From: Isoetes taiwanensis
Lineage: Eukaryota > Streptophyta > Lycopodiopsida > Isoetales > Isoetaceae
Direction: 5' to 3'
Length of the DNA: 64,000 bases
Assembly: GCA_021234155.1 (NCBI GenBank)
Contig: JAJEKV010000201.1
Coordinates: forward strand, 1 to 64,000
Part shown: positions 1-64,000 of the stretch, one piece after another
Layout: every line of letters starts with the position of its first letter
Numbering within the stretch: the first letter of the stretch is position 1
Notes under the pieces: model-generated
Told to the model about the DNA's origin: nothing
Databases searched by the model: none
What the model saw: only the letters and a program-made list of their open reading frames with translations
Position numbers and translations under genes: made by a program

Positions 1-15
1 GCTTTCCCAGCCCAT

Positions 16-564
16 ATGGCTTCTGGTACCTCAATTGCTGCCATGGCCTCCATTGATGACAGGGTGGATCATACATCTATAAATGGGGCTCCTTCAACAA
101 ATGGGAGTGAGCTTAAGATGCGAGATGCTAAGGAGGTGGATACGATCAATAGCGGGGTAGCTGCAGAATTACCCAAGCAAGATGTAGAAGTGCAACAGAA
201 TAGGTCCGATAAGGACTTCGCTCCAATTCAAGGATCTGCTTCTCTTCATGGGTTCCAGGATCAAGAGCACAAGGATAAGGAGTTGCACAAGGATAAGGAG
301 ATGGATCAAGAAGATCGGGAGTCATTGGTGATGGCTCTAGAAGTGGCTCAAGAAATGGTTCCACTAATCCCCACGGATACTACTCTTGTGGTGGGCTGCG
401 ATGAGGCTGAACAGGGGCAACCTTTCACCCCAGTAGGCACAAGGAAGAAAAAAGGAAAAAGAGTGATGGCAGAGACACATAAGGAGGATAATGGAAGCAC
501 TGATGCTCGTACACCTGGCCAGAAGCTTCTAAGGAACCAGCGGTTGGTGGTCTTCAATCTTTAA
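16..564 (+). CDS. Probable LINE ORF1, C-terminal part
   Basis: This is an open frame of 182 codons from the first in-frame ATG. The frame is also open from base 1, so the real start is probably upstream of the window. It has no recognisable catalytic domain. It is rich in Asp, Glu, Lys and Gln with a basic patch (TRKKKGKRV) about 35 residues before the end. Low-complexity charged C-terminal tails are common in plant L1 ORF1 proteins, which bind element RNA. The DUF4283-like and CCHC parts would lie upstream. The call rests mainly on its place before ORF2 and on composition; an unrelated ORF cannot be excluded. Confidence 0.55.
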   Translation: MASGTSIAAMASIDDRVDHTSINGAPSTNGSELKMRDAKEVDTINSGVAAELPKQDVEVQQNRSDKDFAPIQGSASLHGFQDQEHKDKELHKDKEMDQEDRESLVMALEVAQEMVPLIPTDTTLVVGCDEAEQGQPFTPVGTRKKKGKRVMAETHKEDNGSTDARTPGQKLLRNQRLVVFNL

Positions 565-1465
565 ATGGATTATGCAGCAGTAAAGATGATGGAGGTTAGT
601 CTTTCCCCTTTCTGCTTTGTTCATGCTGAAATAGATCAGGTCCTTGTTTCATATGGGTCTGCACCTATGATATATGATGATGAGAAGTATACAATTAGAA
701 CATGCAATATGTTGGACGGATCATGCAACATACGGATTTTGGGAATCAGTTTTGGGGCTGGCTTGCTCATATGGGTTAGGTCACAGTTACAACAAGATAC
801 ATGTTTGGAGAACATGCAACATGCAACATATAGGTTTTGGGAACCGGTTTTTGCTGCTGGATTCTTCATGTGCCCAGCTACTCTCATAGACTTGGCTGAT
901 TACCCCAAGTCCTAAATACTTGTGTCTACTAGATGGCACTCTAAATATTTATACGGATGTATAAGTTTAATACAGATCTTTTTGACAATGCATGTGGTTT
1001 TATCTCAACTATGCTGGCAGTACTTCAATGTTCCTTTTATGAGATTGAGAGCTCAACTTTAATCCCACTTCACAGTTACTTGCTTCAGATACACAAAATA
1101 TTGACTAGGCAAAACACAACTACTATGGCTAAAGATGGGATTAAAAGAAAGCATATATTGGTAAGGCAAAACACAATTACCATACAACGTGGCAAATTTG
1201 GCATAACTCATAAGCATCCACCTACCTGGTTTTTTTTCCTGGATGCGGTCAAAAGACTTTCAACTTTAATAACCAAGGGGCACACGCCTCCTTGGGTGGC
1301 CAAAAGGGGATCGCGACAAAAATCTCCCTCTCTTAACAACTATTATATGGATATGGTTCATAAGTGTGTTCAAGCTAATGTCAATGATAGATCCAACGAA
1401 CCTCTACACGAGGTGCAAAGGTGGCCTCCACATGTTCTGTTTGGGTTGTTTGCCAACTACTTATC
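565..1465 (+). other. LINE inter-ORF spacer, no gene seen
   Basis: Nine hundred bases separate ORF1 and ORF2, much longer than the short gap or overlap usual in L1 elements. There is internal duplication: about 700-780 and 812-870 share ACATGCAA..., GGTTTTGGGAA-like and ...GGTTTTT motifs, and GGCAAAACACAA recurs near 1109 and 1163. I see no domain-bearing frame. A GGTTAGT at about 593 could be a splice donor, but I have no support for splicing. Confidence 0.5.
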
Positions 1466-4400
1466 ATGAAAGTGGTTTCGTGGAACTTACGAGGTATCAA
1501 GGGTGTGCTCAAGCGTGCCAGGGTACTTGCGGCAATACGATCAATGTCGGCAGATATCATTCTCTTACAGGAGCATAGACTTCCGGACTTCGAGGCGAGA
1601 TCTCTAGCCACTTGGATAGGGGGACAATATGACTCACTCACCTGTCCAGCCTTAGGTACGAAGGGTGGTACTGCTTTACTCTGGAGAGGGCAAAATGTCA
1701 TACTTCAGTTTAAAAGTTCCAATGGGAGGTGGCAGGCTGTGGTTTTTGAGACACGGGGATGTAAATGGGGCCTTCTCAATATTTATGCTTCCAACGTTCC
1801 AGCGGAAAGGGCCATTTTGTGGAGAGAGATAGAGACTTGGCTTGCTCTGCAAGAAGATGTTGAGAATTGGCTAATGGGAGGAGATCTGAATATGACCGAT
1901 ATTTGGGACCAGAAAATTGGATTGCACAGGAACCTGTCAGCTGATGAGAGTGCCTCATGGAACTCATTACTGGATAATGGAGGATTCTCCTTGATTCCAC
2001 CGTCAAATGCATCGTTCTCCTGGTCCAACAAACAGAAGGGGCATGATCGGGTCTACTGCTTGCTGGATCGGTTCTATCTTGCTAATAAATCAGCAGCTTT
2101 CTTTGATAGATGCTTTGTAGAAGGGGATCTGGCCTTTACCCAATCCGATCATGTTCCTCAAAAGCTAACTTTTGAGGATGCTCCGTCGGCTCATAGAGCT
2201 GGAAATATTCCCTTCAAATTCAATACTGCACTGCTTGGAAAACCAGCTTTTTGTGAATCTCTTCGGGCGTTTCTTGACTCCTTGCACCAGGAGGATGGGT
2301 TGCCAAGTATGAAGGCATGGACTCAGAGCATGGGGATGATTAAGGCCTGGATTAAAAAATGGGGGCGGGAGAGGGCCATGGAGTTCAGAAAGGTCAAGAA
2401 TAATATATATGATCAACTTAGATCCATCAAGCAAGACCTCTTAATAGATCCGCATAACACGACCTTACAACGCCTCGAAGCTGATCTTGAGGGCAGAGCT
2501 AAGGCGGTTGAGGAGGAGGAGGCTAGAGGAGCGGCAGTTAGGTCTAAAACCAAATGGTACACTGAGGTGGACCATGAGAATTCCAAACACTTCTTCCGAC
2601 TTGCAGGGGCTCGGCTGGCTGAGAATAGCATTACATCCATCATGGATGAGCAACAGAACAGGATTGATACAGAGGATGGGATTGCTACATATGTGAAGGA
2701 TGCATTCCACGATATGTTTAAGGAAGACCCCCTCCCCCATACTTATAATGCCACAATTCAGGATTGGTTAGCAAAGGTGCAGTGGGGAACGAAAATATCA
2801 CAAAATGACAACAGGAGCTTGATGCGTGATTTGGAGGATAATGAAATCTTTGGGACTCTCTCTTCCCTCGCGTCAGGTAAGTCCCCTGGTCCAGATGGTT
2901 TTCCTCCGGAATTCTATGTTGAATTTTGGGACCTCCTTGGTCCTTCCTTTACTAGAGCAGTTAGGGGGGCTTGGGAAGCCAAATATTTGCATCCAGCCTT
3001 GTCTGTAGGCTTTATCTCCTTGATCCCTAAAGTCCCCCGGCCCCAAATGTTGAATGAGTGGAGACCTATAGCACTGACCAATGCGCTCTACAAGGTTATC
3101 ATGAAAATAATTGCGAACCGCCTAAAGCCTATCCTAGCTAAAGTTATTGGATGTGAGCAAACAGCCTTCTTGCCAGGGAGGCATATCTTGGATAACTTTG
3201 TGGCAGCCAGAGAGGGCCTACATTGGTGTAAGGTCTCTAAGCAGAACTGTGTGTTCGTCAAATTGGACTTTCGTAAGGCCTATGATACTCTTCGCTGGAA
3301 GGGACTTGAGGATATTATGCTACACATGGGATTTGATGCATCATTTATTAAGCTCTCCTTAGGCTTGAACAAATTCGCCTCGGCATCAGTCCTTATCAAT
3401 GGTCAGCCTTCTGGGGTCTTTCATTTGAGGAAGGGAATAAGACAGGGCTGTCCCCTTGCTCCCTATCTGTTTTTAATCATAGCCAACCTGCTTACCAAAA
3501 TGATAGCATTCAAAGTATCCGAAGGCACTCTTACTGGGTTGCAACTTCCAGACTCTCCAAACAAGCTCACAATCATGCAATATGCGGACGATACCTTCTT
3601 CTTTCTCAGGTTTGATGACTCTAGCTTTGTATCTTTTCAGGAGATTATGGGTGCGTTTGGATTGATATCTGGGATACATCTCAATGTGGCGAAGTGTGCT
3701 GTGTTATGGCCCTTTGATGAGGATATTGATGTGAGGGTTAATGGCCTTGGTTTCCGAGCTCTTAAAAGTGAGGCCACTAAATTGCTAGGGCTGCCCTTGG
3801 TCCTGTCTGATAATCTGAAAGGGATGTGGACTCCTATCCTGGACACCCTCAGGAAAAAGGTCCAATTGTGGTCATCTAAAGGTCTCTCCACCGCTGGCAG
3901 GATAGCAGTGGCAAAGGCCATTCTGGCAGCATCTCATGTCTACTACTCATCGGCTATTGTGGCTCAGAAAGGTGTTTACAATCAAATTCAAACCATCATC
4001 AGGAAATTTATATGGGGGGGAGGAATACATAAAGTGGCTTGGTCTGAGATGTGTATTGATAGGAGAGATGGAGGTTTGGGTTGCAAGGATCTGGCTGTTC
4101 AAGCTCAAGCATTGGCTGGAAAATATGTATGGAGTGCATTGCACGATACCTCTTCCCCTGCATTGCACTTTGTCAAGTATTGGCTTCAAAAATGCAAGCT
4201 TAAAGGTAAGCCATCCTTACCCCGTCTTGAAGTTGGCTCCTTCTTCTATAGCTATAAAATCGCTCCAGGCACATCCCCAGTGATGAGGAAGCTTCTAGAG
4301 GCTTGGCTGAAAGTTCAATCTCTTTTTGCTCCGTTGGATGCACCAAGGGAGGCTGGGAGGTTGAGCATATTTTGGAATACACGGATATGGTCGAAAAATA

Positions 4401-5308
4401 ACCTTCCCCTTGCACTCGTACACCCTCGCATTTTTACTAAATGGAGACAAGCAGGTATCACCCAGGTTGGGCACCTTTGGGATGGCATACGGTGGCTTTC
4501 CTGGTCCCGTTTTAAAGGAAAGGTTCCCGGAGTAGGGGAGGGAGATAGGAAGATTTTTAAAGAATTACGTGGTACCTTGGATACTTTGTCTGGTAGAGAT
4601 GGACCTAGTGATCAATGGGCTTGTCAAGGGAAGGTGACTTATATTGTTAGTACTATCTACCGTCTTCTTTGTCCAGGCTCCCCTCTTAAAGCTGCTGGAA
4701 GGTTAGCTATTGGCGCTTCTCAAACTGCGCAATTATTAACCAGCTCATGGGCTACTCTTTGTTCTAGGAAGCTACAGTTTTTTCGATGGTTGGCACTACA
4801 GGGGGGTCTAAGCACTATGGAGAGACTCCACCAAAATGGTATTTGCCCTATTGACACCTGTCCTCTAGGATGTAACACCACAGAAACCATATCACATCTA
4901 TTTTTCTGCCCCAGGATATGGGAGTTTTGGGTATGGGTATGCCCTCTCATTGGGATTCATATTCAGCAATGTCTATGGCCAGAGATAATTGCGGTAACAG
5001 ATGGGGACTTAGTCTCAGCTTCGTTGGTGAACATAGCACTGTGGTCTTTATGGAAACATAGGTGTGGCATTGCGATAGCAGGACAACACTTTTCTCTGGA
5101 TAGGATGAAGAACACCTTCAATATCGAGGTGGCACTCATGGCTCTAGCCCATCATAAGAAGTTTGGGCGAAATTATAACACAGATTTGGACAGAATTGGT
5201 CAGATCCAAGGATTTTACATGTTCTTCAAATGTCATTGGGTATCTAGGGATGATTGGGTATCTAGGGATGATCCGAGTGTCAGCTTGCATAGGCTGGCCC
5301 TTGGGTAA
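1466..5308 (+). CDS. LINE ORF2 polyprotein: endonuclease, reverse transcriptase, zf-RVT
   Basis: I start this 1280-residue protein at 1466 because MKVVSWNLRG is the usual start of plant L1 ORF2; an upstream in-frame ATG at 1421 would add 15 unlikely residues. The apurinic endonuclease domain is residues 1-235, with N7, E36 in LQEH, D140/N142 in GGDLN, and D228-H229 in SDH. The reverse transcriptase is about residues 470-760: GKSPGPDGFP, WRPIALTN, the first catalytic Asp (D601) in KLDFRKAYD, GIRQGCPLAP, and the YADD box at 706-709 (3581-3592). A zf-RVT domain (Cys/His-rich, about 1075-1165) contains CPLGCNTTETISHLFFCP. The enzyme would nick DNA and copy its own RNA by target-primed reverse transcription. 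All key residues look present and the frame is unbroken. Near the C-terminus an 18-bp tandem duplication (5237-5272) repeats WVSRDD. Confidence 0.95.
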   Translation: MKVVSWNLRGIKGVLKRARVLAAIRSMSADIILLQEHRLPDFEARSLATWIGGQYDSLTCPALGTKGGTALLWRGQNVILQFKSSNGRWQAVVFETRGCKWGLLNIYASNVPAERAILWREIETWLALQEDVENWLMGGDLNMTDIWDQKIGLHRNLSADESASWNSLLDNGGFSLIPPSNASFSWSNKQKGHDRVYCLLDRFYLANKSAAFFDRCFVEGDLAFTQSDHVPQKLTFEDAPSAHRAGNIPFKFNTALLGKPAFCESLRAFLDSLHQEDGLPSMKAWTQSMGMIKAWIKKWGRERAMEFRKVKNNIYDQLRSIKQDLLIDPHNTTLQRLEADLEGRAKAVEEEEARGAAVRSKTKWYTEVDHENSKHFFRLAGARLAENSITSIMDEQQNRIDTEDGIATYVKDAFHDMFKEDPLPHTYNATIQDWLAKVQWGTKISQNDNRSLMRDLEDNEIFGTLSSLASGKSPGPDGFPPEFYVEFWDLLGPSFTRAVRGAWEAKYLHPALSVGFISLIPKVPRPQMLNEWRPIALTNALYKVIMKIIANRLKPILAKVIGCEQTAFLPGRHILDNFVAAREGLHWCKVSKQNCVFVKLDFRKAYDTLRWKGLEDIMLHMGFDASFIKLSLGLNKFASASVLINGQPSGVFHLRKGIRQGCPLAPYLFLIIANLLTKMIAFKVSEGTLTGLQLPDSPNKLTIMQYADDTFFFLRFDDSSFVSFQEIMGAFGLISGIHLNVAKCAVLWPFDEDIDVRVNGLGFRALKSEATKLLGLPLVLSDNLKGMWTPILDTLRKKVQLWSSKGLSTAGRIAVAKAILAASHVYYSSAIVAQKGVYNQIQTIIRKFIWGGGIHKVAWSEMCIDRRDGGLGCKDLAVQAQALAGKYVWSALHDTSSPALHFVKYWLQKCKLKGKPSLPRLEVGSFFYSYKIAPGTSPVMRKLLEAWLKVQSLFAPLDAPREAGRLSIFWNTRIWSKNNLPLALVHPRIFTKWRQAGITQVGHLWDGIRWLSWSRFKGKVPGVGEGDRKIFKELRGTLDTLSGRDGPSDQWACQGKVTYIVSTIYRLLCPGSPLKAAGRLAIGASQTAQLLTSSWATLCSRKLQFFRWLALQGGLSTMERLHQNGICPIDTCPLGCNTTETISHLFFCPRIWEFWVWVCPLIGIHIQQCLWPEIIAVTDGDLVSASLVNIALWSLWKHRCGIAIAGQHFSLDRMKNTFNIEVALMALAHHKKFGRNYNTDLDRIGQIQGFYMFFKCHWVSRDDWVSRDDPSVSLHRLALG

Positions 5309-5770
5309 AGCTTTGTATTTTTATTTTATAAATTAATATACCATATTTACCCTCAAAAAAAAAAAATCTTTTAGTTTGTTTAGATGCAACAGAATACCAA
5401 GTTCTTGCCTCGCGCAAGCCAATGCTGCCCTAATGTCTACCAAATAATCAAATGCCTTTGGCAAGATTTGATTATCTACCACATTGCTAGAATAGAATTC
5501 AATAGACATCTTGAATGTTCTCTAAGAAGGTAGAATAGAATAGAATCTAATAGACATTTTAAATGTTCTCTAAGACTGATGCTGGATGTGACACAAAACA
5601 ACCACGACAAACTGCAAAATAACAACATTAAAAGAATCGAGTAGAGTTTTTTTCACATTAAAAAAGATTCAAGATGGTCATGAGACAATATAGGATGAAG
5701 ATTGAATGAATTACAACCCCACACTTATCGGATGACAATTGATAATCACAAATCAAGACAGTTTCTAGGA

Positions 5771-5787
5771 AAAAAAAAAAAATAAAC
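5771..5787 (-). terminator. Pol III terminator (T-run) of the 5788-5859 tRNA
   Basis: On the minus strand the tRNA is followed by AGTTTATTT and a long run of T, a strong RNA polymerase III terminator. Every unit has an equivalent A-rich tract on the plus strand; lengths vary from about 6 to over 30, as expected for a slippery homopolymer. Confidence 0.8.
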
Positions 5788-5859
5788 TATCAGAGCCAAG
5801 TTTCGATCTTGGGACCTGTGGGTTATGGGCCCACCACGCTTCCGCTGCGCCACTCTGAT
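5788..5859 (-). tRNA. tRNA-iMet (CAT), array consensus copy
   Basis: A full 72-base cloverleaf. The acceptor stem is ATCAGAG/CTCTGAT with A1:U72, the anticodon stem GTGGG/CCCAC, the loop CCCATAA with anticodon CAT, and the T-loop ATCGAAA. A1:U72 and the AUCG T-loop mark eukaryotic initiators rather than elongator tRNA-Met. The discriminator is A. Boxes A and B are intact. Upstream on the minus strand lies TTGTTATCAAG, which supplies a plant-style CAA start motif just before the gene. The T-stem is CCAAG/CTTGG, whereas the usual plant initiator as I recall it is CCAGG/CCTGG, so one pair is changed on both sides. The product would start translation in the cytosol. Confidence 0.95.
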
Positions 5860-6415
5860 CTTGATAACAATCAGTGTATTGAATATCTTTTAGTTTGTTT
5901 AGATGCAACAGAATACCAAGTTCTTGCCTCGCGCAAGCCAATGCTGCCCTAATGTCTACCAACTCCAATGCCCCTCTCAACTTCATTTAGAGAATGCACA
6001 TAGATGTAGAAAAACTTTCTTGCATTATGCTTCATATAAAATGAACAAAAGCACTATAGCCACGAAAACTACCTCTGAAATCACTCCTATAATCAAATGC
6101 CTTTGGCAAGATTTGATTATCTACCACATTGCTAGAATAGAATTCAATAGACATCTTGAATGTTCTCTAAGAAGGTAGAATAGAATAGAATCTAATAGAC
6201 ATTTTAAATGTTCTCTAAGACTGATGCTGGATGTGACACAAAACAACCACGACAAACTGCAAAATAACAACATTAAAAGAATCGAGTAGAGTTTTTTTCA
6301 CATTAAAAAAGATTCAAGATGGTCATGAGACAATATAGGATGAACATTGAATGAGTTACAACCCCACACTTATTGGAGGACAATTGTTAATCACAAATCA
6401 AGACAGTTTCTAGAA

Positions 6416-6451
<36 letters not shown>

Positions 6452-6454
6452 AAC

Positions 6455-6526
6455 TATCAGAGCCAAGTTTCGATCTTGGGACCTGTGGGTTATGGGCCCA
6501 CCACGCTTCCGCTGCGCCACTCTGAT
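6455..6526 (-). tRNA. tRNA-iMet (CAT), array consensus copy
   Basis: It is identical to the 5788-5859 copy across all stems and loops. Its terminator tract, to the left on the plus strand, is one of the longest in the array (about 30 A in a row). It looks functional. Confidence 0.94.
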
Positions 6527-7112
6527 CTTGATAACAATCAGTGTATTGAATATCTTTTAGTTTGTTGAGATGCAACAGAATACCAAGTTCTTGCCTCGCG
6601 CAAGCCAATGCTGCCCTAATGTCTACCAACTCCAATGCCCCTCTCAACTTCATTTAGAGAATGCACATAGATGTAGAAAAACTTTCTTGCATTATGCTTC
6701 ATATAAAACGAATAAAAGCACTATACCCACGAAAACTACCTCTGAAATCACTCCTATAATCAAATGCCTTTGGCAAGATTTGATTATCTACCACATTGCT
6801 AGAATAGAATTCAATAGACATCTTAAATGTTCTCTAAGAAGGTAGAGTAGAATAGAACCTAATAGAAATTTTAAATGTTCTCTAAGACGAATGCTGGATG
6901 TGACACAAAACAACCACGACAAACTGCAAAATAACAACATTAAAAGAATCGAGTAGTGTTTTTTTCACATTAAAAAAGATTCAAGATGGTCATGAGACAA
7001 TATAGGATGAACATTGAATGAGTTACAACCCCACACTTATTAGAGGACAATTGTTAATCACAAATCAAGACAGTTTCTAGAAATAAAAAAAAAAAAAAAA
7101 GGAAAAATAAAC

Positions 7113-7184
7113 TATCAAAGCCAAGTTTCGATCTTGGGACCTGTGGGTTATGGGCCCACCATGCTTCCGCTGCGCCACTCTGAT
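7113..7184 (-). tRNA. tRNA-iMet (CAT), variant copy
   Basis: Two differences from consensus: the 3' acceptor strand is CTTTGAT, giving one G:U wobble, and the D-stem 3' strand is GCAT instead of GCGT, giving a C:A mismatch. Anticodon and T-loop are unchanged. It may still be transcribed, but its fold is weakened. Confidence 0.75.
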
Positions 7185-7762
7185 CTTGATAACAATCATT
7201 GTATTGAACATCTTTTAGTTTGTTCAGATGCAGCAGAATACCAAGTTCTTGCCTCGCGCAAGCCAATGCTGCCCTAATGTCTACCAACTCCAATGCCCCT
7301 CTCACTTCATTTAGAGAATGCACATAGATGTAGAAAAACTTTCTTGCATTATGCTTCATATAAAACGAATAAAAGCACTATACCCACGAAAACTACCTCT
7401 GAAATCACTCCTATAATCAAATGCCTTTGGCAAGATTTGATTATCTACCACATTGCTAGAATAGAATTCAATAGACATCTTAAATGTTCTCTAAGAAGGT
7501 AGAGTAGAATAGAACCTAATAGAAATTTTAAATGTTCTCTAAGACGAATGCTGGATGTGACACAAAACAACCACGACAAACTGCAAAATAACAACATTAG
7601 AAGAATCGAGTAGAGTTTTTTTCACATTAAAAAATTTCAAGGTGGTCATGAGACAATATAGGATGCACATTGAATGAGTTACAACACCACACTTATCGGA
7701 GGACAATTGATAATCACAAATCAAGGCAGGTTTAGAAAAAAAAAAAAAAAAAAAAAATAAAC

Positions 7763-7830
7763 TATCGAGCCAAGTTTTGATCTTGGGACACATGGGTTAT
7801 GGGCCCACCACGCTTCCAATGCCACCTAAT
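7763..7830 (-). pseudogene. tRNA-iMet relic
   Basis: The anticodon loop (TTATGGGCCCAC on the plus strand) is recognisable, but acceptor, D-arm and T-arm carry small deletions and substitutions and box A is damaged. It should not give a stable tRNA. Confidence 0.85.
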
Positions 7831-8420
7831 CTTGATAACAATCAGTGTATTCAACATCTTTTAGTTTGTTCAAATGCAACAGAATACCAAGTTCTTGCCT
7901 CGCGCAAGCCAATGCTGCCCTAATGTCTACCAACTCCAATGCCCCTCTCAACTTCATTTAGAGAATGCACATAGATGTAGAAAAACTTTCTTGCATTATG
8001 CTTCATATAAAACGAATAAAAGCACTATACCCACGAAAACTACCTCTGAAATCACTCCTATAATCAAATGCCTTTGGCAAGATTTGATTATCTACCACAT
8101 TGCTAGAATAGAATTCAATAGACATCTTGAATGTTCTCTAAAAAGGTAGAGTAGAATAGAATCTAATAGAAATTTTAAATGTTCTCTAAGACGAATGCTG
8201 GATGTGACACAAAACAACCACGACAAACTGCAAAATAACAACATTAAAAGAATCGAGTAGAGTTTTTTTCACATTAAAAAAGATTCAAGGTGGTCATGAG
8301 ACAATATAGGATGAACATTGAATGAGTTACAACCCCACACTTATCGGAGGGCAATTGATAATCACAAATCAAGACAGTTTCTAGAAATAAAAAAAAAAAA
8401 AAAAAAAAAGGAAAATAAAC

Positions 8421-8492
8421 TATCAGAGCCAAGTTTCGATCTTGGGACCTGTGGGTTATGGGCCCACCACGCTTCCGCTGCGCCACTCTGAT
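8421..8492 (-). tRNA. tRNA-iMet (CAT), array consensus copy
   Basis: It is identical to the 5788-5859 gene, with an A-rich tract (T-run on the minus strand) directly downstream. It looks functional. Confidence 0.94.
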
Positions 8493-9083
8493 CTTGATAA
8501 CAATCAGTGTATTGAACATCTTTTAGTTTGTTCAGATGCAACAGAATACCAAGTTCTTGCCTCGCGCAAGCCAATGCTGCCCTAATGTCTACCAACTCCA
8601 ATGCCCCTCTCAACTTCATTTAGAGAATGCACATAGATGTAGAAAAACTTTCTTGCATTATGCTTCATATAAAACGAATAAAAGCACTATAGCCACGAAA
8701 ACTACCTCTGAAATCACTCCTATAATCAAATGCCTTTGGCAAGATTTGATTATCTACCACATTGCTAGAATAGAATTCAATAGACATCTTGAATGTTCTC
8801 TAAAAAGGTAGAGTAGAATAGAATCTAATAGAAATTTTAAATGTTCTCTAAGACGAATGCTGGATGTGACACAAAACAACCACGACAAACCAAAAAAATA
8901 ACAACATTAGAAGAATCGAGTAGAGTTTTTTTTCACATTAAAAATTTTCAAGGTGGTCATGAGACAATATAGGATGCACATTGAATGAGTTACAACCCAC
9001 ACTTATCGGGAGGACAATTGATAATCACAAATCAAGGCAGTTTCTAGAAAAAAAAAAAAAAAAAAAAAAAAAGGGGAAAAAAC

Positions 9084-9154
9084 TATCGAGCCAAGTTTCG
9101 ATCTTGGGACCTGTGGGTTATGGGCCCACCACGCTTCCGCTGCGCCACTCTGAT
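9084..9154 (-). tRNA. tRNA-iMet (CAT), acceptor stem one base short
   Basis: The plus strand reads ATCGAG where other copies read ATCAGAG, so the 3' acceptor strand lacks one base and the seven-pair stem cannot form fully. The rest matches consensus. It is probably impaired in 3' processing or stability. Confidence 0.7.
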
Positions 9155-9698
9155 CTTGATAACAATCAGTGTACTGAACATCTTTTAGTTTGTTCATATG
9201 CAATAGATTACCAAGTTCTTGCCTCGCACAAGCCAATGTTGCCCTAATGTCTACCAACTCCAGTGCCCCTCTCAACTTCATTTAGAGAATGCACATGGAC
9301 GTAGAAAAACTTTCTTGCATTATGCTTCATATAAAACGAATAAAAGCACTATAGCCACGAAAACTACCTCTGAAATCAGGATTTGATTATCTACCACATT
9401 GCTAGAATAGAATTCAATAGACATCTTGAATGTTCTCTAAAAAGGTAGAGTAGAATAGAATCTAATAGACATTTTAAATGTTCTCTAAGACGGATGCTGG
9501 ATGTGACACAAAACAACCACGACAAACTGCAAAATAACAACATTAAAAGAATCGAGTAGAGTTTTTTTCACATTAAAAAAGATTCAAGATGGTCATGAGA
9601 CAATATAGGATGCCCACACTTATTGGAGGACAATTGTTAATCACAAATCAAGACAAAGTCTAGAAATAAAAAAAAAAAAAAAAAAAAAAAAAATAAAC

Positions 9699-9770
9699 TA
9701 TCAGAGCCAAGTTTCGATCTTGGGACCTATGGGTTATGGGCCCACCACGCTTCCGCTGCGCCACTCTGAT
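9699..9770 (-). tRNA. tRNA-iMet (CAT), near-consensus copy
   Basis: It differs from consensus only in the anticodon stem, where one G:C pair becomes G:U (27:43). A long T-run follows. It is likely functional. Confidence 0.9.
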
Positions 9771-10349
9771 CTTGATAACAATCATTGTATTGAACATCTT
9801 TTAGTTTGTTCAGATGCAACAGAATACCAAATTCTTGCCTCACGCAAGCCAATGCTGCCCTAGTGTCTACCAACATTAATGCCCCTCTCAACTTCATTTA
9901 GAGAATGCACATAGATGTAGAAAAACTTTCTTGCAGTATGCTTCATATAAAATGAACAAAAGCACTATAGCCACGAAAACTACCTCTGAAATCACTCCTA
10001 TAATCAAATGCCTTTGGCAAGATTTGATTATCTACCACATTGCTAGAATAGAATTCAATAGACATCTTGAATGTTCTCTAAAAAGGTAGAGTAGAATAGA
10101 ACCTAATAGAAATTTTAAATGTTCTCTAAGGCGAATCTTTGGATGTGACACAAAACAACCACGACAAACCGCAAAATAACAACATTAGAAGAATCGAGTA
10201 GAGTTTTTTTTTCACATTAAAAATTTTTCAAGGTGGTCATGAGACAATATAGGATGCACATTGAATGAGTTACAACCCCACTTATCGGAGGACAATTGAT
10301 AATCACAAATCAAGACGGTTTAAAAAAAAAAAAAAAAAAGGGAAAAAAC

Positions 10350-10419
10350 TATCGAGCCAAGTTTCGATCTTGGGACACGTGGGTTATGGGCCCACCACGC
10401 TTCATTGCGCCACTCTGAT
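10350..10419 (-). pseudogene. tRNA-iMet relic
   Basis: The acceptor stem is shortened and the D-loop has lost bases (TTCATTGCGC in place of TTCCGCTGCGC on the plus strand). Copia element A begins 34 bp away on its 5' side. Confidence 0.85.
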
Positions 10420-10453
10420 CTTGATAACAATCGATGTATTGAACATCTTTTAG

Positions 10454-10919
10454 TAACAATGCATTGCAACACTATTGACAAAAACTCCGAGAACCCAAGC
10501 ACTTGATATTTAATCAAAGTCTATCCGCTCTGGATTCTTCAATCCGATGTACACACATCTATTCTTCCCGCTCATTTTATTCACTCAAATTCCACGGTTT
10601 TGCAATTTCGGCAAGGAGTAGGACACGAATTGTTCTATTTTCTGCATATATTTGAATATCCCAATAGGCACAAACATAATGTTCACTATTCAAACAATAT
10701 CCCACATACGTTTTCACAATAATGTAGCCACGAACCATTGAATTATTTTGCCTTATGTGTATTGAGTTTTTCTGACTCAATACACTTGATACTTGCACCT
10801 CCAAGTTGTTGAACTTTAGATGAATCAATCAACCTCCTTAGTGTTGTATGAAGCTGTCAACCCTGTGTTTGTCTGCACCTGCCTTCAATATGCACTATAA
10901 CATGATAACACTATTAACA
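10454..10919 (-). repeat. Copia A 3' LTR, end-truncated
   Basis: It matches the 5' LTR at 15372-16987 outside the insertion there. On the minus strand it starts TGTTAATAGTG directly after a GAAGGGGGAA polypurine tract. About 140 bp present at the end of the other LTR (15231-15371) is absent here. Confidence 0.85.
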
Positions 10920-13900
10920 TTCCCCCTTCATGTTATGTCTGCATATTGAATTAATCTTCTCCGTTCCAGAAATCTTCCTTCAGGCAAGACTTTTGTTAAA
11001 ATGTCTGCTAGTTGAACTGTAGTATTAACATAGATCAACTTTGCTAGTCCCTTATTAACAGCTTCCCTAATGAAATGTAATTCTAATCCAATATGTTTGG
11101 ACCTCTCGTGCAAAACTGGGTCCTTTGACATTGCTATGCAACTTGTGCTGTCACAATATATCTGAGTAGCCTCTGGTTGTGGAAATCCAAATTCAATAAG
11201 TAGCCTTCTTTCCCAAATGAGTTCTCTTACACAAAGAGTGGCAGCAGCATATTCTGCTTCAGCACTAGATAAAGCAATTGAGCTTTGCTTTTTGCATTTC
11301 CATGATATTGGTCCTCCACCTAATAACATTAAATATCCAGATGTGGATCTTCTAGTGTCAATGCAACCTCCCCAGTCTGCATCACAGTATGAGCTTAAAA
11401 TCATATTCTCTGTGCAATAAGTTACCCCTATATCCATGGTCCCTTTAAGATATCTGAGTACACGTTTTGCTGCTTTCCAAAGATCCCTTCCTGGATCATT
11501 GTTATATCTGCTCAACATATTTACAATATGAGATATATCTGGCCTTGTGCAATTGGCAACATAGGATAAACACCCTACTAGTGATCTGTAAGGAGTCTTA
11601 GCCATTTCAGATCTTTCAGTGTCATTTTTAGGGCTCATGTGCTCAGATAATTTCTGACCTGGTACTGCAGGTGTTTTACAGATCATCTTAAATTTTTTAA
11701 GCATGCTTTCAATTTGCCCCTTTTGAGTGAGAGTGATTATTTTATTTTCTCGATCCCTTTTGACCTCAATACCTAAGAATTTCTGCAACTCTCCAAGATC
11801 TGACATTTTGAATCTTTTGTTCAAGATACCTTTGCACTGCTCTAAGCATGTTTTAGCTTTTGCTATCATGATGTTGTCATCAACATAAAGTGCAATAATG
11901 CACCATTCATTTCCAGCCACAAATTTATAGATATTTCCATCATTATTAAATTTGCTGAATCCCTGTTCTATCAAATAGGAGTCCATGCATTTATACCACT
12001 CTCGAGGTGATTGCTTGAGTCCATATACTGCCCTTTTTAATTTCTAGACTTTACCTTCACCTTCCTCAAAACCAGGAGGTTGTTTCATAAATATCTCTTC
12101 TTCAAGCTTAGCATTTAGAAAAGCAGTGTTAACATCCATGTGATGTATTTCAAGGTCACAAGCATTGGCTATTGACAACAACATTCGAATGCTATTCATT
12201 TTGATAAGAGGTGAGAAAGTCTCCTCATAATCAAAGCCTTTTTCATGAAAAACCTTGTGCAACTAGCCTTTTTATATTTTGGAGTTTTTCCATCGGGACC
12301 AGTTTTCAGCCATTGAACAACCACTTGTTACCTACTATATTTTGTCCTTCGGTGCATCTACCAGGCTCAAAGTTTCGTCTTCTAAAAATTCCAATTCATC
12401 ATTCATGGCTCTTATCCATTCAGTTTTATCATGTTTAGTTAATTTGCTTCATAATAAGTCTTTGGAACATTAGTATCTAGATGCATTAGAATTTCAAATA
12501 AATCATGAATCTCACCTTCATTCTCCTGAAGTCTTTTACTTCTTCCAAACTCGTCTCGTCCATGTTGGATTGTATCTATTGTTAATCCTCCCTGCAACCT
12601 TTGAACCTCTGTCAGTCTCTTTTTTCTTGCCTGCTTGACATTTGTTCCATCATTATCTTGTACTGGTATGATATTATTTTCCCCTCAACATCCGGGTTTG
12701 CAACATTCTCTATTTGACTAGCAACATCTCTCATGTGAAGTTGACCCTAACCTCATCTTCTTTCCAGGATTCAATATCGGCGAGAATATGATGGTTGCTC
12801 ATTTTCTTGAGTGACTTTGACTTCACCACTTCCTTCTTCTTCTTTTATTTCAGATGATTTGCACTCCATATCAATATCATGTGTATTCACCTTAGGCATC
12901 AATTTATAAAATTGATTTTCATCAAAGATAACATCTCGACTTACCACCACCTTCCTTTTATGAGGATCATACAATCTATAGGCTTTTGATTGTGCATCAT
13001 AGCCTACCATATACGTTATCAGTGATTTGTCATCTAGTTTCTTCCTGAGCTCATCAGGTATATGTACAAATGCCAAGCATCCGTATGCCTTTAATTTTTC
13101 ATAATGAGGTAGACCATAACATTTCTGGAATTGTACCTTGTACTGCCAATGAAGGTAACATGTTTTGTACATGAACAAAGGGACTCTGTTAATAAAAAAG
13201 AAAATTTGGCAACCCCGAAAATTTTTAGCATAATGGGACACATAGATTCAAGATTGTCCTGTTCTTCCTTTACGCTATCCCATTGAAACTTGAGGTGAGT
13301 ACACAAGTAAGTTGTCTTTTAATTCCTTCTTCTTGCGGTTTGTTTGAATTCATCCGATATGAACTCCCCTCCTCGAATAGATCTCAAACACTTAATTTTT
13401 CTCCCTGTTTCAGTTTCAACTTCACTAACAAATTGCTTGAATGTTTCAAATGCTGCATCCTTAGTCCTTAAGCAATAGACAAATGTCTTCCTGCTAAAAT
13501 CATCAATAAGGGTCATGAAGTATCTTTTGCCATTTAGGCTTGTTACATTTAGTGGTCCACATAGATTTGTGTGAATCAGATCTAGCTGTCCTTTGGCCCT
13601 TTTACGAGATTTTTTAAAAGGTAGTCTGCAGTGCTTCCCTAGTATACACCCTGCACACTTTAGCTCTTCTGCATTTTTGCTAGCATTAATCATTCCCTTT
13701 TTTATCAGAAGTTCAATAGTTCTGGAATTCACATGACATAATCTATGATGCCAATTTTCCAAGGTTGGGAGACCAACATAATTAATCTTTGAAATCAAGA
13801 TATGATCATTGCACAAATAGAAACAAATTGCCAACTCTTTTCCCAAAAACATTATTTTATTATTGAGGAAAACCTTACAATGCAACCTCTCAAATAGGAC

Positions 13901-15212
13901 CTTGTAGCCTAGGTCCACTAACCGAAGACAGAATTAAATTCCTTACTAAGAAACCCGTGACACAAAGAACATTTTCCAGTTGTAACCTCTTCCCCTCTAA
14001 ATCAAACAATTCCAGAACACCTACGTCTTCTATTTCTTGAAGGTCACCATTCCCTAATTGAACATGTCCACCTTTTTTGCCTCTGCAACTTTTGAGGATA
14101 TTGGAGTTTGCTGCTGCTGTTTTTTCAGCTCCAGAATCTATGATAATTACATCATGATCAATATTATTCTTAACAAGGGAAAACATTTTAGGAATGCTTA
14201 CCTCAGCATCTTCATCGAGCTCATCTTCCTCAATTTGTTTGTCTTCACCAAGATTAATTGTGGGATTCCTTTTTGTGGTCCTCTCCCTGTTCTCATACCC
14301 TCTCCCCGACATTAGGATTCTTATCCTTTCAACAATTTAGGACTTGGACAGACTTTGCTTAATATGCCCTTTGCCTTCCACAGAATATAGCATATTTTTT
14401 TTTTTTTTGTTCTTGAATGTTCCGGCTTTAAGATGACCATAGCTATTTGCAATTATAGCATGGTCCTACCTTCTTTTCTCCTTATTTCTTTTGTACCTTC
14501 CAGTGTACAATACTTCAGAGATCGTCATCATGCACTTTACTCTGCTCAAACTCAGTTTGTACTATTTTAATGGCATGCTCCTTGGACTTTGCAATATTCC
14601 TTATCAGGGTTGCAAGATGGAAATTATGAGATACTTGCCCACGAGATATAGCCAACAACTGATATTCTTCATTGAATAACTCCAAAGCACCTTCAAGGTC
14701 GGCTATAATAGAGTCAAACTTCTCAAAAAACTCATATGTTATCCTTTTCGTGCAGCTTTAACCTTCTTAATTGCTTCTCCAAAACATCTATTTGAGATGA
14801 AGTCTTGGCTTCATACTCTTTGATTAAATACATCCACATTTCTCTTGGAGTCATACCCCTCAGCTTCAACTTAATTGCAGATCCCACCTTGCAACCCCAA
14901 TTGCACAGGCCTCCATACTTTTTATTTTTTTGATCTTCCCCAAATCTTGGATGAATTCAAAACTTTCGGCAGGTGCCCTCAAACAAGATCCTTCACCACT
15001 TGAGCTGGAGCTTGTTCCCCTTGACTAGAAGTCCCTGCTCTTACAATCACAGGTGAACTACTGGCAGCAGTTGGATCAACCAAATACCATAATTTTTCAA
15101 ACTCCAACACTTCTCTAATGCTCTGCTTCCAAATTTGAAAGCCACCATCACCTTTAAAGACCTCTATAGAATTTAGCAGATTAGCTCCAAAACGAGTGGC
15201 CATGCTTCTTCA

Positions 15213-15230
15213 ACCTGGCTCTGATACCAA
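15213..15230 (-). other. Copia A primer-binding site for initiator tRNA-Met
   Basis: On the minus strand TTGGTATCAGAGCCAGG follows the LTR end. This complements the 3' end of initiator tRNA-Met, the classic plant Copia primer site, and lies just upstream of the gag start at 15203. Confidence 0.85.
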
Positions 15231-16987
15231 TGAAAGAAATCTATAGAGGTATACTACACAAATGCAAACAAAGTTAGAATCAACTTGTTTCTCGAGAAAT
15301 GACAATTGCAGCAATTCACTAGCACATCTCAAAGCCAATAGTATTTGCTTTAATAGTTAAAGGTTAACCATTGAACAATGCATTGCAACACTATTGACAA
15401 AAACTCCGAGAACCCAAGCACTTGATATTTAATCAAAGTCTATCCGCTCTGGATTCTTCAATCCGATGTACACACATCTATTCTTCCCGCTCATTTTATT
15501 CAAATGCTCAAAATTTTTTTTTCGGCAAGGATTAGGACCTGGCATTCTATTTTTTCGCATATAGCTTGAATTCTCATTGAATGTTCTCTAATGACACAAC
15601 AACGCCCGAATGGATGGGGCTTTTCTATTCATCCCAAAGAATGTAATTACAATGGTAGAGAATGGGTAGCTGCATATCAAAAAACTACCCAAAAACAAAA
15701 AATACTGGGGAATATCCAACATAACACATGGACCCCAAAATACAAAAATATATCATAGATGTTTGGCTAGTGTACCTGCCTAGGGCTTATCGCCGGGATT
15801 AAAAAACCCCGCCCTTTCGGTTTTCGAGGAAAAACCCCTAGCGATAAACCCTTTAAGGATGGGCTTTTCAACGCCATTTAAACTTCCCAAAACCCACGCT
15901 CAAAAAAAACCAACGTCGTTGCAACATACACTGCATAAGACCACAAAAAACACAATAGAGAAGAACAAAACCTCGAAAAAGCGGGGTTGATTAAAGCGCC
16001 GCGCCACTTGAGCTAACAACATATATAAAAACAAAATACTTAAGGGAGGGAGGGAGGGAGGCATAGAACATAACCCCTTGCCTTCACCAAGAGAATCTTT
16101 GATGAGAAGTCAATGTCTACGGAACAGAAATAATTTGTCCCAACTAACCGGATGAGAGGCCCAAAAATGCAATGCATAGCATGCAACGAAAAAACTCTTG
16201 CATGCTCGTCCTCAACTTCATAAAAGATCCGTCTGGATAGCCATTCTCGAAAACTTTCTTGAAAACAACTTCTATAGAAGAAACTTCCCCTTCCGATGAA
16301 GGCTCAAGAATTGCCCCATAGTGGAGGAATGCCGAGGTATAAGCGAGACAAAGGATAGGAAGAGATTGATGATAGGAAACTCTGCGCCAGGAAAGGTCAA
16401 CGAAGCCAAGGTAGAAGAGAACCGAATCGATAAGAAACGCCCGAGGAAGGGATGTTCCCGGGAAAGGTCAAAAGAGAAACAAGAATGATAGGAAATGCCA
16501 AAAGGTCAACCCATGCAAGAGGAAGCCCCTCCTTCGCATGAAGCATAGAACATAACCTTCAAAACACCGGCAAAGAGAAAGCCGAAAAGATGAGAAGTCA
16601 AGGCTTTTTCAGAAGAAATAGCGATCCCCTTGAGAGGTCAAATGCATGGTCATGCAGCAACGCATATGCAACTCTTGCATGCTGAATGAGCTAGAATCCC
16701 ACGATCCGTCGGATCGACAATTGATATCCCACAAGCACAAACATAATTCTGAGACTATTCAAACAATATCCCACATACGTTTTCACAATAATGTAGCCAC
16801 GAACCATTGAATTATTTTGCCTTATGTGTATTGAGTTTTTCTGACTCAATACACTTGATACTTGCACTTCCAAGTTGTTGAACTTTAGATGAATCAATCA
16901 ACCTCCTTAGTGTTGTATGAAGCTGTCAACCCTGTGTTTGTCTGCACCTGCCTTCAATATGCACTATAACATGATAACACTATTAAC
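15231..16987 (-). repeat. Copia A 5' LTR with a repeat inserted in it
   Basis: The LTR sequence is found at 15231-15573 and resumes at about 16726-16987, where it matches 10650-10919. The roughly 1150 bp between is a separate interspersed repeat. The LTR ends TG...CA. The tRNA array resumes at 16988. Confidence 0.8.
15574..16725 (-). repeat. Interspersed hairpin repeat R, copy 1
   Basis: It matches 63008-63964 in reverse orientation, but with blocks in a different order and partly doubled: one GCATGCAAGAG...GGTTATGTTCTATGC block lies near 16550-16690 and another near 16060-16215. It contains a long imperfect inverted repeat (arms 15778-15793 and 15841-15852) and a GGGAGGGAGGGAGG run near 16044. 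No coding capacity or known family is seen. Its outer edges resemble pieces of the tRNA unit. Confidence 0.65.
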
Positions 16988-17382
16988 AAGCCAATGCTGC
17001 CCTAATGTCTACCAACTCCAATGCCCCTCTCAACTTCATTTAGAGAATGCACATAGATGTAGAAAAACTTTCTTGCATTATGCTTCATATAAAACGAATA
17101 AAAGCACTACAGCCACGAAAACTACCTCTGAAATCACTCCTATAATCAAATGCCTTTGGCAAGATCTAGAATAGAATTTAATAGACATCTTGAATGTTCT
17201 CTAAAAAGGTAGAGTAGAATAGAATCTAATAGAAATTTTAAATGTTCTCTAAGACGAACGCTGGATGTGACACAAAACAACCACGACAAACTGCAAAATA
17301 ACAACATTAGAAGAATCGAGTAGAGTTTTTTTCGCATTAAAAATTTTCAAGGTGGTCATGAGACAATATAGGATGCACATTG

Positions 17383-17633
17383 GGGCAAAAGTATGCTAGT
17401 GGGTATCAAAAAAATGCGGCCCCAGCACTTAGATCAGCACCCTGGATGTACTATTCTATCATAGTATTCCACTTGTTATTAATTGGAGTTGTTACATATT
17501 TCTATTGATTACATAATTACCGTGTGCTAGTACCAGTAACACCTTAAACAAGCTGCCATATGGGGTGCTATATGAGTGCTGTCAGCATGTGTCCGGACGC
17601 CTGCTTTTGCACCCCACCAGCATACTTTTGCCC
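17383..17633. mobile_element. MITE-like element with terminal inverted repeats
   Basis: A 251 bp insert absent from all other units. It begins GGGCAAAAGTATGCTAGTGG and ends with the inverse of GGGCAAAAGTATGCTGGTGG, so the 20 bp terminal inverted repeats have one mismatch. ATTG is present on both sides (17379-17382 and 17634-17637) but once in empty units, a 4 bp target duplication. There is no coding capacity. The superfamily is not assigned: 4 bp duplications are unusual for the common plant families. Confidence 0.85.
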
Positions 17634-17726
17634 ATTGAATGAGTTACAACCCCACACTTATCGAAGGACAATTGATAATCACAAATCAAGATAGTTTCTG
17701 GGAAAAAAAAACAGGGGGAAATAAAC

Positions 17727-17798
17727 TATCAGAGCCAAGTTTCGATCTTGGGACCTGTGGGTTATGGGCCCACCACGCTTCCGCTGCGCCACTCTGAT
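17727..17798 (-). tRNA. tRNA-iMet (CAT), array consensus copy
   Basis: It is identical to the consensus gene at 5788-5859. The downstream tract on the minus strand is ATTTCCCCCTG followed by nine T, so termination should still work. It looks functional. Confidence 0.93.
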
Positions 17799-18057
17799 CT
17801 TGATAACAATCAGTGTAATGAATATCTTTTAGTTTGTTGAGATGCAACAGAATACCAAGTTCTTGCCTCACGCAAGCCAATGCTGCCCTAATGTCTACCA
17901 ACTCCAATGTCCCTCTCAACTTCATTTAGAGAATGCACATAGATGTAGAAAAACGTTTTCTTGCATTATGCTTCATATAAAATGAACAAAAGCACTATAG
18001 CCACGAAAACTACCTCTGAAATCACTCCTATAATCAAATGCCTTTGGCAAGATTTGA

Positions 18058-18248
18058 ATTGGAGAAAGAGTCATGAAAGAACCCACAAAGCAAAGGCACG
18101 AAGTGCATCACAAAGATTCCAACTAGGCCCAGGTGGAGGGTCTACTCAAACTACGACATAGACTACACAAAGGGAAGTCATACACTCAAGATCCATCCAA
18201 AACTGCAATCAAACTCATCATCCAAACTCATCCTCCAAATGAAGCATT
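18058..18248. mobile_element. 191 bp insert with 7 bp direct repeat
   Basis: It interrupts the GGCAAGATTTGATTATC segment common to all units. GATTTGA occurs on both sides (18051-18057, 18249-18255) but once elsewhere, which looks like a 7 bp target duplication. No A tail, no inverted ends and no coding frame are seen, so the family is unknown. Confidence 0.6.
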
Positions 18249-18588
18249 GATTTGATTATCTACCACATTGCTAGAATAGAATTCAATAGACATCTTGAAT
18301 GTTCTCTAAGAAGGTAGAATAGAATAGAATCTAATAGACATTTTAAATGTTCTCTAAGACTGATGCTGGATGTGACACAAAACAACCACGACAAACTGCA
18401 AAATAACAACATTAAAAGAATCGAGTAGAGTTTTTTTCACATTAAAAAAGATTCAAGATGGTCATGAGGCAATATAGGATGAACATTGAATGATTTACAA
18501 CCCCACACTTATTGGAGGACAATTGTTAATCACAAATCAAGACAGTTTCTAGAAAAAAAAAACAAAAACAAAAAAAGGGAAAATAAAC

Positions 18589-18660
18589 TATCAGAGCCAA
18601 GTTTCGATCTTGGGACCTGTGGGTTATGGGCCCACCACGCTTCCGCTGCGCCATTCTGAT
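18589..18660 (-). tRNA. tRNA-iMet (CAT), acceptor variant
   Basis: The 5' acceptor strand is ATCAGAA, leaving an A:C mismatch at pair 7:66. All else matches consensus. Function is uncertain. Confidence 0.75.
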
Positions 18661-19251
18661 CTTGCATGTTCAATACAATCATTGTATTGAACATCTTTTA
18701 GTTTGTTCAGATGCAACAGAATACCAAGTTCTTGCCTCACACAAGCCAATGCTGCCCTAGTGTCTACCAACATCAATGCCCCTCTCAACTTCATTTAGAG
18801 AATGCACATAGATGTAGAAAAACTTTCTTGCATTATGCTTCATATAAAACGAATAAAAGCACTATACCCACGAAAACTACCTCTGAAATCACTCCTATAA
18901 TCAAATGCCTTTGGCAAGATTTGATTATCTACCACATTGCTAGAATAGAATTCAATAGACATCTTGAATGTTCTCTAAAAAGGTATAGTAGAATAGAATC
19001 TAATAGAAATTTTAAATGTTCTCTAAGACGAATGCTGGATGTGACACAAAACAACCACGACAAACTGCAAAATAACAACATTAGAAGAATCGAGTAGAGT
19101 TTTTGTCACATTAAAAATTTTCAAGGTGGTCATGAGACGATATAGGATGCACATTGAATGAGTTACAACCCCACACTTATCGGAGGACAATTGATAATCA
19201 CAAATCAAGACAGTTTCTAGAAAAAAAGAAAAAGAAAAAGGGAAAATAAAC

Positions 19252-19323
19252 TATCAGAGCCAAGTTTCGATCTTGGGACCTGTGGGTTATGGGCCCACCA
19301 CGCTTCCACTGCGCCACTCTAAT
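19252..19323 (-). tRNA. tRNA-iMet (CAT), variant with U3:G70
   Basis: The acceptor begins ATTAGAG, giving one U:G wobble, and the D-loop has C to T. The same two changes occur in the copy at 47706-47777, marking the two as paralogues from a larger duplication. Confidence 0.8.
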
Positions 19324-19678
19324 CTTGATAATAATCAATATATTGAACATCTTTTAGTTTGTTCTGCAACAGAATACCAAGTTCTTGCCTCGCGCAAGCC
19401 AATGCTGCCCTAATGTCTATCAACTCCAATGCCCCTCTCAACTTCATTTAGAGAATGCACATAGATGTAGAAAACTTTCTTGCATTATGCTTCATATAAA
19501 ATGAACAAAAGCACTATAGCCACGAAAAATACCTCTGAAATCACTCCTATAATCAAATGCCTTTGGCAAGATTTGATTATCTACCACATTGCTAGAATAG
19601 AATTCAATAGACATCTTGAATGTTCTCTAAGAAGGAGAATCTAATAGACATTTTAAATGTTCTCTAAGACGGATGCTG

Positions 19679-19961
19679 TGTTGGAATTAAGTGTTTATCC
19701 TAATGGTTGCCAAGTTTCTATTTTAGTTTGCTTGAATCATGCATGTTACTTAAGTTATGGAGAGCTCGGTTAGGAGCAATTGGAGGCATTACCTGCTCCT
19801 GTTGTTTTGGCTAAACTTAAGGTGTTCTCATGTATTTAAACTGAAATATTGAATGAGAAAGATCACCGAGTTCACGCATCCCTGATCATTCCTATTCTAA
19901 GTGTTTTGTGTTCAGTTAGAAATATTGATATTTCTAGTTGATCTTGATCTTGATTTTATCA
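19679..19961 (+). repeat. Copia B 5' LTR (283 bp)
   Basis: It starts TGTTGGAATTAAG and ends GATTTTATCA, and is essentially identical to 24127-24409. Confidence 0.93.
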
Positions 19962-19980
19962 GGTTATGGGCCCACACCGC
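19962..19980 (+). other. Copia B primer-binding site matching the anticodon arm of tRNA-iMet
   Basis: Directly after the LTR comes GGTTATGGGCCCAC, the exact complement of about nucleotides 27-40 (anticodon stem-loop) of the initiator tRNA encoded in the surrounding array. Drosophila copia is known to use a 5' half of initiator tRNA-Met, cut in the anticodon loop, as primer. The site here fits that half-tRNA mode rather than the usual 3'-end priming. Confidence 0.8.
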
Positions 19981-20033
19981 AATTGATCTGCTCGCATTAA
20001 CTCTCTATCCTTAAGATTCCTTGCGTTCTTAAA

Positions 20034-21254
20034 TTGCTTTTAATTGCTCATACGATGGAAAATTCCAGCACCCTCACTGCTTTTGAATGGAAAATGATCC
20101 CACGCTTCACCGGAAAGAATTTTATGTTATGGAAGTGGCGCATCCAGATGATCCTGGAGGACAAGGGTCTCTGGGGAACTATCAACCCAGGGAGGCACCG
20201 GAATGAGGTCACATTTGCTGCATCTATTGCTGATGAAGATGCTGCACCTGAAGATGCAACCATTGAGGTTGTCCTGAATGAGTCAGCCGCCGATTTTGCT
20301 GAAAAGGATCGGAAGGCTAGACTGGTGATTTGCTCAAGCTTGGATGATTCCCCTGCAAGGTTGGTTAGGGGAGCATCATCGGCTCAGGCAATTTGGCAGA
20401 TTTTAATGAATCACTATGCATCTGATCTGGCCGGAAACCGTCTTGCTCTGAGAAAAAAACTCTATAGCCTGCACTTGGCAGAAGGTGGAGATTTTTATGA
20501 GCATGCATGCACCATGAAGGAAATGCTGGACGAGTTGGAGGCCACCGGAGTTGATATCACGGAAGATGAGAAAGTTAGCATGATGCTAAACAGTTTACCT
20601 TCTATCTTTGAAGGAGTCATCGTGAATATGGAGGGCAGACTCTCTGAGTACACCTTTGACAAAGCACTTGAAAGGCTCAAAGCAGAAGTAATTCGGCAAG
20701 AACAAAACAAGGCACATCTTGTGACAGATGCTCTGATGTTCAGTGAAACCAAGAATAAGAAAGGGGAAAAGATTCCAAGGAAGAAGCCTCGTTTTGACAA
20801 AAGCAAAGCCACTTGTTATCGATGTCAGAAAATAGGGCATCTTGCAAGAGACTGTCGAGCACCAGCACCAATTCCTAGAGAGCAGCATGCTGTCATAGCA
20901 GAGGAAGAAGGTCATGGCATACCAGAAAATGAAGAAAGAAACTGTGTAGCAATTGATGAAGACCTTGAAGGTAACACTTTTGATGAGTTTCTATTCACTG
21001 CTTTTGAAGTTGTTCACAAAACTTGTGATCCAAAATGGTATATGGATTCGGGAGCCACAAGTCATATGACTTCTAACAAAGACATACTTTCAAGCTATCA
21101 AGTATTGGCACGTCCTAGGTTGATCAGGATGGGAGACTTTCATACTCAAGAGGCGTTAGCTTGGAGTTCTCAAAATCCTTTTGGCAAAAATGTAAATGTT
21201 ATCACCAATGTTACTCGCATGTTCGAGGATTGCAAAAGAACTTGCTATCATTAG
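20034..21254 (+). CDS. Copia B gag and protease region (fossil element)
   Basis: The gag part (about residues 1-280) includes a capsid-type region typical of Copia (WKWRIQMIL, then ARLVICSSLDD) and a CCHC zinc knuckle near residues 264-277. It is followed by an aspartic protease start with the WYMDSGATSHMT motif near residue 340. In an active element this would form the particle and its processing enzyme. The element as a whole is broken downstream. Confidence 0.85.
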   Translation: MLLIAHTMENSSTLTAFEWKMIPRFTGKNFMLWKWRIQMILEDKGLWGTINPGRHRNEVTFAASIADEDAAPEDATIEVVLNESAADFAEKDRKARLVICSSLDDSPARLVRGASSAQAIWQILMNHYASDLAGNRLALRKKLYSLHLAEGGDFYEHACTMKEMLDELEATGVDITEDEKVSMMLNSLPSIFEGVIVNMEGRLSEYTFDKALERLKAEVIRQEQNKAHLVTDALMFSETKNKKGEKIPRKKPRFDKSKATCYRCQKIGHLARDCRAPAPIPREQHAVIAEEEGHGIPENEERNCVAIDEDLEGNTFDEFLFTAFEVVHKTCDPKWYMDSGATSHMTSNKDILSSYQVLARPRLIRMGDFHTQEALAWSSQNPFGKNVNVITNVTRMFEDCKRTCYH

Positions 21255-24126
21255 CGACTCACTCGATGTAGGATATGAGCTCAAATTTTGCACTTCCGGT
21301 TGTGGCGTTTTCAATCGAGAGGGAAGTCTTGCTAGGAGCAATAAGAAGAGGGAATCTTTATCAAATTCTTGGATCCCCTAAAGAAGTTGAGCATGCATAT
21401 CATGTTGGAGAAGTGCCAAATGTTCAAACATTGTGGCATTATCGGCTGGGACACATTTCATATGCTCGAGCACAATACTTAATGAGACAAGGTCTTGTTA
21501 ACATTGCTAGGGTTTCCGATAAACCATGCAATATCTGTTTACAATGCAAACTTACAAGAGGAAGTTTCCCAAAATTCACATCTCATCTTTGAAAAAAAAA
21601 GCTTGCCTGCTTTGCATCTGGAACCTCGTGGTCCAATCACTCCAGCCACAAGCTTCGGGATCAAGGTATTTTCTTGTGTTTCTAGATGATTTCTCTCGAA
21701 AAATATTCATTTATCTGCTCAAATATAAAAGTCAATGTTTTGAATATACGCATCTTCAAGCAAACGGTTGAGAAGGGAACCCTACTGCATATTGTGGCCT
21801 TGAGATCGACAATGGAGGGGAGTTTTGTTCCAAAGCTTTTGAGGCTTTTTGTGCAAAAAATGGTATAGAGCATCAACCCATGCGCTCCATACACTAGTGA
21901 ACAAAATGGCAAAGCGAGAGAGTTAATAGAACTCTCATAGAGATGGCAAGAACACTCCTAATTGGAATGAATGTACACGCACACCGGGGAAGCAATTACT
22001 ACATGCCGACATACACGATCAATCGAAGCTCCACATGCTAAGCTTCGGCTTCAAAGTGCCCGAAGAGGTATGGTCGGGGTAAGCCTCCTGTTTTGAAGCA
22101 TTTAAAAGTGTTCGGATGCAAGGCCTTTGTGAAGCTTAACATGTTCCTAAGCTCCACATCCAAGCGATGCACATGTTTATTAAATAACAACAATAATAGG
22201 AAAGCATCTGATTTATTGACTTGGAGACTAAGAAGTTAGTCATAAGTGCACATGCAACATTTAATCAGTATGAACACTTTGTTTCCGACCAAGCGAGAAT
22301 CATCGGCATCTACCTTCATGATCTTACAAGAAGCAGATGAAATGACACAACCAGCAATTGTTAAGAAGACAAGAGATCATGATGAGAATGATGAGAATCC
22401 TGCTGACAATCGCCATGATGACACTTCTGCTGACCAATCTGAGGTACACCCTGAGGTAAATGATGATTTCATTGAACACTCATATGTAGAAGAAGGGATG
22501 GATTATTTGAATCAAGAAAGGCCACCAAGAATCGAAAAAACCTCCACAATGGCTACAAGACTATGTCTTTTCTGTTTCTGACCACATTTTGGAGCCACAG
22601 ACATACCTTGAAGCTATTAAGAGCAGGCAGAGCGAGCAGTGGCTTGCAGCTATGGAAAGTGAGCTCAAATCCATCCATGAAGCTGGGACATGGACACTAG
22701 AAAACAGACCTGAAAACAGAGGAATCATTGGCTCAAAATGGGTATTTAAAATCAAATCTGATCATGATGGAACCATTGATGGGTTCAAGGCAAGATTAGT
22801 TGCCAAAGGATTCTCCGCAGTACATGGAGTTGATTTTGACGAACATTTGCTCCTCGTTGTCAAGCTCACATCTGTCCGGGACCATATTGGCACATGGATG
22901 TCAACAACATTATTTCATCCATCGGATGGATGTCACCAATGCTTTCTGCATGGAGAACTTGAAGAAGAATTGTACACGGATCAACAAGAAGGTTTTGAGC
23001 AAGGGAACAATCTAGTTTGGAGTTGCACAAAGCCATATATGGCCTCGAGCATCATCAAGGACTTGGTACTCCAAAGCTGAACCGGGTACTAATCATGATT
23101 GGTTTTCTTGCAAGCTCAAATGACATCTCCCATCTTTGTATTATGTTATGTGGATGATCTAATCATACCAAAGAGCGATAAAGGATGATTTGGAATTCCC
23201 CAAAGGTCCAGCTCCACCAACAATTGAAATGAAGGACTTAGGAGAGATTCATCATTTCTTAGGGATTCAAATCCATTATGATGAGAAAAGGGAAGCATGT
23301 TTTTGCACCAAGAAAAATACCTTGTAGAATTGTTGCATCGAATGAAAAATGATGATTGCAACAATGTGAATACACCACTTGAATTTGGAGTCAAGTTAGG
23401 TGCGGATGATGCACCATGTTCGACTAATCTTCTCCACTTTGAGACCGATCTGAACTACATTCAGGGACTCTTAATTTTGCAGCAATAGCCACAAGACCAG
23501 ACACATCACTTGCTCTTTCCAAGCTCGACCAATTCTCTAATAGCCCCGGACATAGCCATTGTTGTTCCTTGAAAAGGTGTCTGCGAGGTACATTGCGAGA
23601 ACAACGGGACTTGGGATCTCCTTTGATGCGGTTAAGCGACCCCAAATCACTTGGATACACGGATCTGGGTAGGTGGAGATGAGGATAGAAGATCAATTTC
23701 AGGTTATTTCTTTACCTTTGCGGGGGTTCAATATCCGGAGCAAATGCTAAGCAAAAATGCACCGCTTTCAGTCCACAACGAAGCGAAATTTTATTCAATT
23801 GCTCATGGATGCAATGAGGCAATTTGGTTCTGAGATTAGCCATTGAATTACGAATCCATAAGGACATTGGCATGGAAATACTGAGGTTGATAATCGATGC
23901 GCTATCAAGATATCTTATGATCTGCTTGAGCACAAGAAGATGAAGCACATTGACATCAAGTATCATTTTGTTAGTGTGACATCATGGGAACAGGGAGTTC
24001 TTAAAAGCAAGGTTTATTGTCCCACGAAAGAAATGGTAGCGGATGCATTAACCAAAGCCTTGGGAGGTACCAAATTTCAAAAATTTCTGGTTATGACAGG
24101 TTTGAAGACAAACACTTAAGGAGGGG

Positions 24127-24409
24127 TATTGGAATTAAGTGTTTATCCTAATGGTTGCCAAGTTTCTATTTTAGTTTGCTTGAATCATGCATGTTACTTA
24201 AGTTATGGAGAGCTCGGTTAGGAGCAATTGGAGGCATTACCTGCTCCTGTTGTTTTGGCTAAACTTAAGGTGTTCTCATGTATTTAAACTGAAATATTGA
24301 ATGAGAAAGATCACCGAGTTCACGCATCCCTGATCATTCCTATTCTAAGTGTTTTGTGTTCAGTTAGAAATATTGATATTTCTAGTTGATCTTGATCTTG
24401 ATTTTATCA
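24127..24409 (+). repeat. Copia B 3' LTR (283 bp)
   Basis: It follows the polypurine tract and ends TTTTATCA before the TGCTG target duplication (24410-24414). Confidence 0.93.
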
Positions 24410-24636
24410 TGCTGGATGTGACACAAAACAACCACGACAAACTGCAAAATAACAACACTAAAAGAATCGAGTAGAGTTTTTTTCACATTAAAAAAGATTC
24501 AAGATGGTCATGAGACAATATAGGATGAACATTGAATGAGTTACAACCCCACACTTATCGGAGGACAATTGATAATCACAAATCAAGACAATTTCTAGAA
24601 ATAAATAAAAAAAAAACAAAAAAAGGGAAAATAAAC

Positions 24637-24708
24637 TATCAGAGCTAAGTTTTGATCTTGGGACCTGTGGGTTATGGGCCCACCACGCTTCCGCTGCGCC
24701 ACTCTGAT
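24637..24708 (-). tRNA. tRNA-iMet (CAT), box B variant
   Basis: The T-loop reads ATCAAAA instead of ATCGAAA and the T-stem has a C:A mismatch, both within box B. It is probably weakly transcribed or dead. Its paralogue at 48369-48440 shares both changes. Confidence 0.7.
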
Positions 24709-25288
24709 CTTGATAACAATCATTGTATTGAACATCTTTTAGTTTGTTCAGATGCAACAGAATACCATGTTCTTGCCTCACGCAAGCCAATGCTGCCCTA
24801 GTGTCTACCAACTTCAATGCCCCTCTCAACTTCATTTAGAGAATGCACATAGATGTAGAAAAACTTTCTTGCATTATGCTTCATATAAAACGAATAAAAG
24901 CACTACAGCCACGAAAACTACCTCTGAAATCACTCCTATAATCAAATGCCTTTGGCAAGATTTGATTATCTACCACATTGCTAGAACAGAATTCAATAGA
25001 CATCTTGAATGTTCTCTAAAAAGGTATAGTAGAATAGAATCTAATAGAAATTTTAAATGTTCTCTAAGACGAATGCTGGATGTGACACAAAACAACCACG
25101 ACAAACTACAAAATAACAACATTAGAAGAATCGAGTAGAGTTTTTGTCACATTAAAAATTTTCAAGGTGGTCATGAGACAATATAGGATGCACATTGAAT
25201 GAATTACAACCCCACACTTATCGGAGGACAATTGATAATCACAAATCAAGACAGTTTCTAGAAAAAAAAAAAAAAAAGGAAAATAAAC

Positions 25289-25360
25289 TATCAGAGCCAA
25301 GTTTCGATCTTGGGACCTGTGGGTTATGGGCCCACCACGTTTCCACTGCGCCACTCTGAT
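25289..25360 (-). tRNA. tRNA-iMet (CAT), D-arm variant
   Basis: The D-stem has a C:A mismatch at its loop end and the D-loop has C to T; otherwise it is consensus. The same variant occurs at 49023-49094. Confidence 0.8.
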
Positions 25361-25525
25361 CTTGATAACAATCAATGTATTGAACATCTTTTAGTTTGTT
25401 CAGCAACAGAATACCAAGGTCTTGCCTCGCGCAAGCCAATGCTGCCCTAATGTCTACCAACTCCAATGCCCCTCTCAACTTCATTTAGAGAATGCACATA
25501 GATGTAGAAAAACTTTCTTGCATTA

Positions 25526-25980
25526 CTAGAAGACGCCGTATTGTTGAGGACCATATCTTGGAAATGAAAGTGGGATGAATACCTATGTGTATCAAATCTT
25601 TCTTTAGAAAATCCTAAGAGATAGTATCATAGGCACGCCTAAAATCTAACTTGGCCAGCATACACCCTTGCTGGAAAGCGATTCCGGTGGATAGCCTCAC
25701 TAGCAGCTATGTAATTGTCCAAAATATCGCACTCTGGGAGAAAACTTGATTGATAAGTGCTGATGTTATGATGGAGATGCATCAGAATCCTCGGAGACAA
25801 CACTTTGGCCCAGATCTTATAAGTAGTATTTGTTAAGCAGATAGGGCCCCAATCATTCAGGCTACTTGGATGCTGAGTTTGAGGGATCAAAGCAATGAAG
25901 CTGGAGGTGTAGGATGGGAATAAGAAGGTGGCTTCCCATATCTCTTTGATAAAATTCATGAAATCAAATGTGAAGGCTGC
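25526..25980 (-). pseudogene. Internal L1 reverse-transcriptase fragment
   Basis: On the minus strand the translation shows WGPICLTNTTYKI, STYQSSFLPECDILDNYIAA and KLDFRRAYDTIS, i.e. RT motifs of an L1 LINE different from the one at 1-5366. An in-frame stop follows AYDTIS. It has neither a LINE 3' end nor poly(A) and is joined abruptly to the tRNA unit at 25525/25526. It is probably a passenger in the minus-strand Helitron to its right; the CTAG at 25526-25529 followed on the minus strand by T would suit a Helitron end, but I see no hairpin there. It is duplicated at 49293-49750. Confidence 0.8.
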
Positions 25981-26387
25981 TAGGAGCTTTTATTAGGCAA
26001 ATGACTTGCATGTCGGAGGATCTTGAAGATGAATTTGGGTGACACAATATCACGGGGTAATATAATTCTTGAACTCAGGGGTTTGCTTGATCCTAGTAAG
26101 CTTGAGCTTCCTTGTGTTTGAGCTTGAGCTTGTGCCTGATTTTGGAACATAAATTTTGATGGCTCGCTGACGTACACGTTGAATTGGCCATAAATTGATT
26201 TATCTGGCTTTCCAGGTGTTGCATGGCAGAATTTGATGTCGCTTTTCGATTCATGCTGCAGCACATGAAAGAGGAGATGAACGGGGGATGTCCTTTGTCC
26301 TTCATCATTGTAGTGCAATAAGCTTTTGTAAAGATATTGAAACGAAAACAGGTAGGTTGGGCAGTTTATTTTTTGAGCCTCTTTCAT
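25980..26387 (-). CDS. Unrecognised fragment, possibly captured gene piece
   Basis: A 135-codon frame, repeated with few changes at 49747-50151. It has a short Gln/Ala repeat (QNQAQAQAQTQ) and no domain I recognise. The reading frame could be chance. It lies between the LINE fragment and a long polypyrimidine tract. Confidence 0.25.
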   Translation of the reverse strand: MKEAQKINCPTYLFSFQYLYKSLLHYNDEGQRTSPVHLLFHVLQHESKSDIKFCHATPGKPDKSIYGQFNVYVSEPSKFMFQNQAQAQAQTQGSSSLLGSSKPLSSRIILPRDIVSPKFIFKILRHASHLPNKSS

Positions 26388-26439
26388 TTTTTACTTTGGA
26401 AGATGACGTTATAGTGGTCGCGTTTTATGGCCACGTTTC

Positions 26440-27560
26440 CCTTTCCCTTTCCCTGATAGGCTTTTCCTCTTCCCTTTTCATCTATTCCTCGCCCTTCCTA
26501 TTTTTTCCTTTGTTTTTCTCTTTCCCTTTTTCCATGCTCTTTTTTCTTCTCTTTTTCCCTTTTTCCCACCTTTTTATGTGCCCCTTTTCCTCCTTTCTCC
26601 ACCCTCCTCTTTATCACGTGCTCTTTTCCCATTTCCCTCTCCCCTTTTCCTCGTGCCTTTTTTCTCTTTCTTTCTTCCTCGTTTCAATCCCTTTTCTTTT
26701 TTCCTTTCCCTTCCCTTTTCATCCTTTCCCCACAATTTCACTTTTTCCCGTGCCTTTTTTCCCTTTCCTTTCCTCATTCATTTTCGTTTTCGCTTTCCCT
26801 TACCCTTTTCTAATGCCTTTTTCCATTCGCTTTCTCTCCACCTTTTTTTATGTGTGCCTCTTTTCCTCCTTTCCCCACCCGCCTCCCCCTTTTTCCTCTT
26901 CCACTTTTCCCTTCTTTTTTCCTTTCCCTTTCTCTTTCCCTCTTCCCATGCGCTTTATTTGTCCCCTTCTTCCCACCCCTTTCCTGTTCACCTTTTGCCC
27001 CTCTCTTTTTCTCCTTTTCCCACTTTTCTTGGTGCCTTTTATCTTCCTTTTTTCTCCTGCCCTTTCCTTTTTTCAATGCTATTTTCTCCTTCCATGCTAT
27101 TTTCACCTTTTCTCCCTAACCTCTTCCTTCCTTTTTTTGATGCTCTCTTTTCGCTTCCTTTTTTCTCTTTCTTCACCCTTTCCCTCTTCCCCTTTTTCCC
27201 ATGCCCTTTCCCCAATCCATTTTCCCCATTTTCTCGTGCCCTTTTTCTAGGTTCCTTTTTCTCCTTTCCATCTCCATCTCCCTTTTTCATTTTTCCTTTC
27301 CCTTTCCCTTTTCCTATGCGCTTTATTCGTCCCCTTCTTCCCACCCTTTTCCCTTACCTTTTTTTTGCCTTTTCCCACCCTTTTCTTCTTTCTCTTTTAC
27401 CTGTTGCTCTTTTTCCCTTCTCTTTTTTCTATTCTTTTTTTTTTCATTTTTTCTTTCCCTTTTTCCCTTTCCTTGCCCTTTTCCTCTTTCCCTTTTCTCC
27501 ATGCATTTTTTCCCTACCCTTTTCCCTTTTACTCGTGCCTTTCCTCCCCTTTCCTTTTCT
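26440..27560 (-). repeat. Polypyrimidine tract (purine-rich on Helitron strand)
   Basis: About 1.1 kb of nearly pure C and T on the plus strand, with scattered CATG, CGTG or CACG interruptions. It is a degenerate tandem array built on TTTTCCCTTTTCC-like words. Long frames through it encode only Phe/Pro/Ser/Leu repeats and are not genes. The left half is duplicated at 50190-50745. Confidence 0.85.
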
Positions 27561-27692
27561 TTTCCCCTTAAGAGATTAAATCATGAGCAATCATAGTAGT
27601 GGGAAGTCGTGTGATAAATCTTGGCCTTCAGATTCAATCAGATGATCTCAGCCATTCAAATTAGGGCTTGATCCATCCAATACGGTATAACA
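26440..27692 (-). mobile_element. 5' part of a minus-strand Helitron, truncated
   Basis: Reading leftwards on the minus strand from 27692 there is TGTTATACCGTA, then a conserved leader (CCCTAATTTGAATGG..., ...GAGATCATCTGATTG) shared with the Helitrons at 35631 and 55320, then the purine-rich tract. No 3' hairpin end is found. It is joined head to head with the plus-strand copy starting at 27693/29521. Confidence 0.7.
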
Positions 27693-27705
27693 TCTTATAT
27701 TATAA

Positions 27706-29520
27706 CTAGTAATGGTACCCAGCCTTGCTGGGCATAAATTAGGAACCTTTAATTTCTTTCTTTTTTTATTCTCCCCTTTTTTTTCTAACCCCCTTCTCCC
27801 TCCCTTTGCCTTCCCTTTTCCCTTCCCCTTTTTTTCTTTCTCTTTTTCCTTATCAGCTTTTTCCCTTCCTTTTTATCTTTCCCCACTCTTCCCATTTTTC
27901 CACTACTCTTTTTCCCTTTCCTTTTCCCCTTCCTCTTCCTTTTCCTTTTCTCTTTCCCGTTTCTCATGCATTTTTTTCGTTCTCTTTTGCTTACCTTTTC
28001 ATGTGCCCTTTTCTTTCTTTCCCCACCCTCTTCCTCTTGATCACGTGCCCTTTTCCCCATCTCTTTTCCCATTTCTCTCTCCCATTTTCCTCATGCTCTT
28101 TTTGCTTTCCCTTCTCCTTTTTCCGCTTCCCTTTTCCTTTCAACTTTCCATTCCCTTTTCATACTTTGCTTTGCGCTGTTCCCTTTTTCCCTTTCCTTTC
28201 TCTTTCCCCTTCCTTTACATTTTCCCATTCCCTTTCCCTTTTCATATGCCTCTTTCCATTCCCTTTTCTCAACCTTTTTTATGTACCCTTTTTCCTTCTT
28301 TCCCCATCCTCTTCCCCTTTCCACTTTCTCCTTTCTTGTTTCTTTTTTATTTTCCCTTTCCCATACTCTTTTTCCCTTTCTTTTTTCTATTTCCTCACCC
28401 TTTCCCTCTTCCCTTTTTTCTCGTGCCCTTTTCTCCTTCCTCTTTTCCTCTTTTCCTATTCCTTGCTCCCTTTCCCCCACCCTTTTCCTCCTTTTTCCAT
28501 CCTTTTCCTCTTCCTTTTTCTCGATGCTCTTTTTGCTTCCTTTTTTCTCTTTCTTCACCCTTTCTCTCTTCCCTTTTTTTCTTTTTTCTCTTTTTCTCGT
28601 TCCATTTTCCCAAGTTCTCTTTTTCCCTTTTCCCCCTCTCTTTTCCTTTTTACTTTTCTTTTTCCCATCGACTTTGCAACCTTTTCTTATTTTCCCTTAC
28701 CTTTTTCTCCTTTTGTCACCCTTACTTCTTACCCTTCTCGCGGTGCCCTTTTTCCTTTCCCTTCTCCCCTCGCCTATTCTATTCCTTTTTCTATTTCCTT
28801 TTATCTTTCCCTTTTTCCTTTTCTCCTTCTCTTTCCTTTTTCCTCTTACCTTTCTTTTATTCCTTTTCCTTTTTCGCTTTTCCCTTTCATCGTTTTTCCT
28901 TTTCCCTTCCCCTTTTCCTTTTCCCTTTTCCCTTTTCCCTTCCCCTTTTCCTTTTCCCTTTTCCCTTTTCCCTTTCATCGTTTTTCCTTCTCCCTTCCCC
29001 TTTCCCTTTTCCCTTTTCCCTTTCATCGTTTTTCCTTTTCCTTCCCTTTTCCCTTTTCCCTTTTCCCTTTTCCCTTTTCCCTTTCATCGTTTTCCCTTTT
29101 CGCTTTTCCCTTTTCCCTTTCATCGTTTTTCCTTTTCCCTTCCCCTTTTCCCTTTCATCGTTTTTCCTTTTACCTTTTCCTTTCCCTTTTTTTTTTTTTC
29201 ATCGTTTTCCTTTTCCCTTCCCTTTTCCTTTTCCCTTTTCCTTTCATCGTTTTCCTTTTCCCTTCCCCTTTTCCCTTTCCCTTTTCCTTTTCCTTTTCCT
29301 TTTCCTTTTCCTTTTCCTTTTCCTTTTCCTTTTCCTTTTCCCTTTCCCTTTTCCCTTTTCCCTTTCCCTTTTCCTTTTCCCTTTCATATTGAAGCCATAG
29401 TCAAGATGAAATTTTAGTTGAAGACACGCACACATCATCTCCACCATTGGTCAATCAAATCCTCGACCGTCCGATTTAGGGCTCCATTGAAGACATACGC
29501 TATAACATTATAATATAAGA
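27706..29520 (-). mobile_element. Complete non-autonomous Helitron, minus strand (1815 bp)
   Basis: On the minus strand it starts TCTTATATTATAATGTT at 29520, preceded by A. It ends with a TGCCCAGC-AAG-GCTGGGTA hairpin, CCATTA and CTAG at 27706, followed by T. It sits between A27705 and T29521, the TA-free A|T target typical of Helitrons, inside another copy's 5' end. The interior is polypyrimidine on the plus strand, including a clean TTTTCC microsatellite at about 29282-29346. It has no Rep/helicase genes. Confidence 0.88.
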
Positions 29521-29639
29521 TGTTATAGCGTAAGTATGTCATGAATGAAAGCCTAATTTAGATGGTTGAGATCATCCGATTGCATTCGGAGGTCGAGATT
29601 TATCGCACGACTTCCCTCCACCATGCCATGCTCAAATGT

Positions 29640-30430
29640 CTGAAGAGGAAAGGGAAAAGAAAAAAGGAGGAGAAAATGGCAAAGTGAAAGGCAAAAAGGC
29701 ACGGGTAAAAGGGAAAGAAAGAAAGGAAAAAAGGAAAGCGAAAAGAGCACGAAAAAGGGAAAGGAAAATAAAGAAAAAAAGGACACTATGAAAAGGAGAA
29801 GATGGAAAGGATGAGGATAGGAAAAAGGAAGTTGAAAAGGGATGAGAAAAAGGGTAGAAAAAGGGAAGGGGAAAAGGAAAAGGAAAGAAAAAGGAAAGGG
29901 AAAGGAAAAAAAAAAGAAAGGGGGGGAGGAGGAGGAGTGAGAAGGAACACCTTGGAAAGGGGAAGAGTAAAAAAAGGGGAAAGGAGGAAAAGGGAGGAGA
30001 TAAAGGCAAAGTGAAGGCAAAAAACACCGATAAAAGGAAAAGGAAATAGAAAATAACACAAAAAAGAGAAAGGAAAAATGTAAGTTTAAAAATAAAGGAA
30101 AAAAATGACACTATGAAAAGGAGAAGAGGGAAAAAGTGAGGACAGGAGTAAAAGGGAAGGGAAAAAAGGGGATGAGGAAAAGGGTAGAGAGAAGGGAAGG
30201 GAAAAGGGAAAAGAAAAGGAAAATGGAAATGGAAAAAAAAAAGAGGAGGAGGGGAGGAGGAGGAAAAGGACAGTGGGAAAGGGGGAGAGAAAAAAGGTGG
30301 GAAAAGGAGAAAAAAGGAAGGGAAAAAGGACACGAAAAAAAAGGAAAGAGAAAAATGGAGGAGAGAAGGGATGGAAAGGGTAAAAGGAAAAAGCGAGGGG
30401 AGGGGCAAAAGGGAAAAAGGGCATGGGGAA
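29640..30430 (+). repeat. Polypurine tract
   Basis: About 0.8 kb of A and G with rare CATG/CACG/CACT breaks, belonging to the plus-strand Helitron. The minus-strand frames are Phe/Pro/Ser low complexity and not coding. Confidence 0.85.
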
Positions 30431-30454
30431 AAGAGGAAGAGAAAAGAAGGAGAG

Positions 30455-32102
30455 AAGATGTTAGGGTTTCGAGGCTAGAGGCTAGGGCGGCGAAAATGCG
30501 TCACCATCCTGGAGAGTCTTTCCTTGCATTTAAATTTCTTTGAATAGTAGCCAGTGAAAACCCCGCTAACGGCTTCTTCATTGAAAGGTTTTTGCGATTT
30601 TCGATGGTGGAATAGCGGCTTCAAGTTTTGTAGCAGAGGCATCTTGGGTGTTCGCCTAAACTCCTGGAGATACCTGTCCAGCACAAGACCTGAGGTCAGA
30701 AAGCCTTCTTGCTTGTTCTTCTGTGATCAAACCAGCTTATGGAGTCGCCACTCTGCATCAATCTTTCTTGCTCGATTGGTGCTGCTGGAGTTATCTCAAC
30801 GGGGGGTTTTATGGTACGATTTACATCCTTCCCTTTTGTGGGCTGCTTGGCTAGTTCTTTCATTAGATTCAGGTCAGGATAGAAAGGCTGCACTCACTGC
30901 AGGCAAGGAAAATTTATTGCACTCACTGCAATTTGGGGGCTTTGTGGTATTTTGGTCTAGCTCCTATCTTGGAGAGGTGTTCATGCCGTAGCAACCAGTT
31001 GAGTTTTCTTCAGTTTATTAACATGAAAAGGAAATGCTTCTTTCTTAGCTGACATGTTAAGGCATCGGGATTAGTTGGAGCAGGCATCGAACTTGAGCTG
31101 TGTGGTCTTTCTACCGTTGTTTGCTGAGGTATTGGCCAGAACTTGGGGTATGGCACACTTCTTCTTAATGCCGGGATGGTCATTGAGAGATTGGTGCTCA
31201 GGACTTATTCAGCCGGCATCTTAGGCACTTTTATCTTGCAATGATTTTCTGAGGCTGAGCAGACTTGTGTTGTATTTAGCATCTTGGTTCTTGTAATGTT
31301 CCTTTGTATGAAACTTTCCGGTGGATGCTCAAGGTGTGCAAAGTCACTTACAAGAAACAGATTGCCTTAGCTTGGGTATTGGTGATGTCTTGGAATGCGA
31401 TGGCTGAGTGTGGCTACATTGCTACGCTTGGTGTTGACTAATGTGATTCTCAATGCCCTAATACGATATCTTGGAAAGAGTTTTGCTTTTCATGTTGGCT
31501 CACTTCTATCCCAAATGAAGAAGGGTGCGGTTCACGGGGATCTTGATATTATGAAAGAAAGTCATACTTAAGAGAAAAATCCGAGAGGCATTTGGATCGG
31601 GAGGACCAAATGCATTCATTCTTTATACATCGGTTCTGGCTGGTTGGGTGAGTATAATGATGATGATGCCCAAGTGGGTGACTAAAAGTAGAGGCAGAAG
31701 TAGTAGACCACCCTTTGGGGAGGCCTCTAGAAGACATTGGCATTTGGAGAAGATGGTGAGACAACTTATCTCCTAGTACAGCAGGAAACGAGTAAGCAGC
31801 CTCCTTGTAGTATCCTTATGCAGATGTGAAGTTTGGGGCCCTGGTTAACGCAGTGGCGGGAAGACACCCCTTTACTCTACTTTTGTCTACCAGTATCTTC
31901 GGGTGGGTTTTCAGGTGGCAGCATCTTCATGCATCATGGGATATTTTCTTTTGATGAACTTCTGGAATAGTATTGTTTTCTACCTCCACACTTGGGTTTT
32001 TTGAGCACCCGTGTTGACACGTTTAGGCCATCTGGCTATTTTGGAGCCTTAAATAAATGTATTTACTACATACTATTAATAAAAATAAAAATATCTTGCC
32101 TT

Positions 32103-32139
<37 letters not shown>
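30455..32139 (+). mobile_element. Non-autonomous LINE-like retroposon, copy 1
   Basis: It starts near AGGGTTTCGAGGCTAG and ends TAAAAATATCTTGCCTTC plus a poly(A) of about 35. GGAAGAGAAA is present on both sides (30435-30444 and 32140-32149), an imperfect target duplication within the purine tract. It is homologous along its length to 56844-58544. No RT, endonuclease or convincing long frame is seen, so it was presumably mobilised by a LINE in trans. Confidence 0.75.
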
Positions 32140-32141
<2 letters not shown>

Positions 32142-33246
32142 AAGAGAAAGGAGGGAGGAAAGGGGAAAGGGAAAAAGAAAAGAACAAATGAGGGAGGAAA
32201 GGGAAAGAAAAAGACTACGAGAAAAAGGGAAGAGGGAAAGGGTGGGCAAAGGGAATGAATAAATGGCACTGTAAAAAGGGGAAGAGAAATAAAGGGAAGG
32301 GAAAAAAAGACATGAGAAAAAGAAAGGGAAAAAAGAAATAAAAAGGAGGCGGAAGAGAGAAAAATGGAAGGGAAAAAAGGGCACGAAAAAAAGTGGAATA
32401 GAGAAAGGGCTCGGAGGGGAAAAGGGAAGGGAAAAAAGGCCATTGGTAAAGGGGAGGGGGAAAAAGGGGCCTTGAAGGGGATGGAATGGGAGAAAAAGGA
32501 AAATAAAATAAGGTAAAATGAAAAAAAGGAATGTGAAAAGGGGAGGGGATAGAAAAAGGAAAAAGCAAGGAGGTTGAAAATGGAAAAGGCAAACGTGAAA
32601 AAAGTGGAAGCAAATGGAAAAAGGCAAAAGGGAAAACCCCCGGAGGTAAAATGGAAAAATAGAAAGGGAGGTGAATAAAAAGGAAGAGCAAAATAGAAAA
32701 AGAAAAAGAGAGAAGGAAAAAAAGGAAAAAGGAGGGGGGGAGGAAAAAGGTGAAGAAAGGGGAAAAGAGGAGCGAAAAAAAAGAGCATGAAAAAATAGAA
32801 GAAAAAGGGACATGGCAAAAAAGGGAAGACGGAAAGGGTGAGGAAAGGGGAAAACCGAAGGAAAAATGGACATGGAAAAAGGGAAAGGGAAAGAGGGAAA
32901 AGAAAAAAGGAGGGAGGGAAAGGAAGGGAAAAGGGCATTAGAAAAAAAGGAAGACTGAAGGGCTGGGCAAAAGAGGAAAAGGGAAGGGAAAAAGGGGAAA
33001 AAAGAAAAGGTGGGGAGAAGGAAAGGGAAAAGGGAAAGGAAAGGGGAAAGCAGAAAGGAAAACTTAGAAAGAAGGGCACGAGGAAAAGGGGAAGAGGGAA
33101 ATGGGAAAAGAGAGGGGGGAAAGGGCACAAGGAAAGGGAAAAAGGGCAACCACAAATTGGAAAAAAGGGAAGGGAAAAATAGAAAAGGAAAAATGGGGAA
33201 GCAAAAACAAAAAAGAGAAAAAGAGGAAATGGAATAATGGAAAAAG
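32140..33246 (+). repeat. Polypurine tract
   Basis: It continues the Helitron purine tract beyond the retroposon: degenerate AAAAGGGAAGAGGGAAAGGG words with GGGCATG/GGGCACG breaks. The junction to the tRNA unit lies near 33250. Confidence 0.85.
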
Positions 33247-33597
33247 AAAAAAGAATGAAAGCACTATAGCCACGAAAGCTACCTCTGAAATCACTTCTAT
33301 AATCAAATGCCTTTGGCAAGATTTGATTATCTACCACATTGCTTGAATAGAATTCAATAGACATCTTGAATGTTCTCTAAAAAGGTATAGTAGAATAGAA
33401 TCTAATAGAAATTTTAAATGTTCTCTAAGACGAATGCTGGATGTGACACAAAACAACCACGACAAACTGCAAAATAACAACATTAGAAGAATCGAGTAGA
33501 GTTTTTTTCACATTGAATGAGTTACAACCCCACACTTATCAGAGGACCATTGATAATCACAAATCAAGACAATTTCTAGAAAAGGGGGGAGATAAAC

Positions 33598-33668
33598 TAT
33601 CGAGCCAAGTTTCGATCTTGAGACCATGGGTTATGGGCCCACCACGCTTCACAAGCTGCGCCACTGAT
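33598..33668 (-). pseudogene. tRNA-iMet relic
   Basis: The anticodon arm is preserved, but the acceptor and D-arm are rearranged by small insertions and deletions (TTCACAAGCTGCGCC on the plus strand). It is non-functional by structure. Confidence 0.8.
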
Positions 33669-34244
33669 CTTGATAACAATCATGTATTGAATATCTTTTA
33701 GTTTGTTCAGATGCAACAGAATACCAAGTTCTTGCCTCGCGCAGGCCAATGCTGCCCTAATGTCTACCAACTCCAATGCCCCTCTCAACTTCATTTAGAT
33801 AATGCACATAGATGTAGAAAAACTTTCTTGCATTATGCTTTATATAAAACGAATAAAAGCACTATAGCCACGAAAACTACCTCTGAAATCACTCCTATAA
33901 TCAAATGCCTTTGGCAACATTTGATTTCTACCACATTGCTAGAATAGAATTCAATAGACATCTTGAATGTTCTCTAAGAAGGTATAATAGAATAGAATCT
34001 AATAGAAATTTTAAATGTTCTCTAAGATGAATGCTGGATGTGACACAAAACAACCACGACAAACTGCAAAATAACAACATTAGAAGAATCGAGTAGAGTT
34101 TTTTTCACATTAAAAATTTTCAAGGTGGTCATGAGACAATATAGGATGCACATTGAATGAGTTACAACCCCACACTTATCGGAGGACAATTGATAATCAC
34201 AAATCAAGACAGTTTCTAGAAAAAAAAAAGGGGGGAAAATAAAC

Positions 34245-34316
34245 TATCAAAGCCAAGTTTTGATCTTGGGACCTGTGGGTTATGGGCCCACCACGCTTCC
34301 GCTGCGCCACTCTGAT
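34245..34316 (-). tRNA. tRNA-iMet (CAT), box B and acceptor variant
   Basis: It has a G:U pair in the acceptor and ATCAAAA in the T-loop, the latter altering box B. The anticodon is intact. Activity is doubtful. Confidence 0.7.
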
Positions 34317-35630
34317 GTTGATAACAATCAGTGTATTGAACATCTTTTAGTTTGTTCAGATGCAACAGAATACCAAGTTCTTGCCTCGCGCAAGCCAATG
34401 CTGCCCTAATGTCTACCAACTCCAATGCCCCTCTCAACTTCATTTAGAGAATGCACATAGATGTAGAAAAACTTTCTTGCATTATGCTTCATATAAAACG
34501 AATAAAAGCACTATAGCCACGAAAACTACCTCTGAAATCATTCCTATAATCAAATGCCTTTGGCAAGATTTGATTATCTACCACATTGCTAGAATAGAAT
34601 TCAATAGACTAAAAAGGTATAGTAGAATAGAATCTAATAGAAATTTTAAATGTTCTCTAAGACGAATGCTGGATGTGACACAAAATAACCACGACAAACT
34701 GCAAAATAACAACATTAGAAGAATCGAGTAGAGTTTTTGTCACATTAAAAATTTTCAAGGTGGTCATGAGACAATATAGGATGCACATTGAATGAGTTAC
34801 AACCCCACACTTATCGGAGGACAATTGATAATCACAAATCAAGACAGTTTCTAGAAAAAAAAAAAAAAAAAAAAAAAAAACCCAGCCTGAACTAGATAAC
34901 CTAGACCAGACATCTGCTTCGGTCAATCCCTTAGCAGTATTATCATCCTATTACCAATATGAGCCAAACTAGCATAGTATCCTTTTACCTATTTATCTTT
35001 CCGTTTTGCAATGTTTTAATCATGTTAAGCACTCGTACCATTTAGAAATATGTAAATGTCTTACCATACCACATTTGGTTCCTGCCTTAATACCTATGCA
35101 TCAGTCTATTTTCAGAACCATTTTGCAATTAATCATTTTATATCTTATATCCATTGTCAGTCCTGTTTTTTACTCATACAACTAGTAATACTGTGATTTT
35201 CAGCCATTGTATAATGCTAAAATTTTGTATTTTTTAAGGCAGATGATTATTCAGCTAGTATTCAATCTCTACCATTCATTATTTCAAGATTTCTGCATAT
35301 TTGGACAACAACAAGGTCCAGTATCAAGCTTCCCCTTCTTTTATACATGAAAATATCTGTATTTTTTCTTTTAGGACCTATAACTAAGATCAGTCCTTCC
35401 ATTATATTATTTCCAACAGTAGCATAAGGTTTCAGCCCTGATATCTTCTGGAATATACGTGTATTTACAGGAGATCCAGAATAGTCTATTAGAACACCTG
35501 AAAAATCTTATATTAGTATTTTGGAGGCATACAAACCTCTTGTAATACATGAACAGGTTTAAGATGAAATAGCTAATAAAAAGCCTTCTTTTTTGGGGAA
35601 ATATATTAGTCACAAGTACAGATTATTACA

Positions 35631-37540
35631 TCTTATATTATAAAGTTTTAGCGTATGTCTTGCATCAAACCCTAATTTAGATAGTTGAGATCGTCTGATT
35701 GCATTTAAAGACCGAGATTTATCGCACAACTTCCCACCACCGTGATTGGCCATGCTCTGATCTCTTAAGAGGAAAGGAAAAATGGCAGAGAAAAGGGCAA
35801 AGTGAGAGGCAAAAAGGCACGGGTAAAAGGGAAAGACGGAGAAGGGAAAAGGAAAGGGAAAAGAAACGAAAAAGGGAAAGAAAAAAGAAAGGGAGAAAAA
35901 GGAAGGAAAAAGGACACTATGAAAAGAAGAAGGGGGGAAAGGGTGAGGACATAATAAAGGGAAAAAGAAAAGGGAAGGGGAGGAAAAGGAAGAAAAATAG
36001 GACAACGGGAAAAAAAAGTGAAGAACTAGGAAAGGGTGATTTTCTTAAAAGGGGAAGATAAGAATGATGGAGAGAAGGAAAAAAGGGCATGGAAAAATAG
36101 AAAGGGAAGGAAAAAGGAAAAAAGAGGCGAAAAAGGGAAAAGGGCATGAGGAAAAGGGAGAGGGAAATGAGAGAGAAAAGGAGAAAGTGGCATGAAAAGA
36201 GGAAAAGGGTGAGGAAAGGAAAAAAAAAAAGGGAAAAAGAGATGGAAAAAGGGAAAAGCGAGGAAGCAAAAAAAGAACATAAAACATGGAATAGGAAAAG
36301 AGGAAAAGGGAAAAAGGGGAAGAGGGTGGGAAAAGGAGGAAAAAGGGCATGTGAAAAGGTGGGAAAAATGGAATGGAAAAAGTGTGGGAAAATGGAAAAG
36401 GAAAAGAGAAAGGAAAAAAAAAGGATTGGAAAGGAAAAGGGAAAAGGGCATGGAAAAAAAGAAAAATGATGAAAAAAAAGGAAATGGGAGGCGAAAAGGA
36501 GGCGAAAAAGGGAAAGGGAGAGAAAAAGAACCACGAGGAATAAGGAGGGAAAATGGAAAAGAGGAAGGGAAAAAAAGGACCACGGAAAAAAGCGGAAGAG
36601 GGAAAGGGTGAGGAAAGGGGTAAAAATAAAGGGAAAAAGAGCATGGGGAAAGGGAAAAGAAAAAAAAAAAAGGGGAATAGGGGACGGGGAAGAGGGGAAG
36701 AGGGGTAGGGAAAGGCGGAAGAAAAGGCAAGTAAAAAAAAAAGTGGAAAAAAGGGAATGGAAAAATACATGGGAAAAAGGGAAAAAGGGAAAAAAAAAAG
36801 GGAAAGGGAAAGGGAAAAGGGAAAGGGGAAAGGAAAAGGAAAAAGAAAAGGGGGAAGGGAAGAGGAAAAGGAAAAAGGCAAAGGAAAAAGGGAAAGGGTG
36901 GGGAAATGATGAAAAAAAAGAAGGAAAAAAGAAAAAAAAAAAAGGAGGCGGAAAGGGGAAGGAAAGGAAAAAAAGGCATGAGAAAAAAGGAAGAAGAAAA
37001 TGGGAAAAAAGAGACATGAGATAAAGAAGAAGAGGGTGAGGAGAGGAAGAAAAACATAAAAAAAAAAAGTGGAGAAAAGGGAATGCAAAAAGGGCATGAG
37101 AAAAGGGAAGGGAAAAGAGAAAAGCAAAAGGAATGGAAAAAGGAAAGGGAAAAAAGAGCATGAGAAAAATGGGAAGGGTGGAGAAAGGTGAAAAAGGAAG
37201 GAAAAAAGCCGTCAAAAAAAGGGAAAGGGAAAGGGAAAAATGAGAAGGAGAAAAGGAAAGAAAAGAGGAGGGAGAAGAGGGTAAAAAAGAAAAGAAAAAA
37301 AAAAAAGAGAGAAGGAGAAAAGTAAATGTGCAGGGAAAATAAGAAAAGGGAAAAAAGAAAGTGTGTAAGAAAATGAGAAAAAAAAAGATATGCAGGATAG
37401 AGCAAAGGGAAGGTTATCAAATGCACAAAAACCTCTTATAGCCTAGATATGATGGACTTGGTTAATAAGTCTGAGTTGAATAGGTTTCCATCCACAAATG
37501 TTCCCAACATTTGCCCAGCAACGCTGGGCACCATTACTAG
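35631..37540 (+). mobile_element. Complete non-autonomous Helitron (1910 bp) with empty site
   Basis: It starts TCTTATATTATAAAG after A35630. It ends with the hairpin TGCCCAGC-AAC-GCTGGGCA (37512-37530), CCATTA and CTAG (37537-37540), followed by T. The paralogous X2 repeat reads TTACA|TCTGTTATT uninterrupted at 45763/45764, exactly the site without the element and without any target duplication. The interior is a polypurine tract. No Rep/helicase frame is present, so it needs an autonomous partner. Confidence 0.95.
35770..37400 (+). repeat. Polypurine degenerate minisatellite of the Helitron
   Basis: About 1.6 kb almost wholly A and G. The words GAAAAGGGAAGAGGGAAAGG and GTGAGGAAAGG recur, and GGGCATG, GACATG or GAGCATG appears every several dozen bases, giving a ragged repeat structure. 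The minus-strand frames of up to 466 codons are Phe/Pro/Ser/Leu low complexity and not genes. Confidence 0.85.
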
Positions 37541-38728
37541 TCTGTTATTATAGTCATCCTTACTACAGTCATAGAACTTGATAGTATTAAAGCTGAACAG
37601 CAAAAATCAGATTGCTAACTATACTTGAAAATTGCTAGCAATCTATATTAAGTACTATTTATGAAAAAACTTTCAAGTATCGAAACACCCTGTAGACCGT
37701 AACATCTCTTATCCATTGTTATTGCAGCTGCAGTATTCATATGCCTTTGAATCAGCCTCTTAATCTTCTAGATCACCATCATCCTTAAAGCCAAAACCAA
37801 CACACGGAGCAAAAGTAACAATGGGAAGAAAATCCCGTACCTGCAGCCAATCAGTACCCTGTTAGCGTGAAAACGGTATCAGGGCAAGGGCCAAAAGGTA
37901 CATTGGAATTTTCAGTTCATCACTGATTACCCATTGTGCCTTTTGCCCTTTGTGTTAGAAATAGCAAAAAGAATAATGGAATAGGTCACAAGTAGCTACT
38001 TATCCATAGATGCATCAGTAATGAGATAATTTCTTATGGGCATCAATCAGTCTCAGCTTTAAATATAATGACATACTTAAATGCATGTATTCCTCTGCCA
38101 TACAATTAATACCAAAACAGAGTTTAACAATCCATCTGCAATATATCCTTGTATAATGGCACCAATAAAAAGCCTTCCTCCATACCTGTTTAAAACCTTC
38201 TTATATTATGTCTATCTGAATGTAACATGTAATTGTTATTAAGTCTTCAAGCATTTAAGTACATTAACAAAGTCTAATATAAGCTATATCAGCTTATTAC
38301 TGTGGCCTTATATCTGTATGTAGATTCTGGCTATCTTGGCAGTTTAAGCCATCCTATGTATCCTGGCATATATCTCCCTGTTTACCCTCTGATTTCCACT
38401 ATCTTCCATCAAGTATAGGTCAGCGGAGAGGAACTTTATCATGAACAATCATTTGTGCAATAATAAGATCTAGGATATTATACAGATTCAATTTTATGTG
38501 CCTACGTTCATGCTTGGCAGTTCAAAATATCAGATCTCAACAACTTATATTCCTGAACCATGATTAAAACATGTGTTCCTTGTAACAAATCAAAATATTC
38601 CCTGATTTATGTATCAATCCAGTGAAGCATATAATGTTTTGCCACAAGAGCTTAGCGGCCACTATTTGAATCTGCATTAATCAGAGCATTTATATGTTTG
38701 TAATACACCGATTCAGATATCTCTAAGT

Positions 38729-39070
38729 TTATTTTCTACTAAGATCAATGAAATAGATGTATTCATTGCGAAAATATAAGCTAAAGTGGAACCTGGTTGT
38801 AGTCCGGATCATTTTCATTTGTGCAGAGTATAAATCATCTTGGCGTCTCCTTCCATACTGTTTGGGTCCCTTATTGTAGTTGGGTCTCTCATCTCTATTG
38901 AAGTAGGTCCGTTTTTTGCCATAGCCGCCTCTGGAGCTACGAGAATCCATTGTCTCCTTATGCTTAGGTTCAGCAAAAGAGCAAAACCGCAGTTCTCGAT
39001 TCAAAGCTTCATTGTTAAGCCATTCCTCTCCTGAATCCGATGTCTCTTGTCCATCAGAGTCATAGCCCAT
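38729..39070 (-). CDS. Small RG-rich ORF in terminal repeat X1
   Basis: The frame starts MGYDSDGQETSDSGEE, then has a basic Arg/Gly/Tyr-rich stretch (RSSRGGYGKKR, QYGRRRQDD) like RNA-binding tails. Its last part differs from the X2 copy because of a short deletion. No family is recognised. Confidence 0.4.
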   Translation of the reverse strand: MGYDSDGQETSDSGEEWLNNEALNRELRFCSFAEPKHKETMDSRSSRGGYGKKRTYFNRDERPNYNKGPKQYGRRRQDDLYSAQMKMIRTTTRFHFSLYFRNEYIYFIDLSRK

Positions 39071-39438
39071 TGTCTTTAGGGCGCCATATTTCGATAAAAG
39101 GGTTTTTTGATACTGGATCTTTTCTAAGATTTGTGTAAGTAAATATCTTAGCCAACTGCCATCCTATATTATTTAGGACACTAGGTCAAGACCTCATCTT
39201 GCCATTAATTTTGGTAGTTGGATAGCAGTTCTCATTAAATATCTATGGGTCATAAAAGGCCCTAGCAAAAGGTATTGGAAACTGAGTCCAAAGATAATCT
39301 GCTATTAGGTCATTATGCTCCAACTTCTAAGGTAATTCATCTAAATATTACATTTTAGCGTCGAATCTTTTCATGTAACTAGTATACTATTAAATGTATA
39401 TGGTGTCTATGGTTATAAACACCATGTTATGTAATAAT

Positions 39439-39596
39439 ACAAAAAAAACCCTACCACCTTCCGTGGGATAAGGGAACACACCTTGAATTTACATGTCTGT
39501 GACCATGGGAGTGGCTAACCCCCACTGCCACAGCAAGGGTTAGGCCTTATCCCATACAAATTAGCAAAATGATATTGTAACATAAGGACATACCTT
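39439..39596. other. Structured end of the element centre
   Basis: Nested inverted repeats: TGGGATAAGG (39464-39473) pairs with CCTTATCCCA (39545-39554), and within them CTAACCC pairs with GGGTTAG. It lies between X1 and the retroposon. Hammerhead ribozymes are known in Penelope-like elements, so I looked for CTGATGA and GAAA cores and did not find them. Confidence 0.5.
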
Positions 39597-39610
39597 ATTT
39601 ATATGGGTTT

Positions 39611-40922
39611 TTTTTTTTTTTTTTTTTTTGTAGGCAAGATATTTATATTTTTATTGATAATAATAAGTAAATACATAGGCTCCACAATAGGCCTGATAGG
39701 CAGAATTATCACATCACCATCTTACTCCAAGATTGAGGTCTAAGGATTACAACCTTCTTTTCCAATGAAAGTACGGCTCGAGATCCCTCTAATAACTGTA
39801 ACTGTGTCCATCTGTAGCTCCACCACCGAAAGATGCTAGTAGTTGGAGGTCGTATGGGAGCAATCATCATTCCTCGCGTTAACTTGGCTTGGGATACCAT
39901 CTGCATTGCTGTACTATAAGAGAGAACTCTGTCTTCCAACTATGCAATACACCACAAGCCCTACCCTATAGAGGGTGGTCAAATGCAGCTCTCCATATTG
40001 CCCCTCCATCAACCAACATAGGCCACAACTACCTACATGGTGCTTTCAAGCAGCAATAAGAAAGCTATAGTCTCCCCGCCCAAAGCTTTCCGTTAGATCC
40101 CTTCCTTACCTGCATTGTACATTCTTGTTCTCACCCATAGATCCCAACCCCCTTCTTTGGGGACGGGGAAGGATGACACTAGGAGATTTAGATATGCATT
40201 CCGATTGTAAAAGATGATACATGGTGCTGCCTAAATGCTTCCATCAAACCACCAATGCACAAACACGCCCACTAGATCTGCGGCTCCGGGGTGCCTATTC
40301 TTGCGGATCAAGGAACACGAAACCTACTTCAGGCCACACCATTATACCCACTTCACGTTAGAAGGCATAACCTTCTGGCGTGTGTCTTTTGTCACGTAGG
40401 CAATGCTTAACAAGCAAACCATAAGCCTTGGCACCCGGCATATCATACAAAACAAATTGAAGAGTTGCCTAATATGAACCTGAACCTGCAATGGAGTGCG
40501 GTCCAACCATAAAGAACATGGCCTTCATGTTGCATTGGAGTGCAACACAAACTGAACAAAGCTTAAACACTCACACAACTGAAGTATAAATATCGATTCT
40601 CCAAAACTCAAAGGACAAGCTTACATATTGCCCACAGAGCCCTAGCACAGTCATGATTTGCTGCATTAAGAGAGAAGCATTGTAAGTGGCGGCCATACTA
40701 CAGAGCTGCACCCTTGCTGCACCAAACTGAACCAAAACAAGAAGGAAATCCATCTAAGGATCTGCAGCCACGGATTAGAAATAGCGGTGGCCCGGCTTAG
40801 GCCTCTTCGATAAGCGCCCCACCGAGGAAGAAGCTGCCCGATTACCTTGCGTGACGCCCGCCCGCCGCCCTAGGTCATTTTTGCCCCCATCGCCTTAGTC
40901 ATAATGGGATTGTAGCATAACC
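39611..40922 (-). mobile_element. Non-autonomous LINE-like retroposon, copy 2
   Basis: The poly(T) on the left (to 39629) is its A tail. ATTTATATGGGTTT flanks it on both sides (39597-39610, 40923-40936), a 14 bp target duplication. The 3' end (TAAATATCTTGCCTAC plus A-run, and a GGTATCCC...AAGTTAACGCG segment) matches copies 1 and 3, but the 5' half differs, so it is a distinct subfamily. No protein domain is seen. Confidence 0.88.
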
Positions 40923-40924
40923 AT

Positions 40925-42842
40925 TTATATGGGTTTCAAGTACTGTAGCAACACTTTGCTGTCGTAATGAAGTCCTGGGAATTCATTGTTGCATATATAT
41001 TTGTACACGCTTTTCCTCAGTCCTCTTATATCAAAGCCATTATCTATAAAATTCTGTATCAGCTTGTTAACATCTTTGGCTGCTCCACGGGGGCATGAAT
41101 TGATATACATAAACGGCAGTATTTGCGAGATGATAACATTCCTTGCCTGGTAGTAGGGTCTGCAGCTATTTGCATGGACATATTTGAGTACTGTGAAAGG
41201 TAGAACATCTCTCTTATCAAATTTAGATGTTCTGAATATTCCATTAGCCCGGCTGAGGATTTCAATTGTCATATTTAAGAAGTTCCCTTTGTATCCAAAA
41301 GTGGCCATAGGGTCTTCCTTAAAAGCAATAATCGTCTCTTCCTTGATGCCTAGAGCATCCATGTCATAAATGCACAGGTTTTTAGAAGTTCCTGTATCCA
41401 TATAACTAAGGAATTCTCTTATAATAGGGCAGTTGAGTGCCATAAGGTCGTCCATATATCTAGAAGATGATTTAAACATTTCAGCTTCTTTGTATCTTCC
41501 TTGCATGGCTAAAGTTCTAATGAAATCTGCTTCAAACCATGCCAAGTAAAGATTGCATCAGCAAGGGCTGCATGCAAAGCCCATAGGAATCCCACTGATC
41601 TGAGTCCATGTTCTTAGTCCTCTCATAATGAAACAGTTGGTTAACAGCCATATGTTAGCTCTAATAAATGTATCCATGGTTAGGAGGGTCCAACATTTCC
41701 CCTTTGGGTCAATTTTAAACCACTTGACGCTGAATTTATCATCCCCATCTTGCTTAACCCATAATTTGTTATTATGGTGTAAGTTACACATATATTTCCA
41801 TGCTTGTGTAATTACAAGTGTCAGAATTCGGCATATGCCAGATTCGCCCGTAAGTGGAATGATCTCATAGCATTTTGTGATATCTGCTACAAATATATTA
41901 TTGATCTTATCTGGTAAGTTAAGAATCACGTCATAAACGGACTGTATCATCCAGTTCGGGTTAATCTTACCTGGAAATAGATTACAATATTTTTCACATG
42001 TCTTTTTTGCTATATCAGGCCAGATTTTAGTAATCATGTTTAAGCCTGCAGTAATAACGTTGGAAAACCTTGTGTAAACTGTGCCATGTGCATTTGTAAT
42101 CCATAAGTAGATAGGGTAATCTTTCACTAGGATAGCATGTAAACGGAAAAATCTGTTCCATTTCATTCTTTACTTTCCATGTAATGGCAATTTGGTCAAC
42201 CAGAACTTCCCTGAAATCATTGTTGTTTAACCGGTCATAAGCTTTTTCTCTCATATGCTTAGGGCAAATAAATGCAGGGTTATTGGTGGCCTTGTCCACC
42301 CCTGCTATGTAGAGATGTTTATTAAGCCAATCTATGCTTTGAATTATTTTGCCATCATTAAGTGGGAATCTTCTGGTACAGTCCAGCTTGAAGGCTATTT
42401 TTAATGATTCAGCAACATTTTTTATCACTATGTCTTTCACTTTTTGCTTGTCAATTTCATCCAGATGTGGATATGTGAACCTATGTATCTCGAAGATACT
42501 TTCAATAGTAAGGTTAAGTTCCTTCACCAGCACATCCCATTCAAGACTCTTGTCTGGTATATGGTTCAGACCATACTGTAACATCTTCCGTAATTGTGTA
42601 TTATGTATGACTTTGAGATCCGTGGTCCTAATGTGCCCAATGGATACGTCTACAAAGTCTTTAAGCTGTGATAGTGAGCATGGGCAGACATTCTCTTCCC
42701 ATTTGGCAAATATGTAGAAGGGTTTATACAATATATCCCTCATATTTTCAGTATACTTCCATGCGAACATGGTATTTTCCATCATGTTCTCTCTAATCTC
42801 CCCGAAAGCTTCTACTACAGCTTTATGACATATTTTAGGCAA
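40925..42842 (-). pseudogene. Penelope-like reverse-transcriptase region (fossil)
   Basis: Successive minus-strand segments show, in order, a region with AGVDKATNNPAFICPK (like the ADKA.NN..VC block upstream of RT in Penelope-like proteins), RT motif A DITKCYEIIPL, motif B GIPMGFACSP, motif C RYMDDLM, and a C-terminal stretch with GNFLNMTIEI and FDKRDVLPF. The motifs follow Penelope-like RTs rather than LINE or LTR RTs. The coding region is broken in a few places. Group assignment is from memory of motifs, not a search. Confidence 0.6.
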
Positions 42843-43247
42843 GCATATCTTATCCAGGATTTTAAGTACAGTGTACTATTTTCTTTTTCTGTTTGGGTGC
42901 ACAATCCTTTAAATGTACTCTGCCCAACGAATCTCTTCGTAGGCATTTGGTAATCTGCAATAATTACGTGTAACGTTATATGTTAGTCCTATGCATCTAT
43001 ACATTAAAGTCCGTGTGTAAAGCTGGCTTGTGGTGGTATCCATCTAGGATAAATCCAATGTTTGGATTGTATTATAGCCAACTGGCCATTAGGTAACTCA
43101 TAAGTAATGAATTCCTTTTTAATGTTAGTCTGGTCATGATGTAGACCCATATTCAGAGTATTTCTATCACAATATGATATATATACAAACATTGATGCAA
43201 TCATAACATTCATTTGAAATGTGTATGTTAAAAAGGAAGAACATACC

Positions 43248-44672
43248 TTATGTATCATACTTGAGTGCTTGAACAGTATCACCATCAACTGAATGTGACC
43301 TTGTAACTGAATTTTTCGTGACTGAGTGCCCCACGTTGCCTGGAGATTCCAGCCCTTTCACTGTTATGTTTTCAGAGTGTTCTGTTTTAGTAGAACTATT
43401 AGGCAGAATAGTAATCCGTGGTGGAGCATTGATTTTAAACTTTGAGCCACTTGATTTAGCAGATCTGCTCTGTTTGGATGATTTATTACTGGTACTGGCA
43501 GTGCCATACGTCCCCTTGAGATAATCGATAGTTTTGATAGTTTTTTCACATATATCCGTCATGACGCCATTGGGAAACTTAATCTTCAGATCAGCCTGAG
43601 GATCTTCGGCTAAAGCCATAGTCATACCAATCAGCATATTCCTGACTTCTAGATATGCTATATAAGTTGTAACTCCAGCCTTGAGTGTTGTTTTAAGGCA
43701 ATTTCTAAAGGCCACAACTTGACCAGCATATGACAGATTAGGGTATATTGTGCTCAGGTTGTTGAGCATATACCAAATAGCTTGGTCAAACCAAATCATA
43801 TTCTCTCCACATTGGTCAGCCTGTTTTTCCTTCCCTCTATCATCACAGATACATTTAAAATAAGGACACATAGTGCGCCATATACGTTTAAGGTAGAAAT
43901 CATCCCTTCTGATGTTGGAGTAGGCCATGTGGCCTTTTTGGCACAGTATCATCAGTTCACGTTTTGTGCAATGCTTGTCAAAAAATCTGGTATCAACAGC
44001 TAGTTTTACCTTGATCATTTTCATGCGTTCCATTCGGAAGGCACCTGCCTTAGCAATACTAGCAGTCTCTTTTGAAATGTCCCCAAGTACCATCCATGCT
44101 TCTTCACTGATAGGTGCAAGGGCCCCGAAATTTTTAGTCCTCCAAATAGCTTGATTGCATAGCAGTCCGTGGTTTTCCACTAATCTTTTTGAAATGATAG
44201 GAAACTTAAGACAGTTTCTTAGTGTGAATTTGAATCCAATTTCTTTTTGCTGGTCACTACGAGGTGTATCTGATTGCATAGCAGCTTTATCATCCTCCGT
44301 TAATAGATCAGCCCCAAAGAGATCGTCCACTACACTGGATTCTTTGGCAGATAATTCCGTTTTCTCAATTCTGATCTGTTCATCCTCTTTGGCATGCGAG
44401 TTTTTAATCCCATTGACGTCCTCTAGAGCAGTGACATCAAGGATGAAATCCTTAGAACTTTCATCTTCCGCCTTTGTCCATTCATATACTTTTTGCGGTA
44501 AACCATCATACAAGCTATACACAAAAGGGAATACCTCCTCTTCCTTAGTTGAGAGCTTGTTGATACTTGGCAATAACATTAACCATTCGCTGAAACTGAG
44601 ATGAGTAACAGCAGAGATTTGTTCTGGGGTTCTAATAGCTTCCCTTTCCAATATAAGTTCATGGAACTTCAT
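43248..44672 (-). CDS. Unrecognised 474-residue protein upstream of the RT
   Basis: A long clean frame starting MKFHELILEREAIRTPEQ. It has an acidic region (about residues 60-140), a globular-looking Cys/Trp-containing middle (about 150-380, with FDQAIWYMLNNL and VAFRNCLKTTLKAG) and a Ser/Lys-rich tail. The frame is also open upstream to about 44812, where TTGGCAG precedes it and looks like a splice acceptor. I recognise no family. By position it could be an ORF1 (nucleic-acid-binding or Gag-like) product of the element; host origin is not excluded. Confidence 0.5.
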   Translation of the reverse strand: MKFHELILEREAIRTPEQISAVTHLSFSEWLMLLPSINKLSTKEEEVFPFVYSLYDGLPQKVYEWTKAEDESSKDFILDVTALEDVNGIKNSHAKEDEQIRIEKTELSAKESSVVDDLFGADLLTEDDKAAMQSDTPRSDQQKEIGFKFTLRNCLKFPIISKRLVENHGLLCNQAIWRTKNFGALAPISEEAWMVLGDISKETASIAKAGAFRMERMKMIKVKLAVDTRFFDKHCTKRELMILCQKGHMAYSNIRRDDFYLKRIWRTMCPYFKCICDDRGKEKQADQCGENMIWFDQAIWYMLNNLSTIYPNLSYAGQVVAFRNCLKTTLKAGVTTYIAYLEVRNMLIGMTMALAEDPQADLKIKFPNGVMTDICEKTIKTIDYLKGTYGTASTSNKSSKQSRSAKSSGSKFKINAPPRITILPNSSTKTEHSENITVKGLESPGNVGHSVTKNSVTRSHSVDGDTVQALKYDT

Positions 44673-45010
44673 ATTCTTAATGCAACACAGTATGCTTTGT
44701 ACAGCAGAATTTGGGCATTCAATTCGATTTTTATCATAGCCTATGTCAATCAGCTGTTTGTTCCAGGTAAGTGGTATGATTTCATACTCTTCTTCATCAT
44801 CAAATGCATCCTGCCAATTTCACATCACTTGAAGTAAACAATTTACATATCAGTAATATTTCAGAGGATTATAAACAAATATAAGGATTAAATAACAGTC
44901 ATACTTTATATATACTGAGTTAAATCTTAGAATAGATGATTAGCTCATACATTTAGCATATAGGTAAAGGATAACACCAGATATCTCCAGTGTGATGAAG
45001 TATCTAAAAA

Positions 45011-47680
45011 AAACCCAGCCTGAACTAGATAACCTAGACCAGACATCTGCTTCGGTCAATCCCTTAGCAGTATTATCATCCTATTACCAATATGAGCCAA
45101 ACTAGCATAGTATCCTTTTACCTATTTATCTTTCCGTTTTGCAATGTTTTAATCATGTTAAGCACTCGTACCATTTAGAAATATGTAAATGTCTTACCAT
45201 ACCACATTTGGTTCCTGCCTTAATACCTATGCATCAGTCTATTTTCAGAACCATTTTGCAATTAATCATTTTATATCTTATATCCATTGTCAGTCCTGTT
45301 TTTTACTCATACAACTAGTAATACTGTGATTTTCAGCCATTGTATAATGCTAAAATTCTGTATTTTTTAAGGCAGATGATTATTCAGCTAGTATTCAATC
45401 TCTACCATTCATTATTTCAAGATTTCTGCATATTTGGACAACAACAAGGTCCAGTATCAAGCTTCCCCTTCTTTTATACATGAAAATATCTGTATTTTTT
45501 CTTTTAGGACCTATAACTAAGATCAGTCCTTCCATTATATTATTTCCAACAGTAGCATAAGGTTTCAGCCCTGATATCTTCTGGAATATACGTGTATTTA
45601 CAGGAGATCCAGAATAGTCTATTAGAACACCTGAAAATTCTTATATTAGTATTTTGGAGGCATACAAACCTCTTGTAATACATGAACAGGTTTAAGATGA
45701 AATAGCTAATAAAAAGCCTTCTTTTTTGGGGAAATATATTAGTCACAAGTACAGATTATTACATCTGTTATTATAGTCATCCTTACTTGATAGTATTAAA
45801 GCTGAACAGCAAAAATCAGATTGCTAACTATACTTGAAAATTGCTAGCAATCTATATTAAGTACTATTTATGAAAAAACTTTCAAGTATCGAAACACCCT
45901 GTAGACCGTAACATCTCTTATCCATTGTTATTGCAGCTGCAGTATTCATATGCCTTTGAATCAGCCTCTTAATCTTCTAGATCACCATCATCCTTAAAGC
46001 CAAAACCAACACACGGAGCAAAAGTAACAATGGGAAGAAAATCCCGTACCTGCAGCCAATCAGTACCCTGTTAGCGTGAAAACGGTATCAGGGCAAGGGC
46101 CAAAAGGTACATTGGGATTTTTAGTTCATCACTGATTACCCATTGTGCCTTTTGCCCTTTGTGTTAGAAATAGCAAAAAGAATAATGGAATAGGTCACAA
46201 ATAGCTACTTATCCATAGATGCATCAGTAATGAGATAATTTCTTATGGGCATCAATCAGTCTCAGCTTTAAATATAATGACATACTTAAATGCATGTATT
46301 CCTCTGCCATACAATTAATACCAAAACAGAGTTTAACAATCCATCTGCAATATATCCTTGTATAATGGCACCAATAAAAAGCCTTCCTCCATACCTGTTT
46401 AAAACCTTCTTATATTATGTCTATCTGAATGTAACATGTAATTGTTATTAAGTCTTCAAGCATTTAAGTACATTAACAAAGTCTAATATAAGCTATATAA
46501 GCTTATTACTGTGGCCTTATATCTGTATGTAGATTCTGGCTATCTTGGCAGTTTAAGCCATCCTATGTATCCTGGCATATATCTCCCTGTTAACCCTCTG
46601 ATTTCCACTATCTTCCATCAAGTATAGGTCAGCGGAGAGGAACTTTATCATGAACAATCATTTGTGCAATAATAAGATCTAGGATATTATACAGATTCAA
46701 TTTTATGTGCCTACGTTCATGCTTGGCAGTTCAAAATATCAGATCTCAACAACTTATATTCCTGAACCATGATTAAAACATGTGTTCCTTGTAACAAATC
46801 AAAATATTCCCTGATTTATGTATCAATCCAGTGAAGCATATAATGTTTTGCCACAAGAGCTTAGCGGCCACTATTTGAATCTGCATTAATCAGAGCATTT
46901 ATATGTTTGTAATACACCCGATTCAGATATCTCTAAGTTTATTTTCTACTAAGATCAATGAAATAGATGTATTCATTGCGAAAATATAAGCTAAAGTGGA
47001 ACCTGGTTGTAGTCCGGATCATTTTCATTGTCTTGTGAGTCATTGACATTCTGTGCAGAGTATAAATCATCCTGGCGTCTCCTTCCATACTGTTTGGGTC
47101 CCTTATTGTAGTTGGGTCTCTCATCTCTATTGAAGTAGGTCCGTTTTTTGCCATAGCCGCCTCTGGAGCTACGAGAATCCATTGTCTCCTTATGCTTAGG
47201 TTCAGCAAAAGAGCAAAACCGCAGTTCTCGATTCAAAGCTTCATTGTTAAGCCATTCCTCTCCTGAATCCGATGTCTCTTGTCCATCAGAGTCATAGCCC
47301 ATTGTCTTTAGGGCGCCGTATTTCGATAAAAGGGTTTTTTGATACTGGATCTTTTCTAAGATTTGTGTAAGTAAATATCTTAGCCAACTGCCATCCTATA
47401 TTATTTAGGACACTAGGTCAAGACCTCATCTTGCCATTAATTTTGGTAGTTGGATAGCCGTTCTCATTAAATATCTATGGGTCATAAAAGGCCCTAGCAA
47501 AAGGTATTGGAAACTGAGTCCAAAGATAATCTGCTATTAGGTCATTATGCTCCAACTTCTAAGGTAATTCATCTAAATATTACATTTTAGTGTCGAATCT
47601 TTTCATGTAACTAGTATACTATTAAATGTATATGGTGTCTATGGTTATAAACACCATGTTATGTAATAATACAAAAAAAA
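45011..47680 (-). repeat. Long terminal direct repeat X2
   Basis: The uninterrupted 2.67 kb counterpart of X1. It is mostly AT-rich with no gene apart from the small RG-rich frame near 47 kb. It preserves the empty Helitron site at 45763/45764. It is followed by the poly(A) tract of a tRNA unit. Confidence 0.9.
46991..47302 (-). CDS. Small RG-rich ORF in terminal repeat X2
   Basis: 103 codons, starting MGYDSDGQ with an Arg/Gly/Tyr-rich basic centre and an acidic Asn/Asp end (NDSQDNENDPDY). It starts about 380 bp into the element on its own strand. It ends near CAG|GTTCC, which could be a splice donor. The function is unknown. Confidence 0.45.
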   Translation of the reverse strand: MGYDSDGQETSDSGEEWLNNEALNRELRFCSFAEPKHKETMDSRSSRGGYGKKRTYFNRDERPNYNKGPKQYGRRRQDDLYSAQNVNDSQDNENDPDYNQVPL

Positions 47681-47705
47681 TAAATAAAAAAAAAGGAAAA
47701 TAAAC

Positions 47706-47777
47706 TATCAGAGCCAAGTTTCGATCTTTGGACCTGTGGGTTATGGGCCCACCACGCTTCCACTGCGCCACTCTAAT
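47706..47777 (-). tRNA. tRNA-iMet (CAT), variant, paralogue of 19252-19323
   Basis: It shares the U3:G70 pair and D-loop change of its paralogue and adds a T-stem mismatch. It is probably impaired. Confidence 0.7.
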
Positions 47778-48368
47778 CTTGATAACAATCAATATATTGA
47801 ACATCTTTTAGTTTGTTCAGCAACAGAATACCAAGTTCTTGCCTCGCGCAAGCCAATGCTGCTCTAATGTCTACCAACTCCAATGCCCCTCTCAACTTCA
47901 TTTAGAGAATGCACATAGATGTAGAAAACTTTCTTGCATTATGCTTCATATAAAATGAACAAAAGCACTATAGCCACGAAAAATACCTCTGAAATCACTC
48001 CTATAATCAAATGCCTTTGGCAAGATTTGATTATCTACCACATTGCTAGAATAGAATTCAATAGACATCTTGAATGTTCTCTAAGAAGGTAGAATAGAAT
48101 AGAATCTAATAGATATTTTAAATGTTCTCTAAGACGGATGCTGGATGTGACACAAAACAACCACGACAAACTGCAAAATAACAACATTAAAAGAATCGAG
48201 TAGAGTTTTTTTCACATTAAAAAAGATTCAAGATGGTCATGAGACAATATAGGATGAACATTGAATGAGTTACAACCCCACACTTATCGGAGGACAATTG
48301 ATAATCACAAATCAAGACAATTTCTAGAAATAAATAAAAACAAAAAAACAAAAAAAGGGAAAATAAAC

Positions 48369-48440
48369 TATCAGAGCTAAGTTTTGATCTTGGGACCTGT
48401 GGGTTATAGGCCCACCACGCTTCCGCTGGGCCACTCTGAT
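48369..48440 (-). pseudogene. tRNA-iMet-derived locus with anticodon TAT
   Basis: The anticodon loop reads CCTATAA, so the anticodon is TAT (an isoleucine ATA reader) instead of CAT. It also has a D-stem mismatch and the box B changes of its paralogue at 24637-24708. It is probably dead; if transcribed it would be a mis-coding initiator-like tRNA. Confidence 0.7.
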
Positions 48441-49022
48441 CTTGATAACAATTATTGTATTGAACATCTTTTAGTTTGTTCAGATGCAACAGAATACCAA
48501 GTTCTTGCCTCACGCAAGCCAATGCTGCCCTAGTGTCTACCAACTTCAATGCCCCTCTCAACTTCATTTAGAGAATGCACATAGATGTAGAAAAACTTTC
48601 TTGCATTATGCTTCATATAAAACAAATAAAAGCACTACAGCCACGAAAACTACCTCTGAAATCACTCCTATAATCAAATGCCTTTGGCAAGATTTGATTA
48701 TCTACCATATTGCTAGAATAGAATTCAATAGACATCTTGAATGTTCTCTAAAAAGGTATAGTAGAATAGAATCTAATAGAAATTTTAAATGTTCTCTAAG
48801 ATGAATGCTGGATGTGACACAAAACAACCACGACAAACTACAAAATAACAACATTAGAAGAATCGAGTAGAGTTTTTGTCACATTAAAAATTTTCAAGGT
48901 GGTCATGAGACAATATAGGATGCACATTGAATGAGTTATAACCCCACACTTATCGGAGGACAATTGATAATCACAAATCAAGACAGTTTCTAGAAGAAAA
49001 AAAAAAAAAAAAAAAAAACAAC

Positions 49023-49094
49023 TATCAGAGCCAAGTTTCGATCTTGGGACCTGTGGGTTATGGGCCCACCACGTTTCCACTGCGCCACTCTGAT
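49023..49094 (-). tRNA. tRNA-iMet (CAT), D-arm variant
   Basis: It carries the same D-stem and D-loop changes as 25289-25360. A T-run follows. It may be active. Confidence 0.8.
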
Positions 49095-49292
49095 CTTGAT
49101 AACAATCAATATATTGAACATCTTTTAGTTTGTTCAGCAACAGAATACCAAGTTCTTGCCTCGCGCAAGCCAATGCTGCCCTAATGTCTACCAACTCCAA
49201 TGCCCCTCTCAACTTCATTTAGAGAATGCACATAGATGTAGAAAAACTTTCTTAGAGAATGCACATAGATGTAGAAAAACTTTCTTGCATTA

Positions 49293-50745
49293 CTAGAAGA
49301 GGCCATATTGTTGAGGACCATATCTTGGAAATGAAAGTGGGATGAATACCTATGTGTATCAAATCTTTCTTTAGAAAATCCTAAGAGATAGTATCATAGG
49401 CACGCCTAAAATCTAACTTGGCCAGCATACACCCTTGCTCGGAAACGATTCCAGTGGATAGCCTCACTAGCAGCTATGTAATTGTCCAAAATATCGCACT
49501 CTGGGAGAAAACTTGATTGATAAGTGCTGATGTTATGATGGAGATGCATCAGAATCCTCGGAGACAACACTTTGGCCCGGATCGTATAAGTAGTATTTGT
49601 TAAGCAGATAGGCCCCCACTCATTCAGGCTACTTGGATGCTGAGTTTTAGGGATCAAAGCAATGAAGCTGGAGGTGTAGGATGGGAATAAGAAGGTGGCT
49701 TCCCATATCTCTTTGATAAAATTCATGAAATCAAATGTGAAGGCTGCTAGGAGCTTTTATTAGACAGCGACTTGCATGTCGGAGGATGCCAAGATGAGCT
49801 GGGTGACCTGTCTATCTGGGGTAATATAATTCTTGAACTCAGGGGTTTGCTTGATCCTAGTAAGCTTGAGCTTCCTTGTGTTTGAGCTTGAGCTTGTGCC
49901 TGATTTTGGAACATAAATTTTGATGGCTCGCTGACGTACACGTTGAATTGGCCATAAATTGATTTATCTGGCTTTCCAGGTGTTGCATGGCAGAATTTGA
50001 GGTCGCTTTTTGATTCATGCTGCAGCACATGAAAGAGGAGATGAACGGGGGATGTCCTTTGTCCTTCATCATTGTAGTGCAATAAGCTTTTGTAAAGATA
50101 TTGAAACGAAAACAGGTAGGTTGGGCAGTTTATTTTTTGAGCCTCTTTCATTTTTTACTTTGGAAGATGACGTTATAGTGGTCGCGTTTTATGGCCACGT
50201 TTCCCTTTCCCTTTCCCTGATAGGCTTTTCCTCTTCCCTTTCATCTATTCCTCGCCCTTCCTATTTTTTCCTTTGTTTTTCTCTTTCCCTTTTTCCATGC
50301 TCTTTTTTCTTCTCTTTTTCCCACCTTTTTATGTGCCCCTTTTCCTCCTTTCTCCACCCTCCTCTTTATCACGTGCTCTTTTCCCATTTCCCTCTCCCCT
50401 TTTCCTCGTGCCTTTTTTCTCTTTCTTTCTTCCTCGTTTCGCTTCCCTTTTCTTTTTTCCTTTCCCTTCCCTTTTCATCCCTTCCCCACAATTTCACTTT
50501 TTCCCGTGCCTTTTTTCCCTTTCCTTTCCTCATTCATTTTCGTTTTCGCTTTCCCTTACCCTTTTCTAATGCCTTTTTCCATTCGCTTTCTCTCCATCTT
50601 TTTTTATGTGCCTCTTTTCCTCCTTTCCCCACCCGCCTCCCCCTTTTTCCTCTTCCACTTTTCCCTTCTTTTTTCCTTTCCCTTTCTCTTTCCCTCTTCC
50701 CATGCGCTTTATTTGTCCCCTTCTTCCCACCCCTTTCCTGTTCAG
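49293..50745 (-). repeat. Second copy of LINE-fragment plus Helitron polypyrimidine block
   Basis: It is homologous to 25526-26983 with few differences. It includes the L1 RT fragment (49293-49750), the unrecognised frame and a polypyrimidine tract (50190-50745). Homology stops sharply at CCTTTCCTGTTCA, where copy 1 goes on in pyrimidines and this copy passes into the phosphatase-gene fragment. Confidence 0.85.
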
Positions 50746-52073
50746 TAGGGAAGCTTTGAAGTTAGCAAGGAAATGCCAGAGCGTCATCTCCGATGATCGA
50801 GCCAAACATTTCTTGGACCTCTTCTTTGAGAAAGTACTAGAGGAAGCACCTAGGGGACCAATCGGCAGTGCAAAAAGCAAAGCTTCTACCTCTAAGGCCG
50901 AAATACCTGCAGATTTGGCTAAGGAACGGGAGGCTATGAGACAGCTCATGGTTGGCAACATCATGGATGACAACGAAGAGCAGACAGTGGTCCCAGTACC
51001 TGTCGACATACCTGTGAACATCTTTGAGGGTGAAAATATAGGACAGGAAGAAAATAACAAGGATGATGATAATAACAAGGATGATGATGAAGGAGATTCC
51101 AAATCCGAAAGCTCTAGCCAGGTTAGCGTAAAGAGTAATGAACTATCAAGCATAGTTCAAACTGTACAGATCTCAACTGATGTGGTTGGTGCTTCTAGCA
51201 GACCGGAGACAACTCAGAATAAGGATGCAACGGAAGAAGACACCATGGGAATTGATGAAGAAGAAAGGTATTGTGACAATGTTCATTTTCTTATGATATC
51301 CATGCATTTTACAAATGACAAGCATATAAAAATCGCGCCTGGCGCGATTTAGAGTTTTCTTGACTTTCATATTTTTTTATTTTTGTTGATATGCATCATT
51401 AATGAAATCGCGCCTGGTGCATTTTCTTGTTTTATTTCTTTCATCTCATACGTTATTGTTTGCGTTACAGACATGATTCGGCTTCCCGAAAAGTACTGGT
51501 CTTTGATTTGAATGGTGTGCTATGTAGAACGTTACCTAAAGCAACGTTTGATAAGTCATGGTATGCGCAAGAACCATTTGAGACACGTACCACCAAATAT
51601 GTTTACCCGCGTCCTTATCTGAAGGAGATGTTGGACCAGGCCTTCAGTCTGTTTCGTTGTGCATTTGGTCATCTATGGAGCATAGAAATATACAGGAAGT
51701 TTTAAAAGTAGTGCCTGAGCTAAATAGAGATTGGGCGTCCATCTGGGATCAAAGCAAATGTGCTTCATTCACAAACCCTAAAGAACCGACAGGTAAAAAG
51801 ATATTTGTGAAATGCTTGCGCAACATGATGGATGCCCTAGGTGTTGAGGAAAAGGAAGGCATGATCATGGTGGATGATGACGCCCTAAAGTGTTGCTTCA
51901 ATCAGTCACAGTCATTAAATCTGCCATCCTATCATCCTGATATGTTTGACAAAGATGACTTCCTGCTTCGTTTTGTTAGTGTCTTGCACGAAATAGCTTC
52001 AGGAAAAACGGTTGAAGAGATACAAACCCTATACCCGCAACAGAAAGTCGTTCTAGAAAGGGAACTCTTTTGA
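50746..52073 (+). pseudogene. FCP1/NIF-type HAD phosphatase gene fragment
   Basis: A two-exon piece of a host-type gene. Exon a (about 50746-51267) encodes an acidic, low-complexity stretch (NNKDDDNNKDDDEGD) and ends AAAG|GTATTG. The intron ends GCGTTACAG at 51470. Exon b begins RHDSASRK and shows the HAD signature VLVFDLNGVLC, then KYVYPRPYLKEML, IWSSMEHRN and MIMVDDDALKC, the order of plant NLI/FCP1-like domains. The classic DLDET loop is DLNGV here, as in a plant subgroup. A one-base shift near 51650 separates the first part of exon b from the rest. The 5' part of the gene is missing, replaced by Helitron pyrimidine sequence. Confidence 0.75.
51330..51350. other. Perfect GC-rich hairpin in the phosphatase intron
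   Basis: AAATCGCGCC and GGCGCGATTT, ten-base arms with one base between. A decayed second copy lies at 51404-51426. Confidence 0.7.
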
Positions 52074-52109
52074 TATATATGTATACCGGAAATACATCTT
52101 ATATTATAA

Positions 52110-52890
52110 TGTTTTACCGTAATTCCTGGATTTGGATCCAGCCCTAGATCTGACGGCCACAGATGATCTGATCAGATCGAATGGTTCAAACAAAGCCCCT
52201 TTTTCTTTAAATGTGATCTTTTTTTAATGGTCCAAAGGAAGCCCCTTTTTTCTACGAAATCCTTTTTTCTCTCTCTGTTTATGAACGTTACTTTTTGTTC
52301 CATCAGCCGATGTGCTAGGGTTATTCCGTTGGTGGTCGAAGAGCAGCAGCACATGCATCCCTCGGCTTAGAAGAAAAAAATAACTCCACTCCTCCACGGC
52401 AGTGTCGCATGCCATAACTATGGATCGACGTGAGCACAACAACCCAGCCCTGGATCGACTCATGCAGTTGCTTCATGGCTGCTTTTGCTTGCAGGGAGAA
52501 GCAAGCGACTTCGTGCTTTTTAGCTGGCTTGCAGTAGCTTTTGCAGGAGCAGTTGCTTCATGCCCGTTTTTGGGTTGCAGATAGAGAGACAAATTGATAA
52601 TAAAGGTTCATCTCTCAAAACCTCTGTTCATGGCTCTGCAAAAGAGGATTCTGGAATGTGTGGATTCTGGCTGTCTCCTTTTTTGGGATTATAAGTATAC
52701 CTCTTAAAATTGCATGATGCCATGTCTGACATCGGCATGGATATATTCTGTCGAAACCTCCAAAGGCAAATAGACCTGCACCAAATCGTTCGTTGAGCCT
52801 GTCTCAGTCCTTCACGAAGCTAAACAGTGTTCCTAAACAGTTGGACAAGTTTACATTTAATGAGATCGTGTAATACAGATTCATGTCTAT
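52110..52890. other. Helitron interior, nothing recognised
   Basis: AT-rich with pyrimidine runs near 52196-52290. Short frames only; no domain, RNA gene or repeat unit seen. Confidence 0.5.
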
Positions 52891-53209
52891 TGCCTTTGGA
52901 ACCTCAACACGATATTCTTCCACAGATTCAAGAGGAGCTCTCAACTAGAGAGGAAGCGGCATGAGCGTTATGGAAATGAGTCATGGGGTAAGGATTTCTA
53001 TCAGGCATGTAAGCTCCCAGATAATTATGAAATTTTATTTCTTCAAGGAGGTGCCACTATCCAGTTTGCTGCTATCCTGTCACGCCTTTGTTCTCTTGAG
53101 GATACCAAAGAGTATATTGTTACTGGATCTTGGGGTGACAAAGGCTTTAGAAAGCCCAGAAATTTTTAAGGCTGGAGCAGAAAAGCTCACAAACATACCA
53201 GTATTTTAA
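52891..53209 (+). pseudogene. Phosphoserine aminotransferase fragment
   Basis: The translation gives GSGMSVMEMSH, then LPDNYEILFLQGGATIQFAA and YIVTGSWGDKGF, unmistakable parts of phosphoserine aminotransferase (PLP enzyme of plastid serine synthesis, 3-phosphohydroxypyruvate to phosphoserine). Only about 100 of roughly 360 residues are present. Frame changes occur near 52960-52990 and near 53165, and a stop follows KPRNF, so it is a dead captured piece. Confidence 0.85.
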
Positions 53210-54740
53210 GTGAATCGGATTTTTAGATTTCTGCGAGAGCAAAATATCTATATATAACTTGCTTTAGATCCTACAACCATGGCTTTTATGGGGGTCTTCT
53301 AGAGGAGATCCTTCTAAGGTATGGTTCTAGGCTAATTTCAATCGTTGCATCTAATTCGAGATGAATTCTGCAGGAGGCTTGTATTTATTGTGTATGTGAT
53401 TTTCACAAGCGAAGAAAACAGAGGAGCACATCTGCTTACTCTGTAAGTCGGTTACTAAAATACTGTTGCTCAGTGAGTACTATCCCTACCTCTGAATGCA
53501 ATTTCGTTGTTAATCATACAAAGGTAAGAATTTTAATCAAATGCATAGCTTATTGTAGACAATGTTCAGGTGTATTCAAGTATGTTTGTTCAGGTATGTT
53601 TATTCACAAGTAAATCTTTGTTCAAGACCCTCATATATGCTATATATTCTCTAGAACAGGACATGTTGAGGAGATAATAATGCTAAGACCATTATTCTAC
53701 TTCTTTGGAGTCTTGAGTTTATGTGAAATTTACATTATTATGAATAAAGTTTGTAAATGATGTTCTGATTTCAGAGAAGGATTGGAAGTGTTTATTTACG
53801 AGGTAGGAAACTTTGGCTCTCACTATAAAGATCCACAATGGCATCAACTTTTGTTGTGTTGTTTAGAAGTAAGCTAAGCATTGTTGCTCAATCTTTAACT
53901 CAAGCAACACTGAAGTTGGTATCATCATGCTACACTTCAGTAGGTCTACCCGATACATAGTTGTTTCATAGTCTTAGCTTCATAGTCGTTTGTGTACATG
54001 CTGACTCATTTGATCTATGTGAAGGTGAAATTATGCTTCACACTAACATTTGTGAAAACTATCATATGGCTCGCATCTGATAACAATATGAAAGCTCTTA
54101 GTACACCATATCCTCTCTAAGAGGGGAGATCTTAGTTGCATAGGTCTCTTAGGGAAAAAGTTCATCAACGCAGAGGTAGCAGATTTTTGTGATGTTATGT
54201 GTAACTTGAGTGTTCTATGTACATTTGTAACTACTCAAGTTGCCCTTCATTATATTTTCTATCTGTTATGCTCCTTTGTCAGAGTCATCTATATACAAAG
54301 TTGAGCCTTTACTTTTGGTCAACATAAAAAAGACCGGATAAAGAGGATTGGATTGGCATACTGATGCTTGAATCTTTTGTGAATTCGCAACTTGATGTTT
54401 GGGCCTATAAACATCATGGTGATGATCCACATGAGCAGTTTGGATGAAATTTGAGTTTATATAAAACAATGCAGTGATGACGCAAAAGTTCAACATATCA
54501 ACTACAACACTTGGACATGTGAACACTTAAGATGACTACAAAATTGCAACATATAGCGTCAATAAAGAAGCAGAAAGGCATTGAATTCTAATGAGAAAAT
54601 CACTACATAAATACAGCAAAGGGACAATAAAGGAGCAAAAAAGCATTGAATTTTGATCATTAAATTCACGAATTGTATTCAAATGCATAGAACCAAGCAA
54701 AAAATGGATCAATTTGTAAGCTCCATAACACATAACCTCC
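53210..54740. other. Helitron interior, nothing recognised
   Basis: AT-rich sequence with only short frames. TATGTTTGTTCAGGTATGTTTATTC near 53581 is a small local duplication. No domain or RNA gene seen. Confidence 0.5.
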
Positions 54741-54749
54741 GGAAGACAT

Positions 54750-55095
54750 TAGGAAGTTACAACTACAACATCAAAAGTCAACTACATTCAAATAGCAAGT
54801 TACAACTACAACATCAAAAGTCAACTACATTCAAATTCCTTATAGCCAGGCAATGCTCCACAACACATAAGAAAGTCACAACTACAACATCAAAAAATCC
54901 ATTCAAATTCCTTATAGCTAGGCAATGCTCCACAAGACATATGCAAGTCACAACTACAACATCAAAAAGTCCAATACGCTCAAAAATGCTCGCAACATCT
55001 ACGCAAGTCACAACTACAACATCAAAAAATCCAATACACTCAAATTCATTATAGCCGGGCAATGCTCCACAACATATAAGCAAGTCACAAGTACC
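54750..55095. repeat. Minisatellite, about 60-80 bp unit
   Basis: Five or so imperfect copies of CAAGTCACAACTACAACATC followed by AAAAA(A/G)TCC, an AT-rich link and GGCAATGCTCCACAA. Unit length varies. It lies within the outer Helitron just before the nested one. Confidence 0.8.
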
Positions 55096-55439
55096 ATAAA
55101 AACCATCATTAGTAAAACACCTATAATAAAAAACCATCATTAGTAAAACACATACATGATGAGCTTTTATGCGTACCTTTGAATATTATAAACAATTCAG
55201 CAACACTAGGTTTGAAAAGCAAATTGCTTTGAGATTTGTTGCTTACAATATGCCAACATTCAACTTAACAAGCCGTAACAAATAACTTACATTAGGGCAC
55301 ATAACAACATCTTATATTATAATGTTATACCGTAAGTGTGTAGTGCATCGAACCCTAATTTGAATGGCCGAGATCATCTGGATGCATCCGAAGGCCTAGA
55401 TTTATTGCACGACTTACCAACATTGTGATTGGTCATGCT

Positions 55440-56850
55440 TCGATCTCTTAAGGGGAACGGGTAAATGAAAAGGGGGAAAAGGAAAAGGGAAGTGGAAAGA
55501 GAGAATGTGAAGGGCAAAAAGGCATGGGGAAAAGGGAAAAGGGTAAAAGGAAAAGGGAAAAGGTGGGGATAAGAGAAGAGAAAAAGCATGGAAAACGAAA
55601 AAGGGAAAGGGAACCTGGGAAAAGGGCACGAGGGAAGGAGGAAGAGATAAAGTGGAAAAGGTAAATGGAAAGGGCATGAAAAAAAAAGGGAAAGAGGAAA
55701 AGGTTGAAAAAAGGAGAAAATGAAGGAGAAAAAAAGCATGGAAAATGGGAGGAGAAAAAAGGATGGGAAAAGGAAGGAGCATGGGAAAAGGGGGAAAAAG
55801 AGAAGCGTTGAGGAAAGAGGAAAAAGGAAGGGACAAATGGCATAGGAAAAGGGAAAAAAAAGAGAGGGAAAGGGAAGGGAAAAATGCATCAAGAAAAGGG
55901 GAAGAGTGAAAGGTTAGAAAAATGAGGAAAATGGAAGGGACAAGGGGAACAAAAGGATGGGGAGAGGGGAAACGAAAAGGGGCATAGAAAAAGGGAAAGT
56001 GAGAAGAAAGAAAAAGGAAAGGGAAAAGGGGGAAAGGGAACCTAGGTAAAGGTCACAAGGAAAAAGAAAGAGGGAAACGAGAAAAGGGAAGGGGGGAAGG
56101 GCATGAGAGAAAAGGGAAGAGGAAAATGGTGAAGAAAGGGAAAAAAGAAAAAAGGGAAAAGAAAAGGGGCAAGAGAGAAAGGGTGGGGAAAAGAGGAAAA
56201 TGGGTATAGGAAATAAGAGAATAAAACAAATGTGCAAAAGGCATGGAAAAAGGGAAAAGGAAAAGGAAAGGAAGGGAAAAAATGCACAGGAAAAGGATCG
56301 GCAAAGGAGGAAAACGGAAAGAAAAACATCCATCAAGAAAAGGAAACGGGAAAAAAGGAAAGGGAAAGGGAAGCAGGGGAGTGATGGAGGGGAGGAAAAG
56401 GGAAAAAGGACATGAGGAAAGGAAAAGAGAAAAGAAAAAGGAAGGGTTGAAAGAAGGGAAAATTGCACGGGAAGAGGGAAAGGGTGGGAAAAGGAGGAAA
56501 AGGAAGCACGGGAAAAATAGAAAGAAGAAAAGGGTGGGAAAAAGGGCATGGGAAAAGGGAAATAGAAAAGAAAAAAGAATGGAAAAGGGGGGAAAGAGAG
56601 AGAGGCACGGGAAAAAGAAAATGAGGAAAATGGAAAAGGGGAAGAGAAAAAGGGAACATGGAAAAGGGAAAGAGGGAAAGGGTGAGGAGATGGAAAAAGG
56701 GAAGGTAAAAAGGGCATGGAAAATGGGAGGGAGAAAAGAAAAATGGAAGGGAAAAGGGCACACAAAAAAAGGAGGAAAAGAGTGGGAAAAGGAGGAAAAG
56801 AGAAGGGAAAATAGGCATGGAAAAGGGCGAAAGAGTAAAAGGTGACAAGA
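55440..56850 (+). repeat. Polypurine tract
   Basis: About 1.4 kb of A and G with GGGCATG, GGGCACG and GGCATAG interruptions, the same style as in the other family members. Low-complexity frames on either strand are not genes. Confidence 0.85.
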
Positions 56851-58511
56851 TGGGATGCTAGGGTTTAAGAGCGGCTAGGGCGGCGGCAGGCGGCCGCCCG
56901 ACCCCTTGGAGTGCCGTTTCATGCTTCTCGGCTGCTGGATGAGTAGCCAGTGGAAAACCTGGCTACTGGCTTCTTCATTTGATGGTTTCTTTGCAGAAGT
57001 TCTGAAGGTGGACGCAGCTTCAAGGTTTTGTAGCAAAGGCATCTTAGGTGTTCGCCTAAACTTCTAAAGATTCCTATCCAGCACAAGACCTGAGGTTAGA
57101 AAACCTTCTTGCCTGTTCTTCTGCGATCAAATCAGACTGTGGAGTCGCCATTCTGCATCAATCTTTCCTGCTCGGTTGGTGCAACTGGAGGAGATTCCAA
57201 CAGGGGTTTTATGGTACGATTTACATCCTTCTCTTTTGTGGGTTGCTTGGCTAGTTCTTTTCGCAAATTCAGTGTCGAGAGAAAGGTCGTGACTCACCGC
57301 AGTAAGGAAATTTATTGCACTCACTGCAATTTGGGGGCTTCGAGGCATTTTTGGGTTCTAGCTCCTATCTTGGGGAGGTGTTTATGCCATAGCACCTAGT
57401 TGAGTTTCCTTAGTTTATTAACATGAAAAAGAAATCCGTCTTTCTTAGTTGACATGGTAAGGCATCGGGATCAGTTGGAGCAGGCAACGAACTTGAGCTG
57501 TGTGGTCTCTCTATCCTTGTCTGCTAAGGTACTGGCCAGAACTTGGGGTATGGCACACATCTTCTTGACTGTAGGCTGGTCATTGAGAGATTGGTGCTCA
57601 AGACTTATTCAGCCGGCATCTTAGGCACTTTTATTTCGCAATGATTTACCGAGGTTGAGCAGAGTCGGGTTGTATTTGGCATCTTGGTTCCTGTGTTGTT
57701 TCTTTGTATGAAACTTTTCGGTAGGTGGTGGATGCTTAAGGTGTGCAAAGTGACTTACAAGAAACAGGTTTCCTTAGCTCGGGTGTTGGTGAGGTCTTGG
57801 AAGGCGTTGGCGGAGTGTGGCTGCATTGCGTCTGCTTGGTGTTGAGTCTAACAGATTTTGAAAGCCTTAATATTGGTACCTTGGAAAGAGTTTGGCTTTT
57901 CATGTTGGCTCACTTCTATCCCAGCAAGAAGAAGGGTGTGGTTGCAGGAGGCAGTATCATGAAAGAAGGCCATGCTTAAGGGAAAATCCAGAGGCATATG
58001 GATCGGGAGGGCCAAATGCATTCATTGCTGCTTATCAGTTTTGCTGGTTGGTTGAGTATAATGATGATGATGCCCAAGCAGGTGATTAAAAGTAGAGACA
58101 GAAGTAGTAGACCACCCTTTGGGTGACCCCAAAGGGGAGGCCTCTAGAAGGCATCGGCATTTGGAGAAGACGGTGTGACAACTTATCTCCTAGTACAACA
58201 GGAAAAGAGCAAGCTGCCTCCCTGTAGTATCCTTTTGCAGATGTGGGTTTGGGGCCAAGTTAACGCGCGGGAAGACACCCTTCACCTCTACTTTTGTCTA
58301 CCAGTATTTTCGGGAGGTTTTCAGGTGGCAACATCGTCATAACATCATGGGATATTTTCTTTTGATGAACTTCTGGAATGATGTTTGTTTTCCATTCCAC
58401 ACTTGGGCTGTTGAGCACCCGTGTTGACACGTTTAGGCTATCTGGCTTTTGGGAGCCTTAAATAAATGTATTTATTACATACTATTAATAAAAATAAAAA
58501 TATCTTGCCTT

Positions 58512-58544
<33 letters not shown>
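56844..58544 (+). mobile_element. Non-autonomous LINE-like retroposon, copy 3
   Basis: AAAGAGTAAAAGGT flanks it (56830-56843 and 58545-58558), a 14 bp target duplication in the purine tract. The 5' end is GC-rich (CTAGGGCGGCGGCAGGCGG); the 3' end is TAAAAATATCTTGCCTTC plus about 35 A. It is closely related to copy 1 and has no intact protein frame. Confidence 0.88.
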
Positions 58545-58550
<6 letters not shown>

Positions 58551-58558
58551 TAAAAGGT

Positions 58559-60085
58559 TGAGAAAAAGGGAAGACATGGAAAAAGAGTGGGGAAAAAAGA
58601 AGGCATAAACAAGGTGCTGCGCATGGAGGGTTGCCCTCCATGGCCGGAGAGTGAAGTGGCTTAAGTTGTAGTTGTAGACAATAGAGTGTTTGAATCGAAA
58701 TTGCTATTTTAAGACATTGACATTTTGTAAAGGTGATGGTACACACTTGCATTACTAAGTTCTGCTTAGGTGTTGAGGTGTTGTTGGAGTAGGATGTAGT
58801 TGGATGGACTTTGGGATTTGAGCGCAAGGTGAAGAAACAAAGGAATCCGGAATGCCAAATTGCAGAAGAGGGATACGAAAATGCTCTGCTCCAAATTTTG
58901 TGAAAAGCTTTCCCTTAAATCCGCAAGAACAGAGTTGCATGTGCCAAATCCGTTGCCTTCTATCACCAGACTCATCTGCCCCAGCTCCTGCTCTAGTATG
59001 CATAACCCTGGCCTTCCCATCCCTGCCTTGCCAGTTACTCGGTTGGCTTCAAGAAATGAGACGTGGAGTTCTTTACCAGCTGACCGAGAGTTTACAGGAA
59101 ATAGGAGGTTTGGAGCAGTCACCAGCATATCCTAGGGATATTCTAGCATATACCTAGGATATGCCAAAAACCCACATAAACAAGGGTTTGCCCCCCTAGG
59201 GGCAACCCAAAAAGTTAAGGGGATAGAAACCATTGAACTCCTACATACACTCAACATACACATGAAAGTCTCCTGCATACAAATAGATGCACTAGGAGTT
59301 GAACCCTGTCCAATTAACCTGGCTTTATGCGACTAATTCAAGCAGATCTAGGAGCATGTCAAGCCCAGGTATTCAATAGAAGTGCAACTTTATTTCAAAC
59401 TTACCCAAAATGAACCATGCAATATTTCATTTTAACATCTCCAAGATATTTATACCTTCTCCCCGCTTTTACAAGTTCTTAAACAAAAAACCTAACCTTA
59501 GGAGATGCATGCACACAATTGAATTCAGTAATTGTTTATTGTTTCTAAGACGCATTCAATAATTATTTATAGTAATTGTTTATTGTTTCTAAGACGCATT
59601 CAATAATAGAGTCATCCTTCTCACGTTGCCAATTATTTCAAATAGTAAACGAAGCTGGATAACATGCTCACCAAACCATTGCATTGCCCAATTTGGATAT
59701 TAGAGCAATTATCACCTTGAAAAGCACGAACTAATAAAGACCATGGATCTTGGACAATCCTCTAATGTACGGACTTCAAAAGTTGAGTAGTGTAAACACG
59801 TCTATCACACAAGTCATGATATTATAGAAAGTAAGATGTTACCCTCTAATGGTATGGTACATAACTTATATACAACAAAGATCAGTTGACTCATTGGTAA
59901 GCACGTCTTAAATGTTGAGTTGCAAAGTTATCCCAAAGATGATAGTGAAAAGAAAGTAAGATGTCTGAACGTGGGTTTGAAAAATTCTAATGCTACATAG
60001 TTCACATACAAAATTCAGTTTACAGATTGGTAAGCACATGTTAAATGTTGGGTTGCAAAGGCTGAATCTTGTGAGCACTCCAAAT
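58559..60085. other. Nested Helitron interior, no gene recognised
   Basis: A short purine stretch is followed by unrecognised sequence. Local duplications: AGTAATTGTTTATTGTTTC near 59528 and 59572, and GGTAAGCACRTSTTAAATGTTG near 59896 and 60029. The frames around 58750-59150 match nothing I know. Confidence 0.5.
59081..59210 (+). repeat. 130 bp direct repeat, left copy
   Basis: TGACCGAGAGTTTACAGG... to a GGGTTTGCCCC/GGGGCAACCC hairpin. It recurs at 61163-61292. The two copies flank the wax-synthase fragment. Confidence 0.75.
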
Positions 60086-60089
60086 ACGA

Positions 60090-61110
60090 GCATGCAGAAA
60101 ATCGAGAAGCTGCTGGGTCTCCTGCAAGCTTTAGGAACGGTGCCTGGTTTTGCAAGGGGAGGGAAAAATAACCATGTAGCAGTGACAAGGTTGCAGAACA
60201 TTGTTGCTGGAATAGCAAGAATCTTTGGAACCCTCTTTTGGCCCTGCCATAACCTCTTTCTTACAATACTTTCTGCTGCGGATTAGACCCGCAAAAAGAA
60301 AGAAGCAAGAAACTTCCCATGTAGCTTTTGATTTGTTCATACATAAGAATATCAACTCGTGCATTAAACCCGAAACTACAAATACCCCTAACAGTCGCAT
60401 AATCTTGGCCACTAAGGCAATCAGATAATCGGTTTTTTCATCTTTTCGATCAAATCCTCCTATTAGGAGAAAACCTCAAACAGAGGATCATAAACAAAGC
60501 TCGAGCACAATATTTACCAAAGAATTCCATCTCCTCGCCCCAAAACTCGCTCCACGAAGTTGCCAAATAGGGCTCATCAAAACTAGGCTCCAATTCCACA
60601 CCAAAAGCTGCCCGCAAAAACGCCTAATATCTCAAAAATCGACTAGCCACAAGGTAAATGTGCAATGAATAAACGGCGCAACACCAAGTCCGGCGGTCTA
60701 TCCAAAGGCATAAAACTTTAAGAAGAAAAAGGATGGCAGGAAGTTTTAACGCCGTATGGCTTAAAACTGTAGTCCAAGGAGGTATTGGATTGCTACTCTT
60801 TAAAGCCCTGATATGAATTGAGAAGCTCACTGTGGCAAAAAACCTAGGAAAGCTTTGCAAAATGGATGGATCTGCAGCCACGGGACCAAGATCCCAACAA
60901 AAAAGAGCCAGTTTAAAGGGAATCATCCAAAAACAAAAGAAAGATAGAATACCACGAGTCTGAACGAAAGGGCTTCGCCATGGAATAGTGAAATAATATG
61001 AAAAAAGAGGGAGCAAAGCAACCAGGCGCGGAAATCCGACGGGAAGACGCTTCACGATCCAGAATACAAAGGCCATACCTAAAACGAGCGCTATGGCTAC
61101 TTCTGCCGAG
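60090..61110 (-). pseudogene. Wax-ester synthase (plant MBOAT family) fragment
   Basis: The minus strand reads like a plant long-chain-alcohol O-fatty-acyltransferase: RLPVGFPRLVALLPLF and LFCWDLGPVAADPS near the N-terminus, then ELEPSFDEPYLATSWSEFWG, then VSGLMHELIFL with the conserved histidine of the membrane-bound O-acyltransferase family, TWEVSCFFLF and TATWLFFPPL. The protein would be a multi-span ER enzyme joining fatty acyl-CoA to fatty alcohols. Part after SEFWG is missing and the pieces lie in different frames with stops between, so it is a non-functional captured copy, reversed relative to its Helitron. Confidence 0.82.
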
Positions 61111-61162
61111 ATCTTCCGGAGCTTCCGTCGTGCATACAGTCTCCCGCTCCAAATGTGCTGGA

Positions 61163-61292
61163 TGACCGAGAGTTTACAGGCAGCAGCGAGTTTGGAGCAG
61201 TCACCAGCATATGCTAGGCATATGCCGGCATATACCTGGATATGCCCACATACCCACATAAACGAGGGTTTGCCCCCTAGGGGCAACCCAAA
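61163..61292 (+). repeat. 130 bp direct repeat, right copy
   Basis: Counterpart of 59081-59210, with the same CCCCTAGGGG-centred hairpin (61266-61289). The purine tract starts right after it. Confidence 0.75.
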
Positions 61293-61926
61293 AAAGAGAA
61301 AGGGGAAGGGAAAAGGGCAAAGAAAAAAGAGAAGAGGGAAAAGGTGGAGAAAGGAGCAAAAGGGAAGGGAAAAAGGTTATCGGAAACAGGGAAGGGGGAA
61401 GGAAAGGGATGGGAAAACAAGAAAACATGTGAGAAAGACGAGAAAAAAAAAGGAAAAGAAAAAAAAAGTAGAGAAAATAAGAAAAAATGAAATGCGGGAT
61501 AGAGCAAAAGGGAAAGGGAAAGGGATAGGGCTTTTCTCACTGCATCCCAAAGCATTTACAGGCTCTCAACTTATGCCCAGCAACGCTGGGCAACATTACT
61601 AGTTTAACCTTAATACACTATAACATAAAATGCACATTAGAGTAATAAGCCATAGTAAACAGTATTTGCACAACACAACGCGGAGTGAAGGGCCTACTAT
61701 TCTATTTGTGCGACATCATCAAAACATGGAGTAAAGGCATACTGTCCTCTTTTTTCCCAATGCTGGCTTATTTATTATATCTAAGGTTCATCATTGGCAC
61801 GTTCTTAACTTATGCCCAGCAACGCTGGGCACCATTACTAGTACTACATATTAAAACCATAGCTTACTTCCAAACTTACATTTAAATACATTTGCCCCTA
61901 GGGCCTTACATTAACATTAACAACTA

Positions 61927-62040
61927 ACTAGTAATGGTGCCCAGCATTGCTGGGCATAAGTTAAGAATGTGTAAATGATATTCAAGAGAATGAATGATAT
62001 GCTCTAATGGATTGGTTTTAGCTCATTATTCCTTAATCAA
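61927..62040 (-). mobile_element. Helitron 3' end on the minus strand
   Basis: CTAG (61928-61931), TAATGG and a TGCCCAGC-AAT-GCTGGGCA hairpin in mirror order mark a minus-strand 3' terminus, with the T-equivalent at 61927. No matching 5' end is seen to the right in the window, so the extent is unknown. A second hairpin (GCCCAGTGATGCTGGGC) at 62044-62060 lacks the CTAG and may be a decayed end. Confidence 0.6.
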
Positions 62041-62069
62041 TAAGCCCAGTGATGCTGGGCATAATTTGG

Positions 62070-62930
62070 TAACTTGCAAATGTTGGGAACTTTTCATTGC
62101 ATTGATATAACTTGCAAATGTTGGAAACTTGTAATTGCATTTCTTTGATATAACTAAGGGCTCTTTGGCCTTCTCCAAGTTTGGCATGTACCACGATGAT
62201 GGCAAACCCTATATGTTCCCTTGGGGGTTATCAACATTTAAGCATATTGTCAATAGTAGGCTTTTGAAACTATTGTAAAGTTTGATATATGCAAATGAAA
62301 ATAGTATTAAACATTGTGTGGTTTTTTTTTAAATTTAACATTATATTGTGTATACATTCCTAGACCCATGAAGGTCACTTAGACCGAGCAAACATCTTGT
62401 TTTGTGGCAATTTAGTTGTCTCATTTATACCTTTTAAAGCATACCTTGCAATTAGAATTATTGTTGCATTGCTTAGGTACCACCAGATATATAAGTGGCA
62501 TTTTATGCCCATGCCATAAGGAACCAACTAACGATCTTTTTAAGTCTTGATTGTGTTAAAAGGGTTATTGTTCTTGAGTTAGGCAATTATATAGAGCATG
62601 TGAATTGGATTCTTCATGCTATAAATGTGGTCGCTAAATGGTTTGCTTTTAACACACATATGGAGCATATATTATTTGTGTGTCATATTGTAACTATGTA
62701 CATGATCACAGCCAAGGAAAACAAAATCTAAGCCATGAATTAGATGAAAATCTTTCTTACTACAAAAGGAAATCACATCCTTGTGTATCTATTTCGTGTA
62801 TTGAAATTATGATCGATCATGCAATCCAATATCTTTTATTGCATATAAACTCCAAATAATTAAATTGATATCTATGATAGTCCCCTGCTCTTATCACAAA
62901 TTTCCAATGCATTATTTTTTGCAGAATGGA
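62070..62930. other. AT-rich, nothing recognised
   Basis: It contains a tandem pair of about 40 bp (TAACTTGCAAATGTTGG..., near 62071 and 62109). No gene, RNA or element end is seen beyond that. Confidence 0.5.
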
Positions 62931-63007
62931 GAATATGCGCCAGTACTATCATGAGCATGTTACTTTGGATTTGAGAACCCACCGCACTTGCGAAGTATCT
63001 AAAGTAA

Positions 63008-64000
63008 TGCAGATCGATCCGACGGATCGCGATTCTCGAGCCAGACGAGCATGCAAGAGTTGCATGCGTTGCCTGCATGCATTGCATGCATTTCGGGCCT
63101 CTCATCCGGTTAGGGGATCGCTATTTCTTCCTGCATTCGCCTTCAGCTTCTCATCGGCGCTTTCTCTTCGCCCAGCAGTGTTTCAGGTTATGTTCTATGC
63201 TCTCCCTCCCTCCCTCCCTTAAGTATTTTGTTTATATATGTTGTTCGCGTGGCACGCGCTTTAATCAGCCCCTCGCTTTTTCGAGGTTTTTGTTCTTCTC
63301 TATTGTGTTTTGTGGTCTTATGCAGGTACAGGGGCGTTGCACGACGTTGGTTTCTTTTTGGAGCGTGGGTTTTTTGGGAAGTTTAGCAGCCGGCGTTGTC
63401 TAAGCCCACTGCCTAGGGCTTATCGCTAGGGTTTTTCCTCGAAAACCCGAAAGGGCGGGGTTTTTTAATCCCGGCGATAAGCCCTAGGCAGGTACACTAG
63501 CCAAACATCTATGATATATTTTTGTATTTTGGGGTCCAGGTGTTATGACTGGATATTCCCTGTATTTTTTGTTTTTTGGGTAGCTTGCGATATGCAGCTA
63601 CCCACTCTCTACCATTGTAATTACACTGCTGGGATGAATAGAAAAGCCCCATCCATTCGTGGCATTTCCTATCATTCTTGTTTCTCTTCGACCTGACCTT
63701 TCCTGGCGTATCCCTTCCTGGCGTTTCTTATCGTTCTCGGTTCTCTTCTACCTTGGCCTGCGTTGACCTTTCCTGGCGCATCCCTTCCTGGCGTTTCCTA
63801 TCTTTCTCGTATCTCTTCCTATCCTTCTCGTCTCGCTTCTACCTCGGCATTCCTCCACTATGGGGCAATTCTTGAGCCTTCATCTCGGATCGACGGGAAG
63901 TTCTCTTCTTTCGGGCGTTGTTGTGTCATGCGAGTCGCAGCTCGAGAATAGCATGCGTATACTCTCAAAAGGCAAATGTTTTAGCAACAAAATAGACATG
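63008..64000 (+). repeat. Interspersed hairpin repeat R, copy 2 (runs off the window)
   Basis: It matches 15574-16725 in reverse. It starts near CGATCCGACGGATCG, has GCATGCAAGAGTTGCATGCG and a CTCCCTCCCTCCCTCCCTT run, and a 17 bp perfect inverted repeat (63410-63426 with 63474-63490). It then carries a run of CCTTTCCTGGCG-type words repeated several times (63700-63800). No coding frame is convincing. Confidence 0.7.

What the first reader, a model, noticed from the sequence alone, without database searches (positions are those of the whole stretch)
5367..49292. Tandem array of 18 initiator tRNA-Met loci
Initiator tRNA genes are usually few and dispersed. Here each ~660 bp unit carries one copy with an AUCG T-loop, A1:U72, a CAT anticodon and a T-run terminator. 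Four copies match the array consensus exactly and a fifth differs only by a wobble pair. Known plant tRNA arrays that I recall are for Pro, or Ser-Tyr-Tyr. The array could raise initiator dosage, or be a selfish Pol III amplification.
Basis: partly seen in the sequence, partly recalled or inferred. Interest (0 to 1): 0.85.

Follow-up and report, generated by a model that had tools for sequence, protein, structure and literature searches.

The report
Plant initiator-tRNA arrays with retrotransposon traces
A plant genome carries long arrays of initiator tRNA genes with their own signature base pair, and that signature also turns up, with the tail that finished tRNAs carry, next to jumping-gene-like sequences, suggesting that such arrays have been switched on and their tRNAs used to start retrotransposon copying.

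Summary
In detail: 18 initiator tRNA-Met copies lie on the minus strand at 5788-49094 in ~660-bp units. Rfam accepts 15 of 18, ARAGORN 14; 4 are identical. The array is one of several: C971 (at least 87 kb), C534, and small or decayed ones; at least 86 copies seen, a lower bound. Array copies carry an A52:U62 T-stem pair (read in C1021 and C971; inferred for C534). At least six dispersed genes carry the usual G52:C62.

Window units show transition excess at CG (7.2%) and CWG (5.6%) against CHH 1.6% and A/T 0.7%, a methylation-like footprint. The tRNA bodies are not measurably more conserved than the spacer. So this looks like a silenced tandem-duplication cluster, not a clearly selected dosage device.

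The surprise is a fossil record of use. tRNA copies ending in CCA and running past A58 occur 26 times: 22 array-type, 3 canonical, 1 mixed, 0 in the reversed-pattern control; 19 of the 22 abut LTR-like ends. Array-type tRNA was therefore probably transcribed, CCA-tailed and used as reverse-transcription primer. Known kind, new isotype, new kind of evidence.

The parts
5363..5787 (-). truncated first unit (5363-5443 and 5444-5787, without tRNA)
   Evidence: blastn of unit
5788..5859 (-). iMet tRNA copy 1, consensus sequence
   Evidence: ARAGORN and Rfam 53.2 bits
6455..6526 (-). iMet tRNA copy 2, consensus sequence
7113..7184 (-). iMet tRNA copy 3, two substitutions
7763..7817 (-). iMet tRNA copy 4, indel-damaged (BLAST match spans gene positions 17-72)
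   Evidence: no ARAGORN or Rfam call
8421..8492 (-). iMet tRNA copy 5, consensus sequence
9084..9154 (-). iMet tRNA copy 6, one-base deletion in acceptor stem
   Evidence: Rfam 39.5 bits; missed by ARAGORN
9699..9770 (-). iMet tRNA copy 7, one substitution giving G-U in anticodon stem
10350..10419 (-). iMet tRNA copy 8, indel-damaged
   Evidence: no ARAGORN or Rfam call
17727..17798 (-). iMet tRNA copy 9, consensus sequence
18589..18660 (-). iMet tRNA copy 10, one substitution
19252..19323 (-). iMet tRNA copy 11, two substitutions
24637..24708 (-). iMet tRNA copy 12, two substitutions, one at the B-box CpG
25289..25360 (-). iMet tRNA copy 13, two substitutions
33598..33665 (-). iMet tRNA copy 14, indel-damaged
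   Evidence: no ARAGORN or Rfam call
34245..34316 (-). iMet tRNA copy 15, two substitutions
47706..47777 (-). iMet tRNA copy 16, three substitutions
48369..48440 (-). iMet tRNA copy 17, four substitutions, anticodon changed to TAT
49023..49094 (-). iMet tRNA copy 18, two substitutions
49095..49292 (-). end of last unit, with a duplicated 33-bp stretch at the junction
19679..24409 (+). young Copia-type LTR element inside a unit: LTRs 283 bp with 1 difference, TGCTG target duplication, primer-binding site (19962-19975) matching the anticodon arm of this tRNA
10928..15229 (-). Copia-type coding remains with an initiator-tRNA primer-binding site of the canonical (CCAGGTT) type at its upstream end; element ends not mapped
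34881..47680 (.). composite insertion with two pairs of long direct repeats (34881-35642/45014-45775, 99.5%; 37576-39448/45785-47680, 98.3%)

Best explanation
A cluster of initiator tRNA genes grew by unequal tandem duplication of a ~660-bp segment and was then cut up by insertions, several of them retrotransposons. The arrays appear to descend from a seed gene with a compensated T-stem pair (A52:U62), so they encode their own isodecoder. They sit in CG/CHG-methylated, mostly silent chromatin (inferred). Intact copies keep A and B boxes, an upstream CAA and a nearby T-run, so Pol III could transcribe them when chromatin allows. When that happened the RNA was trimmed and CCA-tailed, and served LTR retroelements as primer. 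Rare plus-strand synthesis past m1A58 then wrote pieces of the mature tRNA (mostly 36-66 nt) into the genome. Shown: arrays, isodecoder split, CG/CWG decay, array-type tRNA copies with CCA, 19 of 22 beside LTR-like ends. Inferred: methylation itself, silencing, episodic expression, primer use, and that these loci were the source.
For: Units share flanks and show nested re-duplication (the junction at 25485-26990 reappears at 49252-50744, 97%). The closest relative of 8 of 15 window units (one a tie) lies in C971, so the arrays share recent ancestry or exchange. The six dispersed genes read are G52:C62. Transitions in the window: CG 23/319, CWG 18/320, CHH 41/2536, A/T 36/5276. Pattern with CCA through both diagnostic positions: 22 A52/T62, 3 G52/C62, 1 G52/T62, 0 A52/C62, reversed control 0. 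All 22 were read out: 19 adjoin an end of the form ACTGTRA(C/T)G; their 5' ends fall at tRNA positions 1 to 40, and by eye none continues into the array gene's leader, as a copy of the gene or of pre-tRNA could. Published biochemistry: plus-strand strong-stop normally halts at m1A58, and unmodified tRNA is copied further (PMC13191261, passages).
Against: No RNA or methylation data. The fossils identify the isodecoder, not this window's copies. Nineteen of the 22 adjoin a few related ends, so the 22:3 ratio partly reflects which elements misfire and which primer-binding site they carry, not tRNA abundance. The CCA itself could be inherited with a primer-binding site; only the in-register run past A58 speaks for a copied primer. 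The read-through share does not differ between types (22 of 110 against 3 of 30, Fisher p 0.28). CWG sites in the window also have raised transversions (3.1% against 0.9% at CHH and CG), which deamination does not explain; base-calling error at methylated sites could contribute. One mixed copy (G52/T62) shows that position 62 alone can differ in origin.
Confidence: 0.6

Rival explanations
1. Dosage array: selection for more initiator tRNA keeps many working copies.
For: 14 of 18 window copies are called as tRNAs; among the 40 genome matches scored, 24 match the canonical gene at 97%, as exact array-type copies would, against 6 canonical genes; outside CG/CHG sites the tRNA body varies less than the spacer (0.019 against 0.029 in the window, 0.014 against 0.034 in C971).
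Against: That difference is not exceptional: 15% of 461 overlapping spacer stretches of equal length are as low. Over all sites the tRNA is more variable than the average spacer stretch (0.046 against 0.034 in the window). One copy has an altered anticodon and four have lost the B-box CpG.
Confidence: 0.15
2. Silent junk: the arrays were never transcribed; the CCA-bearing copies came from a different, perhaps lost, A52:U62 gene.
For: Methylation-type decay; published Arabidopsis clusters are mostly repressed (PMC12308677 and PMC11700998, passages).
Against: Among the 40 scored genome matches to the canonical gene, every 97% match lies on C1021, C971, C534 or the small C1045 array; no dispersed A52:U62 gene without CCA was seen. 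These searches score only their best candidates.
Confidence: 0.18
3. Mobile amplification: each unit is a SINE or an LTR of a Helenus-like element carrying a tRNA promoter.
For: Helenus LTRs carry tRNA-derived sequence and one family forms tandem arrays (PMC10886601, passages). A few stray partial units exist (C930:4266184, C1054:10640694, C1019:4378348).
Against: The initiator primer-binding motif occurs in the window once, beside Copia coding remains and in no unit; the six dispersed genes lack the unit's flank; nearly all units found lie in arrays.
Confidence: 0.04
4. Assembly artefact: the array is inflated by misassembly.
For: C971 copies show indels concentrated at CAG/CTG (2.1 per site against 0.39 elsewhere; 0 of 505 shifted masks reach it), which looks like consensus error at methylated sites.
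Against: Window units differ by 1-7% in the spacer and are separated by distinct insertions; window indels are not so concentrated (82 of 505 shifted masks reach the observed value).
Confidence: 0.03

Closest known systems
Arabidopsis Ser-Tyr-Tyr and Pro tDNA clusters (PMC12308677 and PMC11700998, passages)
   Same: Tandem nuclear tDNA repeats from local duplication; methylation measured there, a methylation-like decay pattern here
   Different: Initiator isotype; ~660-bp spacing; broken by transposons; isodecoder-specific T-stem; traces of the product beside LTR-like ends
Maize chromosome 2 tRNA-Ile cluster of 28 (PMC11700998, passages) and Ile/Cys clusters of 26, 18 and 14 in the bryophyte Cpu, which I take to be Ceratodon purpureus (PMC12652284, parts 1-3 of 4 read)
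   Same: Long tDNA arrays of one or few isotypes
   Different: Different isotypes; no fossil record of primer use in what I read
Helenus / TRIMp3 elements (PMC10886601, passages)
   Same: tRNA sequence associated with LTR elements, tandem arrays in one family
   Different: There the tRNA-like part lies inside LTRs; here genes lie in a tandem array and the LTR-linked copies are pieces of mature tRNA
Plus-strand strong-stop read-through of primer tRNA (PMC13191261, passages)
   Same: Copying of primer tRNA beyond m1A58
   Different: In those passages known from HIV-1 in cell-free assays and cultured cells; here inferred from fixed genomic copies in a plant

Membership tests
Initiator tRNA-Met gene | A1:U72, GGG/CCC in anticodon stem, A54 and A60 in T-loop, CAU anticodon, no intron | tested here: met
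   Sequences; ARAGORN CAT in 13 of 14 calls; the list of isotype features is recalled
Initiator tRNA-Met gene | Charged and used in initiation | not testable with these tools
   No RNA data
Plant tDNA cluster, criterion of PMC11700998 | At least three tDNAs within 1 kb | tested here: not met
   Spacing of 615-667 bp gives at most two per kb; this survey's rule would pass over such arrays
Plant tDNA cluster, criterion of PMC12652284 | Neighbouring tDNAs less than 1 kb apart | tested here: met
   Copies 5788 to 10350 start 615-667 bp apart; 5788 and 6455 identical
Methylated, repressed tDNA cluster (SYY type) | CG and CHG methylation | tested here: inconclusive
   Indirect: transition excess at CG and CWG, with raised transversions at CWG too
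Methylated, repressed tDNA cluster (SYY type) | Low expression in most tissues, activation in some cells | not testable with these tools
   The copies with CCA suggest expression at some time only
Helenus/TRIMp3 element | tRNA-like sequence inside paired LTRs with primer-binding site | tested here: not met
   No initiator primer-binding motif in any window unit; sites for other tRNAs and LTR pairing of the unit were not tested
Primer-tRNA read-through product | CCA end joined to an LTR end, tRNA copied past A58 | tested here: inconclusive
   CCA and run past A58 shown for 26 of 26. 19 of 22 array-type copies adjoin ends also seen at ordinary primer-binding sites (L075, L080, L083, L090, L091). 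Of 3 canonical copies L108 has the same LTR-like end inverted on both sides; L066 and L098 share only a start. Full elements and LTR pairs were not mapped

The most novel reading that the evidence does not exclude
The arrays act as a primer reservoir for retrotransposons: silent chromatin holds both, both are released together, and several LTR families have shifted their primer-binding site to the array isodecoder (110 array-type against 30 canonical 19-mers with CCA). The same tRNAs could equally feed 3' tRNA fragments that match these sites and curb the elements, as reviewed for mammals (PMC7472051, passages).
Probability: 0.12. Interest if true: 0.85.

Novelty: new variant of a known kind. 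Interest (0 to 1): 0.55.

Why it matters
Whether plant tDNA clusters are used is largely open; the Arabidopsis SYY cluster is silent in most tissues and was found active mainly in root-cap cells (PMC12308677, abstract and passages). Here a one-base-pair isodecoder tag separates array tRNA from ordinary initiator tRNA, and the genome itself holds CCA-bearing copies of the tagged form. That makes cluster expression and retrotransposon primer choice approachable from sequence alone, and in any species with a tagged array.

Tried and rejected
Purifying selection on the tRNA: not shown. SINE/LTR nature of the unit: little support. C1021 as alternate haplotype of the C971 stretch: no long near-identical collinear stretch between the window and the 50 kb compared (filtered list); the two contigs could still be parts of one broken locus, and the C971 end was not fetched. 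Hypomodified array tRNA as the cause of read-through: not needed, 22/110 against 3/30, p 0.28. Copy damage in C971 as real decay: doubtful because indels cluster at CAG/CTG and GCG. The low diversity of unit positions 193-472 was not explained. Species was not identified: one paper search on a guess (Isoetes) gave nothing, frames near organelle-like tRNAs were uninformative. The whole-genome count of near-intact 72-mers was asked for repeatedly and never answered. One search returned no units because its BLAST call gave no output; redone with other settings.

In the papers that I opened I saw no initiator array of this size and no such fossils. Searches made on these questions: (open full-text library only; supplementary tables not read, most listed papers not opened). 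PMC12652284 names iMet among identical tandem genes, and its supplementary tables may hold iMet clusters.

Mended on re-check: window units with closest relative in C971 are 8 of 15, not 6; identity range, spacing range and one more insertion (18058-18248) corrected; the transversion excess at CWG and the stray partial units added; read-through membership lowered to inconclusive and the main confidence from 0.62 to 0.60, because only one of three canonical copies clearly sits between LTR-like ends and no LTR pairs were mapped. The odds of two rivals were raised by 0.01 each.
Full report
Observation. The window is the first 64,000 bases of contig C1021 (282,633 bases) in a 1.66-Gb genome of 1,110 contigs. 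It holds 18 copies of a 72-base initiator tRNA-Met gene, all on the minus strand. Rfam accepts 15 of 18 and ARAGORN 14 of 18. Three copies carry indels and pass neither. One ARAGORN call (48369) reads TAT. Four copies are identical; 9699 differs by one change that makes a G-U pair. The unit is about 660 bases, and truncated units bound the array at 5363 and 49292.

Anatomy. The intact genes keep what a plant Pol III gene needs: A-box and B-box regions, an AT-rich leader usually ending in TCAAG, and a T-run within about 20 bases of the 3' end (the motif names are recalled and agree with passages of PMC11700998). None of the 15 copies whose 3' flank was printed carries a genomic CCA, so the genes multiplied as DNA, not from mature RNA. 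Insertions break the array. The clearest is a Copia-type element at 19679-24409: 283-base LTRs with one difference, a TGCTG target duplication, and a primer-binding site that matches the anticodon arm of this same tRNA. Half-tRNA-Met priming is reported for the Osser, Bryco and part of the Gymco-II lineages (PMC6317226, passages). The junction at 25485-26990 is repeated at 49252-50744 at 97%, so duplication continued after that insertion.

Other arrays. A whole-genome search with one unit found further units on C971, C1060, C1045, C645, C1087 and C1019, and stray partial ones on C930 and C1054; the canonical gene as query added C534 and a wider span of C971, 1132049-1218954. In C971 units lie in both orientations. 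In the stretches that I fetched there are 68 tRNA matches: 18 in the window, 37 in 60 kb of C971 and 13 elsewhere. With 8 more in unfetched C971 and 10 in C534, at least 86 were seen. The searches score only their best candidates, so this is a lower bound. Six dispersed single genes were seen, five identical and one with one change. They have G52:C62 in the T-stem. The array copies read have A52:U62, a compensated change, apart from copies with further damage; C534 was not read, but its best copies have the two mismatches expected.

Evolution. Among 50 units (15 window, 35 C971; units with 300 aligned bases or fewer, or not reaching the tRNA end, were dropped) transitions in the window are 23/319 at CG, 18/320 at CWG, 41/2536 at CHH and 36/5276 at A/T. 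Excess at CG and CHG sites is the expected footprint of plant cytosine methylation. Transversions are also raised at CWG in the window (3.1% against 0.9% at CHH and CG), which deamination does not explain. The tRNA body is not measurably constrained: over all sites 84% of 461 overlapping spacer stretches of equal length in the window are as low or lower; with CG/CHG sites masked 15% are. In C971 indels concentrate at CAG/CTG (0 of 505 shifted masks reach the observed value), in the window not (82 of 505). I read the C971 pattern as likely consensus error at methylated sites; it could also be real damage.

Fossils of use. The 19-base pattern running from A58 to the CCA end occurs 110 times in array form and 30 times in canonical form, with 0 in the reversed control each time. 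I read 20 of the 110 and 20 of the 30 as samples: 16 and 18 of them stop at positions 53-57, as ordinary primer-binding sites do, whose sequence can be inherited by the element. A 29-base pattern that spans both diagnostic positions and the CCA occurs 26 times: 22 A52/T62, 3 G52/C62, 1 G52/T62, 0 A52/C62. I read all 22 array-type ones. One is full length with CCA and an A-rich flank (L054). The others begin at tRNA positions between 10 and 40 and, by eye, none runs on into the array gene's leader. Nineteen of 22 run into an end of the form ACTGTRA(C/T)G, the same ends that adjoin some ordinary primer-binding sites, and by eye at least 7 have the end of a sister family in opposite orientation on the other side. 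Counting three look-alike pairs once leaves about 19 events. The first copies were found with an array-type query, which is biased; the 29-base counts are not.

Mechanism. In reverse transcription the plus strand copies the tRNA primer and normally halts at m1A58; unmodified tRNA is copied on towards its 5' end (PMC13191261, passages). The genomic copies fit such read-through products, joined aberrantly to other sequences. The simplest reading is that tRNA with the array signature was transcribed, trimmed, CCA-tailed and used as primer. The CCA alone could be inherited with a primer-binding site; the in-register run past A58 is the evidence. Which array supplied the tRNA is not shown.

Comparison. 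Plant tDNA clusters are known for Pro, Ser-Tyr-Tyr and Ile (PMC11700998, passages; PMC12652284, parts 1 to 3 of 4 read). The survey in PMC11700998 asks for three tDNAs per kb, which a 660-base unit cannot meet. PMC12652284 names iMet among identical tandem genes, and counts 1-34 iMet genes per species. The Arabidopsis SYY cluster is methylated, silent in most tissues and active in root cap cells (PMC12308677, passages). The present arrays are of that kind, with a new main isotype, a tag that identifies their product, and a fossil record of that product.

Limits. No RNA, methylation or second assembly was available. LTR ends were recognised by eye from short flanks; full elements were not mapped.

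Noticed in passing
window 1391-5308 (+): Open frame of 1305 codons with endonuclease, reverse transcriptase and zf-RVT domains, a LINE-type element just before the array.
   Followed up: partly
window 40925-44819 (-): Several long frames with no Pfam match above cut-off, one with a GIPMGFACSPC stretch, lying between near-identical direct repeats (34881-35642 and 45014-45775); a basic, gag-like frame is present twice (38729-39163, 46991-47395).
   Followed up: no
window ~26400-38000 and 55300-56900: Long pyrimidine- or purine-rich blocks built of TTTCCC/GGGAAA units, within repeated insertions 74-97% alike.
   Followed up: no
L063, L084, L113, L115 and others: Sequences beside the tRNA copies show GGTTCGAATAC-like and TGGTTAAGGGC-like stretches near their ends, resembling Pol III boxes; a plant counterpart of Helenus is possible.
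   Followed up: no
C971 array (L040-L044, L072): Indels at CAG/CTG and GCG in many copies, in both tRNA and spacer; may record methylation through base-calling error.
   Followed up: partly
L040:8633 / L041:8438: One C971 tRNA copy is split near its anticodon by an insertion with inverted ends CACATCAAAAATGATG....
   Followed up: no
C1021:259766-281011: High-scoring tRNA matches at the far end of this contig include a pair also seen in C1101, which looks organellar; the contig may hold an organelle-derived stretch.
   Followed up: no
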